Assembly (NCBI GenBank): GCA_948144175.1
Contig: CANXME010000562.1
Span: 26,887-90,886 of the forward strand
Length of the DNA: 64,000 nt
DNA from: Closterium sp. NIES-65
Taxonomy: Eukaryota > Streptophyta > Zygnematophyceae > Desmidiales > Closteriaceae
Reading direction: 5' to 3'
Numbering within the stretch: the first letter of the stretch is position 1; each line of letters starts with the position of its first letter. Shown piece by piece: positions 1 to 64,000 of this stretch. Under the pieces are notes generated by a model that was given only the letters and a program-made list of their open reading frames with translations, made no database searches and was not told where the DNA came from. Both the position numbers and the translations under genes were made by a program.

Positions 1-1
1 C

Positions 2-2457
2 TACGACGCACCCGAGACGGCAGATTTTTGGAACAACGTCCAGGTATGTTGCGGGTTGTTGGTTGGGCCATCGCCATGTGTTTCATTTTCGCTCACCTCA
101 CACTTGTTATTTCCCGGCACCACCATTTGTCGACCCACTGTTTCGCCAAACAGGATAAGCTTGGACCGGATGATGTTGTTGCAACCATCATTCTCGCCTC
201 AGACGAAACGATGATGGACTCAAGAGGGAAGACTAAAGGACATCCCATCTACATGTCGCTGGCCAACATCGCACGTGAGGACCGTTGGAAACCACACGGT
301 CATGCGATGATTGCATTGCTGCCGGAGTTTCCTCCCGAGTACACATCACTTGACCGTCTACAAGTATTCCATAAGGTTCTTGGAAAGGCTTTACAGCCCC
401 TCAAGGCCGCCAGTCATGTGTAAGTTTGTGTTCATAGGTATTGTTAGCCCAACAACATTTGTGAGTGAATGGATTTTGCTACAATATTTACTAACCTTTT
501 TGCTTTCCTTTTGCACGTGTTCTAAACAGGGGCGCTAGAGTGGAAGACGCATCGGGCCATTCATTCACCGCATACCCTGCGCTGTATGCTTACATCGCAG
601 ACTACCCAGAGACGTGTAAGATAACTTGTACGAAGTCGGGGGCTACAACTTACCCCTGCTCACTATGCACCGTCCATAAGAATGACCTGGCTGAATACCA
701 GACACACTTCAAATGGCGCACCGTCCAGCAGCAACAGGACATTTGCACAGCTCTAAAGGCACCAAGACGACGTGGGGAGGCAGCAGTGGAAGACCTTTCA
801 ACCCATCCTGTCGAGGTCAGTTGTTCATGGTGTCTAAGTTGGTTTTATCATATGTTTCACCTTTCCTTACCCCCGCTTCCATTCATTTGGCGTCGCTTGT
901 CTATGCAGAGCGCACTCTGGGGATGGAGGTTTGAGTCGGAGCAATGGGGGAACCCATACCTAGCAGTCATGCCGGATCTCATGCACCAAGCGGACTTGGG
1001 CATTCTCGATCATATCCTCACAGCCTTGCGTGAGATCATACCCGAATCAACACGTGAAGCAATCGATAGGTATGTACTATTGCAATGATGGCATCGTTGG
1101 CTCATGTGTAACCCTCCACATCTAAACACCTACTCACTACTTTGTTGTTCTGTCCATGTTTCAGGCGGCTCAAATACCTCAAACATATTTGTAGGTGGGA
1201 TTCATTACGGCTGCCGTCTGGGCAATACTTCAAGCTAGGTGCTTCCTACCAAGCGTATGAGCATCGTTCAGTGATGCAACTTCTGCCATTTCTCGTCTCC
1301 TCGCACATCGCGCAACCGCAAACGGGCGCTATCATATCGTACCTTCGCTGGTACACGGAGTGCGCAAAGGCAACAACATACGACGACAACACCCTGAAAG
1401 AGTTGCAGGAGCTAGCCGTGAGGTAAGAAAACCTACTTGTTTGCATCAAACGTTGCTGAACTCGGTTCTCTAACGTGTGTTTGTGCTTTCCTTTGTCTGC
1501 AGGATGATCGATCAACTAACAACCGCGTTTAAGCAAACTTCAAATTGGAGATTCATCAAGATGCACCTGATAAGCCATTACGTCGAAGCCATCCGTCGTG
1601 CGGGCCCACCCATACACTACGATGCCAACATTTCCGAGTTCTTCCACAAGGACCACATAAAACGGCCTTATCGTGCGTCCAACAAACGTGATGTATCAGG
1701 GCAACTTGTGCGCGCAGAGGAGACCAAACTTGCAGTGGATTCTCTTGGTGCGTCGGAAGTGACAGAGACGCATTACAACACCGCTATGCGCGAGGTGAGT
1801 CAAGGCAATTTGATGCAAATCTCAACAATTGCTTGTGCCATCACTAACGCCTATCGTTTCAATGTGCAGGCAATGGCCACTGGCAGGCGCATCATGGGAC
1901 GATCGGCATGGCCTTTGACTGTCTTGGGAGGCCGTCGTGAGGCACCGTTCGTAAGTTTCCCAATTCCCTCGAGGGTGCGTGACGAGAGATACGTCACTGC
2001 ATTGGGTGACGACCTCCGACACCTAAGGCAAGCCCTTAACCGATTCTCAGAGGCCACAAAGAACGCAACTACCATTCATGTGCACAATGAGTTGGCCATG
2101 CCTCCTGCTACGCACCCATCGTTTAGACCCATTCCACATCGGTTACGTGCCGTGCCTGTGTTTCACGGACGTGGATGGTTTTCCGACGTAGCCATTCATG
2201 GCTCCGGTGAGTGGTACGCGAAGGTGCTCCTCCTGTTTCACATTGGGCATGGGAGGGATCGTTGCGACTATGCGTTTATCAAGTACTACGACGCACTTCC
2301 AGAGCCAGACGAGAAGACCCACTGCAAGCAGCTCAAGTGGGCTGCAATGAATCAGAGATATCGGGTGGTAGAGACGACGAGTATACTGCGTGCCGTCCAC
2401 CTTGTGCAGCCCCAAGCTAGTGAACCTTTGTGGTTGTTGAACCATTTTATATTTTGA
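2..2457 (+). CDS. Plavaka-type DNA transposase (5'-truncated by window edge)
   Basis: Cut-and-paste transposase of the Plavaka/KDZ group, related to CACTA elements. Exons by GT-AG and frame: <2-43, 154-419, 530-815, 909-1069, 1165-1422, 1503-2457. A possible 75 bp intron at 1795-1869 keeps frame either way. Family landmarks appear in the right order: ETADFWNNVQ, SDETMMD with a candidate first catalytic Asp, then GHPIYMSLANIARE, YPALYAYIADYPE, a CSLC zinc-binding pair, VMPDLMHQADLGILDH with a candidate second Asp, then KMHLISHYVEAIRRAG and SEFFHKDHIKRPYRASNKRD. The stop is TGA at 2455-2457. The N-terminal part lies left of the window. All five introns are short (75-110 bp range), unlike the repeat-filled introns further right. 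No internal stop is seen in the spliced frame, so it may be a recent or active copy. The family assignment is from recognised motifs, not a search. Confidence 0.82.
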
Positions 2458-2962
2458 AGCGTCATGTCATGTAGTTGTACATATTTGATCAAGCATATAC
2501 AAGACATGCTCCCATAGTTTGCACCACACATCATGAATAATCATGTTATAGTTTTGTTGAGCTATTCCCCATATTTAAAACATCCATAGTGTAGTGCAGA
2601 TCACAAACAATGCGCCACTTTTGTGAGTTCTATAATGCGCCACATGGCGGGACCCCTCGAACCGGTCGCTGTGACCACAAAATAGATTCTCTTTGCAGCT
2701 CGGGGTGCATTTGTGCAGAACGTTCGATGGTGCGCGGGCCGAGGGATTCGCCAGAATTCGAATCGTGGTTCGCGGTACAGCCTGCGACTCGCACTAGTCT
2801 GCGATTCGCACGATTCTCCAACGCATTGCTTCATGGTTTGAACAACCAATGAAATCAGTTCGTTAGGTGTGTTGAATCGGCATATATGACTGCTTGTGCG
2901 ACGGATCAATCGTCGCACACAGTTTTCCAACCAATCCCCCCAATCGTTCCCGCACGCTCAGC
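2458..2962. other. Spacer between the two transposon genes
   Basis: It holds the 3' flank of the transposase and the likely promoter of the second gene. I see no coding block, RNA gene or strong repeat here. Confidence 0.4.
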
Positions 2963-5115
2963 ATGGCCAATCAGCTCGCTGCCACCGGTGCCCCCCTAAC
3001 CCAGGCCCGCGTCAATCAGGCTCAAGTTCCCGGTCGTCCTCAACGCCAACTCACGACTTCAGTTCGCCTGGCTGGTCACGACACTAGTGGTTACAAGCCA
3101 CCAACGAAGAAGACTGGGGGGTCCAGCACTCGCTAGGGTGCTGGTAACAAAGAAATTCCTCGCAACCCTGAGCTGCAAGAAATGTCTCGTGAAGATCTTG
3201 CTGCACTGAGGGACAGGCTGAACGCGGAGTTGCAGCGACAAGAAGCCAGCACTGCACACCAGTCACTTCCCGACCCAAACATTGCAGAAACAGCCGCGGA
3301 GGAGGAGTCTAACAAAAATCCCGCAACAGCAGATGTTGCCGCCAATACGTCTCAGCCTGACGCCGATCCGGAGGATAACCAACTCAACGCTCTAATCGAC
3401 AAGGGCGAAGGTCTTGGCGAGGGTGAGGAGCAGGACGAGGGTGAGGGACATCCAGACGAGTGCGAGTTAGCCGAAACTCCCGTTGTACTGCCTCAGGACG
3501 ATCCGGCCGAGGATGACCGTCCTGAGAGCCGAAGGCGCAGCGCCGATGTCGCTGGCCTCATGGGCGCTGACCCAGCGGCTCACGCGTCAGCACGTGGGAA
3601 AAAGCCGAAGCAACCAGGTTAGTAACTTCTGTCCGGTTTCTGTATTTTTGCAAATTGACGTTTGTGCCACATAGTTTCGTCCAGGCAACCTACTAACCTA
3701 CTTTTTTATGTTCTTCCATTTTGTTTTTTACCTTGCAGCTCGACCGATTCCGGTTAATGAGCAGGTGGCACAGAACCGCGACATGGAGCGGACGATTGCG
3801 CAACAGGCCGACACACTCGCGGCCCTCCGTCAGCAGCTGGAAGAACAGGAACAGGAGGCTGCACGAATGCGAGCAGTCGTTGCTGCCCACCAGCCGCCTG
3901 CCCCAGCAACGGGAGGTAGCCCCGGCCCATCATCTTCCAACAGCCGGAGTACCGGAGCTGGCGCTGGTTTGCTGCACGCAACTGCGCAGCGCAGCAGCCC
4001 GCCCTCGACCACCAACGCGCCTGGGCCATCGACGGCTCCAGACGTGCAGGAGGGTGCGGCAATCCCCCCTGTGCTTCTGGACCTATCATTTTTCAAGGTT
4101 AGTGTGCTGGGTTTTTAAAGTTCGTACTGTTGACTTTGTATCTCTCGTTGACTGACTGACTCGTTTTTAATTCTAACAAATGCCTATTCTTCGTTGTCGT
4201 CGTTATGTGCAGCAAAAGTGCAACGACGCGGTCAACTGCTTCATAGCGGGAGCTCCAGCGAGAGAGCAGTCATTTTACCCCTCCCTGGCACAGCTTAGGC
4301 GCAAAGTGCAGGAGCTGTACGAGGACGTCGGGGTGCCACTTGACATGTTCATCCGGGTGATGGCGGAGAATCCCGAGCGCGAGCGCATCATGCTGCAGAA
4401 GATGTCGGAGCGCCGTTGCAACATCTACGCGGTGGTTAAGCCTTACGCGCATGGCCCTGGTGGCTATATCACCGAGAACAAAGTCGCGATGCTTGCGAGC
4501 GAGAACATTGCGCCATCGCGTCGCCGCACGCCTGCAGAGTGGCACGCCCACTTTCGGGATGGTGAGTTTTTTTTTTTTTTGTAGCGCTTACTAGCAACAA
4601 CACCCCTACAGTCTAAAACTCCCGTCCCGTTTAGTCCTGGCAGCTCTGTATGGTTCGAATTGGCACTGTGACGGATCTGGCCGCCCTTTTGCCAGCCGAC
4701 CGTTCGAGCTCGCCATCTGCAAAGGACTTGGCGGCAAGCGCTGCAACCGCTTCAACGTCAAGATCCCTGCTGTGGCAACAATTTGCCATGTGGTAAGTCG
4801 TTTTTCTTTTCCTGTTGGTCATTATTTTTTCAATACATATTAGATATGCACTCATGCCTTTGTGGTTTCCTGCAGGTGGAGTGGCCTATGGCAAACCACA
4901 ATGGTCGTGCAAACCCCTCCCTGGATGCCTCTGATGAGAATAACAGGGCCGCCGTGGCTGCAAAGGTTCTTGTTGTCATCTCTTGGATCAAGGCCCGGCT
5001 CGAAGCACGCGAAGCTGTTTACTCTGATGAAGCTCCTGCAGGTTTTGTTATGGGCAGTGGAGCTGTGAAAATCCTCATCGAAGGATTTGAGTTTGCATTT
5101 GAAGGACTTGTGTAG
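2963..5115 (+). pseudogene. Second transposon-associated gene, unknown function, in-frame TAG
   Basis: I do not recognise this family. Exons joined by GT-AG and frame are 2963-3617, 3739-4097, 4213-4561, 4635-4792 and 4876-5115, giving about 586 codons plus stop. The start is ATG at 2963 (MANQLAATGAPL). The first part is low in complexity and acidic. The middle, around 3780-3890, is a predicted coiled coil rich in Gln, Glu and Leu (TLAALRQQLEEQEQE). The C-terminal third is globular, with a WHCDGSGRPF stretch. One TAG at 3134-3136 interrupts the first exon while the same frame stays open on both sides, so this copy is either disrupted or initiates downstream (for example Met at 3182). It lies 0.5 kb after the Plavaka transposase on the same strand with the same short-intron style, so it is probably an accessory gene of that element. 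Confidence 0.6.
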
Positions 5116-5654
5116 GGCTACCGCAAGGTTGCTCTGTAGGATAGGTAGCGTTCTGACTCTATGTGTGCCTTCTAATGTAACTGTTTTATGAGAAATATAA
5201 CGATTAATTCGGGTACTGTTTACTGGATGGGTGGTAAATGAATAGGTATGCGAATAAATTCTGTCTCCTTACATAAGGATAATCAACCTGTCCATGACAG
5301 TATAGTTTGGGCCAATGTAACACCATTTATGACAGACTTGAATAATGGCACGGCAATTAATAGGGATTTTTGTGCCTCCAATAAGCAGGCAATTATTGCA
5401 CGCCTTTAACAATCGATAAACTGTGGGCCAGTTTCTAGACATTTGCATGCCATATACAGCCATGAACAAGCATTGAGGTGTACCTGAATATTGGCGTAAA
5501 CAGCCATTCCGCGCGATACACAGGCGGGGAATTTACGGACCCTAAATGCCTACGAACCTGCCTGTATACAGCCCGCCAGTTTCGGGCCATAAACCTGCCA
5601 TACAGAGGGCGATTATGGCTTTAAATTGCCATTCTTAAGGTCGAATTTTTTGAG
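5116..5654. other. Transposon 3' flank with short subterminal-like repeats
   Basis: No gene is seen. Between about 5480 and 5640, short related words around CCTGCC, ATACAG and CCATAAAC recur in both orientations, as in subterminal regions of CACTA-like elements. Homology to the duplicated promoter at 16068 starts near 5655, so the transposon probably ends just before that. The left terminus is outside the window, so the terminal inverted repeat cannot be verified. Confidence 0.35.
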
Positions 5655-7185
5655 ATGTTGCTGAGTTAGTTGCCTGCTCGCAAGTACTGTAACGATCAGC
5701 AACTCACCAACCCTTCCGCAAGACTTAAAAACTTATAATATGTGTTCAGGTGCCAACTCTGACGATGTGCTTTCATTGTGACGGACAAGAATGCCTCGCC
5801 GTGACGTTAGGTGTTGGTGTTCAAGCTTCAATAATCGTGGGATAACGGTGCTGGCACATGAATGTGCCGCAGAAAACAATTGCTCGATTGCTAGCGCAAC
5901 TATTTTGGCTTCACGCGATATGTTTGCCAGCAATGGTTTCGGTAAAGGTTGACAACAGACCGTCCGAATCCTCTGACAACAAACTATCCGTGAAAAGCTC
6001 TCAGCAATCAGCCTCACCGCAACAAAGGGCGCGTGTGGTCTTACAAATTTGTGAAAGTCTATGTTTTTGAGTCGAATGTACCATTTGAACAAAACTCGAC
6101 TTTCTTTCCAGCGAAGTTCGAATCTTGGGTCTCCAACACAGACGAGTCACAATCACACACCCAAGGTCGAACACAGAGATTCGACCTTTTAGGGATGGCG
6201 GCGAGCCGCCCGTAGGGGAGTAGGTTACCTGGTACAGCGCGACACGTTAACGCAATGCGCAACGAAGCTCAACGACATTCGCAAAGTGGTCACGATTTTC
6301 GGGTGGCCTTCGTACGTGCTGAAAACAACACACACTCGCCTCACGTGCACCCGCACGTTCACTCGTGTGATTCGAGTTGAGTTCACATTTGACATTCGAA
6401 CTTATGTGCCCCAAAATTCTCATGCCTTCGCCAAAGCTTCCTGACGACATTAGCGTCGGTGGTAACCACACAAAGGTCGACCTTTTTTCCGAACTTGAAA
6501 AAAGATCACACGCACCCTAATACAGTACCACAAGCCCAATCCCAGATTACCTCATCCCACCAGTCAGCTTGCCTCACCACCACGCTCGTCGCATGCACAC
6601 CGCCCAAGCCTCGCAAACCGACTTCGTGAAGTTGCACTCGCACAGTGTTACCAGCAGAGAGATTCTGATCTGAAGTGGTGGAACTTTGCTAGGCGACACG
6701 CAAGCTTCGTGTGGTCCACACACATATCCCCCTAGCTTCTCATCCAATCAGATTGCACGCCACGTCACAGAGACCTGATTACCACAATTTTTTAAACATC
6801 GTGATTTCGTGGCGGTCGCAACCTTCATCGCACAACCGCTCCAAACAAGCAAAACCACTCTGGTGCAACCACACCGACACCACACACAAAACACCATCAG
6901 GTGGTAACCAGGGCCCTCGCCATTGGCTGAGCCCTGATTGCGCTGTGGGGAAAACGAGATCCCCGAGCGTCGGAAGCCTGGGAAAAACGCGGTTCGTACT
7001 CAAAAATGGCATCCAGTCAGAACGCTCCTAGGCACATCCGTAATTCCATCCAACCAGTTCCCCCCACACGCAATTTTCATTCATATTTCATAAGAACTTC
7101 AGCAATCAGCAGAAGCAGAAGCTCGTTTCCAGTTTCCCTTATTTCAGCTCTCAAACAGCTTCCCTTCCCAGCCCAGACATCCATC
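5655..7185 (+). promoter_or_regulatory. Upstream region of LHCB copy 1
   Basis: This is non-coding DNA before the LHCB start. It matches 16068-16690 in the same orientation over several conserved blocks, including the CTCAGCAATCAGCCTCACCG block and a CACGTCAC box (6761-6768) followed by an ACCTGATTACCAC block. CCAAT occurs at 6744-6748. The ACGT-core box is a plausible bZIP-type site, which is inference. The copy is interrupted by the MITE at 6027-6517. Confidence 0.55.
6027..6517. mobile_element. PIF/Harbinger-like MITE (491 bp)
   Basis: The ends are inverted repeats: GGGCGCGTGTGGTCTT at the left and the complement of GGGTGCGTGTGATCTT at the right (14 of 16 match). The flanks are AAA (6024-6026) and TAA (6518-6520). 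The paralogous promoter at about 16400 has a single TAA at this point and lacks the 491 bp, so it is the empty site. A 3 bp TAA target and GGG-type ends fit Tourist/Harbinger MITEs. No transposase is encoded. Confidence 0.72.
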
Positions 7186-7977
7186 ATGGCTGCCCTCGCC
7201 AACGCCGCCGTGCTCCCCTCCACCTTCGTCGGCCAGAGCGCTGAGCTCGCCGCCAAGGTCAACAATGTCGAGGCTCGCGTCACCATGAGGAAGACCGCTA
7301 AGGCCTCCTCCAGCAGCGCCTTTTACGGCCCCGACCGCAACCTGTTCCTGGGCCCCTTCAGCTCCCCCCCGTCGTACCTCACCGGCGAGTACCCCGGTGA
7401 CTACGGCTGGGACACCGCTGGTCTGTCCGCTGACCCCGAGACCTTCGCCAAGAACCGGGAGCTTGAGGTAAGCCTACCGGAATTGTCTCGAACAGCACAA
7501 ATGAGGCACATTTCGCATGCAAGAACTTGAACCAATCCTTTTAAATGTCTCAAAACAAAATCTTGCATTTTTTTCGATATTCTCTCACCGTCGATGCGTT
7601 ACAACGCTCACTGTTTCAAGGTTCTGACGGAATCAACCATTCTCTCCCCTGTTTCCTCGAATCTTCAGGTCATCCACGCTCGGTGGGCTCTCCTCGGTGC
7701 CCTGGGCTGCCTCACCCCCCGAGCTGCTCGCTGGCAACGGCGTGAACTTCGGCGAGGCCGTGTGGTTCAAGGCCGGCGCTCAGATCTTCTCGGAGGGTGG
7801 CCTTGACTACCTGGGCAACCCCAGCCTCATCCACGCGCAGTCCATCCTGGCCATCTGGGCCACCCAGGTCATCCTGATGGGTGCCGTTGAGAGCTACCGC
7901 GTGGGTGGCCTCGAGGGCTTCCAAGAGGTTGAGGACCCCCTGTACCCCGGCGGTGCCTTCGACCCCCTTGGTCTGGC

Positions 7978-7982
7978 CGACG
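7978..7982. repeat. Copia target-site duplication, left
   Basis: CGACG immediately before the left LTR, repeated at 15500-15504 after the right LTR. Removing the element and one copy restores the LHCB reading [11 protein letters not shown] found in the intact paralogue. Confidence 0.95.
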
Positions 7983-8119
7983 TGAGAAACTGAATGAACA
8001 GGAATGAGTGAACTATGAATGAAGGCAGTACAAATATGAAACCCTAACTGGGTTGTACCCCCTATGGGATACCCCACTACAGCCTACACAATAGTATAAG
8101 CTATAGATATGTTCTGACA
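7983..8119 (-). repeat. Copia 3' LTR
   Basis: 137 bp, identical to 15363-15499 at every position I compared. In element orientation it begins TGTCAGAAC and ends GTTTCTCA. It lies at the low-coordinate end because the element is on the minus strand. Confidence 0.95.
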
Positions 8120-8129
8120 CACCCCCATA
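8120..8129 (-). other. Copia polypurine tract
   Basis: It reads TATGGGGGTG in element orientation, immediately before the 3' LTR, where plus-strand priming is expected. A second purine-rich stretch lies near 8135-8150. Confidence 0.6.
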
Positions 8130-8335
8130 GGCAAAGTGGGGGAGAACAAGGGGTCACAAGACCAGTCAAGCAAAGCAAAGCAAAGCAAGCTCGGGGTGGA
8201 TCACAAAGTCACCACGCATTCCGAGCACAAGTTCAAAGGCCAGACGGCCAGCTCACATGCAAGATCATATATAGAGATATAGAAGAGTCAAGCAAGCAAG
8301 AGCAAGAGTATATATAGGCGAAGGTACAAGCAAGG

Positions 8336-11300
8336 TCAAGAGGAGAGCAAGTGAGGCAAGACAGGCACAAGACCCAACTGCGTGCAACAACGCTGATGAT
8401 CACAAGGCGCAAGTGCCTTGGTGAAGACATCAGCAGTATTGGCCTCAGAGGCCACGTACGCAAGTCGCAAATGTCCACGCTGCTGTAGCTCACGAGCAAG
8501 AAAGTAGCGGAGAGCAATGTGCTTCGTTCTGTGCTCCAGACGCTGCTCTCGACACAAGGCCAGCATGGCCTTGTTGTCTACGTACAGGACTGGAGGAGAA
8601 CGAGGCTGCTCTCCAAGGTCGGTCAGCAGGTAGGTGAGCCAGCGTAACTCCTGCGCAGCCATAGCCCCAGCGTAGATCTCAGCCTCACAACTGGAGCCGA
8701 GAACAGAAGACGAGCGGGTAGCCCGCCACGAGACAGAGCCGGAACCAAGGCTGAAGGTGTAACCCTGTGACGACCGCTGCGTAGCCTGGTCGTCAGCCCA
8801 AGAAGCGTCTGCGTGCCCAGTGAGGACCACTGGACTGCGCCCTCCAAGCACTAGCCCCATGCCCGACGTACTGCACAAGTAGCGCAACACCCTCTTCGCT
8901 GCAGCCATGTGCTCTGGTCGGTGTCTCCCAGGAGCAACAAAGCGTGCGAGAATGCTAAGAGGGTATGCGAGGTCAGGTCGTGTGCAGGTCATCAGGTACA
9001 TGAGGCAGCCAACAAGCTCTGCAAACGGACCACTCGACTCTACGGACTCATCCGAAGGCAGAGCTGAGAGCGAGTGGCGAGTAGGCAGAGGAGTGGCCTG
9101 AGGCGAGGAGTACGTGAAGCCGAAGCGCTGAAGGACCTGCTGCACCATGTGTGACTGAGTCAGGGTAATGGTGCGGCGTGCTCTGTCCCGGGTGATCTGC
9201 AAGCCAAGGTAGCTACGCAGTTCACCCAGGTCAGTGCACGTGTGTCTCTTCTGCAGCTCGGACTTCACGTAGGCGAGTCCAGCAGTGTCAGCTGTGGCAA
9301 AGACCAAGTCGTCGACGTACACGAGGATGTAGAACGGTGGCAGAGAGGTGTCGGTGCGCAGAAACAGCGACGGGTCGGCAGTAGAAGGAGCAAACCCAAG
9401 TGCCGCGAGTGTAGTCCTCAGTGTGTCGTGCCACTCACGTGGCGCCTGGCGGAGACCGTAGACTGGACGCCGGAGACTCCACTGGGTACCAGGAGGGAAA
9501 GACCCAGTGAAGCCAGGTGGGCGACGCAGCCAGATCTCCTCGTGCAGGCTGCCCTGCAAGAAAGCTGTGCTGAAGTCGAGAGAGTGCAGCTCGTAGTCGC
9601 GGTGAGCAGCAACGTGCAGCAGAACCCGAAGAGTGGTCATCTTCGGGGTGGGGGAGAAGGTCTGAAAGTAGTCAACCCCCTGCCGCTGACTGAAGCCACG
9701 AGCCACGTAACGCGCCTTGAAGACAGGCGGAGAACCCGGCGGCCGCTTCACCCTGAAAATCCACATGCCACTGACGATGTTCGCCCCAGGAGGGGGAACA
9801 GCATCAACGTAGGTGCCTGTGGACTTCCAGGAAGCCATCTCTGCATCCATAGCTGCCTGCCACTGAGAGGAGTAGGGACCCTCTATCGCCTCCGCGTAAG
9901 AGCGCGGAGTCGGGATGTCTAGTGCATCCGGGTCTCCCTCAGGGGCTAGCTGTACAGACGCGAGACGAGGTGAAGCAGCGGCTAGACACTGGAACTCCTC
10001 CTGCCTGTCCTCAAGGACGTCAGTGCCAAGGGCACACTCACCCCCGACGGACGGAGGACAGGCGGACTCAGACTCAGTGACAAGACGAGCAGCGTAGTCT
10101 AGACGACAGCGCGCAGCAAAGTCGACAAGCTCAGTGACAAGGGCAGACGCAGCAGACGACTCGAAGGAAGGGTCAGTGACAGCAGTAGCAAGGAGACGCG
10201 TGACAGTAGGACTGGCAGCACGAAGAGAGTCCGACTCCGGGTCGGCAAGAGCAGGAAGAGAGGAAGCAGGAGGAGAAGGCAAAGGGGCACGTAGAGGAGC
10301 AGTGGACGGACGCAGTGACATCCGGTGCGTGCCAGGGACAGGAGGAGGACGCTGACGCGACCCGCGACCACTAGCGCGCTCAGTACGAACAGGCGACGCA
10401 GGACGAGACGCAGGCTCACGACGCTCAGTAAGACCTCCAGTCGGACCAGCGTAGGGAGAAGGAGCAGGCAAAGGGGAGGCATGCTGTAGCTGTGGCTGTG
10501 GCCGGACAGGCTGCGGACCCTCTAAGGGAGGAGGAGGAGGTGCAAGACCAAGAACCTGCTGCAGGAGCGGAACGAAGTACGGTCGGGGCCGCGCGGCGAC
10601 GCCAGAAACAGCAGGAACAGCACCAGCAGGCCCGTCAGGAGCACCCACTCCAGCAGCACCTCCAGCAGAACCACCAGAAGCTCCAGAACCTCCAGCAGCA
10701 GCACCAGGAGTACTGTCAGACGGACCTCCAACCGCAGGCTCAGCGCCAACACCCTCAGCAGTACCAGCTCCAGAAGAGCTCTCAGACCCAGCAGCTCCAG
10801 CACCCACAGTACGAGCACCGCCAGGACGCGTGGCAGCAGTACCCTCTGCAGCCGAAGAACCACCAGCACCAGCAGCACGCCTCCAGCGCCGGGCAAACCA
10901 CTCACGCAGCTCCTGTGAGGAGAGTGGCTCCCGGCGAGACGAAGCACCCCCAGGCACAGCACCCCTAGGCTCAGCACCCCCAGGAACAGCACCCCCAGGC
11001 TCAACACCCCCAGGCTCAGCACCCCCAGGCTCAGCACCCCCAGGCGCAGCACCCCCAGGAACAGCACCCCCAGGCACAGCACCCCCAGGCTCGACACCTC
11101 CAGGCTCAGCACCCCCAGGCACAGCACCCCCAGGCTCAGCACCCCCAGACTCCGCACCCCCAGGCTCAGCTCCCGCAGCAGCACCAGAGTCACCAGTGAC
11201 CTCGACAGGCTCAACCGCGTCTACCTGGGACACACCTGAAGGGGCAGGACCCTGAGGGGGGAGGGGGACTACCGGGGGGGGACCTGGTACCAAGAAGAGC

Positions 11301-12637
11301 GGGGGTGGGGGGAGGGACGGAGTGCGGTAGGGGAAGAGGCGGTAGTAGGGTACCGACTCGTCGAACGTGACGTCCTGGGAGGACAGAACACGTCGAGAGG
11401 TGGGGTGGTAAAACTGCCACCCAGGGGCGTCGGGGGGGAACCCCAGGAAGACGCAGGGAGAAGCACGAGGGGACAGCTTGTCCGCAGACAGGTCGCGAAC
11501 AAACGCCCGAGATCCCCAGACCCGGAACGCCGACGCATCGCCAACCTTCCCCGTCCACAGCAGAGCTGGGGAGGTCTCCGGTCGAGAGACCCTGGGGTGG
11601 AGGTTGATCTGGTGCGCAACGTACCTGACCGCAAACGGCCACAGAAAATGGGGAGCAGCCGCATGCATCATGGACGTACGAGCGACGTCCATGACCATGC
11701 CAATGCGGCGCTCAGCAATCCCATTCTGCTGTGGTGAGTCCGGAAGCGTGAAGGTCTGACGGATGCCTCGCACACGACAGTAGGCACTCAGGAGGGCAGA
11801 GGAGAACTCTCCGCCTCTGTCCGAGTGCAGACGCAAAACAGGGAAGTCAGAGCCAAAGCTCCTCCGAAGCTGGAGACGAGCTGCGCGGATCCAGTCGATC
11901 AACACCTCAGTGACCTCACCCTTGCTGCGCAAGGGGAAGACTGTGGTGTAACGCGAGTAGTCGTCAACCACCAGCAGGAAGTAGCGCTCCTGACCCTGGC
12001 CACGGACGCGGGCTGGGCCCCACACGTCCATGTGAAGCGTCTGCAACGGGGCCTCTGTCGGAGGAAACTGGGAGGAGTGAGGGGCAGCACGCTGGCGCCC
12101 CTCGACACAGGGGACACAGGCAGGGCCAGGGCCCGGAGGGAGGGGAGGGAGGGACCGGGGAAGACCAGACACAAGGACTCGCGAGGCCATGCCTCTGAGC
12201 CGAAGCAGAGAGGGGTGGCCAAGGCGGTGGTGCCAGAGGAGGGTCTCGTGAGACAGACGACGACACGAACAGGGGGCAGACTCAGGACCAGACCTGGACG
12301 CTGCAGCAAACACCTGACCAGACAAAGGGACCCTACCAGACGCAGTACCTGGAGGAGAAGCAGTGGTCAGTGTGTACAGGCTCGACCCTGGCCGACGTGT
12401 AAACGTAGCCAGGTGGCGACCTGTATCCGCCTCCGTGCAGTGGGTCACCCGCTGACGAGCAGGGGTGAACTGGTGGACACCCGCATCCTGAAGGTCAGCA
12501 CCACTCACCAAGTTCGTCGAGAACGAGGGGAGGTAGAGACCAGTCAGGGTGCCAGAGGGGGGCCGCCGGACACGGGAGGACAGTGGAGAAGCGAGACAGG
12601 ACAGGCCCCCCAGAGGGGTCAGCCAGGGACACCGCAA
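8336..12637 (-). CDS. Copia Pol: integrase, reverse transcriptase, RNase H
   Basis: Replication and integration enzymes of the element. In order they are: a GAG-pre-integrase zinc module (WHHRLGHPS followed by CVPC), an integrase core with [13 protein letters not shown] and NGIAERRIG, and a spacer of degenerate [10 protein letters not shown] pentapeptides (about 10970-11170). Then comes a Copia-type reverse transcriptase with [28 protein letters not shown] and YVDDLVFA, and RNase H with [20 protein letters not shown] and LYVDNKAML. The stop is at 8336-8338. No stop interrupts the enzymatic domains, which fits a young element. The true N-terminus is part of the Gag-Pol polyprotein; the codons from 12637 to about 12560 are frame overlap. 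The order IN-RT-RH defines Copia rather than Gypsy. Confidence 0.93.
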
Positions 12638-13185
12638 CAGGCCGACTCAGCGGCGTGAGAGTGGTGCGGTCCCTAAAGAAGGAGCGAGACGCTTCAGAGT
12701 CAAGGGTGAAGGTGTGAGAGGCCCAAGCCGACACAGTACCTGAGAGGGCGGACTCACCAGTACCTGAGAGCACAGACGCACTGGCACCTAGAGCAGCAGC
12801 CTCACTAGTACCTGACGCGGCAGTACCAATGCCCGGGTCGGGCGGGAAACACCGGTAACAGTCATCCTCATCACTACCAGTCACAGCATACATAGCAGAG
12901 AGAATAGCATCAAAGTCAAGATCATAAATAGCTACACCAGCCCTAGACAGCTCTCCCCAGCGGGGGATCTCAGCGGCCTCCGGAAACTGCTGACGCCAGG
13001 CGTCGGTCAGGCGGCCAAAGCAGCGACGGGCTGTGTGGGCGCCTCCACACCTCTCCCCTGCACGGTCACCAGTGCGAAGAACGTAGGGGCAGGGACCAAG
13101 CGCACCACCGCGCTGACGCTGCAAGTACCACTCACGGAGCTGCTGAGGGCCGGGGACGGTGCGAGAGCGCTGCTGCTGCTGCTGC

Positions 13186-13226
<41 letters not shown>

Positions 13227-14300
13227 CTGACCACCCCCAGAGCTGCTCCGCTGGGACGAGCCACTCCGACCCCCGCCTCCACCGCCACCCCCGCCTCCAC
13301 CGCCACCCCCGTCTCCACCGCCACCTCCCCCACCAGGACCGTCGCTCCCACCGCTCCCACCGCCTCCTCCGCTACCACCTCCGCCACCACCTCTGCCTCC
13401 ACCGCCGCCACTAGTACCTCCACTCCCGCCACCACCCCCACCGCCACCCCCACTCCCCCCTCCACCCCCACCGCCTCCTCCACCGCCCCCTCTAGCTCCA
13501 CCCGCTCCCTTGCCCCCCTTGCCCTTGCCAGAGCGGCGTCTGCCGCTGGGGGCAGACGCCGCGCCGACCGACTCAAAACCAACGAGGTCGGCCGCAGTGG
13601 CAGAGGCGAAAGAGGGCAGCAGGGGGGAAGGACCACACCCCTCAAAGATGGGGGTGCGAGGGTCACCCCGAGAGGCCCCTACAGCGACAATACTCTTCTC
13701 AGCCGCTAGCAGGGACTCCTCAAGGAGGTCGACAGTGAGAGTGGTGGGACAGACAGAGAGAAACTGGTCCCTAACGACACGAAGGGACTCAGGGAGACGG
13801 GTGACGAGAAAGTAGAGAGTGATGTACATGGGAGGAGGGTTCGCAGCGCGGAACTCAGCAGGAAGGGCAGCACGGTAGCGGGTGTCACTAGCGCGGAGGT
13901 GGGTAACGAGGTCAGCAACAGTGGGAAAGGAAGCGAGGTCAGGGAAGAGAAACGGTAGCATGAGGCGGCTAAGGGTAGCGGAGGAAGGGGAGGAGTAGCG
14001 TGCAACTACAGCGTCGTACAAGGCCTGAGCGGTCTTGCACTGACTAAAGTGGGCACGCTCAGAGGAAGGGAGGTGGCGACGCACAGCAAGACGTGCAGCA
14101 GCATCGCGGGTCGCCCACTTGGAGCGAGCAGCAGAGTCAGCATCAGCAGGCGGGGCAGGGACAGCACCAGAGACAAAGTCAAAGAGAGAGACCTCATCTA
14201 TCGCATCACACAGTAAGTACAGCTGCAGGTCTTCAATCCAGACGGCAAAGTCAATGGCCCTCCCCTCAGCGTCAAAAGTAAGAACATTGGGGGTGGCCAT
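12495..14300 (-). CDS. Copia Gag and protease region
   Basis: The start is Met at 14300 (MATPNVLTFDAEG). The first 230 residues form a Gag capsid-like domain of the Copia (UBN2-like) type, including HFSQCKTAQALYDAVVARYS and RLPESLRVVRDQFLS. Next comes a Gly-rich stretch encoded at about 13260-13500, a Gln run near 13160-13220, and a Cys/His cluster of the form C-x13-C-x3-H-x4-C in place of the standard CX2CX4HX4C knuckle. The protease core reads TLDSEASRSFFRD, where the family has DSGAS, so the active-site Gly is replaced by Glu. The frame closes at 12495 because of an extra C in the C6 run (plus-strand 12557-12562). It overlaps the pol frame by 143 bases. Removing one base fuses both into about 1,987 codons. 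Confidence 0.88.
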
Positions 14301-14379
14301 GGCAGCAGCTAAAAGTCTCACCGGGCTAGGAGAGTCGGGTAGGTCAGCAGCAGAGGAACACAGCGCAGGAACAGCAGCA

Positions 14380-15000
14380 CGGCTCCTCAGGTGGCTAGGG
14401 CGGCTCGGGCTGCTGGGGCGGCTCGGGCGGCTCGGGCGGCTCGGGCGGCTCGGCTGCTGGGGCGGCTCGGCTGCTGGGGCGGTTCGGGCGGCTCGGGCGG
14501 CTCGGGCGGCTCGGGCGGCTCGGGCGGCTCGGGCGGCTCGGCTGCTGGGGCGGCTCGGCTGCTGGGGCGGCTCGGCAGCTAGGGCGGCTCGGCTGCTGGG
14601 AGATGCAGCTGCGGGGCCGTCAGGCGCAGCTGCGGGCCGGCAGGTGCAGCGGCGGGGCCGGCAGGTGTAGCGGCGGGCCGCTGGGTGCAGTGGCGGGCCG
14701 TCAGGTGAGGCGGCGGGGCCGTCAGGTGAGGTGGCGGGCCAGCAGGTGAGGCGGCGGGCCGTCAGGTGAGGCGGCGGGGCCGTCAGGTGAGGTGGCGGGC
14801 CAGTAGGTGAGGCGGCGGGCCGCCAGGTGAGGCGGCGGGGCCGTCAGGTGAGGTGGTGGGCCAGCAGGCGAGGCGGCGGGCCGTCAGGTGATGCGGCGGG
14901 CCGGCAGGTGAGGCGGCGGGCCGTCAGGTGAGGCAGCGGGCCGTCAGGTGAGGCGGCGGGCCGGCAGGCACGGCGGCGAGGCCGTTAGGTGAGGCGGCCG
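14380..15000 (-). repeat. GC-rich tandem repeats in Copia leader
   Basis: Two arrays occur. At 14390-14600 units of GGCGGCTCG alternate with GGCTGCTGG. At 14700-14990 units of about 20 bases carry GTCAGGTGAGGCGGCGGG variants. They lie between the primer-binding site and gag, so they form the untranslated leader. The open frames through them are repeat artefacts. Confidence 0.75.
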
Positions 15001-15350
15001 GGCCGGCAGATGCGGCGGCGAGGCCGGTAGGGTGCAGCGGCGGGGCCGACAGAGGTGCAGCGGCGGGGCCGGCTGCAGCGACGAGGAGGCCGCGCGGCCG
15101 ACGTGAGGGCGGCGCGGCGCGGCAGAGCCGAGAGGGCGGTGCGGCGCGGCCGTAAGGCCTGCGCGACGTGGGGCCCAGGCCGCGCGCGCGAAAAAAAAAA
15201 GGGAGTCGCGCGCGCGACTCTCGAGGCGCCACAAGGGCAGCGCGACACGCACTAGGGGGGGGAGCGCGCCTCGGGGAGAATAGGGCGCGCTCCGGGCAGA
15301 AAAAAAAAATCGTGGGTGGGCCCAGAAAAAAACGGTCCTTAAGAGGGACC

Positions 15351-15362
15351 CGCTCTATACCA
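15351..15362 (-). other. Copia primer-binding site
   Basis: It directly follows the 5' LTR in element orientation and reads TGGTATAGAGCG. The usual initiator-Met tRNA site is TGGTATCAGAGC, so this one matches with the C after TGGTAT missing. Position and start support a primer-binding role. Confidence 0.7.
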
Positions 15363-15499
15363 TGAGAAACTGAATGAACAGGAATGAGTGAACTATGAAT
15401 GAAGGCAGTACAAATATGAAACCCTAACTGGGTTGTACCCCCTATGGGATACCCCACTACAGCCTACACAATAGTATAAGCTATAGATATGTTCTGACA
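15363..15499 (-). repeat. Copia 5' LTR
   Basis: 137 bp, identical partner of 7983-8119. It contains the presumed promoter of the element. No TATA box can be assigned with certainty. Confidence 0.95.
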
Positions 15500-15504
15500 C
15501 GACG
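15500..15504. repeat. Copia target-site duplication, right
   Basis: CGACG directly after the 15363-15499 LTR, identical to 7978-7982. Confidence 0.95.
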
Positions 15505-15698
15505 ATCCCGACGCTCTCGCTGAGCTGAAGGTGAAGGAGCTGAAGAACGGCCGCCTCGCCATGGTGTCCATGTTCGGCTTCTTCGTCCAGGCCATCGTCA
15601 CCGGCAAGGGTCCCCTTGAGAACCTGTCCGACCACCTGGCTGACCCCACTGTGAACAATGCGTGGGCCTACGCCACTAACTTCACCCCCGGTGCTTAA

Positions 15699-17612
15699 AG
15701 AAATGCCTCTTTTCTGTACATTTTTTCTCCTATTATACATTAGTTTTCTTACCATCCACTCTAAAAAAAGAGAATCTTTTCGATGATTGCCCAAGCTGCT
15801 CAAATCTGAATACCGCCACAGATTTTGATCTTCACACTCTGGCAGTGGCATGCTTCTTTCCCTACTACCTGGCTGGAACATTTGAACGAATTGACGACAG
15901 CAGATAAGTTTCTAAGGGCGTGCCACTAAAATATATGAATGCGCGGGAAAATGAGAAGGAAACTCGATCAGCGCCGTCAGTTAAACTTGGAATTCAGGCA
16001 AAGAGGAAAAATAAGTTTCCAACTACCATCCCCTCTGCACCTGCATTGTTTCGACTAGTTCATTGCTGAGCTGGTTGCCTGCTCGCAAGTGCTGTAACGA
16101 TCAGTTGAAGCAAGCCCGTAATTCACCGCCTGAAACGATCAGCAACAAACCAATAAAATGTGATCAGGTGCCTCTGCACCTCTGCACCTCTTCACCTGCA
16201 CTGTGACGATGTGCTTTCATGGCGGTTGACACGAATGCCTCGCTGTCACGTTTGATGTTGCTTGCATATGATTGCACGATTGCTAGCGAAACCATTTTGG
16301 CTTCACACCATAGGTTTGCCTTGACAACGATTGTGCTGGGATTGTTCCAGTGAACAAACAAACCATTCGTGAAATGCTCTCAGCAATCAGCCTCACCGCA
16401 ACTAATTCAGTACCACCACGCCCCATCCCAGCTAACCTCATCCCACGAGTCAGCTTGCCTCACCAGCATTCTCGTCGCATGCACGTCTCTGATGTGAACC
16501 GCCCAAGCCTTGCGAAACGATTTCGTGAAGTTGCACTCGCACAGTGTTACCAGCAGAGGATTCTGAAGTGCTGGAACTTCGCCAGTCGACACGTAATTTT
16601 GTGTGGTCCACACACCTTTTCCCCTTACTATTCTCCTCTAATCATATTGCACACCACGTCACAGGAACCTGATTACCACATTTTTGAAAGGGTAAGTAGC
16701 TTTCGCGGGGGTACCACTAGGGACCCCGCGCTTTGTAGGGAGCTACAGTGCCAGCGGGGGGCACTTTCCGCCCCTCCGTGCCTCAGACAGAGGAATTATA
16801 GAAACAACACAGAACTCTTCCCCACATTCACCCACGTGGCACAAGTTTCCATGCCAACTACTGCACTGAGCAACTTGTCAACTGTGCACAGTTGACTTTT
16901 GTCCCTTCTGCCAAATCGAATCCTCACTCTGGGTGGCTCGGCTGCCACTGTTCCGAAATCTGTTGAGCTAGTTTGTCGCGCCCTAGATTTCGAAACACAG
17001 GCCCAGCTCGCCAGACGGAAACGGAGAACACTAGCATTCCGTCTGGTCTACCGTGTGACTGTTTCCGTCAGTGGTTTCAGACACACATCACAGAAACGCG
17101 ATTTTGCACATGGGCGTTAAAAAAAACAAGTCTCAGATTAGATAGATGGTTGATTCGTAGATGAATATGAATATCGCGGGAAATGAGGGTATTGAGTTTG
17201 GTAGTGCGTCTTCGATATCCTTGATGCATTACCGTAATAAAGCATACGGTAGTACTTACCTGATTTTAAAATCGTCATTTTATCAAGCAACTTGATATGC
17301 TTACTACAACACGAGACTCTACGAAACGACGAACGAGACACTGTTGGAAGCTTAGTATATCTGTGCGAGAATATGGGCAAAATAAAAAATCCTGTGCACC
17401 GCATATGATTCGATGTTCCCACCGTCCAGGTATGAAGCAGGATGTTGACATTGTCTACATTCTCGCTGTTAGTTGTGTCTTGAGGCGTGTGCACGGCATT
17501 ATGCTCAGAACGCTTTGCTAAGGATAACTTTTGAATCGGTGGACCGATTCATTGCATTACACAGTAAAGTAATAATTACAGGAATTTATTAACAGAACGG
17601 CGAATATCCGCT
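15699..17612. other. Region between convergent LHCB genes
   Basis: No gene is recognised. 15699-16060 is the 3' flank of copy 1. 16068-16690 is a second copy of the LHCB-1 upstream region without a gene behind it. 16693-16746 can fold on GTAGCT/AGCTAC ends. 16890-17612 shows no structure I can interpret and runs into the 3' end of LHCB copy 2. Confidence 0.5.
16068..16690 (+). repeat. Orphan duplicate of LHCB-1 promoter-like segment
   Basis: It aligns in blocks with 5655-6815 in the same direction: the start block with GTTGCCTGCTCGCAAGT, the central CTCAGCAATCAGCCTCACCG block, and the final block with CACGTCAC and CCTGATTACCAC. The MITE of the first copy is absent here, so this preserves the pre-insertion state. 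No LHCB coding sequence follows on this strand. Confidence 0.75.
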
Positions 17613-18551
17613 TCATGGGGTGAAGATCTCGGCGTACACCCAGGCGTTGTTCACGGTGGGATCAGCCAGGTGCTCAGAAAGGTTCTCAAGGGGACCCTTT
17701 CCAGTGATGATAGCCTGAACAAAGAACCCAAACATCGACACCATGGCGAGGCGGCCGTTCTTCAGCTCCTTCACTTTCAGCTCAGCAAGAGCATCGGGAT
17801 CGTCAGCAAGGCCCAGGGGGTCGAAGGCACCGCCGGGGTACAGGGGGTCCTCAACCTCTTGGAAGCCCTCGAGGCCACCCACGCGGTAGCTCTCAACGGC
17901 ACCCATCAGGATGACCTGGGTGGCCCAGATGGCCAGGATGGACTGTGCGTGGATGAGGCTGGGGTTGCCCAGGTAGTCAAGGCCACCCTCGGAGAAGATC
18001 TGAGCGCCGGCCTTGAACCACACGGCCTCGCCGAAGTTCACGCCGTTGCCGGCGAGGAGCTCGGGGGTGAGGCAGCCGAGCGCGCCGAGCATGGCCCAGC
18101 GAGCGTGGATGACCTGAAGGTAACAAGAGATCATGGTAGACAGGAAGTGAGCGATTGTTACAGGATCTTGTGAGAAGGTATTCTTTAGAAAGTTGTTATT
18201 TCGCACGATGTGTACCTAAACTCCGCGGGAATGTATTCAATTGTGACATTAGAGAATTGCCATGCTTACCTCAAGCTCACGGTTCTTGGCGAATGTCTCA
18301 GGGTCGGAGGACAGACCAGCGGTATCCCAGCCGTAGTCGCCGGGGTACTCGCCGGTGAGGTACGACGGGGGGGAGGTGAAGGGGCCCAGGAACAGGTTGC
18401 GGTCGGGGCCGTAGAAGGCGCTGCTGGAAGCCGCCTTGGCGGTCTTCCTCATCGTCACGCGAGCCTCGACATTGTTGACCTTGGCGGCGAGCTCAGCGCT
18501 CTGGCCGACGAAGGTGGAGGGGAGCACGGCAGCGTTAGCGAGAGCGGCCAT
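17613..18551 (-). CDS. LHCB: LHCII chlorophyll a/b-binding protein, copy 2 (intact)
   Basis: Antenna protein of photosystem II, imported into plastids and inserted in thylakoids, where it binds chlorophyll a/b and carotenoids. Exon 1 is 18551-18270 (94 aa), the intron is 18269-18114 (156 bp) and exon 2 is 18113-17613, giving 260 aa, the usual length. The start is ATG at 18551 ([12 protein letters not shown]), with a transit peptide up to about TMRKT. Helix 1 motif [16 protein letters not shown], the central [16 protein letters not shown], helix 3 [19 protein letters not shown] and [15 protein letters not shown] are all present. The intron position equals that of copy 1. The trimerisation motif usually written WYGPDR is FYGPDR here and in copy 1. 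It ends FTP, two residues shorter than copy 1. It faces copy 1 tail to tail. Confidence 0.95.
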
Positions 18552-19559
18552 GGTTTCTGAGCGGTGTCGAATTCGTTGGGAAGCAAGAAATGTGAAGATG
18601 TGCAGCTCAAAGAATTCGGCTTGCTTCGGATGGAAAATGGAGCTGCTTTTTGTACTTCGAGAGAGCTGTTGTGGGGGGAGTTGAAGCACTGAAACTTCAG
18701 TAGGGCGGAGAAGTGCGGGAGGGATTTACTGTATGGGGGCAAAAGGGGGACGGGAGGGGAGGGTTGCTTGGTTGTGGGTTGGGGGGAGGGGAGGAACGGA
18801 CATGAAGGGGAAGCAGTGTGGAAGTGGTCCCGCTAGGCGCCGGGAACGAGGGTCTGGCAGAGAATTTCGGTTGATAAAGGTGAATAGATAGCAACGACGA
18901 TCCGGTAGGATTTGAGGGTTTCTTAAGTGGTGATTACAGCGCGCCAATTGTCGGGGAAGGTGGCCAAGGAAATCTCCTGTGTTGGAAGGAAGAATCGCAG
19001 CGCGCCAGTGCCTCTGCTTTGCGAACCTGGCTGCGAGAGTGCTGGATGCATCAGGGAGAATTACGTCTTCCAATCACAGCACACCGCCATACGCATCTCT
19101 CGCAGCGAGTGGTCAAAATCGTCAGCCTGAGTTGTCGGTTCCATGGCCGTCGTCTGACATGTGTTGAAGATGCCGCGTTTCAAGCACTCCGCATTGGTTT
19201 TATTAAAAAAAAATGTTCTAAGACTTCTCACATGTATTGCAATCACAGAAAGCTTATCACAATGTTTGATTCATCCTTGAGGTCACTAGTGCCTAAGAAT
19301 CTTCATGATCTACACTAGTGATGCACCCGATTAAAAACAACTTGCTCTATACATGAAGGCATCGAAGATCAATGAATGAACTCATTACTCTACGCTACCA
19401 GAGAATGCAGGACACTAGTTTGTATGGTATTTTGAATTACAGTAGCAGGCGTTTCTCAATTCATTGGCAGGCCGAATCACTAGCTCCCATTGCATCTAGT
19501 TAGTAGTAGCAGCATCTGCCAATGGGTGTGCATACAAGGATCCTTCCAGCCCTTATCTT
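18552..19559 (-). promoter_or_regulatory. Upstream region of LHCB copy 2
   Basis: Non-coding. No clear TATA box or duplicated promoter block is recognised. A short A-run (19204-19212) and no gene-like coding were seen. Its right part borders the 3' flank of the augmin gene. Confidence 0.35.
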
Positions 19560-20223
19560 GCATCAAATTACAATCCCTTAGCAGCCATTAGCTGTTTCGG
19601 ACGTTCAAGCATCTGGCCTCCCATTGCTACTTTCCCTGAGCATCTGAACCGCCTATAGCGCCACTGCACACTCCATGCGCCTTCCCACCTGTTGAGTTGA
19701 CTCCTGTGCATCTGCCTTTCCCTGTCAACCCGCCTTTCCCTCTCAACCTGCTTTTCCCTGTCAACCTGCTTTTCTCTGTCAACCTGCTTTTCTCTGTCAA
19801 CCTGCTTTTCTCTGTCAACCTGCTTTTCTCTGTCAACCTGCTTTTCTCTGTCAACCTGCTTTTCTCTGTCAACCTGCTTTTCTCTGTCAACCTGACTCTC
19901 CCCCAATGTTTACCTTTCCCTCTCAACCTGCCTTTCCCTCTGAGACTTTCTGTCCCTGCCAGTCTCCCTTTCCCTGTGTGTGTACCTTTCCCTCTCAACC
20001 TGCCTTTTCCTGTACCTCTACCTTTCCCTGTCAAACTGCCTTTCCCTGTGTGTATACCTTTCCCTGTCAACCTGCCTTTCCCCGTGCATCTGCACAGCCT
20101 CTAACGCCACTGCCCACTCCTCCATGCTCCTCCCTTTGCGTTGAGACTCACAAGACATTCTCTCTCGTCTGCCATTCCCCCCTGCGTCTGTGTATTCCTG
20201 TCAACCTGCCTTTCCCTCTCCAT
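19560..20223 (-). repeat. 3' flank of AUG5 with 18-bp minisatellite and last-exon copies
   Basis: About nine near-perfect 18 bp units (TTTCTCTGTCAACCTGCT) lie at 19745-19893, with degenerate units out to about 20080. Decayed copies of the last AUG5 exon (the GRSMEEWAVALEAAQM part) lie near 20085-20150 and 19640-19700. The open frames on both strands come from the 18 bp period. Confidence 0.7.
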
Positions 20224-22634
20224 CTACCTTTCCCTCTCCATCTGTGCAGCCTCTAGTGCCACTGCCCACTCCTCCATGCTCCTCCCCTCCACTGTCACCC
20301 ATGGGATGATCCCAAGGGCCGGCTGCTTCCACCAATGGGAGACCTGCAGTATCAGAATGAAGGGGAAGGGGGCACACGAAACATCTTCTAAGTTTGTCGA
20401 ACACACGGAATGATCCCAACGGCCGGCTGCTTCCACCGATGAGATACCCGCATGATCAGAACGACGGGAGTGAGGGTGCAGGGAAGTTTTTGTGTGTTCT
20501 GAGAGGCGAATCTCTCACCAGGTGAGAGGCGAATCACTCACCAGGTGAGAGGCGTCGTCGTGGGTGCGAGACACGAGCTGCCTTGACTTCCCCTGTAGCT
20601 GTGCCAGCTGCGGCAGCCACTCCGACAAGCTATCAGGTGTGTTTTAGACACAGCAAGCAGTTGAATGCACTCACCAGGAAGGTCAGACGCGTCGTGGGTG
20701 CGAGACACGAGCTGCCTTGATCTGCCCCTGCAGCTGTGCCAGCTGAAGCAACCATAATAACAGCCCTTCCCTTGCCACATGCTATAAGGTGAGTTCCAGG
20801 GACAGAGAGTAGTTGAATCACTCACCAGTTCAGAGGCGTCATGAGTGCATGAGACGAGTTGCCTTGACTGCCCCTTAAGCTGTGCCAGCCGTGGCAGCTG
20901 AGGCAGCTCCACGCACCACATTAAGCAGACGTATTGACCCATGGCAAGTAGATGAATGGACTCACCAGTTCAGAGGCGCTCTGAGTGCGCGAGACGAGCT
21001 GCCTTGCCTGCCCCTGCAGCTGTGCCAGCTGCGGAAGCCACTCCGATAACACCTCCATATGCTGCTGCTCCGCCTGCTGCTGCAGCCCAGCGAGTTGCCT
21101 GGATGGGGGATGAGGGGATGGGAAAAAGGCAGACAGGGAGAGAAAGGAGAGTGTGGGAAGCGAGGGGAAGTAGCCACTCGGATAGCACCTCCATATGCTG
21201 CTGCTCCGCCTGCTGCTGCAGCCCAGCGAGTTGCCTGGATGGGGGATGAGGGGATGGGAAAAAGGCAGAAAGGGAGAGAAAGGAGAGTGTGGGAAGCGAG
21301 GGGAAGCAGCCACTCGGATAGCACCTCCATGTGCTGCTGCTCCGCCTGCTGCTGCAGCCCAGCAAGTTGCCTGGATGGAGGGTCGGGGAATGGGAAAAAG
21401 GAGAAAAGAGAAAGAGAGCAGGGAGAGCGAGCAAGGTCAGGCAGCCACTCTGCTCGCACCTCCTGCTGCTGCTCTGCTCCACCTGCTGCTACAAGGTGAC
21501 TTTTGAGCCGACTCAAAAGTCACTTCGTCAGGCAGACACTCTGCTCGCACCTCCATGTGCTGCTGCTCCGCTCCACCTGCTGCTACAAGGTGACTTTTGA
21601 GCCGACTCAAAAGTCACTTCGTCAGGCAGACACTCTGCTCGCACCTCCATGTGCTGCTGCTCCGCTCCACCTGCTGCTACAAGGTGACTTTTGAGCCGAC
21701 TCAAAAGTCACTTCGTCAGGCAGACACTCTGCTCGCACCTCCATGTGCTGCTGCTCCGCTCCACCTGCTGCTACAAGGTGACTTTTGAGCCGACTCAAAA
21801 GTCACTTCGTCAGGGAGACACTCTGCTCGCACCTCCATGTGCTGCTGCTCCGCTCCACCTGCTGCTACAAGGTGACTTTTGAGCCGACTCAAAAGTCACT
21901 TCGTCAGGGAGACACTCTGCTCGCACCTCCATGTGCTGCTGCTCCGCTCCACCTGCTGCTACAAGCCACATGCATGCATCTGCATCCACCAATCACACCT
22001 TCCCACCGTTATGCACCACTCTGACATCCCACAGCCCCATGCACCAAACCAGCTTACCGTGCCATGCTGGCGACAGCTGGCTCCAGCTCTGCAGCGCTGC
22101 CAGCTGCCACGTCAGCAGCTGCTGACATGGCATCCACAAACTGAGCCACTGCCAGGAGATCAGTGCTCAAAGACACTGCTGACGTCACCCCCCTCCCTCC
22201 TCCTCCTCCTCCACCTCCCCCTCCCCCCTCAATCCCACTTCTTCTACCCTCCACTCTCACTCCTCCCACCTCATTTTCCCTCGTCCTCTCCCCCTCTTCC
22301 CCAGCCCTCCCCCTCCCCACACTCCCCCCCCCAGTGCAACCCCAAGCATGAGCAGCCAGCTCACTCCCTGTCCCACCGTCTATCCTGCCACCTGTCGCCG
22401 CATCATTGGCTTCCCAAGCTGCCCGAAGAACCTGGGCAGCCTCAGCAGCCAATGGAAGAATCGGGTCACTATCAGAAGAAGGTGTAGGTGCATTGGAGGA
22501 GGAACGGGAAGAGGAAGGGAGTGATGGGAGGGGGAGAGGGGAGGGGGAGAGAGCGAGAGAGTGAACGAGAGAGGAGAGAAGGGGCCAGAGTACAGTATCA
22601 GCAGCAGCTGTACCACCAACACCACCAACACCAG

Positions 22635-22698
<64 letters not shown>

Positions 22699-25600
22699 GG
22701 CAGAAGAAGCAGATGAGTGTTCCTGCCCCTGAAGCTGTTCCTGTCCATGTTCGTGTCCCAGCCCCTCGCCCTCCCCCTCAACAGCCGCCGATGGAAAGCT
22801 AAAGCTACTTCGTGCCTGTGCCTGTGCCTGTGCCTCCCTCTCAGAGGACAGTGATGGGTTTTGAGGCGTCTGAGACGTCTGAAGTATCTCACTACGCAAC
22901 GGAAAGCTACAGGAGACCGGGCGGCACAGCCAGGAGGGCGGCAGCGCCACGCCAGCTGTCACCTCGTGAGTGGCCAGATCCCATGCCGCTCGAACCGAGC
23001 CAATGAGAGCGCTTCCAGCCTTTGCCACGTGTCCTGCCAGGGCCTTTTGAGTCTGCCCATTTGTGAGGTTCCACCACATGTGTGCATAGGCCTGATGGGA
23101 ATTGAGGGGGGGGGGGGGGGGGGGGGGGGGGGGTGCCGAGAGATTAAGAGGGGTGGATGAGGGGGATTGGATAAGTCACTAGCTTCCAATGCTGTCTCCC
23201 CATTGGAGGGTTCCCCCACATGTGCGCATAGGCCTGATGGGGTGTGGGGTTGCAGAGGAAAGGGGGTGTCGAATGGGTATTCACAGAGTACGAAGGGTGA
23301 ATGGGGTGAGTCCTGTCAGGGCATTCTGAGTCGTCCCATTGGTGAGGTTCCACCACATGTGGGCATAGGCCTGTTAGGGAGGGGGAGTGTAGAAATCACG
23401 AGGCACAGATGCGTTTGGAGGGGTTTAGATACGTTGTGCGTGCACTCCTGATGCAGTCTCCCCATTGGTGAGGTTCCACCACATGTGGGCATAGGCCTGT
23501 TAGGGAGCACGGAGGAAGCGGGACGAATGGGTATTCACAGAGTACGAAGGGTGAATGGGGTGAGTCCTGTCAGGGCCTTTTGAGTCGTCCCATTGGTGAG
23601 GTTCCACCACATGTGGGCATATGCCTGATGGGAAGGGAGAGGGCGCGGAGAGAGAATTACAAAGTGGGCACCAGGGGGGCCACATAAGCCCCAGCTCTTC
23701 TGCTGCCTTCAAGTCGCCCTGTTGGTGAGGCTCCACCACTTGTGGGCATAGGCCTGAACGGAAGGGCGGCTGTGGGTGCAGAAAACGCGAGATACAGATG
23801 GGTTTGGAGGGGTTTAGATACGTTGTGTACTCCTGATGCCGCCTCCCCATCCACCACATCTGGGCTTAGGCTTGATTGGGGGTCGCTAAGGAAGAGGGAA
23901 GTGTGTGTGTTTGTTTGTTTCTCTCACTTGGTTCAACCAATAACGCCCAACAGCTAAGCAAACTCTGCAGCTTACCATTGGGAATTTAGCAGATTGCTTT
24001 TGTTTTGTTTTGATTTTTTTTCTATTACACCACTTTTCCCAAACCAAGTGACATGATGTGTCCAGACAGGAGCAAGGGACATAGACAGGGCATACCTGGT
24101 TTATCCTCCTTATAAGCTCGTACTCCGCCCACTTATTGCTGCGCTCGTCATTGAAACCCTTGATTCGCTCCCACTGCTGCAGCACTCTGCGATTCGTGGC
24201 TCCTGCTGCTGCCACCTCACTGCAATGGGGGATAATTACCGACAAAAGAAGTACAATGGGGCAAGATGGAAAGAGGTGATTGCATCATCCGCCGATAGAC
24301 TTGCTGCAGCAGCCGGGATGGAGCAGAGGCTGGACTGATGAGAATTCTCAGAAGCAGCCGGGATGGGACAGACAGAGGCAGGACTTGTCACTTGTACTAT
24401 GTCCCACCACCCGCCTTGACATGACAGTCGCCTTTCTGCTGCTTGAAGCACCCTCAGCTCTGCCTCTCCCACAGCTATCCCCAACCCCACAATTTCAAGC
24501 CACTCACCTCCGCACTCTCACTCACCCACTTTCACAATATGCACTCTATCACCTAGAAAGGCATATTTCCGCAGCTTGAAACACCTGCCGCTCTGCCTCT
24601 CCCACAGCTGTCCCCAACCCAAGCACGTCTATGTGCGTGTGCCCGTAATTTGCATGCGCTCTCACCTTGACAACCGTTTCTCCGTTGCCTGAAGCACTTG
24701 CAACTCTGCCTCTGCCACAGCTATCCCCAACTCCACATCCTCCAGCCTCTCACCTCCGCACTCCCGCCCACCTTCACATAGTATAGAATATGCCAATATC
24801 CCACCTTGATAGTCGCTTCTCCGCTGCTTGCAGCACCCTCAACTCTGCCTCCGCCATAGCTATCCCCAACTCCAACTCACCTATCCATGTGTACGTGATT
24901 TGCATGCGTGAGTGCGCTATCCCACCTTGATAGTCGTTTCTCCGCTGCTTGAAGCACCCTCAACTCTGCCTCCGCCATAGCTATCCCCAACTCCACATCC
25001 TCCTCACCACCCACTCCCTCCTCCCCTCCCTCCTCCTCTCCCTCCTCCCCTCCCTCCACCTCTCCCTCCTCGCCTCCCTCCTCCCCCCTCTTCCCTGCCC
25101 CGTCTCTGTCCCGTCTGTTAGATTGATCACTGGTCCTCCTTTCCACCTCCAGCCTCACTGCGTCAGCTCTCTTCCTCAGCACTTGCGTCTGCAGGCACAG
25201 GTCGCGATACTCCTTCTGCCAGAGGGGACGTAGAGGGAGTGAGAGAGAAAGGAGGGAGTGAGCGTGTTTGCTTCAGCAGCGGTCCTCCTTTCCACCTCCA
25301 GCCTCACTGCGTCAGCTCTCTTTCGGAGCACTTGCGTCTGCAGGCACAGGTCGCGATACTCCTTCTGGCAGAGGGGCCAAAGAGAGGGAGAAACGGAGGG
25401 ACAAGGGGGAAGAAACGTCTCTTACTCAGCACTTGCGTCTGCAGGCACAGGCCGCGGTACTCCTTCTGCCAGAGGGCAATGGAGAGAAAGAGCGAGGGAG
25501 AGGGAGAAACGGAAGGACAAGGGGGGAGAAACGATGGCCGCTGTGTTCCTTCTCAGCACCTGCGTCTGCAGGCAGGTCACCGTACTCCTTCTGGCAGAGG

Positions 25601-28600
25601 GACATCGAGAGAGGGAGTGAGGGAGGGAGCGAGGGAGGGAGTGAGAGAGGGATGGGAAGGGAGAAGGGAGCCTCGGCTGTCCTTTTCAGCACCTGCGTCT
25701 GCAGGCACAGGTCGCGATACTCCTGACAGAAGGAATCGGGGGGGGTGAGAGAGGGAGGGAGTGAGCCTACTTGCTTCAGCAGAGGTCCTCCTTTCCACAT
25801 CCAGCCTCACTGCCTCACTGCCTTCTTTTGGAGCACTTGAGTCTGCAGGCGCAGGTCGCGATACTCCTTCTGGCAGAGGGAGCATAGAGAGAGGGAGGGA
25901 GGGAGTGAGGGAGGGAGTGGGGGAGGAAGTGAGAGAGGGGTGGGGAGGGAGAAAGGGGGCCTCGGCTCTCCTTTTCAGCACCTGAGTCTGCAGGCACAGG
26001 TCGCGATACTCCTTCTGGCAGGCGGAAAAGGGAAGCCGCAGGATAGGAACGTAAGATAACGAAAGGGTGTCTGCATCACGGAAAGCAAGGGCACGAGTAG
26101 AGAAAGACTCTCCTCTGGCGGCTTCGGCTCTCCTTTTCAGCACCTGAGTCTGCAGGCACAGGTCGCGCTACTCCTTCTGCAAGAGGGAAAGGGGTTGTTG
26201 CAGAGTAGGAAGGTCAAAAATACTTTTGAGGCGCCTCAAAAGTCCCACTACTCCTTCTGCAAGAGGGAAAGGGGTTGTCGCAGAGTAGGAAGGTCAAAAA
26301 TACTTTTGAGGCGCCTCAAAAGTCCCACTACTCCTTCTGCAAGAGGGAAAGGGGTTGTCGCAGAGTAGGAAGGTAAAAAAAAGCGGAAGGACGTTTGTAA
26401 TGAAGGATGCAGATAACGAAAGGACGCTTCATCAGCATCTAGCCATCGACCAACACACTTGCCCTTCTCACCTGCCTCGCCAGCACCAGCTCCTGTGTTG
26501 ACTGCAGCGCCTGGTGCTGCTGACTCAGTGCAGTAGCAGTGAGATCTACTCACCCACACCCACCCATCGACCAACACACTTGCCCTTCTCACCTGCCTCG
26601 CCAGCACCAGCTCCTGTGTTGAGTGCGGTGCCGGTCGCTGCTGACTCGCCCCAGCCCTTGCTCCTCGCCCTGTGCTGCCACCAACCCCAGCAGCAGCAGC
26701 AGTGGCAGCAGCAGCAGCAGTGGCAGCAGCAGCACCACCACCATCTGCACCTGCCTCTCTTACCTGTCTCGCCAGCACCAGCTCTTGTGTAGACTGTGGC
26801 CCCTGGCGCTGCTGAATCGCCCCAGCCCTTGCTCCTCGCCCTGTGTAAACATCGAGAGGTAAACTTCCTTTTCACACTCTTACCTGTCTCGCCAGCACCA
26901 GCTCCTGTGTAGACTGTGGCCCCTGGCGCTGCTGACTCAGTGCAGTAGCAGTGAGATCTACTCACCCACACCCACCCATCGACCAACACACTTGCCCTTC
27001 TCACCTGCCTCGCCAGCACCAGCTCCTGTGTTGAGTGCGGTGCCGGTCGCTGCTGACTCGCCCCAGCCCTTGCTCCTCGCCCTGTGCTGCCACCAACCCC
27101 AGCAGCAGCAGCAGTGGCAGCAGCAGCACCACCACCATCTGCACCTGCCTCTCTTACCTGTCTCGCCAGCACCAGCTCTTGTGTAGACTGTGGCCCCTGG
27201 CGCTGCTGAATCGCCCCAGCCCTTGCTCCTCGCCCTGTGTAAACATCGAGAGGTAAACTTCCTTTTCACACTCTTACCTGTCTCGCCAGCACCAGCTCCT
27301 GTGTAGACTGTGGCCCCTGGCGCTGCTGACTCAGTGCAGTAGCAGTGAGATCTACTCACCCACACCCACCCATCGACCAACACACTTGCCCTTCTCACCT
27401 GTCTCGCCAGCAGCAGCTCCTGTGTAGACTGCGGCCCCTGGCGCAGCTGACTCAGAAAAGCACCTGCCTTGCCTTGCCATGCTCTCACGCTTACCTGTCT
27501 CGCCAGCACCAGCTCCTGTGTAGACTGCGGTCCCTGGCGCAGCTGACTCGCCCCAGCCCTTGCTCCTCGCCCTGTGCTCCCACCAGCCCCAGCAGCAGCA
27601 GCAGCAGTAGCAGCAGCAGCAGCACCACCGTCACCACCGTCAGCAGATGAGAATGATGCATGCTTTGCTGCCTTGCGCAAAAGGTGCTTTGACGTGCCAC
27701 CACCACTGCCGCTGCGGTTGTCACTGCCACCAGTCATCCCAGCCGTACTTCCCCTACTCGCACTGAGAGGCGCCTTGGTTGGAGTGGTCAGTCTGGTGAT
27801 AAGCAAGGAAAGGGAGGAGCAGAGAGGGGCTGAGGTGGCTAATCTGGTGATAAGCAAGGGAAGGGAGGAACAGAGAGGGGTTGGGGTGGTCAGTCTGGTG
27901 ATAAGCAAGGGAAGGGAGGAAGGTAGCGAGGCTGGGAACACGACACTGCCACCAGTCAGCCCTCCCGTTCCTCCCCCACTCGCACTGAGAGGCGCCTTGG
28001 TTGGGGTGGCCAGTCTGGTGATAAGCAAGGAAAGGGAGGAGCAGAGAGGGGTTGAGGTGGCCAGTCTGGTGATAAGCAAGGGAAGGGAGGAACAGAGAGG
28101 GGTTGAGGTGGCCAGTCTGGTGATAAGCAAGGGAAGGGAGGAGCAGAGAGGGGTTGAGGTGGCCAGTCTGGTGATAAGCAAGGGAAGGGAGGAGCAGAGA
28201 GGGGTTGGGGTGGCCAGTCTGGTGATAAGCAAGGGAAGGGAGGAGCAGAGAGGGGTTGAGGTGGCCAGTCTGGTGATAAGCAAGGGAAGGGAGGAACAGA
28301 GAGGGGTTGAGGTGGCCAGTCTGGTGATAAGCAAGGAAAGGGAGGAACAGAGAGGGGTTGAGGTGGCCAGTCTGGTGATAAGCAAGGGAAGGGAGGAGCA
28401 GAGAGGGGTTGAGGTGGCCAGTCTGGTGATAAGCAAGGGAAGGGAGGAACAGAGAGGGGTTGAGGTGGCCAGTCTGGTGATAAGCAAGGGAAGGGAGGAG
28501 CAGAGAGGGGTTGAGGTGGCAAGTCTGGTGATAAGCAAGGGAAGGGAGGAACAGAGAGGGGTTGAGGTGGCCAGTCTGGTGATAAGCAAGGGAAGGGAGG

Positions 28601-31600
28601 AGCAGAGAGGGGTTGAGGTGGCCAGTCTGGTGATAAGCAAGGGAAGGGAGGAAGGTAGCGAGGCTGGGAACACGACACTGCCACCAGTCAGCCCTCCCGT
28701 TCCTCCCCCACTCGCACTGAGAGGCGCCTTGGTTGGGGTGGCCAGTCTGGTGATAAGCAAGGAAAGGGAGGAGCAGAGAGGGGTTGAGGTGGCCAGTCTG
28801 GTGATAAGCAAGGGAAGGGAGGAACAGAGAGGGGTTGGGGTGGTCAGTCTGGTGATAAGCAAGGGAAGGGAGGAAGGTAGCGAGGCTGGGAGCACGACAC
28901 TGCCACCAGTCAGCCCTCCCGTTCCTCCCCCACTCGCACTGAGAGGCGCCTTGGTTGGGGTGGCCAGTCTGGTGATAAGCAAGGAAAGGGAGGAGCAGAG
29001 AGGGGTTGGGGTGGCCAGTCTGGTGATAAGCAAGGAAAGGGAGGAGCAGAGAGGGGTTGAGGTGGCCAGTCTGGTGATAAGCAAGGGAAGGGAGGAGCAG
29101 AGAGGGGTTGAGGTGGCCAGTCTGGTGATAGTAAGCACGCAAGGGTGGGGAAGGAAGAGAGAGGTTGGGAACACGAGTGCTGTCGACACTGCCACCAGTC
29201 ATCCCTTCCCTTTCTCCCCCACTCGCACTGAGAGGCGCCTTTTGAGTTGGGAAGGAAGAGACAAGGATGATAACTTGTGAGAAGCCCCCAATGCACTTGT
29301 CCTAGTCTTGTCCCTTCGTCCTCCACTCCACATCTCTCCACACACACTCCCTCCACCTCTCTCCACACACACTCCCTCCACCTCTCTCCACACACACTCC
29401 CTCCGAATCTCCTCCGCCTTCCTCCCTACAGCACTCTGCAGCAGCACCACCACACCAACCTTCCCTGAAACCCAAACTTTCCACACACAAACAGACTCAA
29501 CTCCACTTACCCCAGTGACCAGTCTTGTGCCTTCCTCCTCCACATCCGTTCCCACACATTCTCTCTTTACCTCCTCCACCTTCCTCACCACAGCACCCTG
29601 CAACCCAAACTTTCCACGCACAAACAGACTCTCCTCCACTCCACTTACCCCAGTGACCAGTCTTGTGCCTTCCTCCTCCACATCCGTTCCCACACATTCT
29701 CTCTTTACCTCCTCCACCTTCCCCCCTACAGCATCCCAACTACCCTTCACCCTCATCCCTAATGCACTTACCCCAGTCTCGTTCCCTCCTCCTCCAAATC
29801 AGTCCACGCACACTCCCTCCGAATCTCCTCAGCTTCCTCTCCACGGCACCCTGCAGCACCACGTACCTACCCCCTGGAACCACTGCATATCCCCCACTTA
29901 CCCTAATCTCGTTCCTTCTTCCTCCACATCTGTCCCTGCACACTCCCTCCTTATCTCCTCCGCCTTCCTCTCCACAGCACCCTGCAGCACCGCCACCAAC
30001 CCCTCCGGATGAAGCCTCGCGCGTTCTAAAAAGCCTCTCACCGGCAGCTCGCTCCATTCTATAGGCGCCAGATCAGCCAAGCCTCCAGGGAAAGAGAGGA
30101 GAAAAGAGTCGGCGGGGGTAGCAGGAGCAGCAGAGGCGGCAGAAGTACCAGCAGTAGCTGCTGCTATGCTGTTCCTACCTGCTGCTGCTGCCGTTGCAGC
30201 GTTAGCAGCAGCAGGCACATTACTATTAGCAGCATGAGAGGGATAAATTGTAACTGCTGCAAGGGAGGAAATGGCACTCGTGTGTTGGCCTGGCTGGGGG
30301 GCAGCAGCAGCACCAGCACCAGCAGCGGCACCAGCAGCAACAGCAGCAGTAGCAGAGGCACCAGCAGCAGCAGCAGCGGTAGCAGCGGCACCAGCAGCAG
30401 CACCAGCAGCAGCACCAGTAGCCGTACCAGCAGCAGCAGCAGGGGGGGAGTGAATGGCATCAGACAGCCGCGCCTGCAGAAACATCTGCAGGAGAGAAAG
30501 AGCCTCATCCGTTTCAGCAGCCGTGGGGAGAGAAGCTGCAGGCTCCGCTGCTGCTGCTGCTGCTGCTGCTGCTACTGCGGTTCCTGCTGCTGCTGTGGCT
30601 GTTGTTGTGGCTGCTGCCGGTGCTGCTGCCATTCCTGCTGTTCTGGATCCTCGTGTTGTAGCAGCAGAAGCGGCAAGAGCAGGTGAAATGCGAGCCTTGC
30701 AGTCACTCAGGCCATGGTTCCCAGCCCCCAGGTACGCCCGGAATCCGTTGATTTGCAGCGAATGCGCGTGAAGCACTGCCGCCCTCGCCCTGCCAGTTGT
30801 ATGGGGTTACAGTGTTACAAATGAGGAAAAATCGTGAGACTTGAAGTCACAAAGACCCCGGTTCCCAGCCTCCAGGTAGGTTCCGAAGCCGTTGACTTGC
30901 AGCGAATGCGCGTCAAGCACCGCCGCCCTCGCCCTGCCAGTTGTATGGGGTTACAGTGTTACAAATGAGCAGAAATTGTGAGACTTGAAGTCACAAAGAT
31001 CCCATTGACGCTCGGAAGCCATTGACTTGCAACGGATGAGCGTGAAGCACCGCTGCCCTCGCCCTGCCACGTGTGTTACAGTGTTACAGTGTTGTGCAAC
31101 AAGAGGAACACACATTTGAGCATTCTCAAAAAGCTGACTTCCGAGTAGACTCAAATATCGCGGAGTTACAGTGTTGCACATGAGGAGCAAAACATTTTAA
31201 AGCATTCTCAAAACTTTCCTCGCCCTTCAACAGGCGTGCTACGGGGTTTCAGAGCTGCGCATCACAAAGAAAACCATGTGGGAAAACGGGAGGTGCGACC
31301 AGCATCGCACAGCAATTAATTCACTCACAACACACACCTTATCGACGAAGCCTCCTCGTCCATCTGCGTGCTCTGCGCTGACAGCGATTCGACATCGCGC
31401 GCTTTAACGTGCACGGATCGCTCACAACACACACCTCACAGCCGAAGCCTGCTTGTCCATGGCTGTGCTCTGCGCGGACAGCGACTCGACATCGCGCGCC
31501 TTCGAGTGCACCGATCGTTCCGGCGACACTACCGCCTGCTGCTCCTGCTGCTGTCTTCGTTCTACTGTTTGAGTCACTACTGTCTGCTGCTGCTGTCTTT

Positions 31601-32046
31601 TCCCGCATTGCTTCATCCCTCCCACAGAAACCTCACCTTATCGCTGAGGCCTGCTCGTCCATCTGCGTGCTCTGCGCTGACAGCGACTCCACATCGCGCG
31701 CTTTAGCATGCACAGATCGCTCGAGCGACACCACCGCCTGCTGCTCCCGCTGCAGTCGCTCCGCCGCTTGCGCCTTCCGCTCGCGCGCATCCCTCTCCCG
31801 CTCCTCCTGCGCCCGCTCCTGCTCTCGTCGTTCGCGCAGTTCCCGCTCCGCCGCCTGCTCCGCGGTCTCCGGGGGTAGCCTTTCCCCCGAACCCAGATTT
31901 CCGCCAGCAGTTGCGCGGCTGGGCCCGCTTCCCCTGGATCCGACCCCGCGTTGCGCTTGCGGGGGAACAGATCCGCGCGGATACGCCCCGCGGGAAGGCT
32001 GGGATGCGGCTGTGTAGGTTTGTCTGCGAATTCTCGGATCCGCCAT
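20224..32046 (-). CDS. AUG5: HAUS augmin-like complex subunit 5
   Basis: Subunit of the augmin complex, which recruits gamma-tubulin to microtubules for branching nucleation. Eight exons join in frame: 32046-31637, 30789-29902, 27792-27495, 25215-24926, 24219-24096, 23091-22058, 21098-20966, 20343-20224, giving about 1098 aa. Similarity to plant AUG5 is collinear. The clearest part is the C-terminus, SEWLPQLAQLQGQARQLVSR followed by HWWKQPALGIIPWVTVEGRS, matching the plant pattern of WLPEL then EWWEQPA and DWVTVDG. Other matching blocks are LHPEGLVAVLQGAVERKAEE and RRVLQQWERIKGFNDERSNK. Long Ala-, Ser- and Glu-rich inserts explain the length compared with about 800 aa in land plants. The N-terminal calponin-homology-like domain of AUG5 is not seen; the model starts in a charged coiled coil after MADPRIRRQ. 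Nearly every intron is filled with copies of the adjacent exon edges. Confidence 0.72.
20540..20900 (-). repeat. Copies of AUG5 exon 7 end
   Basis: Three decayed copies of the 3' half of exon 7 with its donor (SEWLPQLAQLQG to ASEL, then GTGAGT) lie at about 20540-20630, 20665-20745 and 20820-20900, downstream of the exon used in the model. Each still reads in the same frame and keeps a donor-like GTGAGT. Confidence 0.8.
21105..21372 (-). repeat. Copies of AUG5 exon 7 start (about 130 bp units)
   Basis: Two further copies of the exon 7 acceptor region (LAGLQQQAEQQHMEVLSEW) lie upstream of the exon used, each preceded by the same purine-rich spacer on the plus strand (GGGATGGGAAAAAGG). Confidence 0.8.
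21490..21970 (-). repeat. 94-bp array carrying the palindrome at each junction (5 copies)
   Basis: The unit is a piece of the exon 7 acceptor side plus a palindrome with 12-base arms, GTGACTTTTGAG and its complement, around CCGA (21496-21523). The palindromes recur every 94 bp at 21496, 21590, 21684, 21778 and 21872. Copies differ by only a few bases. Confidence 0.92.
22637..22696. repeat. CAG/CTG microsatellite in AUG5 exon 6
   Basis: About 20 CAG units on the plus strand, read as poly-Ala (GCT) in the AUG5 frame. It is part of the low-complexity insert in exon 6. Confidence 0.85.
23106..23133 (-). repeat. G28 run, serving as polypyrimidine tract of AUG5 intron 5
   Basis: 28 uninterrupted G on the plus strand, C28 on the gene strand, ending 11 bases before the CAG acceptor of exon 6 (23092-23094). 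Confidence 0.8.
23195..23885 (-). repeat. Six copies of AUG5 exon 6 start
   Basis: Imperfect units of roughly 120-140 bp that carry the acceptor CAG and the exon start AYAHMWWNLTNG. Copies lie near 23205, 23330, 23465, 23585, 23715 and 23845, all upstream of the exon used (23091). Confidence 0.82.
24380..24865 (-). repeat. Copies of AUG5 exon 4 end
   Basis: Four decayed copies of GIAMAEAELRVLQAAEKRLS with a donor-like end lie at about 24400-24490, 24565-24620, 24665-24745 and 24805-24865, downstream of exon 4. Confidence 0.78.
25260..26350 (-). repeat. Copies of AUG5 exon 4 start with two palindromes
   Basis: At least seven copies of the acceptor plus KEYRDLCLQTQVLKRRAEA lie between 25310 and 26180, separated by purine-rich spacers. 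At 26222-26243 and 26302-26323 an 80 bp unit carries a perfect 22 bp palindrome (arms ACTTTTGAGGC). Confidence 0.85.
26455..27450 (-). repeat. Copies of AUG5 exon 3 end
   Basis: About eight copies of the exon 3 end (STQELVLARQ, then a GTAAG- or GTGAG-type donor) with parts of the Ala-rich stretch before it. The segments at 26540-26940 and 26950-27330 are near-identical larger repeats. Confidence 0.85.
27780..29150 (-). repeat. 51-bp minisatellite built from the AUG5 exon 3 acceptor
   Basis: More than 20 units of 51 bp. On the gene strand each is a pyrimidine-rich tract followed by CTTATCACCAG, the acceptor used for exon 3 in the model. Copies of the exon 3 start (GGCGCCTCTCAGTGCGAGT) are interspersed near 27940, 28670 and 28905, with another near 29200. 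Because 51 is a multiple of three, long open frames exist on both strands; these are not genes. Confidence 0.88.
29285..29860 (-). repeat. Copies of AUG5 exon 2 end
   Basis: Four copies of VERKAEEIRRECVGTDVEEE with the donor region, near 29290-29440, 29500-29600, 29640-29740 and 29765-29850, downstream of exon 2. Confidence 0.8.
30840..31095 (-). repeat. Two copies of AUG5 exon 2 start
   Basis: Units of about 120 bp with the acceptor (CTGGCAGGGCGAGGGCGG on the gene strand) and the exon start reading LQVNGFGTYLEAGN. Upstream, near 31100-31160, a degenerate palindrome lies between two copies of a TTACAGTGTTG segment. Confidence 0.78.
31335..31550 (-). repeat. Two copies of AUG5 exon 1 end
   Basis: 31338-31410 and 31434-31545 repeat the exon 1 end (ERSVHAKARDVESLSAQST) with donors GTGTGTG in place of GTGAGG. 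Both remain open in the same frame. Confidence 0.85.
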
Positions 32047-32807
32047 GTTACAGGCTAAGACTAAAAAGCTGATACGAACCTACTACTCTTGGATCATACA
32101 GCGCGAAGACGGTGGGAAAGACGAAATAGTTCAGGATTCGTTCACCGCATGTTAGCCTCAGATCAAGCTCCTCAAGTTGCCTTGAGTTTATTTTGCGTTG
32201 CTGAGTGCTTGTCAAATGCTTAGAGTCTGGGAATTCTTCTGACATGGCCCTAAGCCGAGGGGAGTGGGGGAGGGCAGGGCATGCAGGGCTTGTGATGAGA
32301 GTATCGAGCTTACGAACAATAATGATTTCGTGATGCGGGAAGCGAAGCTGCACATCTTCGCATTTTCTGCGGCTCGGCATTTTCAAGGGCCAGTTACAGA
32401 CGTTGTTTCTGGCGGGAATCCAGTTGAGTGGGATGGAACTTGTAACCCCCAACCAGGCGAACCTAAAGAAGTTCGCGAGGCTGATATTGGTTTCAAAAAT
32501 TGCACACTTTACTCGGTTCTGTGAGGTATGTGCTGTTTCAAACCGGTTGGAAGTTAAATTCATGTGAGTTACTATTGAGGCAATGTTTCAGCAGTATCCA
32601 AGCATGGCCTCCTAATTTCAAGAGGGTTCTAAAGTGGGACAAGGAACTGTGCTGAGAATTGTTTGAGATAGGTACATCCTACGACCAGTCCCTTAGTCAG
32701 GTCCTTGTACTCGAGCATGGTAGCGCATGGTATTGCAAACGGCGATGCGTTTTCGCATGAACGTTTAGCTGACTGAAGGGTAGCGTAAAGGCGACGTCGT
32801 ACGACAG
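32047..32807. promoter_or_regulatory. Divergent promoter region AUG5 / MNMA
   Basis: 761 bp between the two divergent start codons. The minus strand has an open frame (32563-32048) directly before the AUG5 start, which I could not match to the missing N-terminal domain, so it is probably 5' UTR. No exon-edge copies are present here. Confidence 0.5.
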
Positions 32808-35800
32808 ATGCGCTTCGAAGCTAGGCTCGTCCCGCGTCGCGTCCTCGTGTCGATCCGTGAAGCAGTCGAAACGTCGTCGCTCTTCACGTTATTGCATGCC
32901 ACTTCCATCGTTCCAATAACGAATATAACGACTATCCTACGACTTCCATCAACGTACCCCTCGTTTCCTAGCATGGCTACTCGTCCACTCACATTCCGAC
33001 CGTTACAATCACTTCTTCCACGTGGGCCAGAACCCCCTCTACTTTCACCCTCGATAAAGGATAATCCCAATATTTTCAAGACCGTCACCTCGTTAGGAGC
33101 CGCAGCAGCAAGGTTTAGAGTAAAGGCTCTCATTGACCTGTCGGTAAGTAGTATTACTGGCAGCACGAGAAGCAGTATCTTTTCGCGAGGTGCTGTTACC
33201 AGCAGCTGCATTGCAAGCACCACGTGGCGTCATCCCATTTGTCCTGGTCCGCTCCGCGACAGCCAGACTGCCGCCCTTCACAGCGCACATTCTTCGACGG
33301 CGGAACCCTCTAAGGAAGCTTCTTCTACGGAACTCTCATCTCCAGACAATGCCAATACCCTCTCCCCTTCCTCTGTCCAAATCCTGTCCACTCCAACGCG
33401 TGTAGTACCTGAACGGCTATCTAGCAATGTCCAAACCGCAGAAGAATCTCAGCCGTTGGATCTAGATGATCCAAGGGTCCTGGCGTGCTGTGAACCGCTA
33501 AGTGCCAGTGGGAACTCGCAGGAGCAGCAGCGGCCGCTGCGGGTGGCCGTGCTGCTAAGTGGCGGTGTGGATAGCAGTGTGGCGCTTAGGCTGCTGCACG
33601 CAGCAGGGCACAAATGCGAGGCGTTTTACTTGAAGATCTGGTTCCAAGAGGACTTTGAGAACTTCTGGTCGCAGTGCCCCTGGGAGGACGATTTGGCCGT
33701 GGCTCAGGCCGTGTGTGACGAGGTGGGTAGCACTAAGCTTATAACGAGGATAACCTGGCCGTGGCACAGCCTCACATGTGGTTCCAGGAGGACTTTGAAA
33801 ACTTCTGGTCGCAGCGCCCCTGGGAGGATGACCTGGCCGTGGCGCAGGCTGTTTGTGATGAGGTGAGTGTTTTTCCACTGCACACCCACACCCACCCACA
33901 CACGGGTACACAGCCGCACACACAGCCGCACACACACACACACACACACCCACACACACCCACACCCACACCCACACCACACAACCACACCCACCCACCA
34001 GACACACTCGCACATGTGGTTCCAGGAGGACTTTGAGATGTTCTGGTCGCAGCGCCCCTGGGAGGATGACCTGGCCGTGGCGCAGGCTGTTTGTGATGAG
34101 GTGAGACTCTGTCTAACACACACCAACAAACCAAGTGGAAGCTTCATCACCCCCCTCTATCTGCACCGCACTCCACCCCTCCCTCCAGATTAACGTTCCG
34201 CTGCACATAGTGCATCTCACAGACGCCTACTGGCAGCGCGAGGTGGCGCACTGTGCCACTGAGTGGGGGCTTCATTCATCTCTCTCCCTCCATCTGCACC
34301 GCACTGCACCCCCTCCCTGCAGATTAACATCCCGCTGCACATAGTGCATCTCACAGACGCCTACTGGCAGCGCGTGGTGACGCACTGTGTGGGAGAAATC
34401 CGCAGCGGCCGCACTCCCAACCCCGACATGCTCTGCAACTCGCGCATCAAGTTTGGTGCGTCCTCCATTTTAAAACCAGTAAAATGTTCTGTGTTTGGAT
34501 GTCTTTTCAGTCTAGTCAAAACCCAACCCCGACATGCTCTGCAACTAGTGTGTCAAGTTTGGTATACTCTAAATCCATCCTGAACACATTCAAAAGCCAC
34601 TTTGAAATCATCTGGAAACAACTAAAAAGTGATCAAGAATCCACCCTAAAGCCGTCCTAGAAATGTCATGAACCATCCTTAAAAAAAAAAAAAAAAAATT
34701 ACAAATCATCCAGTATTCGGTCTAAAACCTTCAAGAAACCATCTTACAACCATCTTAACCCCCCCCGACTCCGAATTTCTGTCTTGGCTGTGCTCTCTCA
34801 AAATTCCAGAGTTGTAATATGTTCTGATTTGCGTATCCACAGTTGGGTACCTGATGATGGTGGATGGATGGGTGGGTGACTCCTAAAGCATTAGGGCGTG
34901 TTCCTACTTGCCTGATAGAGTGCGCGAAGGGTGAGTTTACACGAATATTAGTGTGGTGCAAAGTGAGTCTGATAAGAGGTTGCCTGAAAAAGGGCCATAG
35001 AAACACGCCCTTAGTTTGGTGTGAGATGCTTGTGCGTGGTGCACAAGGCACGTGCTTGCTTCCCAGTTGCAAGCCTCACCGTTGTGTTGTGTGCTGTATG
35101 CCCTTTTGTGTCTGCGCTATATCGGGACATCAGCGATGGCTAGACAACTTCACCAGTCTCCCCTCTGGGAGGTGCTAGACCTCGGTCTCTGCCTTGCTCC
35201 TCCAGGTGCTAGACCTCTGTCTCTGCCTTGCTCCTCCAGGTGCTAGACCTCTGTCTCTGCCTTGCTCCTCCAGGTGCCTTTTACGATCACCTTGACTCAC
35301 TCAACGCCTTCGTCCACGTGGCATCAGGCCATTACGCTCCTTGCTAATATAATAACCGCGACGCCCCCGTTCTCTCTTCCCCCTGACTTCCACACCCCTC
35401 CAGGCGCCTTCTACAATCACCTCGACTTCACTCATTTCGACCGCGTGGCATCGGGGCATTACGCCCCTTACTAGTGGCCATTGCAACCCTATACATTCTT
35501 CCGTTCACCTTTGCTCTCCTCCAGGTGCCTTTTACGATCACCTCGACTTCACTCATTTCGACCGCGTTGCATTGGGGCATTACGCCCCTTACTAGTGGCC
35601 ATTGCAACCCTATACATTCTTCCGTTCACTTTTGCTCTCCTCCAGGTGCCTTTTACGATCACCTCGACTTCACTCATTTCGACCGCGTGGCATCGGGGCA
35701 TTACACCCCTTACTAGTGGCCATTGCAACCCTATACATTCTTCCGTTCACCTTTGCTCTCCTCCAGGTGCCTTTTACGATCACCTCGACTTCACTCATTT

Positions 35801-38800
35801 CGACCGCGTTGCATCGGGGCATTACGCCCCTTACTAGTGGCCATTGCAACCCTATACATTCTTCCGTTCACTTTTGCTCTCCTCCAGGTGCCTTTTACGA
35901 TCACCTCGACTTCACTCATTTCGACCGCGTGGCATCGGGGCATTACGCCCCTTACTAGTGGCCATTGCAACCCTATACATTCTTCCGTTCACCTTTGCTC
36001 TCCTCCAGGTGCCTTTTACGATCACCTCGACTTCACTCATTTCGACCGCGTTGCATCGGGATATTACGCCCCTTACTAGTGGCCATTGCAACCCTATACA
36101 TTCTTCCGTTCACCTTTGCTCTCCTCCAGGTGCCTTTTACGATCACCTCGACTTCACTCATTTCGACCGCGTGGCATCGGGGCATTACGCCCCTTACTAG
36201 TGGCCATTGCAACCCTATACATTCTTCCGTTCACCTTTGCTCTCCTCCAGGTGCCTTTTACGATCACCTCGACTTCACTCATTTCGACCGCGTTGCATCG
36301 GGGCATTACGCCCGAGTTATCCGCTCACCACCACCTGGCCGATCTCACCCCGGCGAGAGTGTTGCTGTGCGCCTGGTCCTGTCTGCAGATGAGGTGAGAT
36401 ATCATCTGAGGCGCCTCAAAACACTTTACTCGTTTGACTGTGTGGCATCGGGGCACTATGCCCGCGTTGTCCCCTCGCTAACTGACCCGTCTCAACCGGG
36501 CCAGTCTGCTGCTGCTGTGCGCCTGGTCCTGTCAGCAGACGAGGTGTGTCTGAGGGATCTCAAAGCAATTAATTTAGTCCTGTCTGATGAATATGCTGGC
36601 CGGTACCCCGGTTGACCCCTAGCATATTCATTCAATCTAGCAGATTCCTTGAACTAGCACCGTGCAATACAAAAGGTTCTCACTGTCTCACTGTCACGGC
36701 GGTCGCCGCTAGTTCAAGGAACCGCCGCTACAAAAGGTTGGTGTGAAGGTGTGGCGACCGCCGTGACTTCACTTATTTCTCTTTCCTTGATCCCTCCCTG
36801 CATAGTCTCTGCCACACTGTCTCTGCTCCTTCCTCCTTCCTCTTCTTCTTTCCACTTCATTTTACTCTTTCTACTCCCTTACATGCTCGCGGTTTTAACG
36901 CCAGGTGAAGGATCAGACCTACTTCCTCTCGCACCTATCGCAGCAGCAGCTCTCTCGAGTCATGTTTCCCCTTGGAGCCCTCACCAAGGTACGCTCCTCA
37001 CCAAGGTACGCTCCTCACCAAGGTACGCTCCGCTCAACCTGCCACTTGCCACGTGTCACCCTGTCAACCCGCCCCATGCCACGTGTCACCTTGTTAATTT
37101 GCTCCATGCCACGTGTCACCCTTTCAACCCGCCCCATGCCACGCGTCACCCACGCCTTCCCATGTGCAGTCCCAGGTGCGACAGCTGGCAGCGGCGTTCA
37201 ACCTGCCCAACCAGAGCCGGAAGGACTCCCAGGGGATCTGCTTCCTGGGGAAGGTACGGCCTGGGGAAGGTACGGCCTGGGGAAGGTACGGCCTGGGGAA
37301 GGTACGGCCTGGGGAAGGTACAGCCTGGGGAAGGTACGGCCTGGGGAAGGTACGGCCTGGGAAAGTTACGGCCTGGGGAAGGTACGGCCTGGGGAAGGTA
37401 CGGCCTGGGGAAGGTACGGCCTGGGGAAGGTACGGCCTGGGGAAGGTACGGCCTGGGGAAGGTACGGCCTGGGGAAGGTACGGCCTGGGGAAGGTACGGC
37501 CTGGGGAAGGTACGGCCTGGGGAAGGTACAGCCTGGGGAAGGTACGGCCTGGGGAAGGTACGGCCTGGGGAGGGTACGGCCTGGGGAGGGTACGGCCTGG
37601 GGAAGGTACGGCCTGGGGAAGGTACGGCCTGGGGAAGGTACGGCCTGGGGAAGGTACGACCTGGGGAAGGTACGGCCTGGGGAAGGTACGGCCTGGGGAA
37701 GGTACGGCCTGGGGAAGGTACGACCTGGGGAAGGTACGGCCTGGGGAAGGTACGACCTGGGGAAGGTAGAGCCCTTGCGATAGCTTGCAACCCTGTCCAG
37801 TCAAACAGAGCCGAAAGAACTCTCAGGGAATCTGCTTCCTGGGGAAGGATTGATTTAGCCCACTCTCCCCACTCGTTCCTACTCTTGTATCAAATTGCCC
37901 AAGCGCCTGTCTACCCTTGTACCTATCCTGTTTTTGTGTCACCGTTCATGTGTACCTACCCTTGTACCTACTCTGTTTCCATTCATGTGTCTGTGTCACC
38001 AGGTGAAGTTCCCTGAGTTTGTGGCGCGGCATGTGGGCGAGCAGGAGGGACTGCTGGTGGATGCGGAGAGCGGGGAGACCACATGTTCCTGCTCTTGTAC
38101 CGAATTGCACACCTGCCTGTCTACCCTTGTACCTATCCTGCTTTTGTATCCCAGGTGAAGTTCCCTGAGTTCGTGGTGCGGCATGTGGGCGAGCAGGAGG
38201 GGTTGCTGGTGGAGCCAGAGAGTGGGGATGCGACTTGTTTCACACCCACTTGTTCCTACTCTTGTACCGAATTGCACACCTGCCTGTCTACCCTTGTACC
38301 TATCCTGTTTTTGTATCCCAGGTGAAGTTCCCTGAGTTCGTGGCGCGGCATGTGGGCGAGCAGGAGGGGCTGCTGGTGGAGGCGGAGAGCGGGGAGGCCC
38401 TGGGCGCGCACAGAGGCTTCTGGTTCTTCACCATCGGGCAGCGGCAAGGCATCAAGCTGTCTGGGGGACCGTGGTGAGTGAGGGAATGGCGAGACGGATG
38501 TTGAGAGAGACGCCTGGCTGCGCACACGCAGAGAGCGGGGAGGCCCTGGGGGTGCACAGAGGCTTCTGGCTCTTCACCATCGGGCTGCGGCAAGGCATCA
38601 AGCTGTCTGGAGGGCCGTGGTGAGTAAGGGAGGGAGTGTGTGGTTCACTCACCCCTCTGACTGTCGTTCATTCATCTCACATGCGCACACAGCACAGGGA
38701 GGCCCTGGGCGTGCACACAGAGGGGGGAGGCCCTGGGGTCACACACTGGCTTCTGGTTCTTCACCATCGGGAAGCAGCGGCAAGGCATCAAGCTGTCTGG

Positions 38801-41669
38801 GGGACCATGGTGAGTGAGTGCTGCTGCTGCTGTGTGCATGCCATTCTTTAGTTCATTCACCACCACCAGCCCCCACCCCCCCCACACACACACATAGTGG
38901 GGAGGCCCTGGGGGTGCACAGGGGCTTCTGGCTCTTCACCATCGGGCAGCGGCAGGGCATCCAGCTGTCTGGGGGGCCGTGGTGAGCGAGGGAGGGTGTG
39001 TGTATCGTTTATTCACCCCTCTCACACGCGCACACAGCACAGGGAGGCCCTGGAGGTGCACAGGGGTTTCTGGTCCTTGACCATTGGGCAGTGACAAGGC
39101 ATCAAGCTGTCTGGGGGACCGTGGTGAGCACGGGCTGCTGTGTGTGCCGTTGATGGTGTTTGCTCTAATCTAAGCTCACAGTACAGTGAAACCCAGGGCA
39201 CGTGCAGGGGCTTGTTTTGAGGCGCCTCTAAACCCAGGGCACGTGCAGGGACTTGTTTTGAGGCGCCTCTAAACCCAGGGCACGTGCAGGGGCTTGTTTT
39301 GAGGCGCCTCTAAACCCAGGGCACGTGCAGGGACTTGTTTTGAGGCGCCTCTAAACCCAGGGCACGTGCAGGGGCTTGTTTTGAGGCGCCTCTAAACCCT
39401 GGGCACGTGCAGCGGCTTGTTGCCTGGGGCCGCCAACACGGTCTTTCTCTCGCACAACTACCTGTCACCAGCCATTTCTCGCTGACAGGTATTCACACTT
39501 GTTCTAATCTCACATAACCCGCATCTCTCTTCTTTCCCCTCTTTGTCCCACCTGCCCCCCTCACCAGGTACGTTGTTGCCAAAGACACGGCCACTAACAC
39601 AGTCTTTGTATCCCGTGACTACCACTCACGCAGTTCTGTTATCCGTTGCCCCATTCCCCCTCTCCCCTCCCCCCCCCCCCCTCACCAGGTACGTTGTTGC
39701 CAAAGACACGGCCACTAACACAGTCTTTGTATCCTGCGACTACCACTCACGCAGTTCTGTTATCCGTTGCCCCATTCGCCCTCTCCCCTCCCTTCCCCCC
39801 CTCACCAGGTACGTTGTTGCCAAAGACACGGCCACTAACACAGTCTTCGTATCCCGCGACTACCACTCGCCAGCCAAGTCCCGGCGGCAGTTCTGGGTGG
39901 GCGGGTTCAGCTGGACGCAGGGAGGGGAATGCACCCCTCCTTTGAGTGAACGGCCAAATCTGACGTGCAAGGTGAGGCTCTCGAAAGCCCCAGCAGATCA
40001 GGGAACAAGCAGGCGACTCCCACTCACCTGCTAAATCTCGCCGGCAGGTTTGGGTGGGCGGGTTCAGCTGGACGCAGGGAGGGGCGTGCGCCCCTCCTTT
40101 GAGCGACAGCCCAACCTCACTTGCAAGGTGAGAGCAGGGAGCAAGGCAGCACCCACCCACCACACTAGTCCACCAAGTCTCGCCTGCAGTTGTGGGTGGG
40201 CGGGTTCAGCTGGACTCAGGGTGGCGAGTGCACCCGTCCTTTGAGTGAACGGCCAAATCTGACGTGCAAGGTGAGAGCAAGCAAGCAAGCAGTGTGAGAG
40301 CAGGGAGCAAGGCAGCACCCACCCACCCACCACACTCGCCCACCAAGTCTCGCCGGCAGTTCTGGGTGGGCGGGTTCAGCTGGACGCAGGGAGGGGAGTG
40401 CAGCCCTGCTTTGAATGGTCGACCCAATTTCATTTGTAAGTGCAGTGGTGGGCAGGCAATTCCTCCCTCCACATGTATGAGAAGCAAGGTAAGAGCAAGT
40501 GCCCGCTTGCGCGCATGAAAGGGTGTGCGTGCACACACGCAACCATGTCCTTTCATGAACATGAAATACCACGTTTTTATTCTTCCTCCATTCCCCCTTT
40601 CCCACCACCGACCCAACCTCCCCCCCCCCCCCAATCCCCGCCTTCCCACTCCCCTCCTCTGGTCTCTTCCTCCAGGTCCACCATGGCCCCCAGTTCTACC
40701 CCTGTTCTTCAATGGGCGTCTGCTCCTGTCCCCATTTGTGCCCGTTCCCCCCCCCTTCTTTCCCCACTATACCCCCCCTCTCTCCAGGTCCGCCACGGCC
40801 CCCAGTTCTACCCCTGCTCTGTACAGTTTGCTGAACTGCCAGCGTCCATGCGTCCCGATGGAATGAACCTTCCGCCAGCAGAAACAGGATCAGCAGTAGA
40901 GGAAGCAGCAGCAGTGGAGGCAGGAGCAGAAGTAGAGGCAGAAGCAGCAACATTGGCAGAAGCAGAAGCAAAAGCAGCAGAAGCAGAAGCAAAAGCAGCA
41001 GAAGCAGCAAGAGAAGGAGAGGCAGCAGCAGTGGCAGCGCTGGTGACCCTCTCCCAGGACGATCAGGGCCTGGCTGCCGGCCAGTTTGCCAGGCAGGTAG
41101 CAGCAGGAAGGGCAGCAGCAGGAGAAACCGCAGCGCTGGTGACCCTCTCCCAGGACGATCAGGGCCTGGCTGCGGGCCAGTTTGCCGCCTTCTATGATGG
41201 CGTCACGTGCCTCGGGTCGGGCGTCATCATTGGCGTGCCGCCCGGGGACGACAGTGCGGGCGGCATGAGTGGCGACAGCAGCAGCAGCACAGTGCAGGAC
41301 CAGCAGAGACCTGAGCAGGGGCTAGGTTCTGAAGCAGAGGAGGGGCAGGAGAAGAGGAAGGGACCTGTGTCAGCTGCAGCGTGGGAGACGGCAAGGCGAG
41401 GGCTGGCAGGGGTGAGGATTGGTAAGCTGAAACCACCCAAGACTGTGGAGAAAGGGAGTGGGAAGGTGGGGGGTGAGGGAGTGAGAGAGGAGGGGATGGG
41501 GAAAGGAAGGGGGGAGGGGAATGAGGTGGGGAGTGGTGAGAAGAGGAAGAGGAGGAGGGAGAGAGCAAGTCGAGGGAGGCCTGAGGCGCAGCTAGGCCAA
41601 CAAGACCTTGAAGTGCAGGCAAGTGCTGGTGATTGCCAACCAGCAGAAATGGTCACAAAACGACATTAG
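32808..41669 (+). CDS. MNMA: tRNA-specific 2-thiouridylase MnmA, organelle-type
   Basis: It adds sulfur to the wobble uridine U34 of tRNA, probably in plastid or mitochondrion. Eight exons join in frame: 32808-33722, 34323-34455, 36251-36393, 36905-36988, 37170-37253, 38322-38473, 39809-39971, 40788-41669, giving about 851 aa. A 230-residue N-terminal extension precedes the PP-loop [12 protein letters not shown]; Met at 32973 is an alternative start, and either would leave a transit-like leader. Catalytic cysteines are in [15 protein letters not shown] and [55 protein letters not shown] and the C-terminal [18 protein letters not shown] follow in normal order. Exon 8 adds an Ala/Glu-rich insert, an internal duplication of [17 protein letters not shown] and a basic tail. 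AATAAA follows at 41673. Introns contain many exon-edge copies. Confidence 0.93.
33779..34101 (+). repeat. Two copies of MNMA exon 1 end
   Basis: 33779-33862 and 34015-34101 repeat [20 protein letters not shown] and VAQAVCDE with GTGAG donors. A CA-rich microsatellite (33880-34000) separates them. Confidence 0.9.
34188..34260 (+). repeat. Copy of MNMA exon 2 start
   Basis: It repeats the acceptor and [17 protein letters not shown], then diverges. The full exon is at 34323. Confidence 0.88.
35270..36250 (+). repeat. 121-bp array carrying the MNMA exon 3 acceptor
   Basis: Seven near-identical 121 bp units (from about 35524) plus older copies at 35276 and 35402. Each has CTCCTCCAG and the exon start [20 protein letters not shown], then a TAG and no donor. 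Only the last copy (36251) continues into the rest of the exon. Confidence 0.93.
36405..36545 (+). repeat. Second copy of MNMA exon 3 end, with palindrome remnant
   Basis: 36424-36542 repeats VASGHYARV to VRLVLSADE with a GTGTGT donor. The sequence joining it to exon 3 (36407-36421) is the right half of the palindrome family (GAGGCGCCTCAAAA). Confidence 0.85.
36585..36770. repeat. Nested inverted repeats in MNMA intron 3
   Basis: TGAATATGCT with AGCATATTCA (about 36590-36630); TCCTTGAACTAGC (36646-36658) with its complement at 36708-36720; GTCACGGCGGTCGCC (36693-36707) with its complement at 36753-36767. It looks like a degenerate foldback element. Confidence 0.7.
37246..37768 (+). repeat. 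16-bp minisatellite of the MNMA exon 5 splice donor
   Basis: About 32 units of CTGGGGAAGGTACGGC. The exon 5 end is CTGGGGAAG and the intron start GTACGG, so each unit is a complete exon-intron boundary. Few units vary (GTACAG, GTACGA, GGGTAC, AAGTTAC). A partial exon 5 copy follows at 37797-37850. Confidence 0.95.
38003..38240 (+). repeat. Two copies of MNMA exon 6 start
   Basis: 38003-38086 and 38157-38235 repeat the acceptor and [19 protein letters not shown], each then running into an intron-like segment with CTACCCTTGTACCTATCCTG. Confidence 0.9.
38525..39130 (+). repeat. Four copies of MNMA exon 6 end
   Basis: Copies near 38528-38623, 38695-38812, 38897-38983 and 39037-39126 of the exon end ([20 protein letters not shown]) with GTGAG donors. 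Confidence 0.9.
39189..39420 (+). repeat. 41-bp array with palindrome and CACGTG
   Basis: Five to six units of 41 bp. Each has GGGCACGTGCAGG followed by the palindrome-like GTTTTGAGGCGCCTCTAAAC (one mismatch between arms). Confidence 0.9.
39560..39800 (+). repeat. Two copies of MNMA exon 7 start
   Basis: Units of 121 bp with the acceptor and [15 protein letters not shown], near 39569 and 39690, before the full exon at 39809. Confidence 0.92.
40040..40440 (+). repeat. Three copies of MNMA exon 7 end
   Basis: Copies ending near 40127, 40269 and 40437 repeat [16 protein letters not shown] with donors after TCK. A short acceptor copy of exon 8 lies at 40676-40715. Confidence 0.9.
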
Positions 41670-41672
41670 CTG

Positions 41673-41678
41673 AATAAA
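41673..41678 (+). terminator. Polyadenylation signal AATAAA of MNMA
   Basis: AATAAA begins four bases after the stop codon, an unusually short distance. No other strong signal is close. Confidence 0.5.
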
Positions 41679-42668
41679 AGAAAATGATTCTGGTAATTTT
41701 GTGTTTCGTGTTTGTTTATGCGATTTTGTAGTCCGATGTTTGGATCATGACGTGAAATAAGGTTTTTTCCAGGCCAACCTAAGAGATTGGTGATGAGTTC
41801 ATCCTATAAGCACTATATTATTTGCGTGTATGAACTGCTAATATCGCGTATTTCCGGACTTCCCAGAGGTCGCCTTCCTTTGGCGTGTCAGAACCGCGTC
41901 GCGTCTCTCAAGCAGATGTCAGATCGACATATCTTTCACTTCTTGCCTGCTTCTTGTTCCAATCAAGTCAATCAGATGTACGCAGGTATTTATGTCCTAG
42001 TTTCCATCCCGAAGTGAGATACTGCTGAGGAGTAAGCACACACTTTCAAGCCGTTCTGCTTGGTAAAAGGGAAAGCTTAAGTAAGGTGAATGGAGTGACC
42101 CAATATTTCAGGCCGTTCTCCTCTTTCCGCGTTTCCATGTCGTTTGAGCCGTGTATCAACCGCGAGCCTCTTTGAGATGAACCGTCGAAATTTAGAAAAG
42201 CGCGAATTGATATAGTCGTATAATCTTAGCTCATACCTGCAGTTGGTTCTACTCCTAGTAATAGCTGAAGAGACGACGGATAGTCTTGCGTGAGAAACTT
42301 GCGATCGTGCGTCTGTACGCATTTAGATCCCCTCCTTGTTTCCACATCCTGCATGCTGTGAAGTCTTTTCATGCTGCACACCCTTGGGTTTTAGGTGTAT
42401 ATATTCAGTTCTTGAGGCGTTCCGAAGACTCGTTACATTGTCCTACTAGCAGGTGTACATATTGACTTTTACCCTACACAACCTTGGCCTTCTGAATCTG
42501 TACTGTCCAGGGTTAAGACTCTAGGGGCCTTCAGCCGTCGTGTAACTTGACAGTGAAGTTACATGTTTAACGAGAGCGATCTTGTAGCGAGTCCATGATC
42601 GAGCCGCGTTGAAACGGTTAAGGGAAGGTTTGAACCAGCGGAGTGCGTTGTCACACCAATAAGCAGCC
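41679..42668. other. Spacer and promoter of the glutaredoxin-like gene
   Basis: About 1 kb without coding signal, palindromes or exon-edge copies. It holds the MNMA 3' flank and the presumed promoter and 5' UTR of the next gene. Confidence 0.4.
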
Positions 42669-45600
42669 ATGGGTTGCTGTATATCGCGTACAAACGGTGC
42701 AGGACACCGTCAAGAAACTGCAACGCTTAACGGAGAAGCTAATAACGGAGCAGCGGTCCTGTTTCAACAGCAGGGCAGCACGCGGCAACAGTCCTTAGTA
42801 ACTCCTTCCCAGAAACTAGTTGGTGCAGTGACAGCAGCACGACCGTCGGAACCATCAGCAGCGTCTGCACCGGCACCTGTAGCAGTACCAGCAGCAGCAG
42901 CAGCAACAGCAGCAGGGGCAACAGGGGTAATACCAGCAACAGCACCAGCGGCAGCACCAGCGACAGCAGCGTCTAGCATCCCCAACACCCCCATCGCTGT
43001 CTCCTCTTCAGACCCTCCCCCTCTCCCTTTCCCTCTCCCTATGGTGGTTCTAGACGATCCAGTGGAGGAGGCTATAGCGCGTATGAAGGCTGACGACGCC
43101 ACGCCAGACCCTGCCGCCCTGCTGCTGCAGCGGCCAGAGCTAGGGGATGTTGCCCCGGGAATGGGGGGATTACTGGGTTTAGCCTCTTTCAGGGTTCGCG
43201 GGGAGGAGTGGGAGGGAGGTTTGGGGCTGGAAGGGAGGGGAGGAGAGGGGAGTGGGGGGGAGGGGAGAGCGGAGGGTGATTCTTTTGGAGGTGGCTATAA
43301 CGAGGATGGGAATGTGATTGATTTGGAAGGGGTGCTGGATGGAGGGGAGGAGGAGGAGGAGGAGGAGGAGGAGGAGGAGGAGGAGGAGGAGGAGGAGGAG
43401 GAGGAGGAGGAGGAGGAGGAGGAGGAGGGGGATGAGGGGGGGATTGATATGGGTGATTTTCTAGCGGGGTTAGAAGGGGACGAGAGGGAGGAGGGTGGAG
43501 AAAGGGAGGAGGAGGGAGAAGGGGAGGAGGACGAGAGGGAGGAGGGGGAGGAAAGGGGAGAGGGAGGGGGGCGAGTGGGAGGAACTGAGTTGGCGTTGGG
43601 GGAGGAGGAGGGGGAGTGGGGCAAGGCGTTGGGAGACGAACTGGAAAGGGGAAGGACGATGGGAAGAGAAACGGAAGAGGGGAGGCTAGAGGCACCAGGG
43701 AAGGAAAATGGAGAGCTCGTGGTGGAGAGGGGTGAGATAAGAGAGAGAATCGGTGGTGAGCGATGCAAAGCGGTGGAGGGAGGTGGAGCAGGAGGAGTAG
43801 AAGGAAGGGAATATCTAGAACAAGGAGCGAGAGGCAATGGTTTTGAGGTGGAGGGAGGGACATACTCAGCGGAGCAAGAGCAGCAGAGAGGAGGGATTTC
43901 AGAAAGGGAGCAGATACAGTCAGAATTACTTCTGAGGCACCATGAAAGTCCCCAGGGAGGGGCATACTCAGCGGAGCAGCAGAGGGATAGGGATGTGCCT
44001 TTAGAAGGGGGGCAGAGACAGTCAGAAGAGATGGTGACTTTGGATAGAGATGATTCTCGTGGTGCTTTTACTGGCACTTTGGGGTGTGACAATCATGAGG
44101 GTGACAATAGGGAGAGTGACAAAGGGGAGAGTGGTCACGCCTTGGGTGGTGCTAACGGTCACTTGGAGGGTACCTTTCAGCAGCTTAACGAATCAGAGAG
44201 GCGGCACTATAACGAGGATGATGTGGATATGGAGGCATTAGAGGAGCTGCTGCAGCTGTGTGCTGATGATGGTGATGGTGATGATGATGGTGATGGTGAT
44301 GATGGTGGTGATGGTGATGGCGATGATGGTAATGGTGATGGTAATAGTGATGGTCATGGTGATGGTGACAGGGGCACAACTGTCAGGCATGGATTCTCTT
44401 CTGAAGCTCCTCAAAACGGCTTTCCAACTGACCTTCAACACGAGCCACTGGTATCAGAGCAGCAGAGACATGACCTGGTGGCTGACCGAAACACAGATTT
44501 CCCTCATGTGACCCCCGTTGCTGACCGAAGCACTGATATCCCTCTTGCTAGCAACCACTCCTCTGCTCCTGTGAGCAACACTCCCCTCTCTCCTGAGAGC
44601 GATCCCATACAAGCAGCCTCGTTAGCAGCAGAGCGGTCGCTGGCAGCAGTGGCGGGGATAGCAGCGGAGTGCTTGGAGCGGGAGCTGAGTCGGTTTGAGG
44701 TGATCTGCCCGCCTAGCGGGGAGCAGCTGGTGGTGCTTTATGTGACGTCTCTTGAAGCCGTCAGGAAGACGCATGCTGACTGCGTGAAGATGCGAGCATT
44801 GCTCAAGGTAAGCGGTTTGCCAAATTGATGATGAGCTGAGTCGGTTTTTAGGTGATATGCCCGCCTGGAGGGGAGGAGCTGGTGGTGAAAGCTGTTAGGA
44901 AGGCGCACGCTGACTGTGTGAAGATGAGAGCACAGCTCAAGGTAAGTGGCTTGCTCACTGTTATTAGTGTATGGAAGAGGGGCGGGTCAGGGCGGGGGAC
45001 GTGGCGGTGGTGCTGCATGTGATGTCGCTGGAGGCTGTGAGGAAGGCGCATGCTGACCGTGTGAAGATGCGGTCATTACTCAAGGTGAGTGGCTTGCCGG
45101 TGCAAGTGTCTGTTTGAAAGAGAAGCAGAGAGGTGAACTGCCCGCCATGAAGGCACGCAGCCTAGCCTATCTCCATACATCCTACCACTTATCTCCCTTC
45201 CAGTCTCTTTGTCCCCCCTCCTTTTTCCAACCTTTCCCCAACCCGTCCGCCACCCTGCCTCCCACCAATCAGAGCCTTCACCTGTGCTTCCAGGAGCAAG
45301 ACGTGGCGTCACACCCAGCCTATCAGGACGAGCTGCTGCTGCTATTGATTCTCTTGCACCCCGACCCTTCCAACCCCTGTCACCCCCCGCCCTTCCTCAC
45401 TCGCTTCCAACCAATCAGAGCCTTTATTTGAGATTTCAGGAGCGTGATGTGGCACCACACCCAGCCTATCGGGACCACCTGCTGCTGCCGTTCGATCTCC
45501 ATGCAACCTCCCACTTCTCCTTTCTCCCGATCAGGAAGCCGTTTTTGTTTTTCCAGTCAAGTGCGTCCCCTTCCCCTACCCTTCCCACCCCCCTTGCCCC

Positions 45601-46261
45601 CACACTCTCCCTCCCTTTTTGTCACGTACCTCTGCCAATCAGAGCCTTCACCTGCGATTCCAGGAGGGTGACGTGGCGCTACATCCAGCCTATCAGGACG
45701 AGCTGCTGCTGCTATTGATTCACTTGCACCCTTACCCTCCCACCCCCTGCTTCCCCCACCCTTCCTCACTCGCTTCCAACCAATCAGAGCCTTCATTTGA
45801 GATTTCAGGAGCGTGACGTGGCGCTACACCCAGCCTATCAGGACGAGCTGCTGCTGCTATTCGCGGGGGACATGCCACGTGTCCCGCAGCTATTCGTGCG
45901 CGGGCGGCACGTGGGCGGCACGGAGGCAGTGCTACAGTTGTACGAGGAAGGGGCGCTAGACGCCCTGGTCGTCTGGCTCAAGGCAGCGGGCGGCGGCGCG
46001 GCTAGTGCGCGGCGTAGTTTGTCTGTTAGTGCTGCTTCTGCTGCTGGTGCTGGTGGTGGTTCTTCTGTTGGTGCGGGTGGGAGTGTGTGTAGGGGTTGCG
46101 GGGACGCACGGTTTGTTCCCTGCAGCCATTGCCATGGAAGCAGGAAGGTAGCTTCTGGGGGTGGTGGTGCTGGTGGTGGGGTGGGTGGGTTTGTAGAGTG
46201 TGATGTGTGTAACGAGAATGGACTGACATTGTGTCATAGTTGTAATGGGGTGGCCAGATGA
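42669..46261 (+). CDS. Glutaredoxin-domain cysteine-rich protein, N-myristoylation signal
   Basis: It belongs to the plant family that combines an N-terminal MGC acylation site, a long variable region, a glutaredoxin fold without the CxxC active site and a C-terminal double zinc-binding module. Exon 1 is 42669-44807 (713 codons) and exon 2 is 45809-46261 (150 aa plus stop), giving 863 aa. MGCCIS at the start predicts myristoylation and palmitoylation, hence membrane attachment. The Grx part starts LVVLYVTSLEAVRKTHADC and continues across the intron with ERDVALHPAYQDELLLLF, VPQLFVRGRHVGG and YEEGALDALV. Four CxxC pairs follow (CRGC, CSHC, CDVC, CHSC) with GDARFVPC and CNENGLTLC. Exon 1 contains a run of about 27 Glu codons (GAG, 43348-43430) and an Asp/Gly repeat (44257-44373). 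Redox activity is uncertain without CxxC. Confidence 0.9.
43348..43430 (+). repeat. GAG microsatellite encoding poly-Glu
   Basis: About 27 consecutive GAG triplets in the coding frame of the glutaredoxin-like gene. Confidence 0.9.
44845..45090 (+). repeat. Two copies of the Grx exon 1 end
   Basis: 44850-44940 and 44975-45085 repeat the exon end (LEAVRKAHADCVKMRA, then QLK or SLLK) with GTAAGT and GTGAGT donors. Confidence 0.9.
45285..45720 (+). repeat. Three copies of the Grx exon 2 start
   Basis: Copies near 45288, 45437 and 45658 of the acceptor and exon start (QERDVALHPAYQDELLLL), separated by CAATCAGAGCCTTCA spacers. The exon used is at 45809. Confidence 0.9.
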
Positions 46262-47319
46262 GTGTAGCTATTTTGCTTTACTACGATTCCCGTTAGAAGA
46301 AACATGTCTTTCTTTGTGCGCATTTTGCATTACAATCTGCACTGTACATGTGTACGGTACACTCCCCGTGTCGCATCACATCCGCAACCATGATTCGCAC
46401 ACATGCAAATGCCGACATTCATCTCATGTATCGAATTCGTTTTATTAAAGGCAACAGCCATGCTCAGCTGCTTTTAGGTAAGCAGCATAAGAATGTTGCA
46501 ACACTATGTACAAATGATGGGACCACGACTAGCTTGTAACGGAACACATTGTATGGAGCTGTGTTGATGGTACTTTCACCACTCCGCTGCTTCCCTTCCC
46601 TCCCCTTGCACGAGTTCCCCTCCACTACTCTCCCCTCCTCCACTACCCTCCTCCACTACTCTCCCCTCCTCCACTACTCTCCCCTCACACCGATCCTCTT
46701 GTGCAACCTCACAGCCACATGCCTTGATCCCGCTCGCGCCTCTCTCCCTGCCTGCCTGCCGGTCTGCTGCACCACCCACTCCTCAAATGGCGTCCCCAGG
46801 AGCCACCAACTGGCCTGGGACATGGGCCTGCTCACAGCCACACGCCTTGCCCTCTGCCTACCTGCCTTGGCCTTGCCCCACCCGTGCCTGCCTGCCCGTC
46901 TGCTGCACCACCCACTCCTCAAATGGCGTGCCCAGTTTCCACCAGCTGGCAGTCCGCTTGGATGCATCCAGAACGCGCGGGCCCGGGGCGTGGGCTTGCT
47001 TGCATGCCTTTCTCTCTCTCTACCTACCCTTGCCTTTGCCCCAACCGAGTCTGCCTGTGCGTCTGCTGCACCACCCACTCCTCAAATGGCGTCCCCAGGA
47101 GCCACCAACTGGCCTGGGACATGGGCCTGCTCACAGCCACACGCCTTGCCCTCTGCCTACCTGCCTTGGCCTTGCCCCACCCGTGCCTGCCTGCCCGTCT
47201 GCTGCACCACCCACTCCTCAAATGGCGTGCCCAGTTTCCACCAGCTGGCAGTCCGCTTGGATGCATCCAGAACACGCAGGCCCGGGCGTGGGCTTGCTGG
47301 CAGACCTACAGCCTATTTT
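46262..47319 (-). repeat. 3' flanks with copies of the CAT last exon
   Basis: 46262-46550 is the 3' flank of the glutaredoxin gene. 46560-46690 is a CTCCACTAC-type repeat. 46730-47280 holds three to four copies of the last CAT exon segment ([17 protein letters not shown] on the minus strand), about 170 bp apart, downstream of the stop chosen for CAT. If a later copy is used, the C-terminus changes. Confidence 0.7.
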
Positions 47320-50300
47320 TCACCTGCCTGCCCCTCTCCCTGCCTGCCTGTGCGTCTGCTGCACCACCCACTCCTCAAACGGTGTGCCCAGGTTCCACCA
47401 GCTGGCAGTGCGCTTGGAAGCATCCAGAACGCGCGGGCCCGGCGCATGGGCTTGTCCCAGGGCGCTGTGGCGAATTCCGTATGCGAGGTAAACGAGTGCT
47501 CCTATGGCGAGCCACGAGGAGGAGTAGAGCCACGTGGTGGCACTGGGAGGTGGGAAGAGACAGGGGAGTTGGGGAACGACAGGGGAAGGTGATTGAGAGG
47601 AAGGGGAGATGAAAGAGGGCCCGGCGTGTGGGCCTGCCCCAGAGCACTGTGGCGGATTCTATATGCGAGGTAAACGAGTGCTCCTATAGCGAGCCACGAG
47701 GAGGAGTAGAGCCACGTGGTCGCACTGGATGGTAGGGAGTGGGGGGGAAGGAGAGCGAGGGGCGGGAGGAAGGCGAGAGACGTAAGAGGGCCCAGCGCGG
47801 GGGCTTGCCCGACAGCACTGTGGCTAGTTTTGGGTCGACTCAATACCCGGTGTGTGGGCTTGCCCCAGAGCACTATGGGCTTGCCCGACAGCACTATCGC
47901 AAGGTGACTTTTGAATCGACTCAAAAGTCACCTAGGGCCAAGCCTGTGGGCTTGCTCGACAGCACTATCTGGTTTTTGAGAATTCTCAAAAACCCGGCGC
48001 GTGGGCTTGCCCGACAGCACTATCGCGAATTCCGTTGGCGAGGTAAACGACCGAGTGGCTTTACTCCGGTGTGACGAGGATGCTGGCGAGGAGAAGGGAA
48101 CCACACTCCCTCCCAGGGGCACTAGCACCGTGCTTGACTCTGCTTGACTCTGCTTGACTATGGTTGACTAGGGTTGACTCGTACCCACCCCATGTTCGCC
48201 ATGAGATACACGCTGACGAGGATGCTGGCGAGGGGAACACCCAAGGGCACTGGCACCCTGCAAGAAGGGCGTTGACCCTGGTTGACCTTTGTTGACTTTC
48301 TTGACTTTGCTTGGCTCAGCTTGCATAAGCTTGACTTTCTTTACTTGCCCCCTCACCCCAGATTTGCGTTACGGTATGCCAGGAAAAAGATCTGCTTATG
48401 AGTCGACTCAAAAGCTGAGTCGACTCAAATGCGATAAGGTATACCTTGACAAGGATATGCTGGCAAGGAGTGCAAAGCAACAAAGCTTCAACAGACGCCA
48501 AAGGGTGGTCGAAAGCTAGTCCTAGGAAACGTTAAGAGTCACATAGAGCCATAAACAATCATGGAGAAAAGAATCCCGGTGCACTTCTGTAGCACGTTCG
48601 GCTACGTGTACAAGTGGAAGAGAGAACCTTATCAACCCTTCAGTAGCATGTACGTGTACGTTCGAACCCGCTACTGAAGTGCGCTGGGATCCTTTGCTCC
48701 ATGCGCTGAATTTCAATGCCTCCATGCGACTCTTGAAGTTTTCGAGGACTAGCTTTCGATCACCCGTCAGCACCCATAAGCACCCTCTAGAACCCTGGGA
48801 GGAGGGCATGACTCTGGTTGACTCGTACTCACCCAGGATGGCCATGAGATACACGTTGACAACGATGCTGGCAAGGGGAAACCACAGCACTGGCACCCTA
48901 GGAGAAGGGTGTTGACTCTGCTTGACTCACTTTGACCTGCTCTCACTCACCCTAAATTGGCCATGAGGTAGACGTTGACCAGGATGCTGGCGAGGGGAAG
49001 CCACGGCACCCGGCATTGACTCTAATTGAAATGCTTGACTCTGTTGACCTGTGAGGCTTGTACTCACCCTAAATTGGCCATGAGATACACGTTGACCAGG
49101 ATGCTGGCAAGGGGAAGCCACGGCACCCAGGGACAGTGGAACCCTGAGAGAGGGCGTTGACTCTGGTTGACTCTGGTTGATCTGGTTGACTCGTACTCAC
49201 CCTAAATTGGCCATGAGATAGACGTTGACAAGGATGCTGGCAAGGGGAAGCCATGGCACCCAGGGACAGTGGAACCCTGGAGAGTGGTTTTTGTTCGAAC
49301 AGGGAGTAGGGGTGGGAAAAAGGGGGAGGTGGAGGAAGAGTGGGAAAGGTCTATTTAGACGTCTGGGAAAGTTAAGGATACAGGAGAGGGGAAGGCACGG
49401 CAACAACGGACACTAGAACCCTGAAAGGTTGATAGTGAGTCAAACTTTTGAGAATTCTCGGAAGTGACTCATGGAATCTTGGAAAATTAAAATTTGAATT
49501 CGAGTGTGTAATCCGCCTCACCTCCTGCTGATCCGAACTGGTGCCTTCCTTCGTCCTCATTGATACATCCAAACGTTGCTGCCCCCCCGAGGAACAGTGC
49601 ACCACCCAGAGAGAATAGTAGGAGAGGAAGCCAACTGGTGGGAGTGGGGACGGGAGAAGGAACAGAAGAAAGAAGAGAGAGGAGAGGATGGGGGACAGGA
49701 GAGAGGGTAGGTGACAGGGAGGAGGGTAGGGGACAGGGAGAGGGGGTGTGGTGGAGGAGACATGGGACAGTTGGCAAGGGAGAGAATTCAGCAGTAGTGG
49801 CAGCTGGCCTCTTGCGCCACTGTGCACAGGCGTTGCTATATTCATTAGAGAGATATGGATGTGTGTCTGCAGCATAACCTGTATTTCTTACCCTGACAAG
49901 CTGTGTAAAGAGGGGAAGCGTTACCACTCACTCTGAACTGGGACTGAACTGGGGAGGTCAGCAGAAGACGAAGCCACAGCAGCAGCATTGGCAGCAGAAG
50001 TGGCCACGGCAGCAGACGCTGGAAGGAGGAGAATCGTTACTCACTCTGAGAAGCTGTTTAGAAACGGGAAGCGTTGCAACTCACTCTGAAAGGTCAGCGG
50101 AAGACGAAGCCACAGCAGCAGCAGCGCCAAGCAGAGGGGCACCCAGGGAGACGGCAACGATGGCTCGAGAGGCCAGGCGTCTGTGCTGTGGGATGTGAGG
50201 CTGTGGAGAGGGGGGGGTGATTACTCACTTTGCTGTACTGGGGAGGTCAGCAGAATCCGCAGCAGCAGCAGCGGCCACCCCAAGGAGTGGGGCTCCCAGC

Positions 50301-53300
50301 GAGACAGCAACGATGGCTCGAGAGGCCAGGCGTCTGTGGGATGTGGGTGCAGTGGCGGCTGTAGCAGCTGTAGCGGCTGTAGCAGGACCTGTCACAGCAG
50401 GTGTGGCTGTAGCAGTGACTGTAGTAGGTGTGATAGCAGTGGGGTGAGCAGAATCCTGTTTCCTGACTCCTAGAGTGTTGCCCCCAGTGGCAATGTCAAC
50501 GGCAGCTTCATCACCCATTCCCCTCGGTACTGTGGCATTGTATTCGGTGGAAAGGTTTGCTGTATGGTGCTGCTTCTCCTCTTCTCGCTCTTCCCCTCCC
50601 ACCTCCTCCCCTTCCTCATCCCCTCCCTCTTCCTCACTCTCCTCCTCCTCCTCCCCTCTTCCGTCCTCCCTCTCCTCCTCATCCCCTCCCTCCTCCCCCT
50701 CCCCCTCTTCCGCCCTCTCTTCAAGCAATCGAGCCAGCAGTGGTGCTTGAAACGAGTTGGGCGTGAGGGAAAACACGGACTGCAGCTGGCCGTTGGATCG
50801 GATTTCAACGGCCGGAGATGTACCCAGGCTGTCCGGCGAGCCCATGTGCCTGAACACACTGGATTGGCCGACCGGGAGCGGGGAAGAGACAAAAAAACCC
50901 ACCCCTGCGGCGGCAGTTGGAAGGGAGGATGTTATATACTGGGGTCGAGTGGGGGGAGAGAAGGTATAGGCTGGTAGGGGGCGGGAGGAGGAGGATGTGG
51001 GGTGGTAAAGCTGGTTGTTGGAGGAAGAAGAGGAGGAGGGGAGTGAAGGGGGGTGTGAGGAGGGGAGAGGGGTGGGAGGAGAGGAGGGAGGGGTGTAGCG
51101 AAGGATGAGGACTGAGAGGCTGACAGTGGTGAATGCGAGAAGGGTGCCCACACTGACCTGGTGTGGGCATGGGGGAGGCAGACAGGGAGAGAGGAGGAAT
51201 GGAGGCGAAAGTGAGTGGAGGAGGATGGGAGAAAGAGTTTAGATCAAAGAAGGATGAGGAGTGAGAGGCTGACAGTTGTGAAGGCGAGGAGAGTGCCCAC
51301 ACTGACCTGGTGTGGGCATGGGTGGGGGGGAAAGGGGGATGGACAGGAGACGGTGATAATGAACGGTATTTGCAGTTGATGGGTATGTGCAGCGAAGGAT
51401 GCGGACACTGACGGTGGTGAAGGCGAGGAGAGTGCCGACACTGACCTAGTGTTAGCATGGGGGAGGAAGACAGGGAGAGAGGAGTGCGAGAGAAAGGGAG
51501 GAGATGGGCAGATGATCAATCACTGAAGGATGAGGGCTGAGAGGCTGACAGTGGTGAATGCGAGGAGGGTTGGTTGGAAGGAAGAAGAGGGTAAGAATAG
51601 ACAAGATGACTCTGAAAACCATGCCATGATTACGCCCCCCTCCTCACCATGGTCCCACTTAGCCCCCCTCCCGCCCCCTCTCCCACCACCCCCTTCCAAC
51701 CCACCATGCCTGACAGCTGCCCGATATCCAGCACAAACGCCATGGCGGCGGCCAATAGCCCATGCGAGCTATGCTGCCCATGCATGCTCCCCATGCTGTG
51801 CATGCTCCCCATGCTGTGCATGCTCCCCATGCTGTGCATGCTCCCTATGCTGCCCATGCATGCTCCCCATGCTGCCCATGCTCATGTGATGAGACGATTT
51901 TTGAGTCGGCTCAAAAATCGACCGCACCCTACCCATGCTCCCCATGCTCGTCACATGTAAACGCCGCACGGAAAATCCTGCTCCTGTTCCCCCCTTCCCC
52001 CCACGCACCATGCCTGACAGCTGCCCGATATCCAGCACGAACGCCATGGCGGCGGCCAATAGCCCGGTGACAGCTGTCGCGTTCTGAGGTACGCCCGTGG
52101 CCTTGTCGATGCGGCCAAACCAAGCTGGGAGGAGGCCGTCGCGAGCCATGACCATGAGTATGCGCGGCTGTGGGGGAGGGGGGAGAAGGGGGAAGGGGTG
52201 TGAGGAGGAGAGTGAGGCGCATCACAAATGGAACCAGGCAGGGAGGAGGCCGTCCCGCGCCATCACCATGAGGATGCGCGGCTGGGGAGGGGGGAGGGAG
52301 GGGAGTGTGTGGGTCATGTATGGGGAGTGTATATGGCGTGTGATGGAACCAGCAGGTGGAGATGCGACCAGCACCCGAAGCAGCAGGGACTCGAGCAATT
52401 ATCCATACCAGACAAATGGGAAAAGTGCTTAAATCTATCAGATGCAAATAGGGGCAGCAGGTGAGATGCGCATGCATGGCACCTACCACCTGTCGTGAGA
52501 TGCGCATGCATGGCACCTACCTGGGGCAGCAGGGATCCGAGGAGAGTGGTGGAGAGAGCTGCGAGCGCACCCCCTGTCACAAGGTACCTGCAATACAAGC
52601 ACATGTGCGGTACAGGCACATTTAAGCTACGAGAACATGTGAGGCGTCTCAAAGTTGGAGAGAGCTGCAAGCGCACCCCCTGTTACAAGGTACCTGTGAT
52701 ACAAGCACAAGTAACATACGAACACGTGTGCTGCAGTACATGCAGATATGTCATATGCTATACAATCACGTATCTCGCGATTTGCACAGTTTCATCTCAC
52801 ACATATGAGGTGCATCCACTCGATGACTCTCTCACTCTCTTACACATATGCACACTCTCTCACTCTCTTACACATATGCACACTCTCTCACTCTCTTACA
52901 CATATGCACACTCTCTCACTCACTCGCTTGACCCACTCTAGGTGGTACGTCTGGAACGCCTGAGATTTGAGGCAACACACTCTCTCACTCACTCCCTCAC
53001 TCACACTGTCAATTACTCTCTCACGTCACTCCCTCACTCACTCTGTCCATCACCCTCTCACGTCACACTTTGCCCAGTGATGAAGTTGTACCACTCCATG
53101 GTGTCCAGGGCAAAGTGCCCAGTCCAGGTGGTACGTCTCGAAGGCCTGAGCCATGGGCGTGTCAGGGTCAATGCGGTCAAACGGAGTCGACCCCACCAGC
53201 ATCACCACTCCCTCACACCCTCCCTCTCCCACTTACTTGGCCCAATCCAAATGGTAGGTGTCAAACGCCTGAGCCATGGGTGTGTCCGGGTCAATGCAGT

Positions 53301-56300
53301 CAAACGGAGTCAGCCCCACCAGCACCGCTGCTATCACCATGTAGAGAGCGCCACAGCAGGTAAGGGACAGGCCTATCCCCAAAGGCAGGTCGCGCTGAGG
53401 GTGCTTCACCTGCGTATAGGGAATCGGGGAAAGGGAATTGGGGAATAGACAAGCGTAAATATAGGCAGGTAGACCGTAGAGTGGCGATATCACCATGTAG
53501 AGAGCGCCACAGAGCGTCAGGGAAAGGCCTATGCCGAGAGGCAGGTCCCTCTGAGGATGCTTCACCTGTGTTTAGGGAATTGGGGAGGGGAGAGCTTTGG
53601 GAGGAAAGAAGAGGAGGGTTAGTGTGGGAAGGGAGAGTGCCGGTAGCTATGGTAGGACGAGTGTGGCCCTATCACCAGGTAGAGAGGGGAGAGAGAGCTG
53701 CAGCACGTCAGCAACAGGCCTATTCCTTGAGGCAGGTCACGTTGAGTGTGCTTCATCTGTATCAAGCACGATATTCAAAGAATCAAATGCTAGCAAGCTG
53801 ATTGAAGCCACACACGTACGTGAAATGGTGATAGTAGTGTTTTGAGACGTCTCAAAACACTCCTTCTTTCACGTGATAGTAGTGTTTTGAGACGTCTCAA
53901 AACACTCCTTCTTTCACGTGATAGTAGTGTTTTGAGACGTCTCAAAACACTCCTTCTTTCACGTGATAGTAGTGTTTTGAGACGTCTCAAAACACTCCTT
54001 CTTTCACGTGATAGTAGTGTTTTGAGACGTCTCAAAACACTCCTTCTTTCACGTGATAGTAGTGTTTTGAGACGTCTCAAAACACTCCTTCTTTCACGTG
54101 ATAGTAGTGTTTTGAGACGTCTCAAAACACTCCTTCTTTCACGTGATAGTAGTGTTTTGAGACGTCTCAAAACACTCCTTCTTTCACGTGATAGTAGTGT
54201 TTTGAGACGTCTCAAAACACTCCTTCTTTCACGTGATAGTAGTGTTTTGAGACGTCTCAAAACACTCCTTCTTTCACGTGATAGTAGTGTTTTGAGACGT
54301 CTCAAAACACTCCTTCTTTCACGTGATAGTAGTGTTTTGAGACGTCTCAAAACACTCCTTCTTTCACGTGATAGTAGTGTTTTGAGACGTCTCAAAACAC
54401 TCCTTCTTTCACGTGATAGTAGTGTTTTGAGACGTCTCAAAACACTCCTTCTTTCACGTGATAGTAGTGTTTTGAGACGTCTCAAAACACTCCTTCTTTC
54501 ACGTGATAGTAGTGTTTTGAGACGTCTCAAAACACTCCTTCTTTCACGTGATAGTAGTGTTTTGAGACGTCTCAAAACACTCCTTCTTTCACGTGATAGT
54601 AGTGTTTTGAGACGTCTCAAAACACTCCTTCTTTCACGTGATAGTAGTGTTTTGAGACGTCTCAAAACACTCCTTCTTTCACGTGATAGTAGTGTTTTGA
54701 GACGTCTCAAAACACTCCTTCTTTCACGTGATAGTAGTGTTTTGAGACGTCTCAAAACACTCCTTCTTTCACGTGATAGTAGTGTTTTGAGACGTCTCAA
54801 AACACTCCTTCTTTCACGTGATAGTAGTGTTTTGAGACGTCTCAAAACACTCCTTCTTTCACGTGATAGTAGTGTTTTGAGACGTCTCAAAACACTCCTT
54901 CTTTCACGTGATAGTAGTGTTTTGAGACGTCTCAAAACACTCCTTCTTTCACGTGATAGTAGCCTACATATAATCAGCTGTGCTTTCACGAATGTCGGAT
55001 GTGTCAGAACTAGAGCTTAGTATTCATGCACTAGTAATGAGCTCAAGGCTCTTTAAGTACATCGGAAATGGGCAAGGTAAGGATGGGGAGAGAATCGGGG
55101 GCAATCTTAGGGGATTGGGGGTAATCCCAAGGCAATCTCCAATTGGTGGGTTGGAGATTGCTTGGAGATCACATTTGGGTTTGGTTAGGATGTAAGTGTA
55201 GACCCAACCAAACACAATGTGCACACTACACTAAGATACTAAAGTGCAGGTACAAAATGTGAGATTGAGGGCTAACACTAACAGGATGATCCAGCGTAAG
55301 TCAAGAGATGTAAGAGAAAAATGCCATTGAGTTAACAGCTAGCATGCCATTAGTGCCCTCGAGTCACTTACCATGCCTCTTCTTCTGTGCTTGCAACAGT
55401 GTCAACTCAAATATAACGTGTGAAAAGAAGCAAGATCAAGTTCAATTCAGCATACATAGGCGAGTTCACTGTTCACTTAGCATACATAGGCGAGTTCACT
55501 GTTCACTTAGCATACATAGGCGAGTTCACTGTTCACTTAGCATACATAGGCGAGTTCACTGTTCACTTAGCATACATAGGCGAGTTCACTGTTCACTTAG
55601 CATACATAGGCGAGTTCACTGTTCACTTAGCATACATAGGCGAGTTCACTGTTCACTTAGCATACCTCTTCTGCTGTGCTGGCTACGGTGTCGAACCCAA
55701 TGTACGAGAAAAATGCCATTGCAGCTCCCCCCAGCAATCCCGACACTCCGAATGGTAGATAGCTGGAATAGAAAAGGCGAGATGGGGGAGAAGCAGGGGA
55801 AGGAGGGCAAAACGAAAGCAAAGAAGGTAATCCCAGCTAGCATTCCAGGCACACCGAACGGTACATAAACTGGGATTGAGAGCAAAGATGGAAATGTAAG
55901 TGATTACACACCTTCTCAGGGAAATGAACAGCAAAGAAAAGTAAGAATTTTGCCACACGAGGGCTTGGAAACTCAGAAAGGAATGGTAAGGGTCTGAGTT
56001 TGCTTTAAGAGTTTAAATGAAAGGAAACATAACAGGGTTTTGAGATGACTCAAAACATGGAGACAGATGGAGGGGAGGTGAGGGCACATAGGGTCTGCAT
56101 TCGAGTCAAAGGAAATGTAACAGGTTACCACCAACACAAAAAACCACAGCACAAGCACTCACAGCACAAGCACCCACAGCACAAGCACCCACATCAAAAG
56201 CACTCATCACAAGCACCCACATCCTCCCAAGATTACTGCATCATAATCACCCACCTTGGAGACTCCTTGTACCCCGGCCATCCGTAGGTAAACCCTATCC

Positions 56301-59300
56301 ATGCCCCTGCCACTGCCACAAACAGCAGTATTATCACATTTGCTATTGTCATACCCATCTGGAAATTGGCGCTCTGCAAGGGCAAGAGCGGAAACGGACG
56401 AGAGGGATAGTGAACAGAAGCAGAATAGAGGGACACTTGAGTGAAGCAGTACAATCACAGGGTTAAATATCCAACAAACAAAGTACCCACTGTCCCAAGA
56501 ATCGGAACTTGTTTCCTGTGCCGTCAAGCGAGGTTCAGGAAGGTGCTGAGCTGGCAGCCCGGCAGCCCGTCCCTGCTTCCAGGCTGCCAGCTCAGCACCT
56601 TCCTAAACCTCGCTTGACGGCGTAAGAGACACGTTCTTATTCTCAGGGTTGATTCCCTTGCCACCTTATCCTCATCTGGATATTGGCGCTCTGCAAGGCA
56701 AGAGCAGAAAGAGAGCGGAGGGATGTTGCAACGTAAGGAAGAAAAGAAAAGTGAAGAAAACAGACAGACACACGAACAGCACAATCACAATCGCTACTAT
56801 CTTCCTCCTCCTGCGTCTTCTCCCCCTCTTCTGCCCCGAGCTCAAGCACTCAGCCAACGTCTTTTCAATCCATTGCTAGAGCGGCGGTTTCTGAACGGCT
56901 CAAGTGCCTTGTGTTGTTGCACTGCTTAGGATTGGAGGAGGAGGAGTGGATCGGACTGCTTGCCGTCTGAGCTAAGTTGGAGGAGCTTAGGGTTCAACTG
57001 AATGACAAATTTTCAGATGAAGCGGTGGCGAGAAGCAGACTGGATGCGCTCACTAGATTCACAGTCAAACTAGTGAGCGCATCCAGTCTGCTTCTTGCCA
57101 CCGCTTCATCTCAAAAGTTGTCATTCCGTTGAACCCTAAGCTCCTCCAACTTAGCACAGACGGCAAGTAGTTCGATCCACTCCTCCACCTCCTCATCGAG
57201 AAATTGACACTTTGTTATGAAGAGAAACAAAAGAGAGGGAAGTTAAACAAAAGAGAGGATACTGAACAAAAGACGGTTAGAGCCCACGTAAAACATACTC
57301 ACAAACTCACACCCCAGGTGGCGCTCTGCCTCATATTCGTGAACGCAGCTACCTGATGCCGGCAGACAGCAGCGCAGTGACGAGAGCCACCATAAAGGCA
57401 GCACACGGAGGGATCCAACACTATAGTCAGTCAACGCACCTCTTTAATGCCGGCAGACAGCAGTACCGTCAAAGCAGCCACCATGATGGCAGCGCACGGA
57501 TCCAACACTATCATGGTGCCTGGGATGGGTAGGCGAGCCATCCTCCCACGTGTTGCCCTAAAACATACCTCTCAGACTCACGCCAATACAATCACACACC
57601 TCAGCAGTACCGTCTTCGCAGCCACCATGAATGCAGCACACGGATCCAACACTACAGTGGTGCCTGGGACTGGTCAGTCAACGCACCTCCTTTATGCCGG
57701 CAGACAGCAGTGCCGTCACCGCAGCCACCATGAGGGCAGCGCACGGATCCAACACTACAGTGGTGCCTGGGACTGGTCAGTCAACGCACCTCTTTAATGC
57801 CGGCAGACAGCAGTGCCGTCACCGCAGCCACCATGAGGGCAGCGCACGGATCCAACACTACAGTGGTGCCTGGGACAGGAAGGCGGGCAAGGATGAATGG
57901 CAAGCTGTCCGCCCCTCCCAACGCCGTTGCCTGAACAGGTGGTTGGGGGGCGTGGGGAAGTATGTGAGAGACGATAGAATGAATTAGGGAACGTATAGGC
58001 ATCTATGGAAAACAAGACAGGTAGGCGGGCCGGAGTTGAGTTGAGACAAGGCGTGCTCTCTGTCTGTTGGTCTGTCTGTTCGTTTTTACAAGGGTTAAGA
58101 AATGAGTCATGAAAGGACGCTACAAGATTGCATGCATGCATAGCTGAATGCACGAAACATCCCCAACACTTGCAAAATCGCCCCTGATTGTGCAGAATTA
58201 CCAGGTTCGGTGAAATGCCTCGAGCCACTGCTGCTCCACCCACGGTGTACTCGAGAATGAGCGCCCAGCCGATGAGCCATGCCACCCTGGTGACAGCAGC
58301 GAGGGGGGATAACAGAGAGACGCATTGAGAATTGCACAGATCGTGTGAATGAAGAATGCCTCGAGCCGAGCCACTGCTGCCCCACCCACGGTATACTCTA
58401 GAATGAGAGTCCAGCCGATCAGCCATGCCACCCTGATGGAGTCAGCAAGAGGGGACAACAGAGAGACGGTTGAAGTTGACTCACAAGTCAAAGATGCATT
58501 GACTGTGCAACACTCCTCGAGCCACTGCCACCCCACCAATGGAGTAATCAACTTCAATCACACTTCCCCCAACCCCACTCGCACTTCCCCCAACCCCACT
58601 CACACTTCCCCAACAGTCGTATATGCATAGTGGTAGGCACTCCCAGCGGACGGGCAGCGACTGGCAAATTCGGCAGCAGAAAGCAGCCAAGCCCGCCGCC
58701 ACGCCTGCTATGGTGGTGGAACCATCTACAACACTACCACACCCCCCAAGCACACTCACACTTCCCCGACGGTTGTGTAGGCGTAGTGATAATCTCTCCA
58801 GCGGACGGGCAGCAACTGGCAAGTTCGGCGCAGCAGAGAGCAGCCAAGCCCGCCGCCACGCCTGGTATGAGGAAGGAGAGTCATCTAGGCGCCTGCACTT
58901 ACACCTTTCCAGTCCCTGCTACCCAACCCACTCACACTTCGCCCACAGTTGCGTAAGCATAGTGATATGCACTGCCAGTGGACGGGCAGCGACTGGCGAG
59001 CTCAGCATAGCAGAGAGTAGCAAAACCCGCAGCCACAGTGATTCTACGTCCTCTCCCACACCCCTCAAGCACACTCACACTTCTCCAACTGTCGTGAAAG
59101 CGTAGTGGTAGGCACTCCCAGCAGAGGGACACTGGCTGGCGAGCTCAGCATAGCAGAGAGCAGCCAAGCTCGCAGCCACTCTTGCTATGACACTGAACCA
59201 GAGCGTGTTTTTTGAGAATTCTCAAAAAACACGTCTTGCTATGATACTCAACCATCTTCCACCTCCACACCCCCAAAAACACACTCACACTTCCCTCACG

Positions 59301-60851
59301 GTGGTGTATGAATAGTGGTAAGCACTGCCAGCAGAAGGGCAACGACTGGCGAGCTCAGCATAGCAGAGAGCAGCCAAGCCCGCCGCCACAGTGATTCTAC
59401 AGCTCTAACACACCCCCCAAGCACACTCACACTTCTCTGACTGTCGTGTAAGCGTAGTGATAAGCACTCCCAGCAGAGGGACACCGACTGGCGAGCTCAG
59501 CGTAGCAGAGAGCAGCCAAGCCCGCCGCCACGCCTGCTATGAGGAGGAAGGTGAATCGCCTGCATAACGGCCTGCACTACACCTTCCGCATTCCCCCATA
59601 CCACTCACACACACTCACACTTCCCCAACAGTCGTGTACGCGTAGTGATAGGCACTCCCAGCGGACGGGCAGCGACTGGCGAGCTCAGCGTAGCAGAGAG
59701 CAGCCAAGCCCGCCGCCACGCCTGCTATGAGGAAGGAGACGGGCAGCGCCGGTCCGGCCTTCTCCCGTGCCACTGTGCCAATGAGAACGTACACTCCCGC
59801 GCCTATGGTCGACCCCACTCCTGTTGTAGGTGCGGGAGAGAGGTGCAAGGGAGTGGTAAGTGTTGTAGGGGCAGAATCTGGAGCTGCCTGCTATGGGGAA
59901 GGAGAAGGGCAGCGCACACCCGGCCCTTCTCCCGTGCCACGGTGCGTTATGGTTGACCTCACCCCTGTGGTGGGTGGGTGGGATGGATGGGATGGGATGG
60001 GATGGGATGGGATGGGATGGGATGGGATGGGAGAGGATGGGACGGCAGGGGACGGGTTGGGGTGGGACGGGACGGGGCGGGACGGGATGGGATGGGATGG
60101 GATGGGATGGGATGGGATTGGATTAGACCAGATAGGATATGATTGGATGGGATAAAATAGGATAGGAGATGGGATCGGATCCGATGGTGTAGGATGGGAT
60201 GTGGTGTGATCAGGGTGTGACCCCGCCAGGCCGTTAGGCACGCGAGCACTCGTCTTAGAAAACGCCCGGATATCGGATCAGATCAAGCTCAGATCGTACC
60301 GAGTAGGGGAGTGGTTTGGAAGCGGAGACTTGCTCCTAGACTGGTTCAGACGGGATGGCTGGGGTCGGACGGGACGTAGTGGAAAGTAGCGCAAGCATGC
60401 TCGTTGTCTCAGCAGATCTCCGTTTGGAAATCCGGACCGTGACGGCCTGAAGCGCACCTAGTGGGATGGAGTCAAGCGTAATTACCGGGATGGAATAAGG
60501 CGTACCTAGCGGGATGAGCTGCCAGAACGTGAGGCACTTCGGAAGCGGCGCCGCCATGAGGTTCGTATGCGACTGAGAGTGCTTCAATCGGAACATCCCT
60601 CCCCACGAATTATGCCGGGTAAACCCCCCTCGCCTTGTAGTACCCGATCCTCCGCCATTCCCCGCTCCTCCGCGTTCCCCGCCGGATTCCTGAATCCTAC
60701 GGTAGCCGGAATCGTGGATCTGCGGTTGAGATCCCCATTGGGGGGATGGATGGTGCGGATACGCGCCACCAGCGCCAGTTCGATCTGACGGTTGAGAACT
60801 CCCGAGGGGAGTCCCACCGTGATGATCTAGAAAACCTCCACGGCGATCCAT
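47320..60851 (-). CDS. CAT: Cationic amino acid transporter (CAT), APC superfamily
   Basis: Membrane permease for basic amino acids; the membrane is not predictable here. Thirteen exons join in frame: 60851-60506, 59820-59619, 58286-58202, 57930-57790, 56373-56255, 55762-55666, 53409-53237, 52587-52521, 52167-52009, 51157-50229, 49892-49522, 49276-49201, 47542-47320, about 995 aa. Family blocks appear in order: [192 protein letters not shown], and the terminal [20 protein letters not shown] with [18 protein letters not shown]. Exon 10 adds a long Ser/Pro and Glu-rich loop (about 50560-50960). The N-terminus has about 95 extra residues. Introns are crowded with exon-edge copies, palindromes and foldbacks. 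Confidence 0.93.
47625..48060 (-). repeat. Copies of CAT exon 13 with two palindromes
   Basis: 47630-47735 is an almost complete copy of the exon 13 start ([18 protein letters not shown]). Shorter copies of its GCTTGCCCGACAGCACTAT side repeat to 48050. Palindromes at 47902-47933 (13-base arms, AGGTGACTTTTGA) and 47971-47994 (perfect 24 bp, GGTTTTTGAG arms around AATT) lie between these copies. Confidence 0.9.
48195..49150 (-). repeat. Copies of CAT exon 12
   Basis: At least four copies of the transmembrane block [18 protein letters not shown] with its donor lie near 48200-48260, 48830-48905, 48955-49015 and 49070-49150, each followed by TTGACTC-rich spacer. Confidence 0.9.
48573..48690. repeat. 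Foldback repeat in CAT intron 12
   Basis: 118 bp with inverted ends: ATCCCGGTGCACTTCTGTAG pairs with the complement of CTACTGAAGTGCGCTGGGAT (about 18 of 21 bases). The inner parts around ACGTGTAC also pair. No target duplication was found. Confidence 0.65.
49940..50175 (-). repeat. Copies of CAT exon 10 end / exon 11 start
   Basis: 50095-50170 repeats the Ala-rich end of exon 10 ([13 protein letters not shown]). Shorter copies near 49945-50060 carry AGTGAGTAA donors and the GCTTCCCGTTTCT acceptor side. Confidence 0.7.
51245..51580 (-). repeat. Copies of CAT exon 10 start
   Basis: Three copies of the acceptor and [15 protein letters not shown] near 51250-51315, 51400-51450 and 51530-51570. 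Confidence 0.85.
51700..51960 (-). repeat. Copy of CAT exon 9 end, CATGCT tandem and palindrome
   Basis: 51700-51775 repeats [20 protein letters not shown]. 51776-51885 is a tandem of CCCATGCTGTGCATGCTC units. A palindrome with 11-base arms (CGATTTTTGAG) spans 51895-51920. CATGCTCCCCATGCT flanks it on both sides. Confidence 0.85.
52455..52720 (-). repeat. Copies of CAT exon 8 edges
   Basis: The donor side is repeated near 52455-52500. The acceptor side (GAGAGCTGC to ACAAGGTACCTG) is repeated at 52652-52695. GTGAGGCGTCTCAAAG, a palindrome remnant, sits at 52637-52652 exactly between the two acceptor-side copies. Confidence 0.8.
52820..52925. repeat. 28-bp minisatellite in CAT intron 7
   Basis: Three to four units of CTCTCTTACACATATGCACA, then CTCTCACT. 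Confidence 0.8.
53440..53760 (-). repeat. Copies of CAT exon 7 start
   Basis: 53475-53570 repeats [20 protein letters not shown] with its acceptor. 53685-53755 is a more decayed copy. Partial copies of the exon 7 end ([13 protein letters not shown]) lie near 53120-53175. Confidence 0.88.
53826..54962. repeat. 45-bp satellite, about 25 perfect copies, each with a 26-bp palindrome
   Basis: Located in CAT intron 6. Each unit holds a perfect palindrome with 13-base arms AGTGTTTTGAGAC, followed by TCCTTCTTT and CACGTG within TTTCACGTGATAGT. I see no difference between units. The 45 bp period leaves about 390-codon open frames on both strands; these are artefacts. Confidence 0.97.
55450..55662 (-). 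repeat. 30-bp minisatellite next to the CAT exon 6 donor
   Basis: Seven units of GCATACATAGGCGAGTTCAC followed by TGTTCACTTA. CATAC at the start of the unit is the complement of the exon 6 donor GTATG, so the array begins at the splice site. Confidence 0.92.
56037..56056. repeat. Single dispersed palindrome
   Basis: GTTTTGAG, then ATGA, then CTCAAAAC, in CAT intron 5. Confidence 0.9.
56520..56621. repeat. Foldback with 40-bp arms in CAT intron 4
   Basis: Left arm 56520-56559 and right arm 56582-56621 are complementary at 39 of 40 positions, with a 22-base loop. The left arm starts GCCGTCAAGCGAGGTT. Confidence 0.92.
56935..57192. repeat. 120-bp inverted repeat of a Gag-like coding fragment
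   Basis: Arms 56935-57056 and 57070-57192, about 93% complementary by eye, loop 13 bases. Both arms read a related peptide ([20 protein letters not shown], then RSRLDALT) with one stop each. The pattern is similar to Copia Gag UBN2 domains, though not to the Gag of the element at 7983-15499. It lies in CAT intron 4. Confidence 0.85.
57345..57765 (-). repeat. Copies of CAT exon 4 end
   Basis: Four copies of [20 protein letters not shown] and the GTGCGTTGA donor region, near 57345-57430, 57450-57530, 57600-57675 and 57680-57770. Confidence 0.9.
58340..58560 (-). repeat. Copies of CAT exon 3
   Basis: 58345-58445 repeats nearly the whole exon ([20 protein letters not shown]). 58500-58550 is a shorter copy. 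Confidence 0.88.
58595..59560 (-). repeat. Six copies of the CAT exon 2 end
   Basis: Units of 150-180 bp carrying [20 protein letters not shown] and [11 protein letters not shown] plus the GTGAGTGT donor, near 58600-58715, 58765-58880, 58935-59040, 59085-59190, 59290-59395 and 59430-59545. Confidence 0.92.
59204..59233. repeat. 30-bp perfect palindrome
   Basis: Arms CGTGTTTTTTGAG around AATT. It lies between two copies of CTTGCTATGA-ACTGAACC within the CAT exon 2 copy array. Confidence 0.95.
59982..60120. repeat. GGGAT pentanucleotide tract in CAT intron 1
   Basis: About 130 bp of GGGAT and close variants (GGGAC, GGGGC). It is G-rich on the plus strand with quadruplex potential. Confidence 0.85.
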
Positions 60852-61407
60852 GCTGACCGATGCCTGTCCGCAAAAAAGTATCGGAGCGTACTCGTTACAA
60901 GAATTAAGCTCCTATCGGTGCATGGACTAAGCCCATAGGAGTTACTTTCCCACCATGATGCGCACAATCTGAAACAGCTTTGAATGCGGAGCGATTTCTA
61001 TCAATCTAGTGTGCGGCTGGCGGCGCGTGAAGCTACACGTCGATCAGAACAGCTTATAATTGAAAACTCCCATTCTACGGCTGTCTCGCGACTCGTTCAA
61101 ACGCGGCTATCTCCTGCCAGCGGGTGTGGTAAAGTAACCGACACAGTAAAGCGTGTCAATATGCTGGCGTGTCAAGAAGAGGTAGGTGCCAGCGCTAGCG
61201 GTTTCGGTTACACCAAGCAGGAGCTCCCTGCTGCTAAAGAGGCAGTGGCTTGTTCCACCGTTCGAAACGTCTCATTTCTCTGGTCTAGTTTCCATCGAGC
61301 TTGTCAGGAGAAGGATTTTGTCGCGCGATTGACGGGGAAACTGAAGTCGTTGTCGGAAATTTGAACAGAAAAGGTTGGAGCTTGTACGTGGCACGCGAAA
61401 TCATATT
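60852..61407. promoter_or_regulatory. CAT upstream region
   Basis: Non-coding sequence before the CAT start. No conserved box can be assigned. It ends at an inverted-repeat element. Confidence 0.4.
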
Positions 61408-62032
61408 GGCCCTGTTCGACAGGCTAACACCGACGGCCGCGGAATCCTCGCAGCTCTTTCGTTTTCACATTTTTTCCCACGGTCAGCCCGTAAAATGCGC
61501 AATTGGGGCATTAGCCCCCGCTAACCTGTTGGCAGAGTGTTAGCCTGTCGAACGCATCCGATAATTGACCCCTTCGCCCTCTCAGAAAGAACCGCGAGCC
61601 TTCCCGCACTGGCAAAGGTCTAGTCCTCGCCTAGCCTAACCCTCGCCACACAAAAGTGGGGTTTGCCAAAGGGCTCGCCAAGTGTTTGCAGTGGGGAAAC
61701 ACCCACTCCCTGGACTCTAAAATGGGGTCCTTGTGAACCCGTTTGGGCGGAAAAATCCTTGTGAGGCGAGCGATTTGTGGAGAAGGCCTTTTTTTTTTTT
61801 TTTTTTCCCGCGATGTTACCCAGACCCCTTTGGAAAGCGGCCCAGACTATTCTACTGTGCCCGCCAAAGGCAGGTTGAAGGGGGCGGGCAGCTTCGCCTA
61901 GTGGGCCCCGCTCCTTCTGGCTACTCACGAAGCTTCAGCGGTCGATCAGCTCGGAGAAGGTGCGGTGAGCCCTCCTCTTAACACTAACCTAACACTAACA
62001 CTTTGCAGAGTGTTAGCCTGTCGAGCAGGGCC
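61408..62032. mobile_element. Non-autonomous element with 23-bp terminal inverted repeats
   Basis: Left end GGCCCTGTTCGACAGGCTAA (61408-61430 in full) and right end 62010-62032 are complementary at 22 of 23 bases. A third copy of the inner 17 bases lies inverted at 61537-61553. No transposase frame was found. A clear target duplication was not found, so the exact borders are uncertain. A T18-20 run lies inside at about 61790. Confidence 0.6.
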
Positions 62033-64000
62033 TTGAGTCAGCACGCTGGGAGCTTCCTTGCTGGACAACTGGAGAAGCATGTGTTTTCGAGGGTTTCTGA
62101 TTGGTGGTTATGCCACATCAGCGTCGAGACACAATGCCATGCCACCCAAGTCTGCGTCAACGACACGAATGCATGACTCAACGCGTTCCTGGGCACCAAA
62201 CCCGATTAGACACGATTCGATTCAGCTGCGGCTGATTGGTAGAACACGGAACATATATTCATGGCATTCAAGTTCGATATACAGATAATATTTCATTCAA
62301 GGTGTACGTGAACGCAATCAGGGGGAATACATCTGACAGTGATAAAGATTCTCCTTCAGCCTCCGTACATTCCCAATCCTGACTGCAGCTCCAACTTGTG
62401 AAGAGTTGCTGGTGGAATAGAATCTCGGGATTATCACAGCAAGCAAGAAACAAGGGTGAGAAAGTAGGGTTAGCAAATCTTGAACTGTTACGAAAGGTTA
62501 CTGATGACTGAAAACATGAAAGCCAGAGCCAGAATCAGTCTCCCTGCCTGCACACATGTCAGCACCCAAGGGTAAGACTGGCTAGTGCAAGCTTTCCATG
62601 TTTTGAGATGTGTCGATTTCCTAAAGCTGCAAATGTGAGGGGCTTGACAAAGCCTGTAAAATGTGGGTCCCACAGTCTCCCAGCCTGTGCATGACTGAGC
62701 ACAGCACAGGACAGGAAACGGCAGGAAACCGGCTTGACTCAGTCATTCAAATGTGGGTCCCACAGTCTCCCAGCCTGTGCATGACTGAGCACAGGAGAGC
62801 GCCTTTGGTACAGCAGGACCCAATTCCCATCCCTGCCACTGCCGCCCATTGCTCCTCTCGCTCGTGCATGCCGTGTGGCACACAGAGAGAACGAGAGCAC
62901 AAGTGATGGCCGTGACTGAGAGGGGTGCTGGCTGATATGGGAGAGGTTGCGAGCGTGGAGCATGGGAAGCTTCCGAACATGCCACTGGGGCCCTCTCCGA
63001 AGGGATAGATGGGCAAACAGCGGGATGGACAGACGGATGGGCGGTCAGAGAGGGGAGTGGACGGACGGACAGCGGACGGTCAGCTGACAGACAGTGGGGC
63101 GGACAAGGAGGGAACCATGGAGTAGCAGAGTAGAACTAAAGTACGCACACATGGGTGTTTTGAGCATTCATCTAGACTTATACGCACTCAAATACACTTC
63201 TACTCGTTGGACAATCAAGCTTCATTCAACAATTCAACAGGAGGGGTAAGAAACCTGCGGGAGAGGATCAATCAGATCAGCCAGCTGTGCTTTTGAGTCG
63301 ACTCAAATCTCGACCCAAGATTAAACAATTGAGCAGGAGGGGTCAGACACTCTGGCCGGAGAGGACCAATCAGATCAGCCAGCTGAGTCTGTGGCCAGCA
63401 ACCAATCAGAGCAGAGGCAGAGACAGAGAAAGTCAAGAGAGGAGGAAGGGGATTGAGAATGAGAGAGATTGAACGAGAAAAATACTTCCCGTTCCCTCCC
63501 ATGCCCCTGTCTTCCGACCCTGAAACCTGCTGTCCGTTGCTCCTGTCTGCTTGGACACATGGCTGCAAACACGGCCGGTGATGGTCAGAATAAGTAGCTT
63601 TCATCATTCCCCTCTGCCATTCAGTAATCGATTCATTGATTCAGGTATTTATAATATTCATAAAAGATCGCATATACGCTTTAGAGGCGCACTTACAGAA
63701 GCGCCAAGGGAAAGGGTTGCAATAAGGAGGACATCGAGTAAGGGATAAACAAAAAGTCACAGCAGGAAAGTGGGCGAATGCAAAGGGGGCCAAAAGAACA
63801 AGCTCCTACATTGACTCAATAGACATCATGAATTCGATGCTTGTGCATGTTCAGAGAGCAACGGAGCGAAGTCAACAGGTGAACTTCAGAGACGACTCGT
63901 ATGTCATGACAGGCGGGTGGGCGAAAAACAAGGGGGCAAAAAAAGAGGTGCCGAAGGGCCGAGTTCAATAGGTGAACTCGCTAATAAACCAATCATATAA
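62033..64000. other. Unassigned right end
   Basis: No gene recognised. A 43 bp direct repeat starts at about 62659 and 62750 (ATGTGGGTCCCACAGTCTCC and onward). 63225-63385 holds two copies of CAGGAGGGGT to ATCAGATCAGCCAGCTG with the palindrome TTTGAGTCGACTCAAA (63292-63307) between them. The rest shows no coding signal I can support. Confidence 0.45.
63292..63307. repeat. Dispersed palindrome at a duplication junction
   Basis: TTTGAGTCGACTCAAA, perfect over 16 bases, between two copies of an about 65 bp segment. Confidence 0.9.

Follow-up and report, generated by a model that had tools for sequence, protein, structure and literature searches.

What is asked of this locus is how introns come to be filled with copies of the exon ends that adjoin them, and how the genes concerned remain readable. 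The locus is a 64,000-bp stretch of the Closterium sp. NIES-65 genome (hereafter the window), in which four neighbouring genes, AUG5, MNMA, a glutaredoxin-like gene (GRX) and CAT, had been described by a sequence-only reading as carrying, in most introns, 1 to more than 20 decayed copies of the adjacent exon edge, always with the donor or acceptor.

Extent of exon-edge copying

The analysed set comprised 21 introns (MNMA, 7; GRX, 1; CAT, 8; AUG5, 5); the CAT 5' end, the CAT introns after 50229 and the AUG5 N-terminal introns are left out of all counts. Each exon edge was scored against its own intron, and the same edges against other introns served as the null, with 480 scores for MNMA, GRX and CAT (median 10, 99th percentile 17, maximum 30) and 160 scores for AUG5 (maximum 17). 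Chance similarity as the source of the edge matches is ruled out by this null. Significant own-intron copies were found at 33 of the 42 exon edges. In MNMA, GRX and CAT, 26/32 edges score at least 19, 22/32 exceed the null maximum and 24/32 satisfy the stricter rule that the copy be contiguous with the junction; both boundary types are affected (donor edges 13/16, acceptor edges 13/16). In AUG5, copies are significant at 7/10 edges. At least one copied edge is present in 20 of the 21 introns, the exception being CAT intron 2 (271 bp), and at least one edge lies above the null maximum in 18; MNMA intron 4 and CAT intron 4 reach edge scores of 19 and 21 only.

Most modelled introns of the four genes thus do hold copies of adjacent exon edges, and the copy numbers claimed are also found, the window reaching about 33 (16-bp unit, 37244-37768). 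The word “always” was too strong: among 57 copies that contain 20 exon bp or more, 55 come within 3 bp of the splice junction, and two do not. In copies that cross a junction, GT is intact in 28/31 at donors and AG in 25/25 at acceptors, units of one array being counted apart. Redundant copy accounts for about 61% of the intron bases, and its removal shortens the 21 introns from 20,497 to 8,014 bp and their median from 851 to 316 bp; 6,557 bp, about a third of the intron sequence, are directly exon-derived. With the first donor joined to the last acceptor, the exons of MNMA and GRX, nine CAT exons and six AUG5 exons read open, which confirms that in-frame models can be built from one copy of each edge in MNMA, GRX and the modelled parts of CAT and AUG5. 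The duplication of exon edges and splice sites is systematic and leaves the gene models intact, a pattern indeed too consistent for isolated duplications. An Rfam search gave no match at gathering thresholds.

The MNMA gene

MNMA (tRNA 2-thiouridylase; 32973..41669, forward strand) forms an open frame of eight exons (32973-33722, 34323-34455, 36251-36393, 36905-36988, 37170-37253, 38322-38473, 39809-39971 and 40788-41669; Pfam tRNA_Me_trans, 2.2e-71), every one of which has one full-length match in the sister segment C2177. All its edge copies lie on the same strand. The donor edge of exon 1 is accompanied by two copies (33628..34128; 85-88% in self-comparison, edge score 38). At exon 2, one acceptor-edge copy precedes the real edge (34143..34389; 90% repeat, edge score 54), and the donor edge (34416-34457) is followed by one decayed copy (34522-34563; together 34416..34563, edge score 34). 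The acceptor-edge array of exon 3 (35265..36313) consists of a 121-bp unit repeated 7.6 times (35397-36313, TRF 97%) and an older copy at 35265, AG being intact in all eight copies. The shortest units belong to donor edges (the slash marks the junction): 17 bp at exon 4 (CTCACCAAG/GTACGCTC, 3.1 copies, 36978..37031, TRF 100%) and 16 bp at exon 5 (CCTGGGGAAG/GTACGG, 32.8 copies, 37244..37768, TRF 97%), the latter array followed by an older and longer copy of the edge (37776-37848). Exon 6 shows acceptor-edge copies of which the last is the real edge (37968..38395; 167-bp period, TRF 94%, edge score 56), and a donor edge with copies (38388..39146), the edge at which C2177 has a 73-bp unit repeated 72 times. 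Exon 7 has an acceptor-edge array (39555..39868; 121-bp unit, 2.6 copies here and 6.6 in C2177) and a donor edge with copies (39864..40473; 157-bp unit, 5.5 copies in the examined part of C2177). The acceptor edge of exon 8 has one upstream copy (40660..40830; edge score 34, and by sequence).

GRX, CAT and AUG5

GRX (42669..46261, forward strand; exons 42669-44807 and 45809-46261) is an open frame with Pfam matches to GRXCR1-2_C (2.7e-15) and Glutaredoxin (1.9e-5). Self-comparison of this strand places the exon 1 donor edge and two copies at 44682..45098, and the acceptor-edge copies of exon 2, the last being the real edge, at 45195..45863.

CAT (cationic amino acid transporter; Pfam AA_permease_2, 8.8e-45) is represented on the reverse strand by nine modelled exons with an open frame (50229..59890): 59890-59619, whose 5' limit is that of the open frame only, 58286-58202, 57930-57790, 56373-56255, 55762-55666, 53409-53237, 52587-52521, 52167-52009 and 51157-50229. 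Its edge copies, on that strand, comprise the exon 1 donor edge with six copies (58575..59739, self-comparison), the exon 3 donor edge with copies (57333..57888, TRF and self-comparison) and the exon 9 acceptor edge with copies (51020..51570, self-comparison and edge score). Outside the edge counts, a putative whole CAT exon, identified by eye, is repeated with acceptor and donor (48806..49284, reverse strand).

The C-terminal part of AUG5 (augmin subunit 5; 20244..27780, reverse strand) reads open, with a Pfam match to HAUS5 (9.2e-14 on an assembled piece), and contains introns at 27494-25216, 24925-24220, 24095-23092, 22057-21099 and 20965-20344. Self-comparison and the edge test revealed, on the reverse strand, acceptor-edge copies for the exon starts GCCTATGC (23031..23911) and AAGGAGTATCGC (25123..26397), and, together with TRF, donor-edge copies for the exon end GCGAGACAG/GTAAG (26429..27549).

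Junctions, intron interiors and the rest of the genome

Local repeats cover 29 of the 42 junctions; for intron interiors the covered share is 59% when averaged over introns and 71% when weighted by bases, the bootstrap difference being -0.01 to 0.21. Since junctions are repeat-covered about as often as interiors, the edge itself does not stand out, and the exon edge as a duplication hot spot is unsupported. Such parity is what duplication at arbitrary positions would give, provided that the duplications sparing one intact exon survive. Coverage drops with depth into the exon, from 30/42 at 20 bp to 1/42 at 140 bp, and 20/21 repeat families, adjoining repeats being merged, touch a junction.

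Two LHCB introns served as controls, at 7468..7668 (forward strand, 201 bp) and 18114..18269 (reverse strand, 156 bp). Both are free of edge copies (edge scores 9 and 8 in each), but as a contrast two introns are too few to carry weight, and CAT intron 2 is equally clean. Local repeats cover 63% of 16 introns and are absent from 19 of 20 spacer and transposon stretches of the window that were picked by the analyst; the retrotransposon region of the window holds arrays at 10.9-11.2, 13.2-13.5 and 14.3-15.1 kb, and in random loci local-repeat coverage ranges from 0.05 to 1.0. A codon-usage search for genes in 15 random loci returned mainly low-complexity and transposon frames. In two of the random loci (L019 and L028) acceptor-like array units were seen by eye; they are outside the counts.

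Elsewhere in the genome, a profile-level test of four unrelated families found repeated exon segments in 22/51 assembled loci, sister copies of one gene being counted apart, and exon-edge copying is therefore no peculiarity of four neighbouring genes. The figure is a lower bound, as this kind of test has little sensitivity; with E up to 0.001, the search for MNMA missed all of that gene's many copies. Plastid-type rows and the C165/C841 rows were dropped from the 51 loci, and the HSP70 table was not coded. By eye, HSP70 segments are repeated in C2039/C957, C501/C1682 and C554/C1781; the seven loci of cytosolic type that gave a single long match lack such repeats.

Sister segments

Across 38,592 well-aligned bp, the sister segment differs from the window by 117 mismatches (0.30%), but exon edges differ in length by as much as +5,183 bp. 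The 73-bp unit at the MNMA exon 6 donor is present in 72 copies in C2177 and in one perfect copy in the window, and at so low a divergence this indicates that the duplication process is ongoing. The 19 modelled exons of MNMA, GRX and CAT all occur once each, in full and in open frames, in the sister segment, with length changes of 21, 15 and 3 bp. A purely intronic array of a 45-bp unit (53828-54962) also differs between the sister segments. C562, C1840 and C2177 share decayed copies (94, 93 and 91%) at corresponding positions, and perfect units stand beside variant ones in the 72-unit array.

Decay of the copies

The exon and its copy differ by more than 5% in 41/52 copies, and of 45 indels within exon-derived sequence, 41 have a length not divisible by three. 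Exon-versus-copy differences are distributed over codon positions 1/2/3 as 114/92/304, copy-versus-copy differences amount to 0.34 at the third position against 0.16 and 0.15, and exon-specific changes number 0/0/6. Singletons of non-oldest copies are spread as 19/14/25; among singletons, synonymous changes are still mildly overrepresented (22 to 35, the expectation being 0.37 to 1). Raw pN/pS is 0.23 in copies without indels and 0.41 in those with indels. Mutation bias as the full cause of the third-position excess was rejected, context rates from positions 1 and 2 predicting 0.072 against 0.21 observed. In decayed copies GT is kept in 23/26 and AG in 15/15, compared with dinucleotide means of 0.745 and 0.79, although array units are not independent. 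Single copies decay almost neutrally, and the exon-copy differences carry synonymous change that belongs to the exon itself, the kind of pattern predicted for an exon that went on evolving under selection from one copying to the next; for these two reasons the copies look like dated fossils.

Origin of the copies

The copies span junctions, single-copy models are open in two segments, and copy number changes greatly between near-identical segments. The explanation we consider probable is frequent tandem duplication combined with a filter that tolerates duplications spanning a junction. Short segments would often duplicate in tandem in these genes, the clearest edge arrays having unit lengths between 16 and about 170 bp. 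A duplication within an exon would usually break the protein and be lost, and one across a donor or acceptor would leave a complete edge on the exon body and move the spare copy into the intron. If the first donor is still joined to the last acceptor in the cell, probably by exon definition, the spare copy would be unseen in the mRNA and survive. Through repeated rounds of this presumably neutral filtering the intron would gain length at its edges, every copy preserving the exon state of the time of copying and decaying afterwards, and some units may later amplify to minisatellite arrays by slippage or unequal exchange. Several observations sit uneasily with this explanation. The 19/20 repeat-free spacer and transposon stretches should accept duplications as freely, an objection tempered by the arrays of the retrotransposon region and the repeats in random loci. 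With 20/21 repeat families touching a junction, the neutral account works only if introns began short. GT and AG are somewhat better kept than other dinucleotides in decayed copies, and a mild synonymous excess persists even among singletons. The third-position excess (threefold between exon and copy, twofold between copies) is at or above the 2:1 of neutral copies of a constrained exon; repeated counting of shared changes may be the source of what exceeds 2:1.

Three other explanations have to be weighed against the tolerance filter. Mutation directed to spliced introns or junctions, for instance by breaks or re-replication linked to co-transcriptional splicing or R-loops, would place the duplications where introns lie and not just where they can be tolerated. 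It would agree with the 63% repeat coverage of 16 introns beside the 19/20 chosen stretches without repeats, with the junction contact of 20/21 families and with array units that hold the donor (16 bp, 33 copies; 73 bp, 72 copies). It is nevertheless unlikely, given that junction coverage is not above that of interiors, that the purely intronic 45-bp array changes between sister segments too, and that many repeats independent of genes exist in the retrotransposon region and in random loci. Still less likely is selection for copies that are or were used, as alternative or recursive splice sites or as alternative exons. The intact GT (28/31) and AG (25/25), the concentration of differences at third positions, between copies as well, and the pN/pS of 0.23 in copies lacking indels speak for such use. 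The frame is broken by 41/45 indels, though, and the bias is weaker in copies with indels (0.41); singletons of copies other than the oldest are close to neutral (19/14/25), and one sister segment has 1 copy where the other has 72, the frame being intact all the same. The third-position bias as a sign of working exons is weakened by these indels and singletons. False duplication in a repetitive long-read assembly would explain the large length differences between C562 and C2177, yet 41/52 copies are more than 5% from their exon, the 72-unit array combines perfect with variant units, the same pattern exists in other gene families, and the same decayed copies are present in sister contigs, which makes misassembly very improbable.

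Relation to known systems

Intron lengthening is usually ascribed to transposons. Introner elements are near-identical introns dispersed over many genes, and the human IFI6 minisatellite has multiple donors. The closest known case, in the available part of its description, is the amphioxus “mirage”, a minisatellite-like duplication of the exon-intron boundary in Adh3 and the globins BflGb6 and BflGb9, with somatic instability reported at Adh3 (PMC3087553). As in mirages, the tandem copies in the window hold exon sequence, splice site and intron sequence and lie at 5' and 3' boundaries alike, and their length varies between sister copies (72 versus 1; exon 7, 6.6 versus 2.6 units). Mirages leave regular splicing undisturbed, and here the joined exons read open. 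Amphioxus mirages, as there described, concern single introns of few genes in an animal (PMC3087553), whereas here 20/21 modelled introns of four genes in a streptophyte alga are involved, together with repeats in unrelated families, arrays of up to 72 units and a record of exon change. What is new relative to the amphioxus mirage is the scale, the lineage and the recent expansion.

Among the matches listed in the literature there are no exon-edge arrays in zygnematophytes, and the only plant case among them is an intron gain in potato. There, according to the text available, a tandem duplication over an intron-exon boundary of RdRp re-used existing splice signals, as here, but gave a new intron, whereas existing introns are lengthened in Closterium (PMC4974935). 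In human segmental duplications, about 7% of the primate-specific genes that lie in duplicated regions are described as having variable internal tandem repeats; repeat number likewise varies between recent paralogs, partly at exon-intron boundaries, but at any position, whereas here most modelled edges of ordinary genes are concerned (PMC2812944, in the part available).

Since former states of the exon survive in the copies, a single genome could suffice to date the growth of its introns. Tentatively, a wider reading may be offered, in which introns made largely of their own exons' edges reflect genome-wide duplication in spliced regions and become time-stamped archives of past exons; the spliceosome would have to pass over perfect decoy donors and acceptors, up to dozens of them, in constitutive introns, some perhaps kept as recursive or alternative sites. 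The arrays are natural tests of splice-site choice, offering 33 or 72 donors in succession and, ahead of the right acceptor, eight that are nearly identical, and such genomes can mislead annotation pipelines and exon-based copy-number counts. For the Closterium psl complex, genome-wide copy-number variation and whole-gene duplication have been described, the available text giving introns only as mean length and number; many segments are likewise present more than once here (PMC10407611).

Gene models and assembly

The assembly comprises 2,400 contigs with 874,075,685 bases, and the window occupies bases 26887-90886 of contig C562. Parts of the window are found again on the sister contig C2177 and on two further contigs, C1276 and C1840. 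The published description of Closterium NIES-65 gives an assembly size of 876 Mb, haploid cells as the sampled material and duplicates in over half of that strain's ortholog groups (PMC10407611).

The statement of the sequence-only reading that full in-frame models can be built was borne out over the exons modelled. Complete open frames are obtained for MNMA, the tRNA 2-thiouridylase gene (eight exons; Pfam tRNA_Me_trans), and for the glutaredoxin-like gene, GRX (two exons; GRXCR1-2_C and Glutaredoxin); nine exons of CAT, a cationic amino acid transporter gene (AA_permease_2), and six of AUG5, encoding augmin subunit 5 (HAUS5), join in frame. From these open frames we infer the choice of splice sites. 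The LHCB protein matched light-harvesting chains in the structure library, which we take to be plant-type, with a fused LHCI chain scoring highest. Long retrotransposon-like frames, judged by eye to be of the Copia type, lie on the minus strand at 8336-14321.

Duplicated exon edges

Each exon edge (50 exon bases and 10 intron bases) was aligned against the remainder of its own intron. For MNMA, GRX and CAT, 26 of 32 edges score at least 19, and 22 exceed the maximum of the null, which is 30 (480 scores; 99th percentile 17). In AUG5, 7/10 edges are duplicated by score (null of 160 scores, maximum 17). Most introns had been said to carry such copies, and 20 of the 21 indeed have at least one duplicated edge, with at least one edge above the null maximum in 18. 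The copies had also been said always to include the donor or acceptor; this is nearly so, the junction being reached by 55 of the 57 copies with at least 20 exon bases and missed by two. The LHCB introns, described earlier as clean, contain no edge copies, albeit as a thin control of two introns (156 and 201 bp). Tandem Repeats Finder reports, for example, donor-containing arrays at 37244 (16-bp unit, 32.8 copies) and 36979 (17-bp unit, 3.1 copies), and an acceptor-containing array at 35397 (121-bp unit, 7.6 copies).

Across the 21 introns, 12,483 of 20,497 bases (61%) repeat sequence already present in an earlier segment or in an exon, and 6,557 are directly exon-derived; stripping the redundancy lowers the median intron from 851 to 316 bp. 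Local repeats cover 29 of the 42 junctions and 71% of interior intron bases (59% as a mean across introns), the bootstrap interval of the difference being -0.01 to 0.21. The data can therefore be accounted for without a hot spot at junctions. Repeat coverage falls from 30/42 at 20 bp into the exon to 1/42 at 140 bp; duplications wholly within exons are absent, probably because they would spoil the protein. They can survive if the frame is kept, as about 96 bp of MNMA exon 8 (41003-41186) are duplicated in frame, with an 18-residue stretch present twice. Local repeats are absent from 19 of 20 hand-picked spacer and transposon stretches of the window, which counts against a purely neutral view; but the retrotransposon region holds arrays of its own and coverage in 15 random genome loci ranges from 0.05 to 1.0, including satellite-like arrays.

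Palindromes of the form TTTTGAGNNNNCTCAAAA (at most one mismatch) give 45 matches at 12 separate places between 21501 and 63308, where shuffling expects 0. Eleven of these places are inside the AUG5, MNMA and CAT spans, and several palindromes lie in array units, such as the 45-bp unit repeated 25 times at 53828-54962. They are possibly a small mobile palindromic element.

Substitution record of the copies

Substitutions between exons and 52 copies number 114, 92 and 304 at codon positions 1, 2 and 3 (about 1,420 sites each), which taken alone would suggest coding copies. In the exon-derived parts of copies, however, 41 of 45 indels have lengths not divisible by three. Changes confined to one copy other than the oldest (19/14/25 by codon position; 22 synonymous, 35 nonsynonymous) are close to neutral, with slightly more synonymous changes than expected, and those private to the exon are 0/0/6. 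This record would fit best with a selected exon copied repeatedly: the exon would have kept evolving under selection, and every copy would have decayed after being made.

For independent copies, such a history permits a third-position excess of at most 2:1. The observed values are at or above this limit: 3:1 when exons are compared with their copies, and 0.34 against 0.16 and 0.15 when copies are compared with one another. The surplus can be explained by shared changes being counted repeatedly; exchange between diverged alleles is another potential source. Past coding use of some copies is a further candidate. That copies are or were used, and kept by selection, is an explanation weakened by the frame-breaking indels and the near-neutral private changes; it is very unlikely, if slightly less so because of the excess. 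For the same reason our confidence in frequent tandem duplication, with a filter tolerating junction-spanning duplications, is slightly lower, and it is still the probable explanation.

Ongoing change in the sister segment

Exon-edge duplication is still under way. C2177 aligns with 19-64 kb of the window; the well-aligned blocks total 38,592 bases and contain 117 mismatches (0.30%), but there are 26 length differences of at least 8 bp. The largest, +5,183 bp, consists of 71 additional 73-bp units of the MNMA exon-6 donor, 72 in total, whereas C562 and C1840 each carry one perfect unit and an identical set of four decayed ones. The MNMA exon-7 acceptor has 6.6 units in C2177 and 2.6 in the window, and the intronic palindromic 45-bp array is shorter in C2177 by 1,125 bp (25 units, the number in the window). 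C2177 also has an insertion of about 2,950 bp (+2,954) in MNMA intron 6, opposite 38549-38592 of the window, which does not consist of exon-edge repeats. All 19 modelled MNMA, GRX and CAT exons are nevertheless matched exactly once over their full length in C2177; the internal splice sites there keep GT and AG, and the frames remain open; gap positions within the coding sequence number 21, 15 and 3, respectively.

Occurrence elsewhere

Four protein families were used to search the whole genome for profile segments that recur close together. These occur at 22 of 51 loci: 6/22 for Cpn60/TCP1, 7/13 for class I tRNA synthetases, and, among nuclear-type RNA polymerases, 6/7 for second and 3/9 for largest subunits. 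For 19 of these 22 loci, one or more of the listed segment pairs have a common start or end in the profile, in agreement with the prediction of edge duplication.

The closest described case appears to be the amphioxus mirage, present in a few genes by that account (PMC3087553). In potato, a tandem duplication over an intron-exon boundary is described as having created a new intron (PMC4974935), and boundary repeats are described as varying in human segmental duplications (PMC2812944). Relative to what these accounts describe, the present case appears to add the lineage, the density, the spread over unrelated families, the very recent expansion in the sister segment and the record of exon changes.

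Many near-identical full-length copies of plastid-type RNA polymerase beta genes were also found, on C97, C265, C411, C525, C824, C1848, C1961, C2141, C2174 and other contigs; these are plastid contigs or inserts within the assembly.
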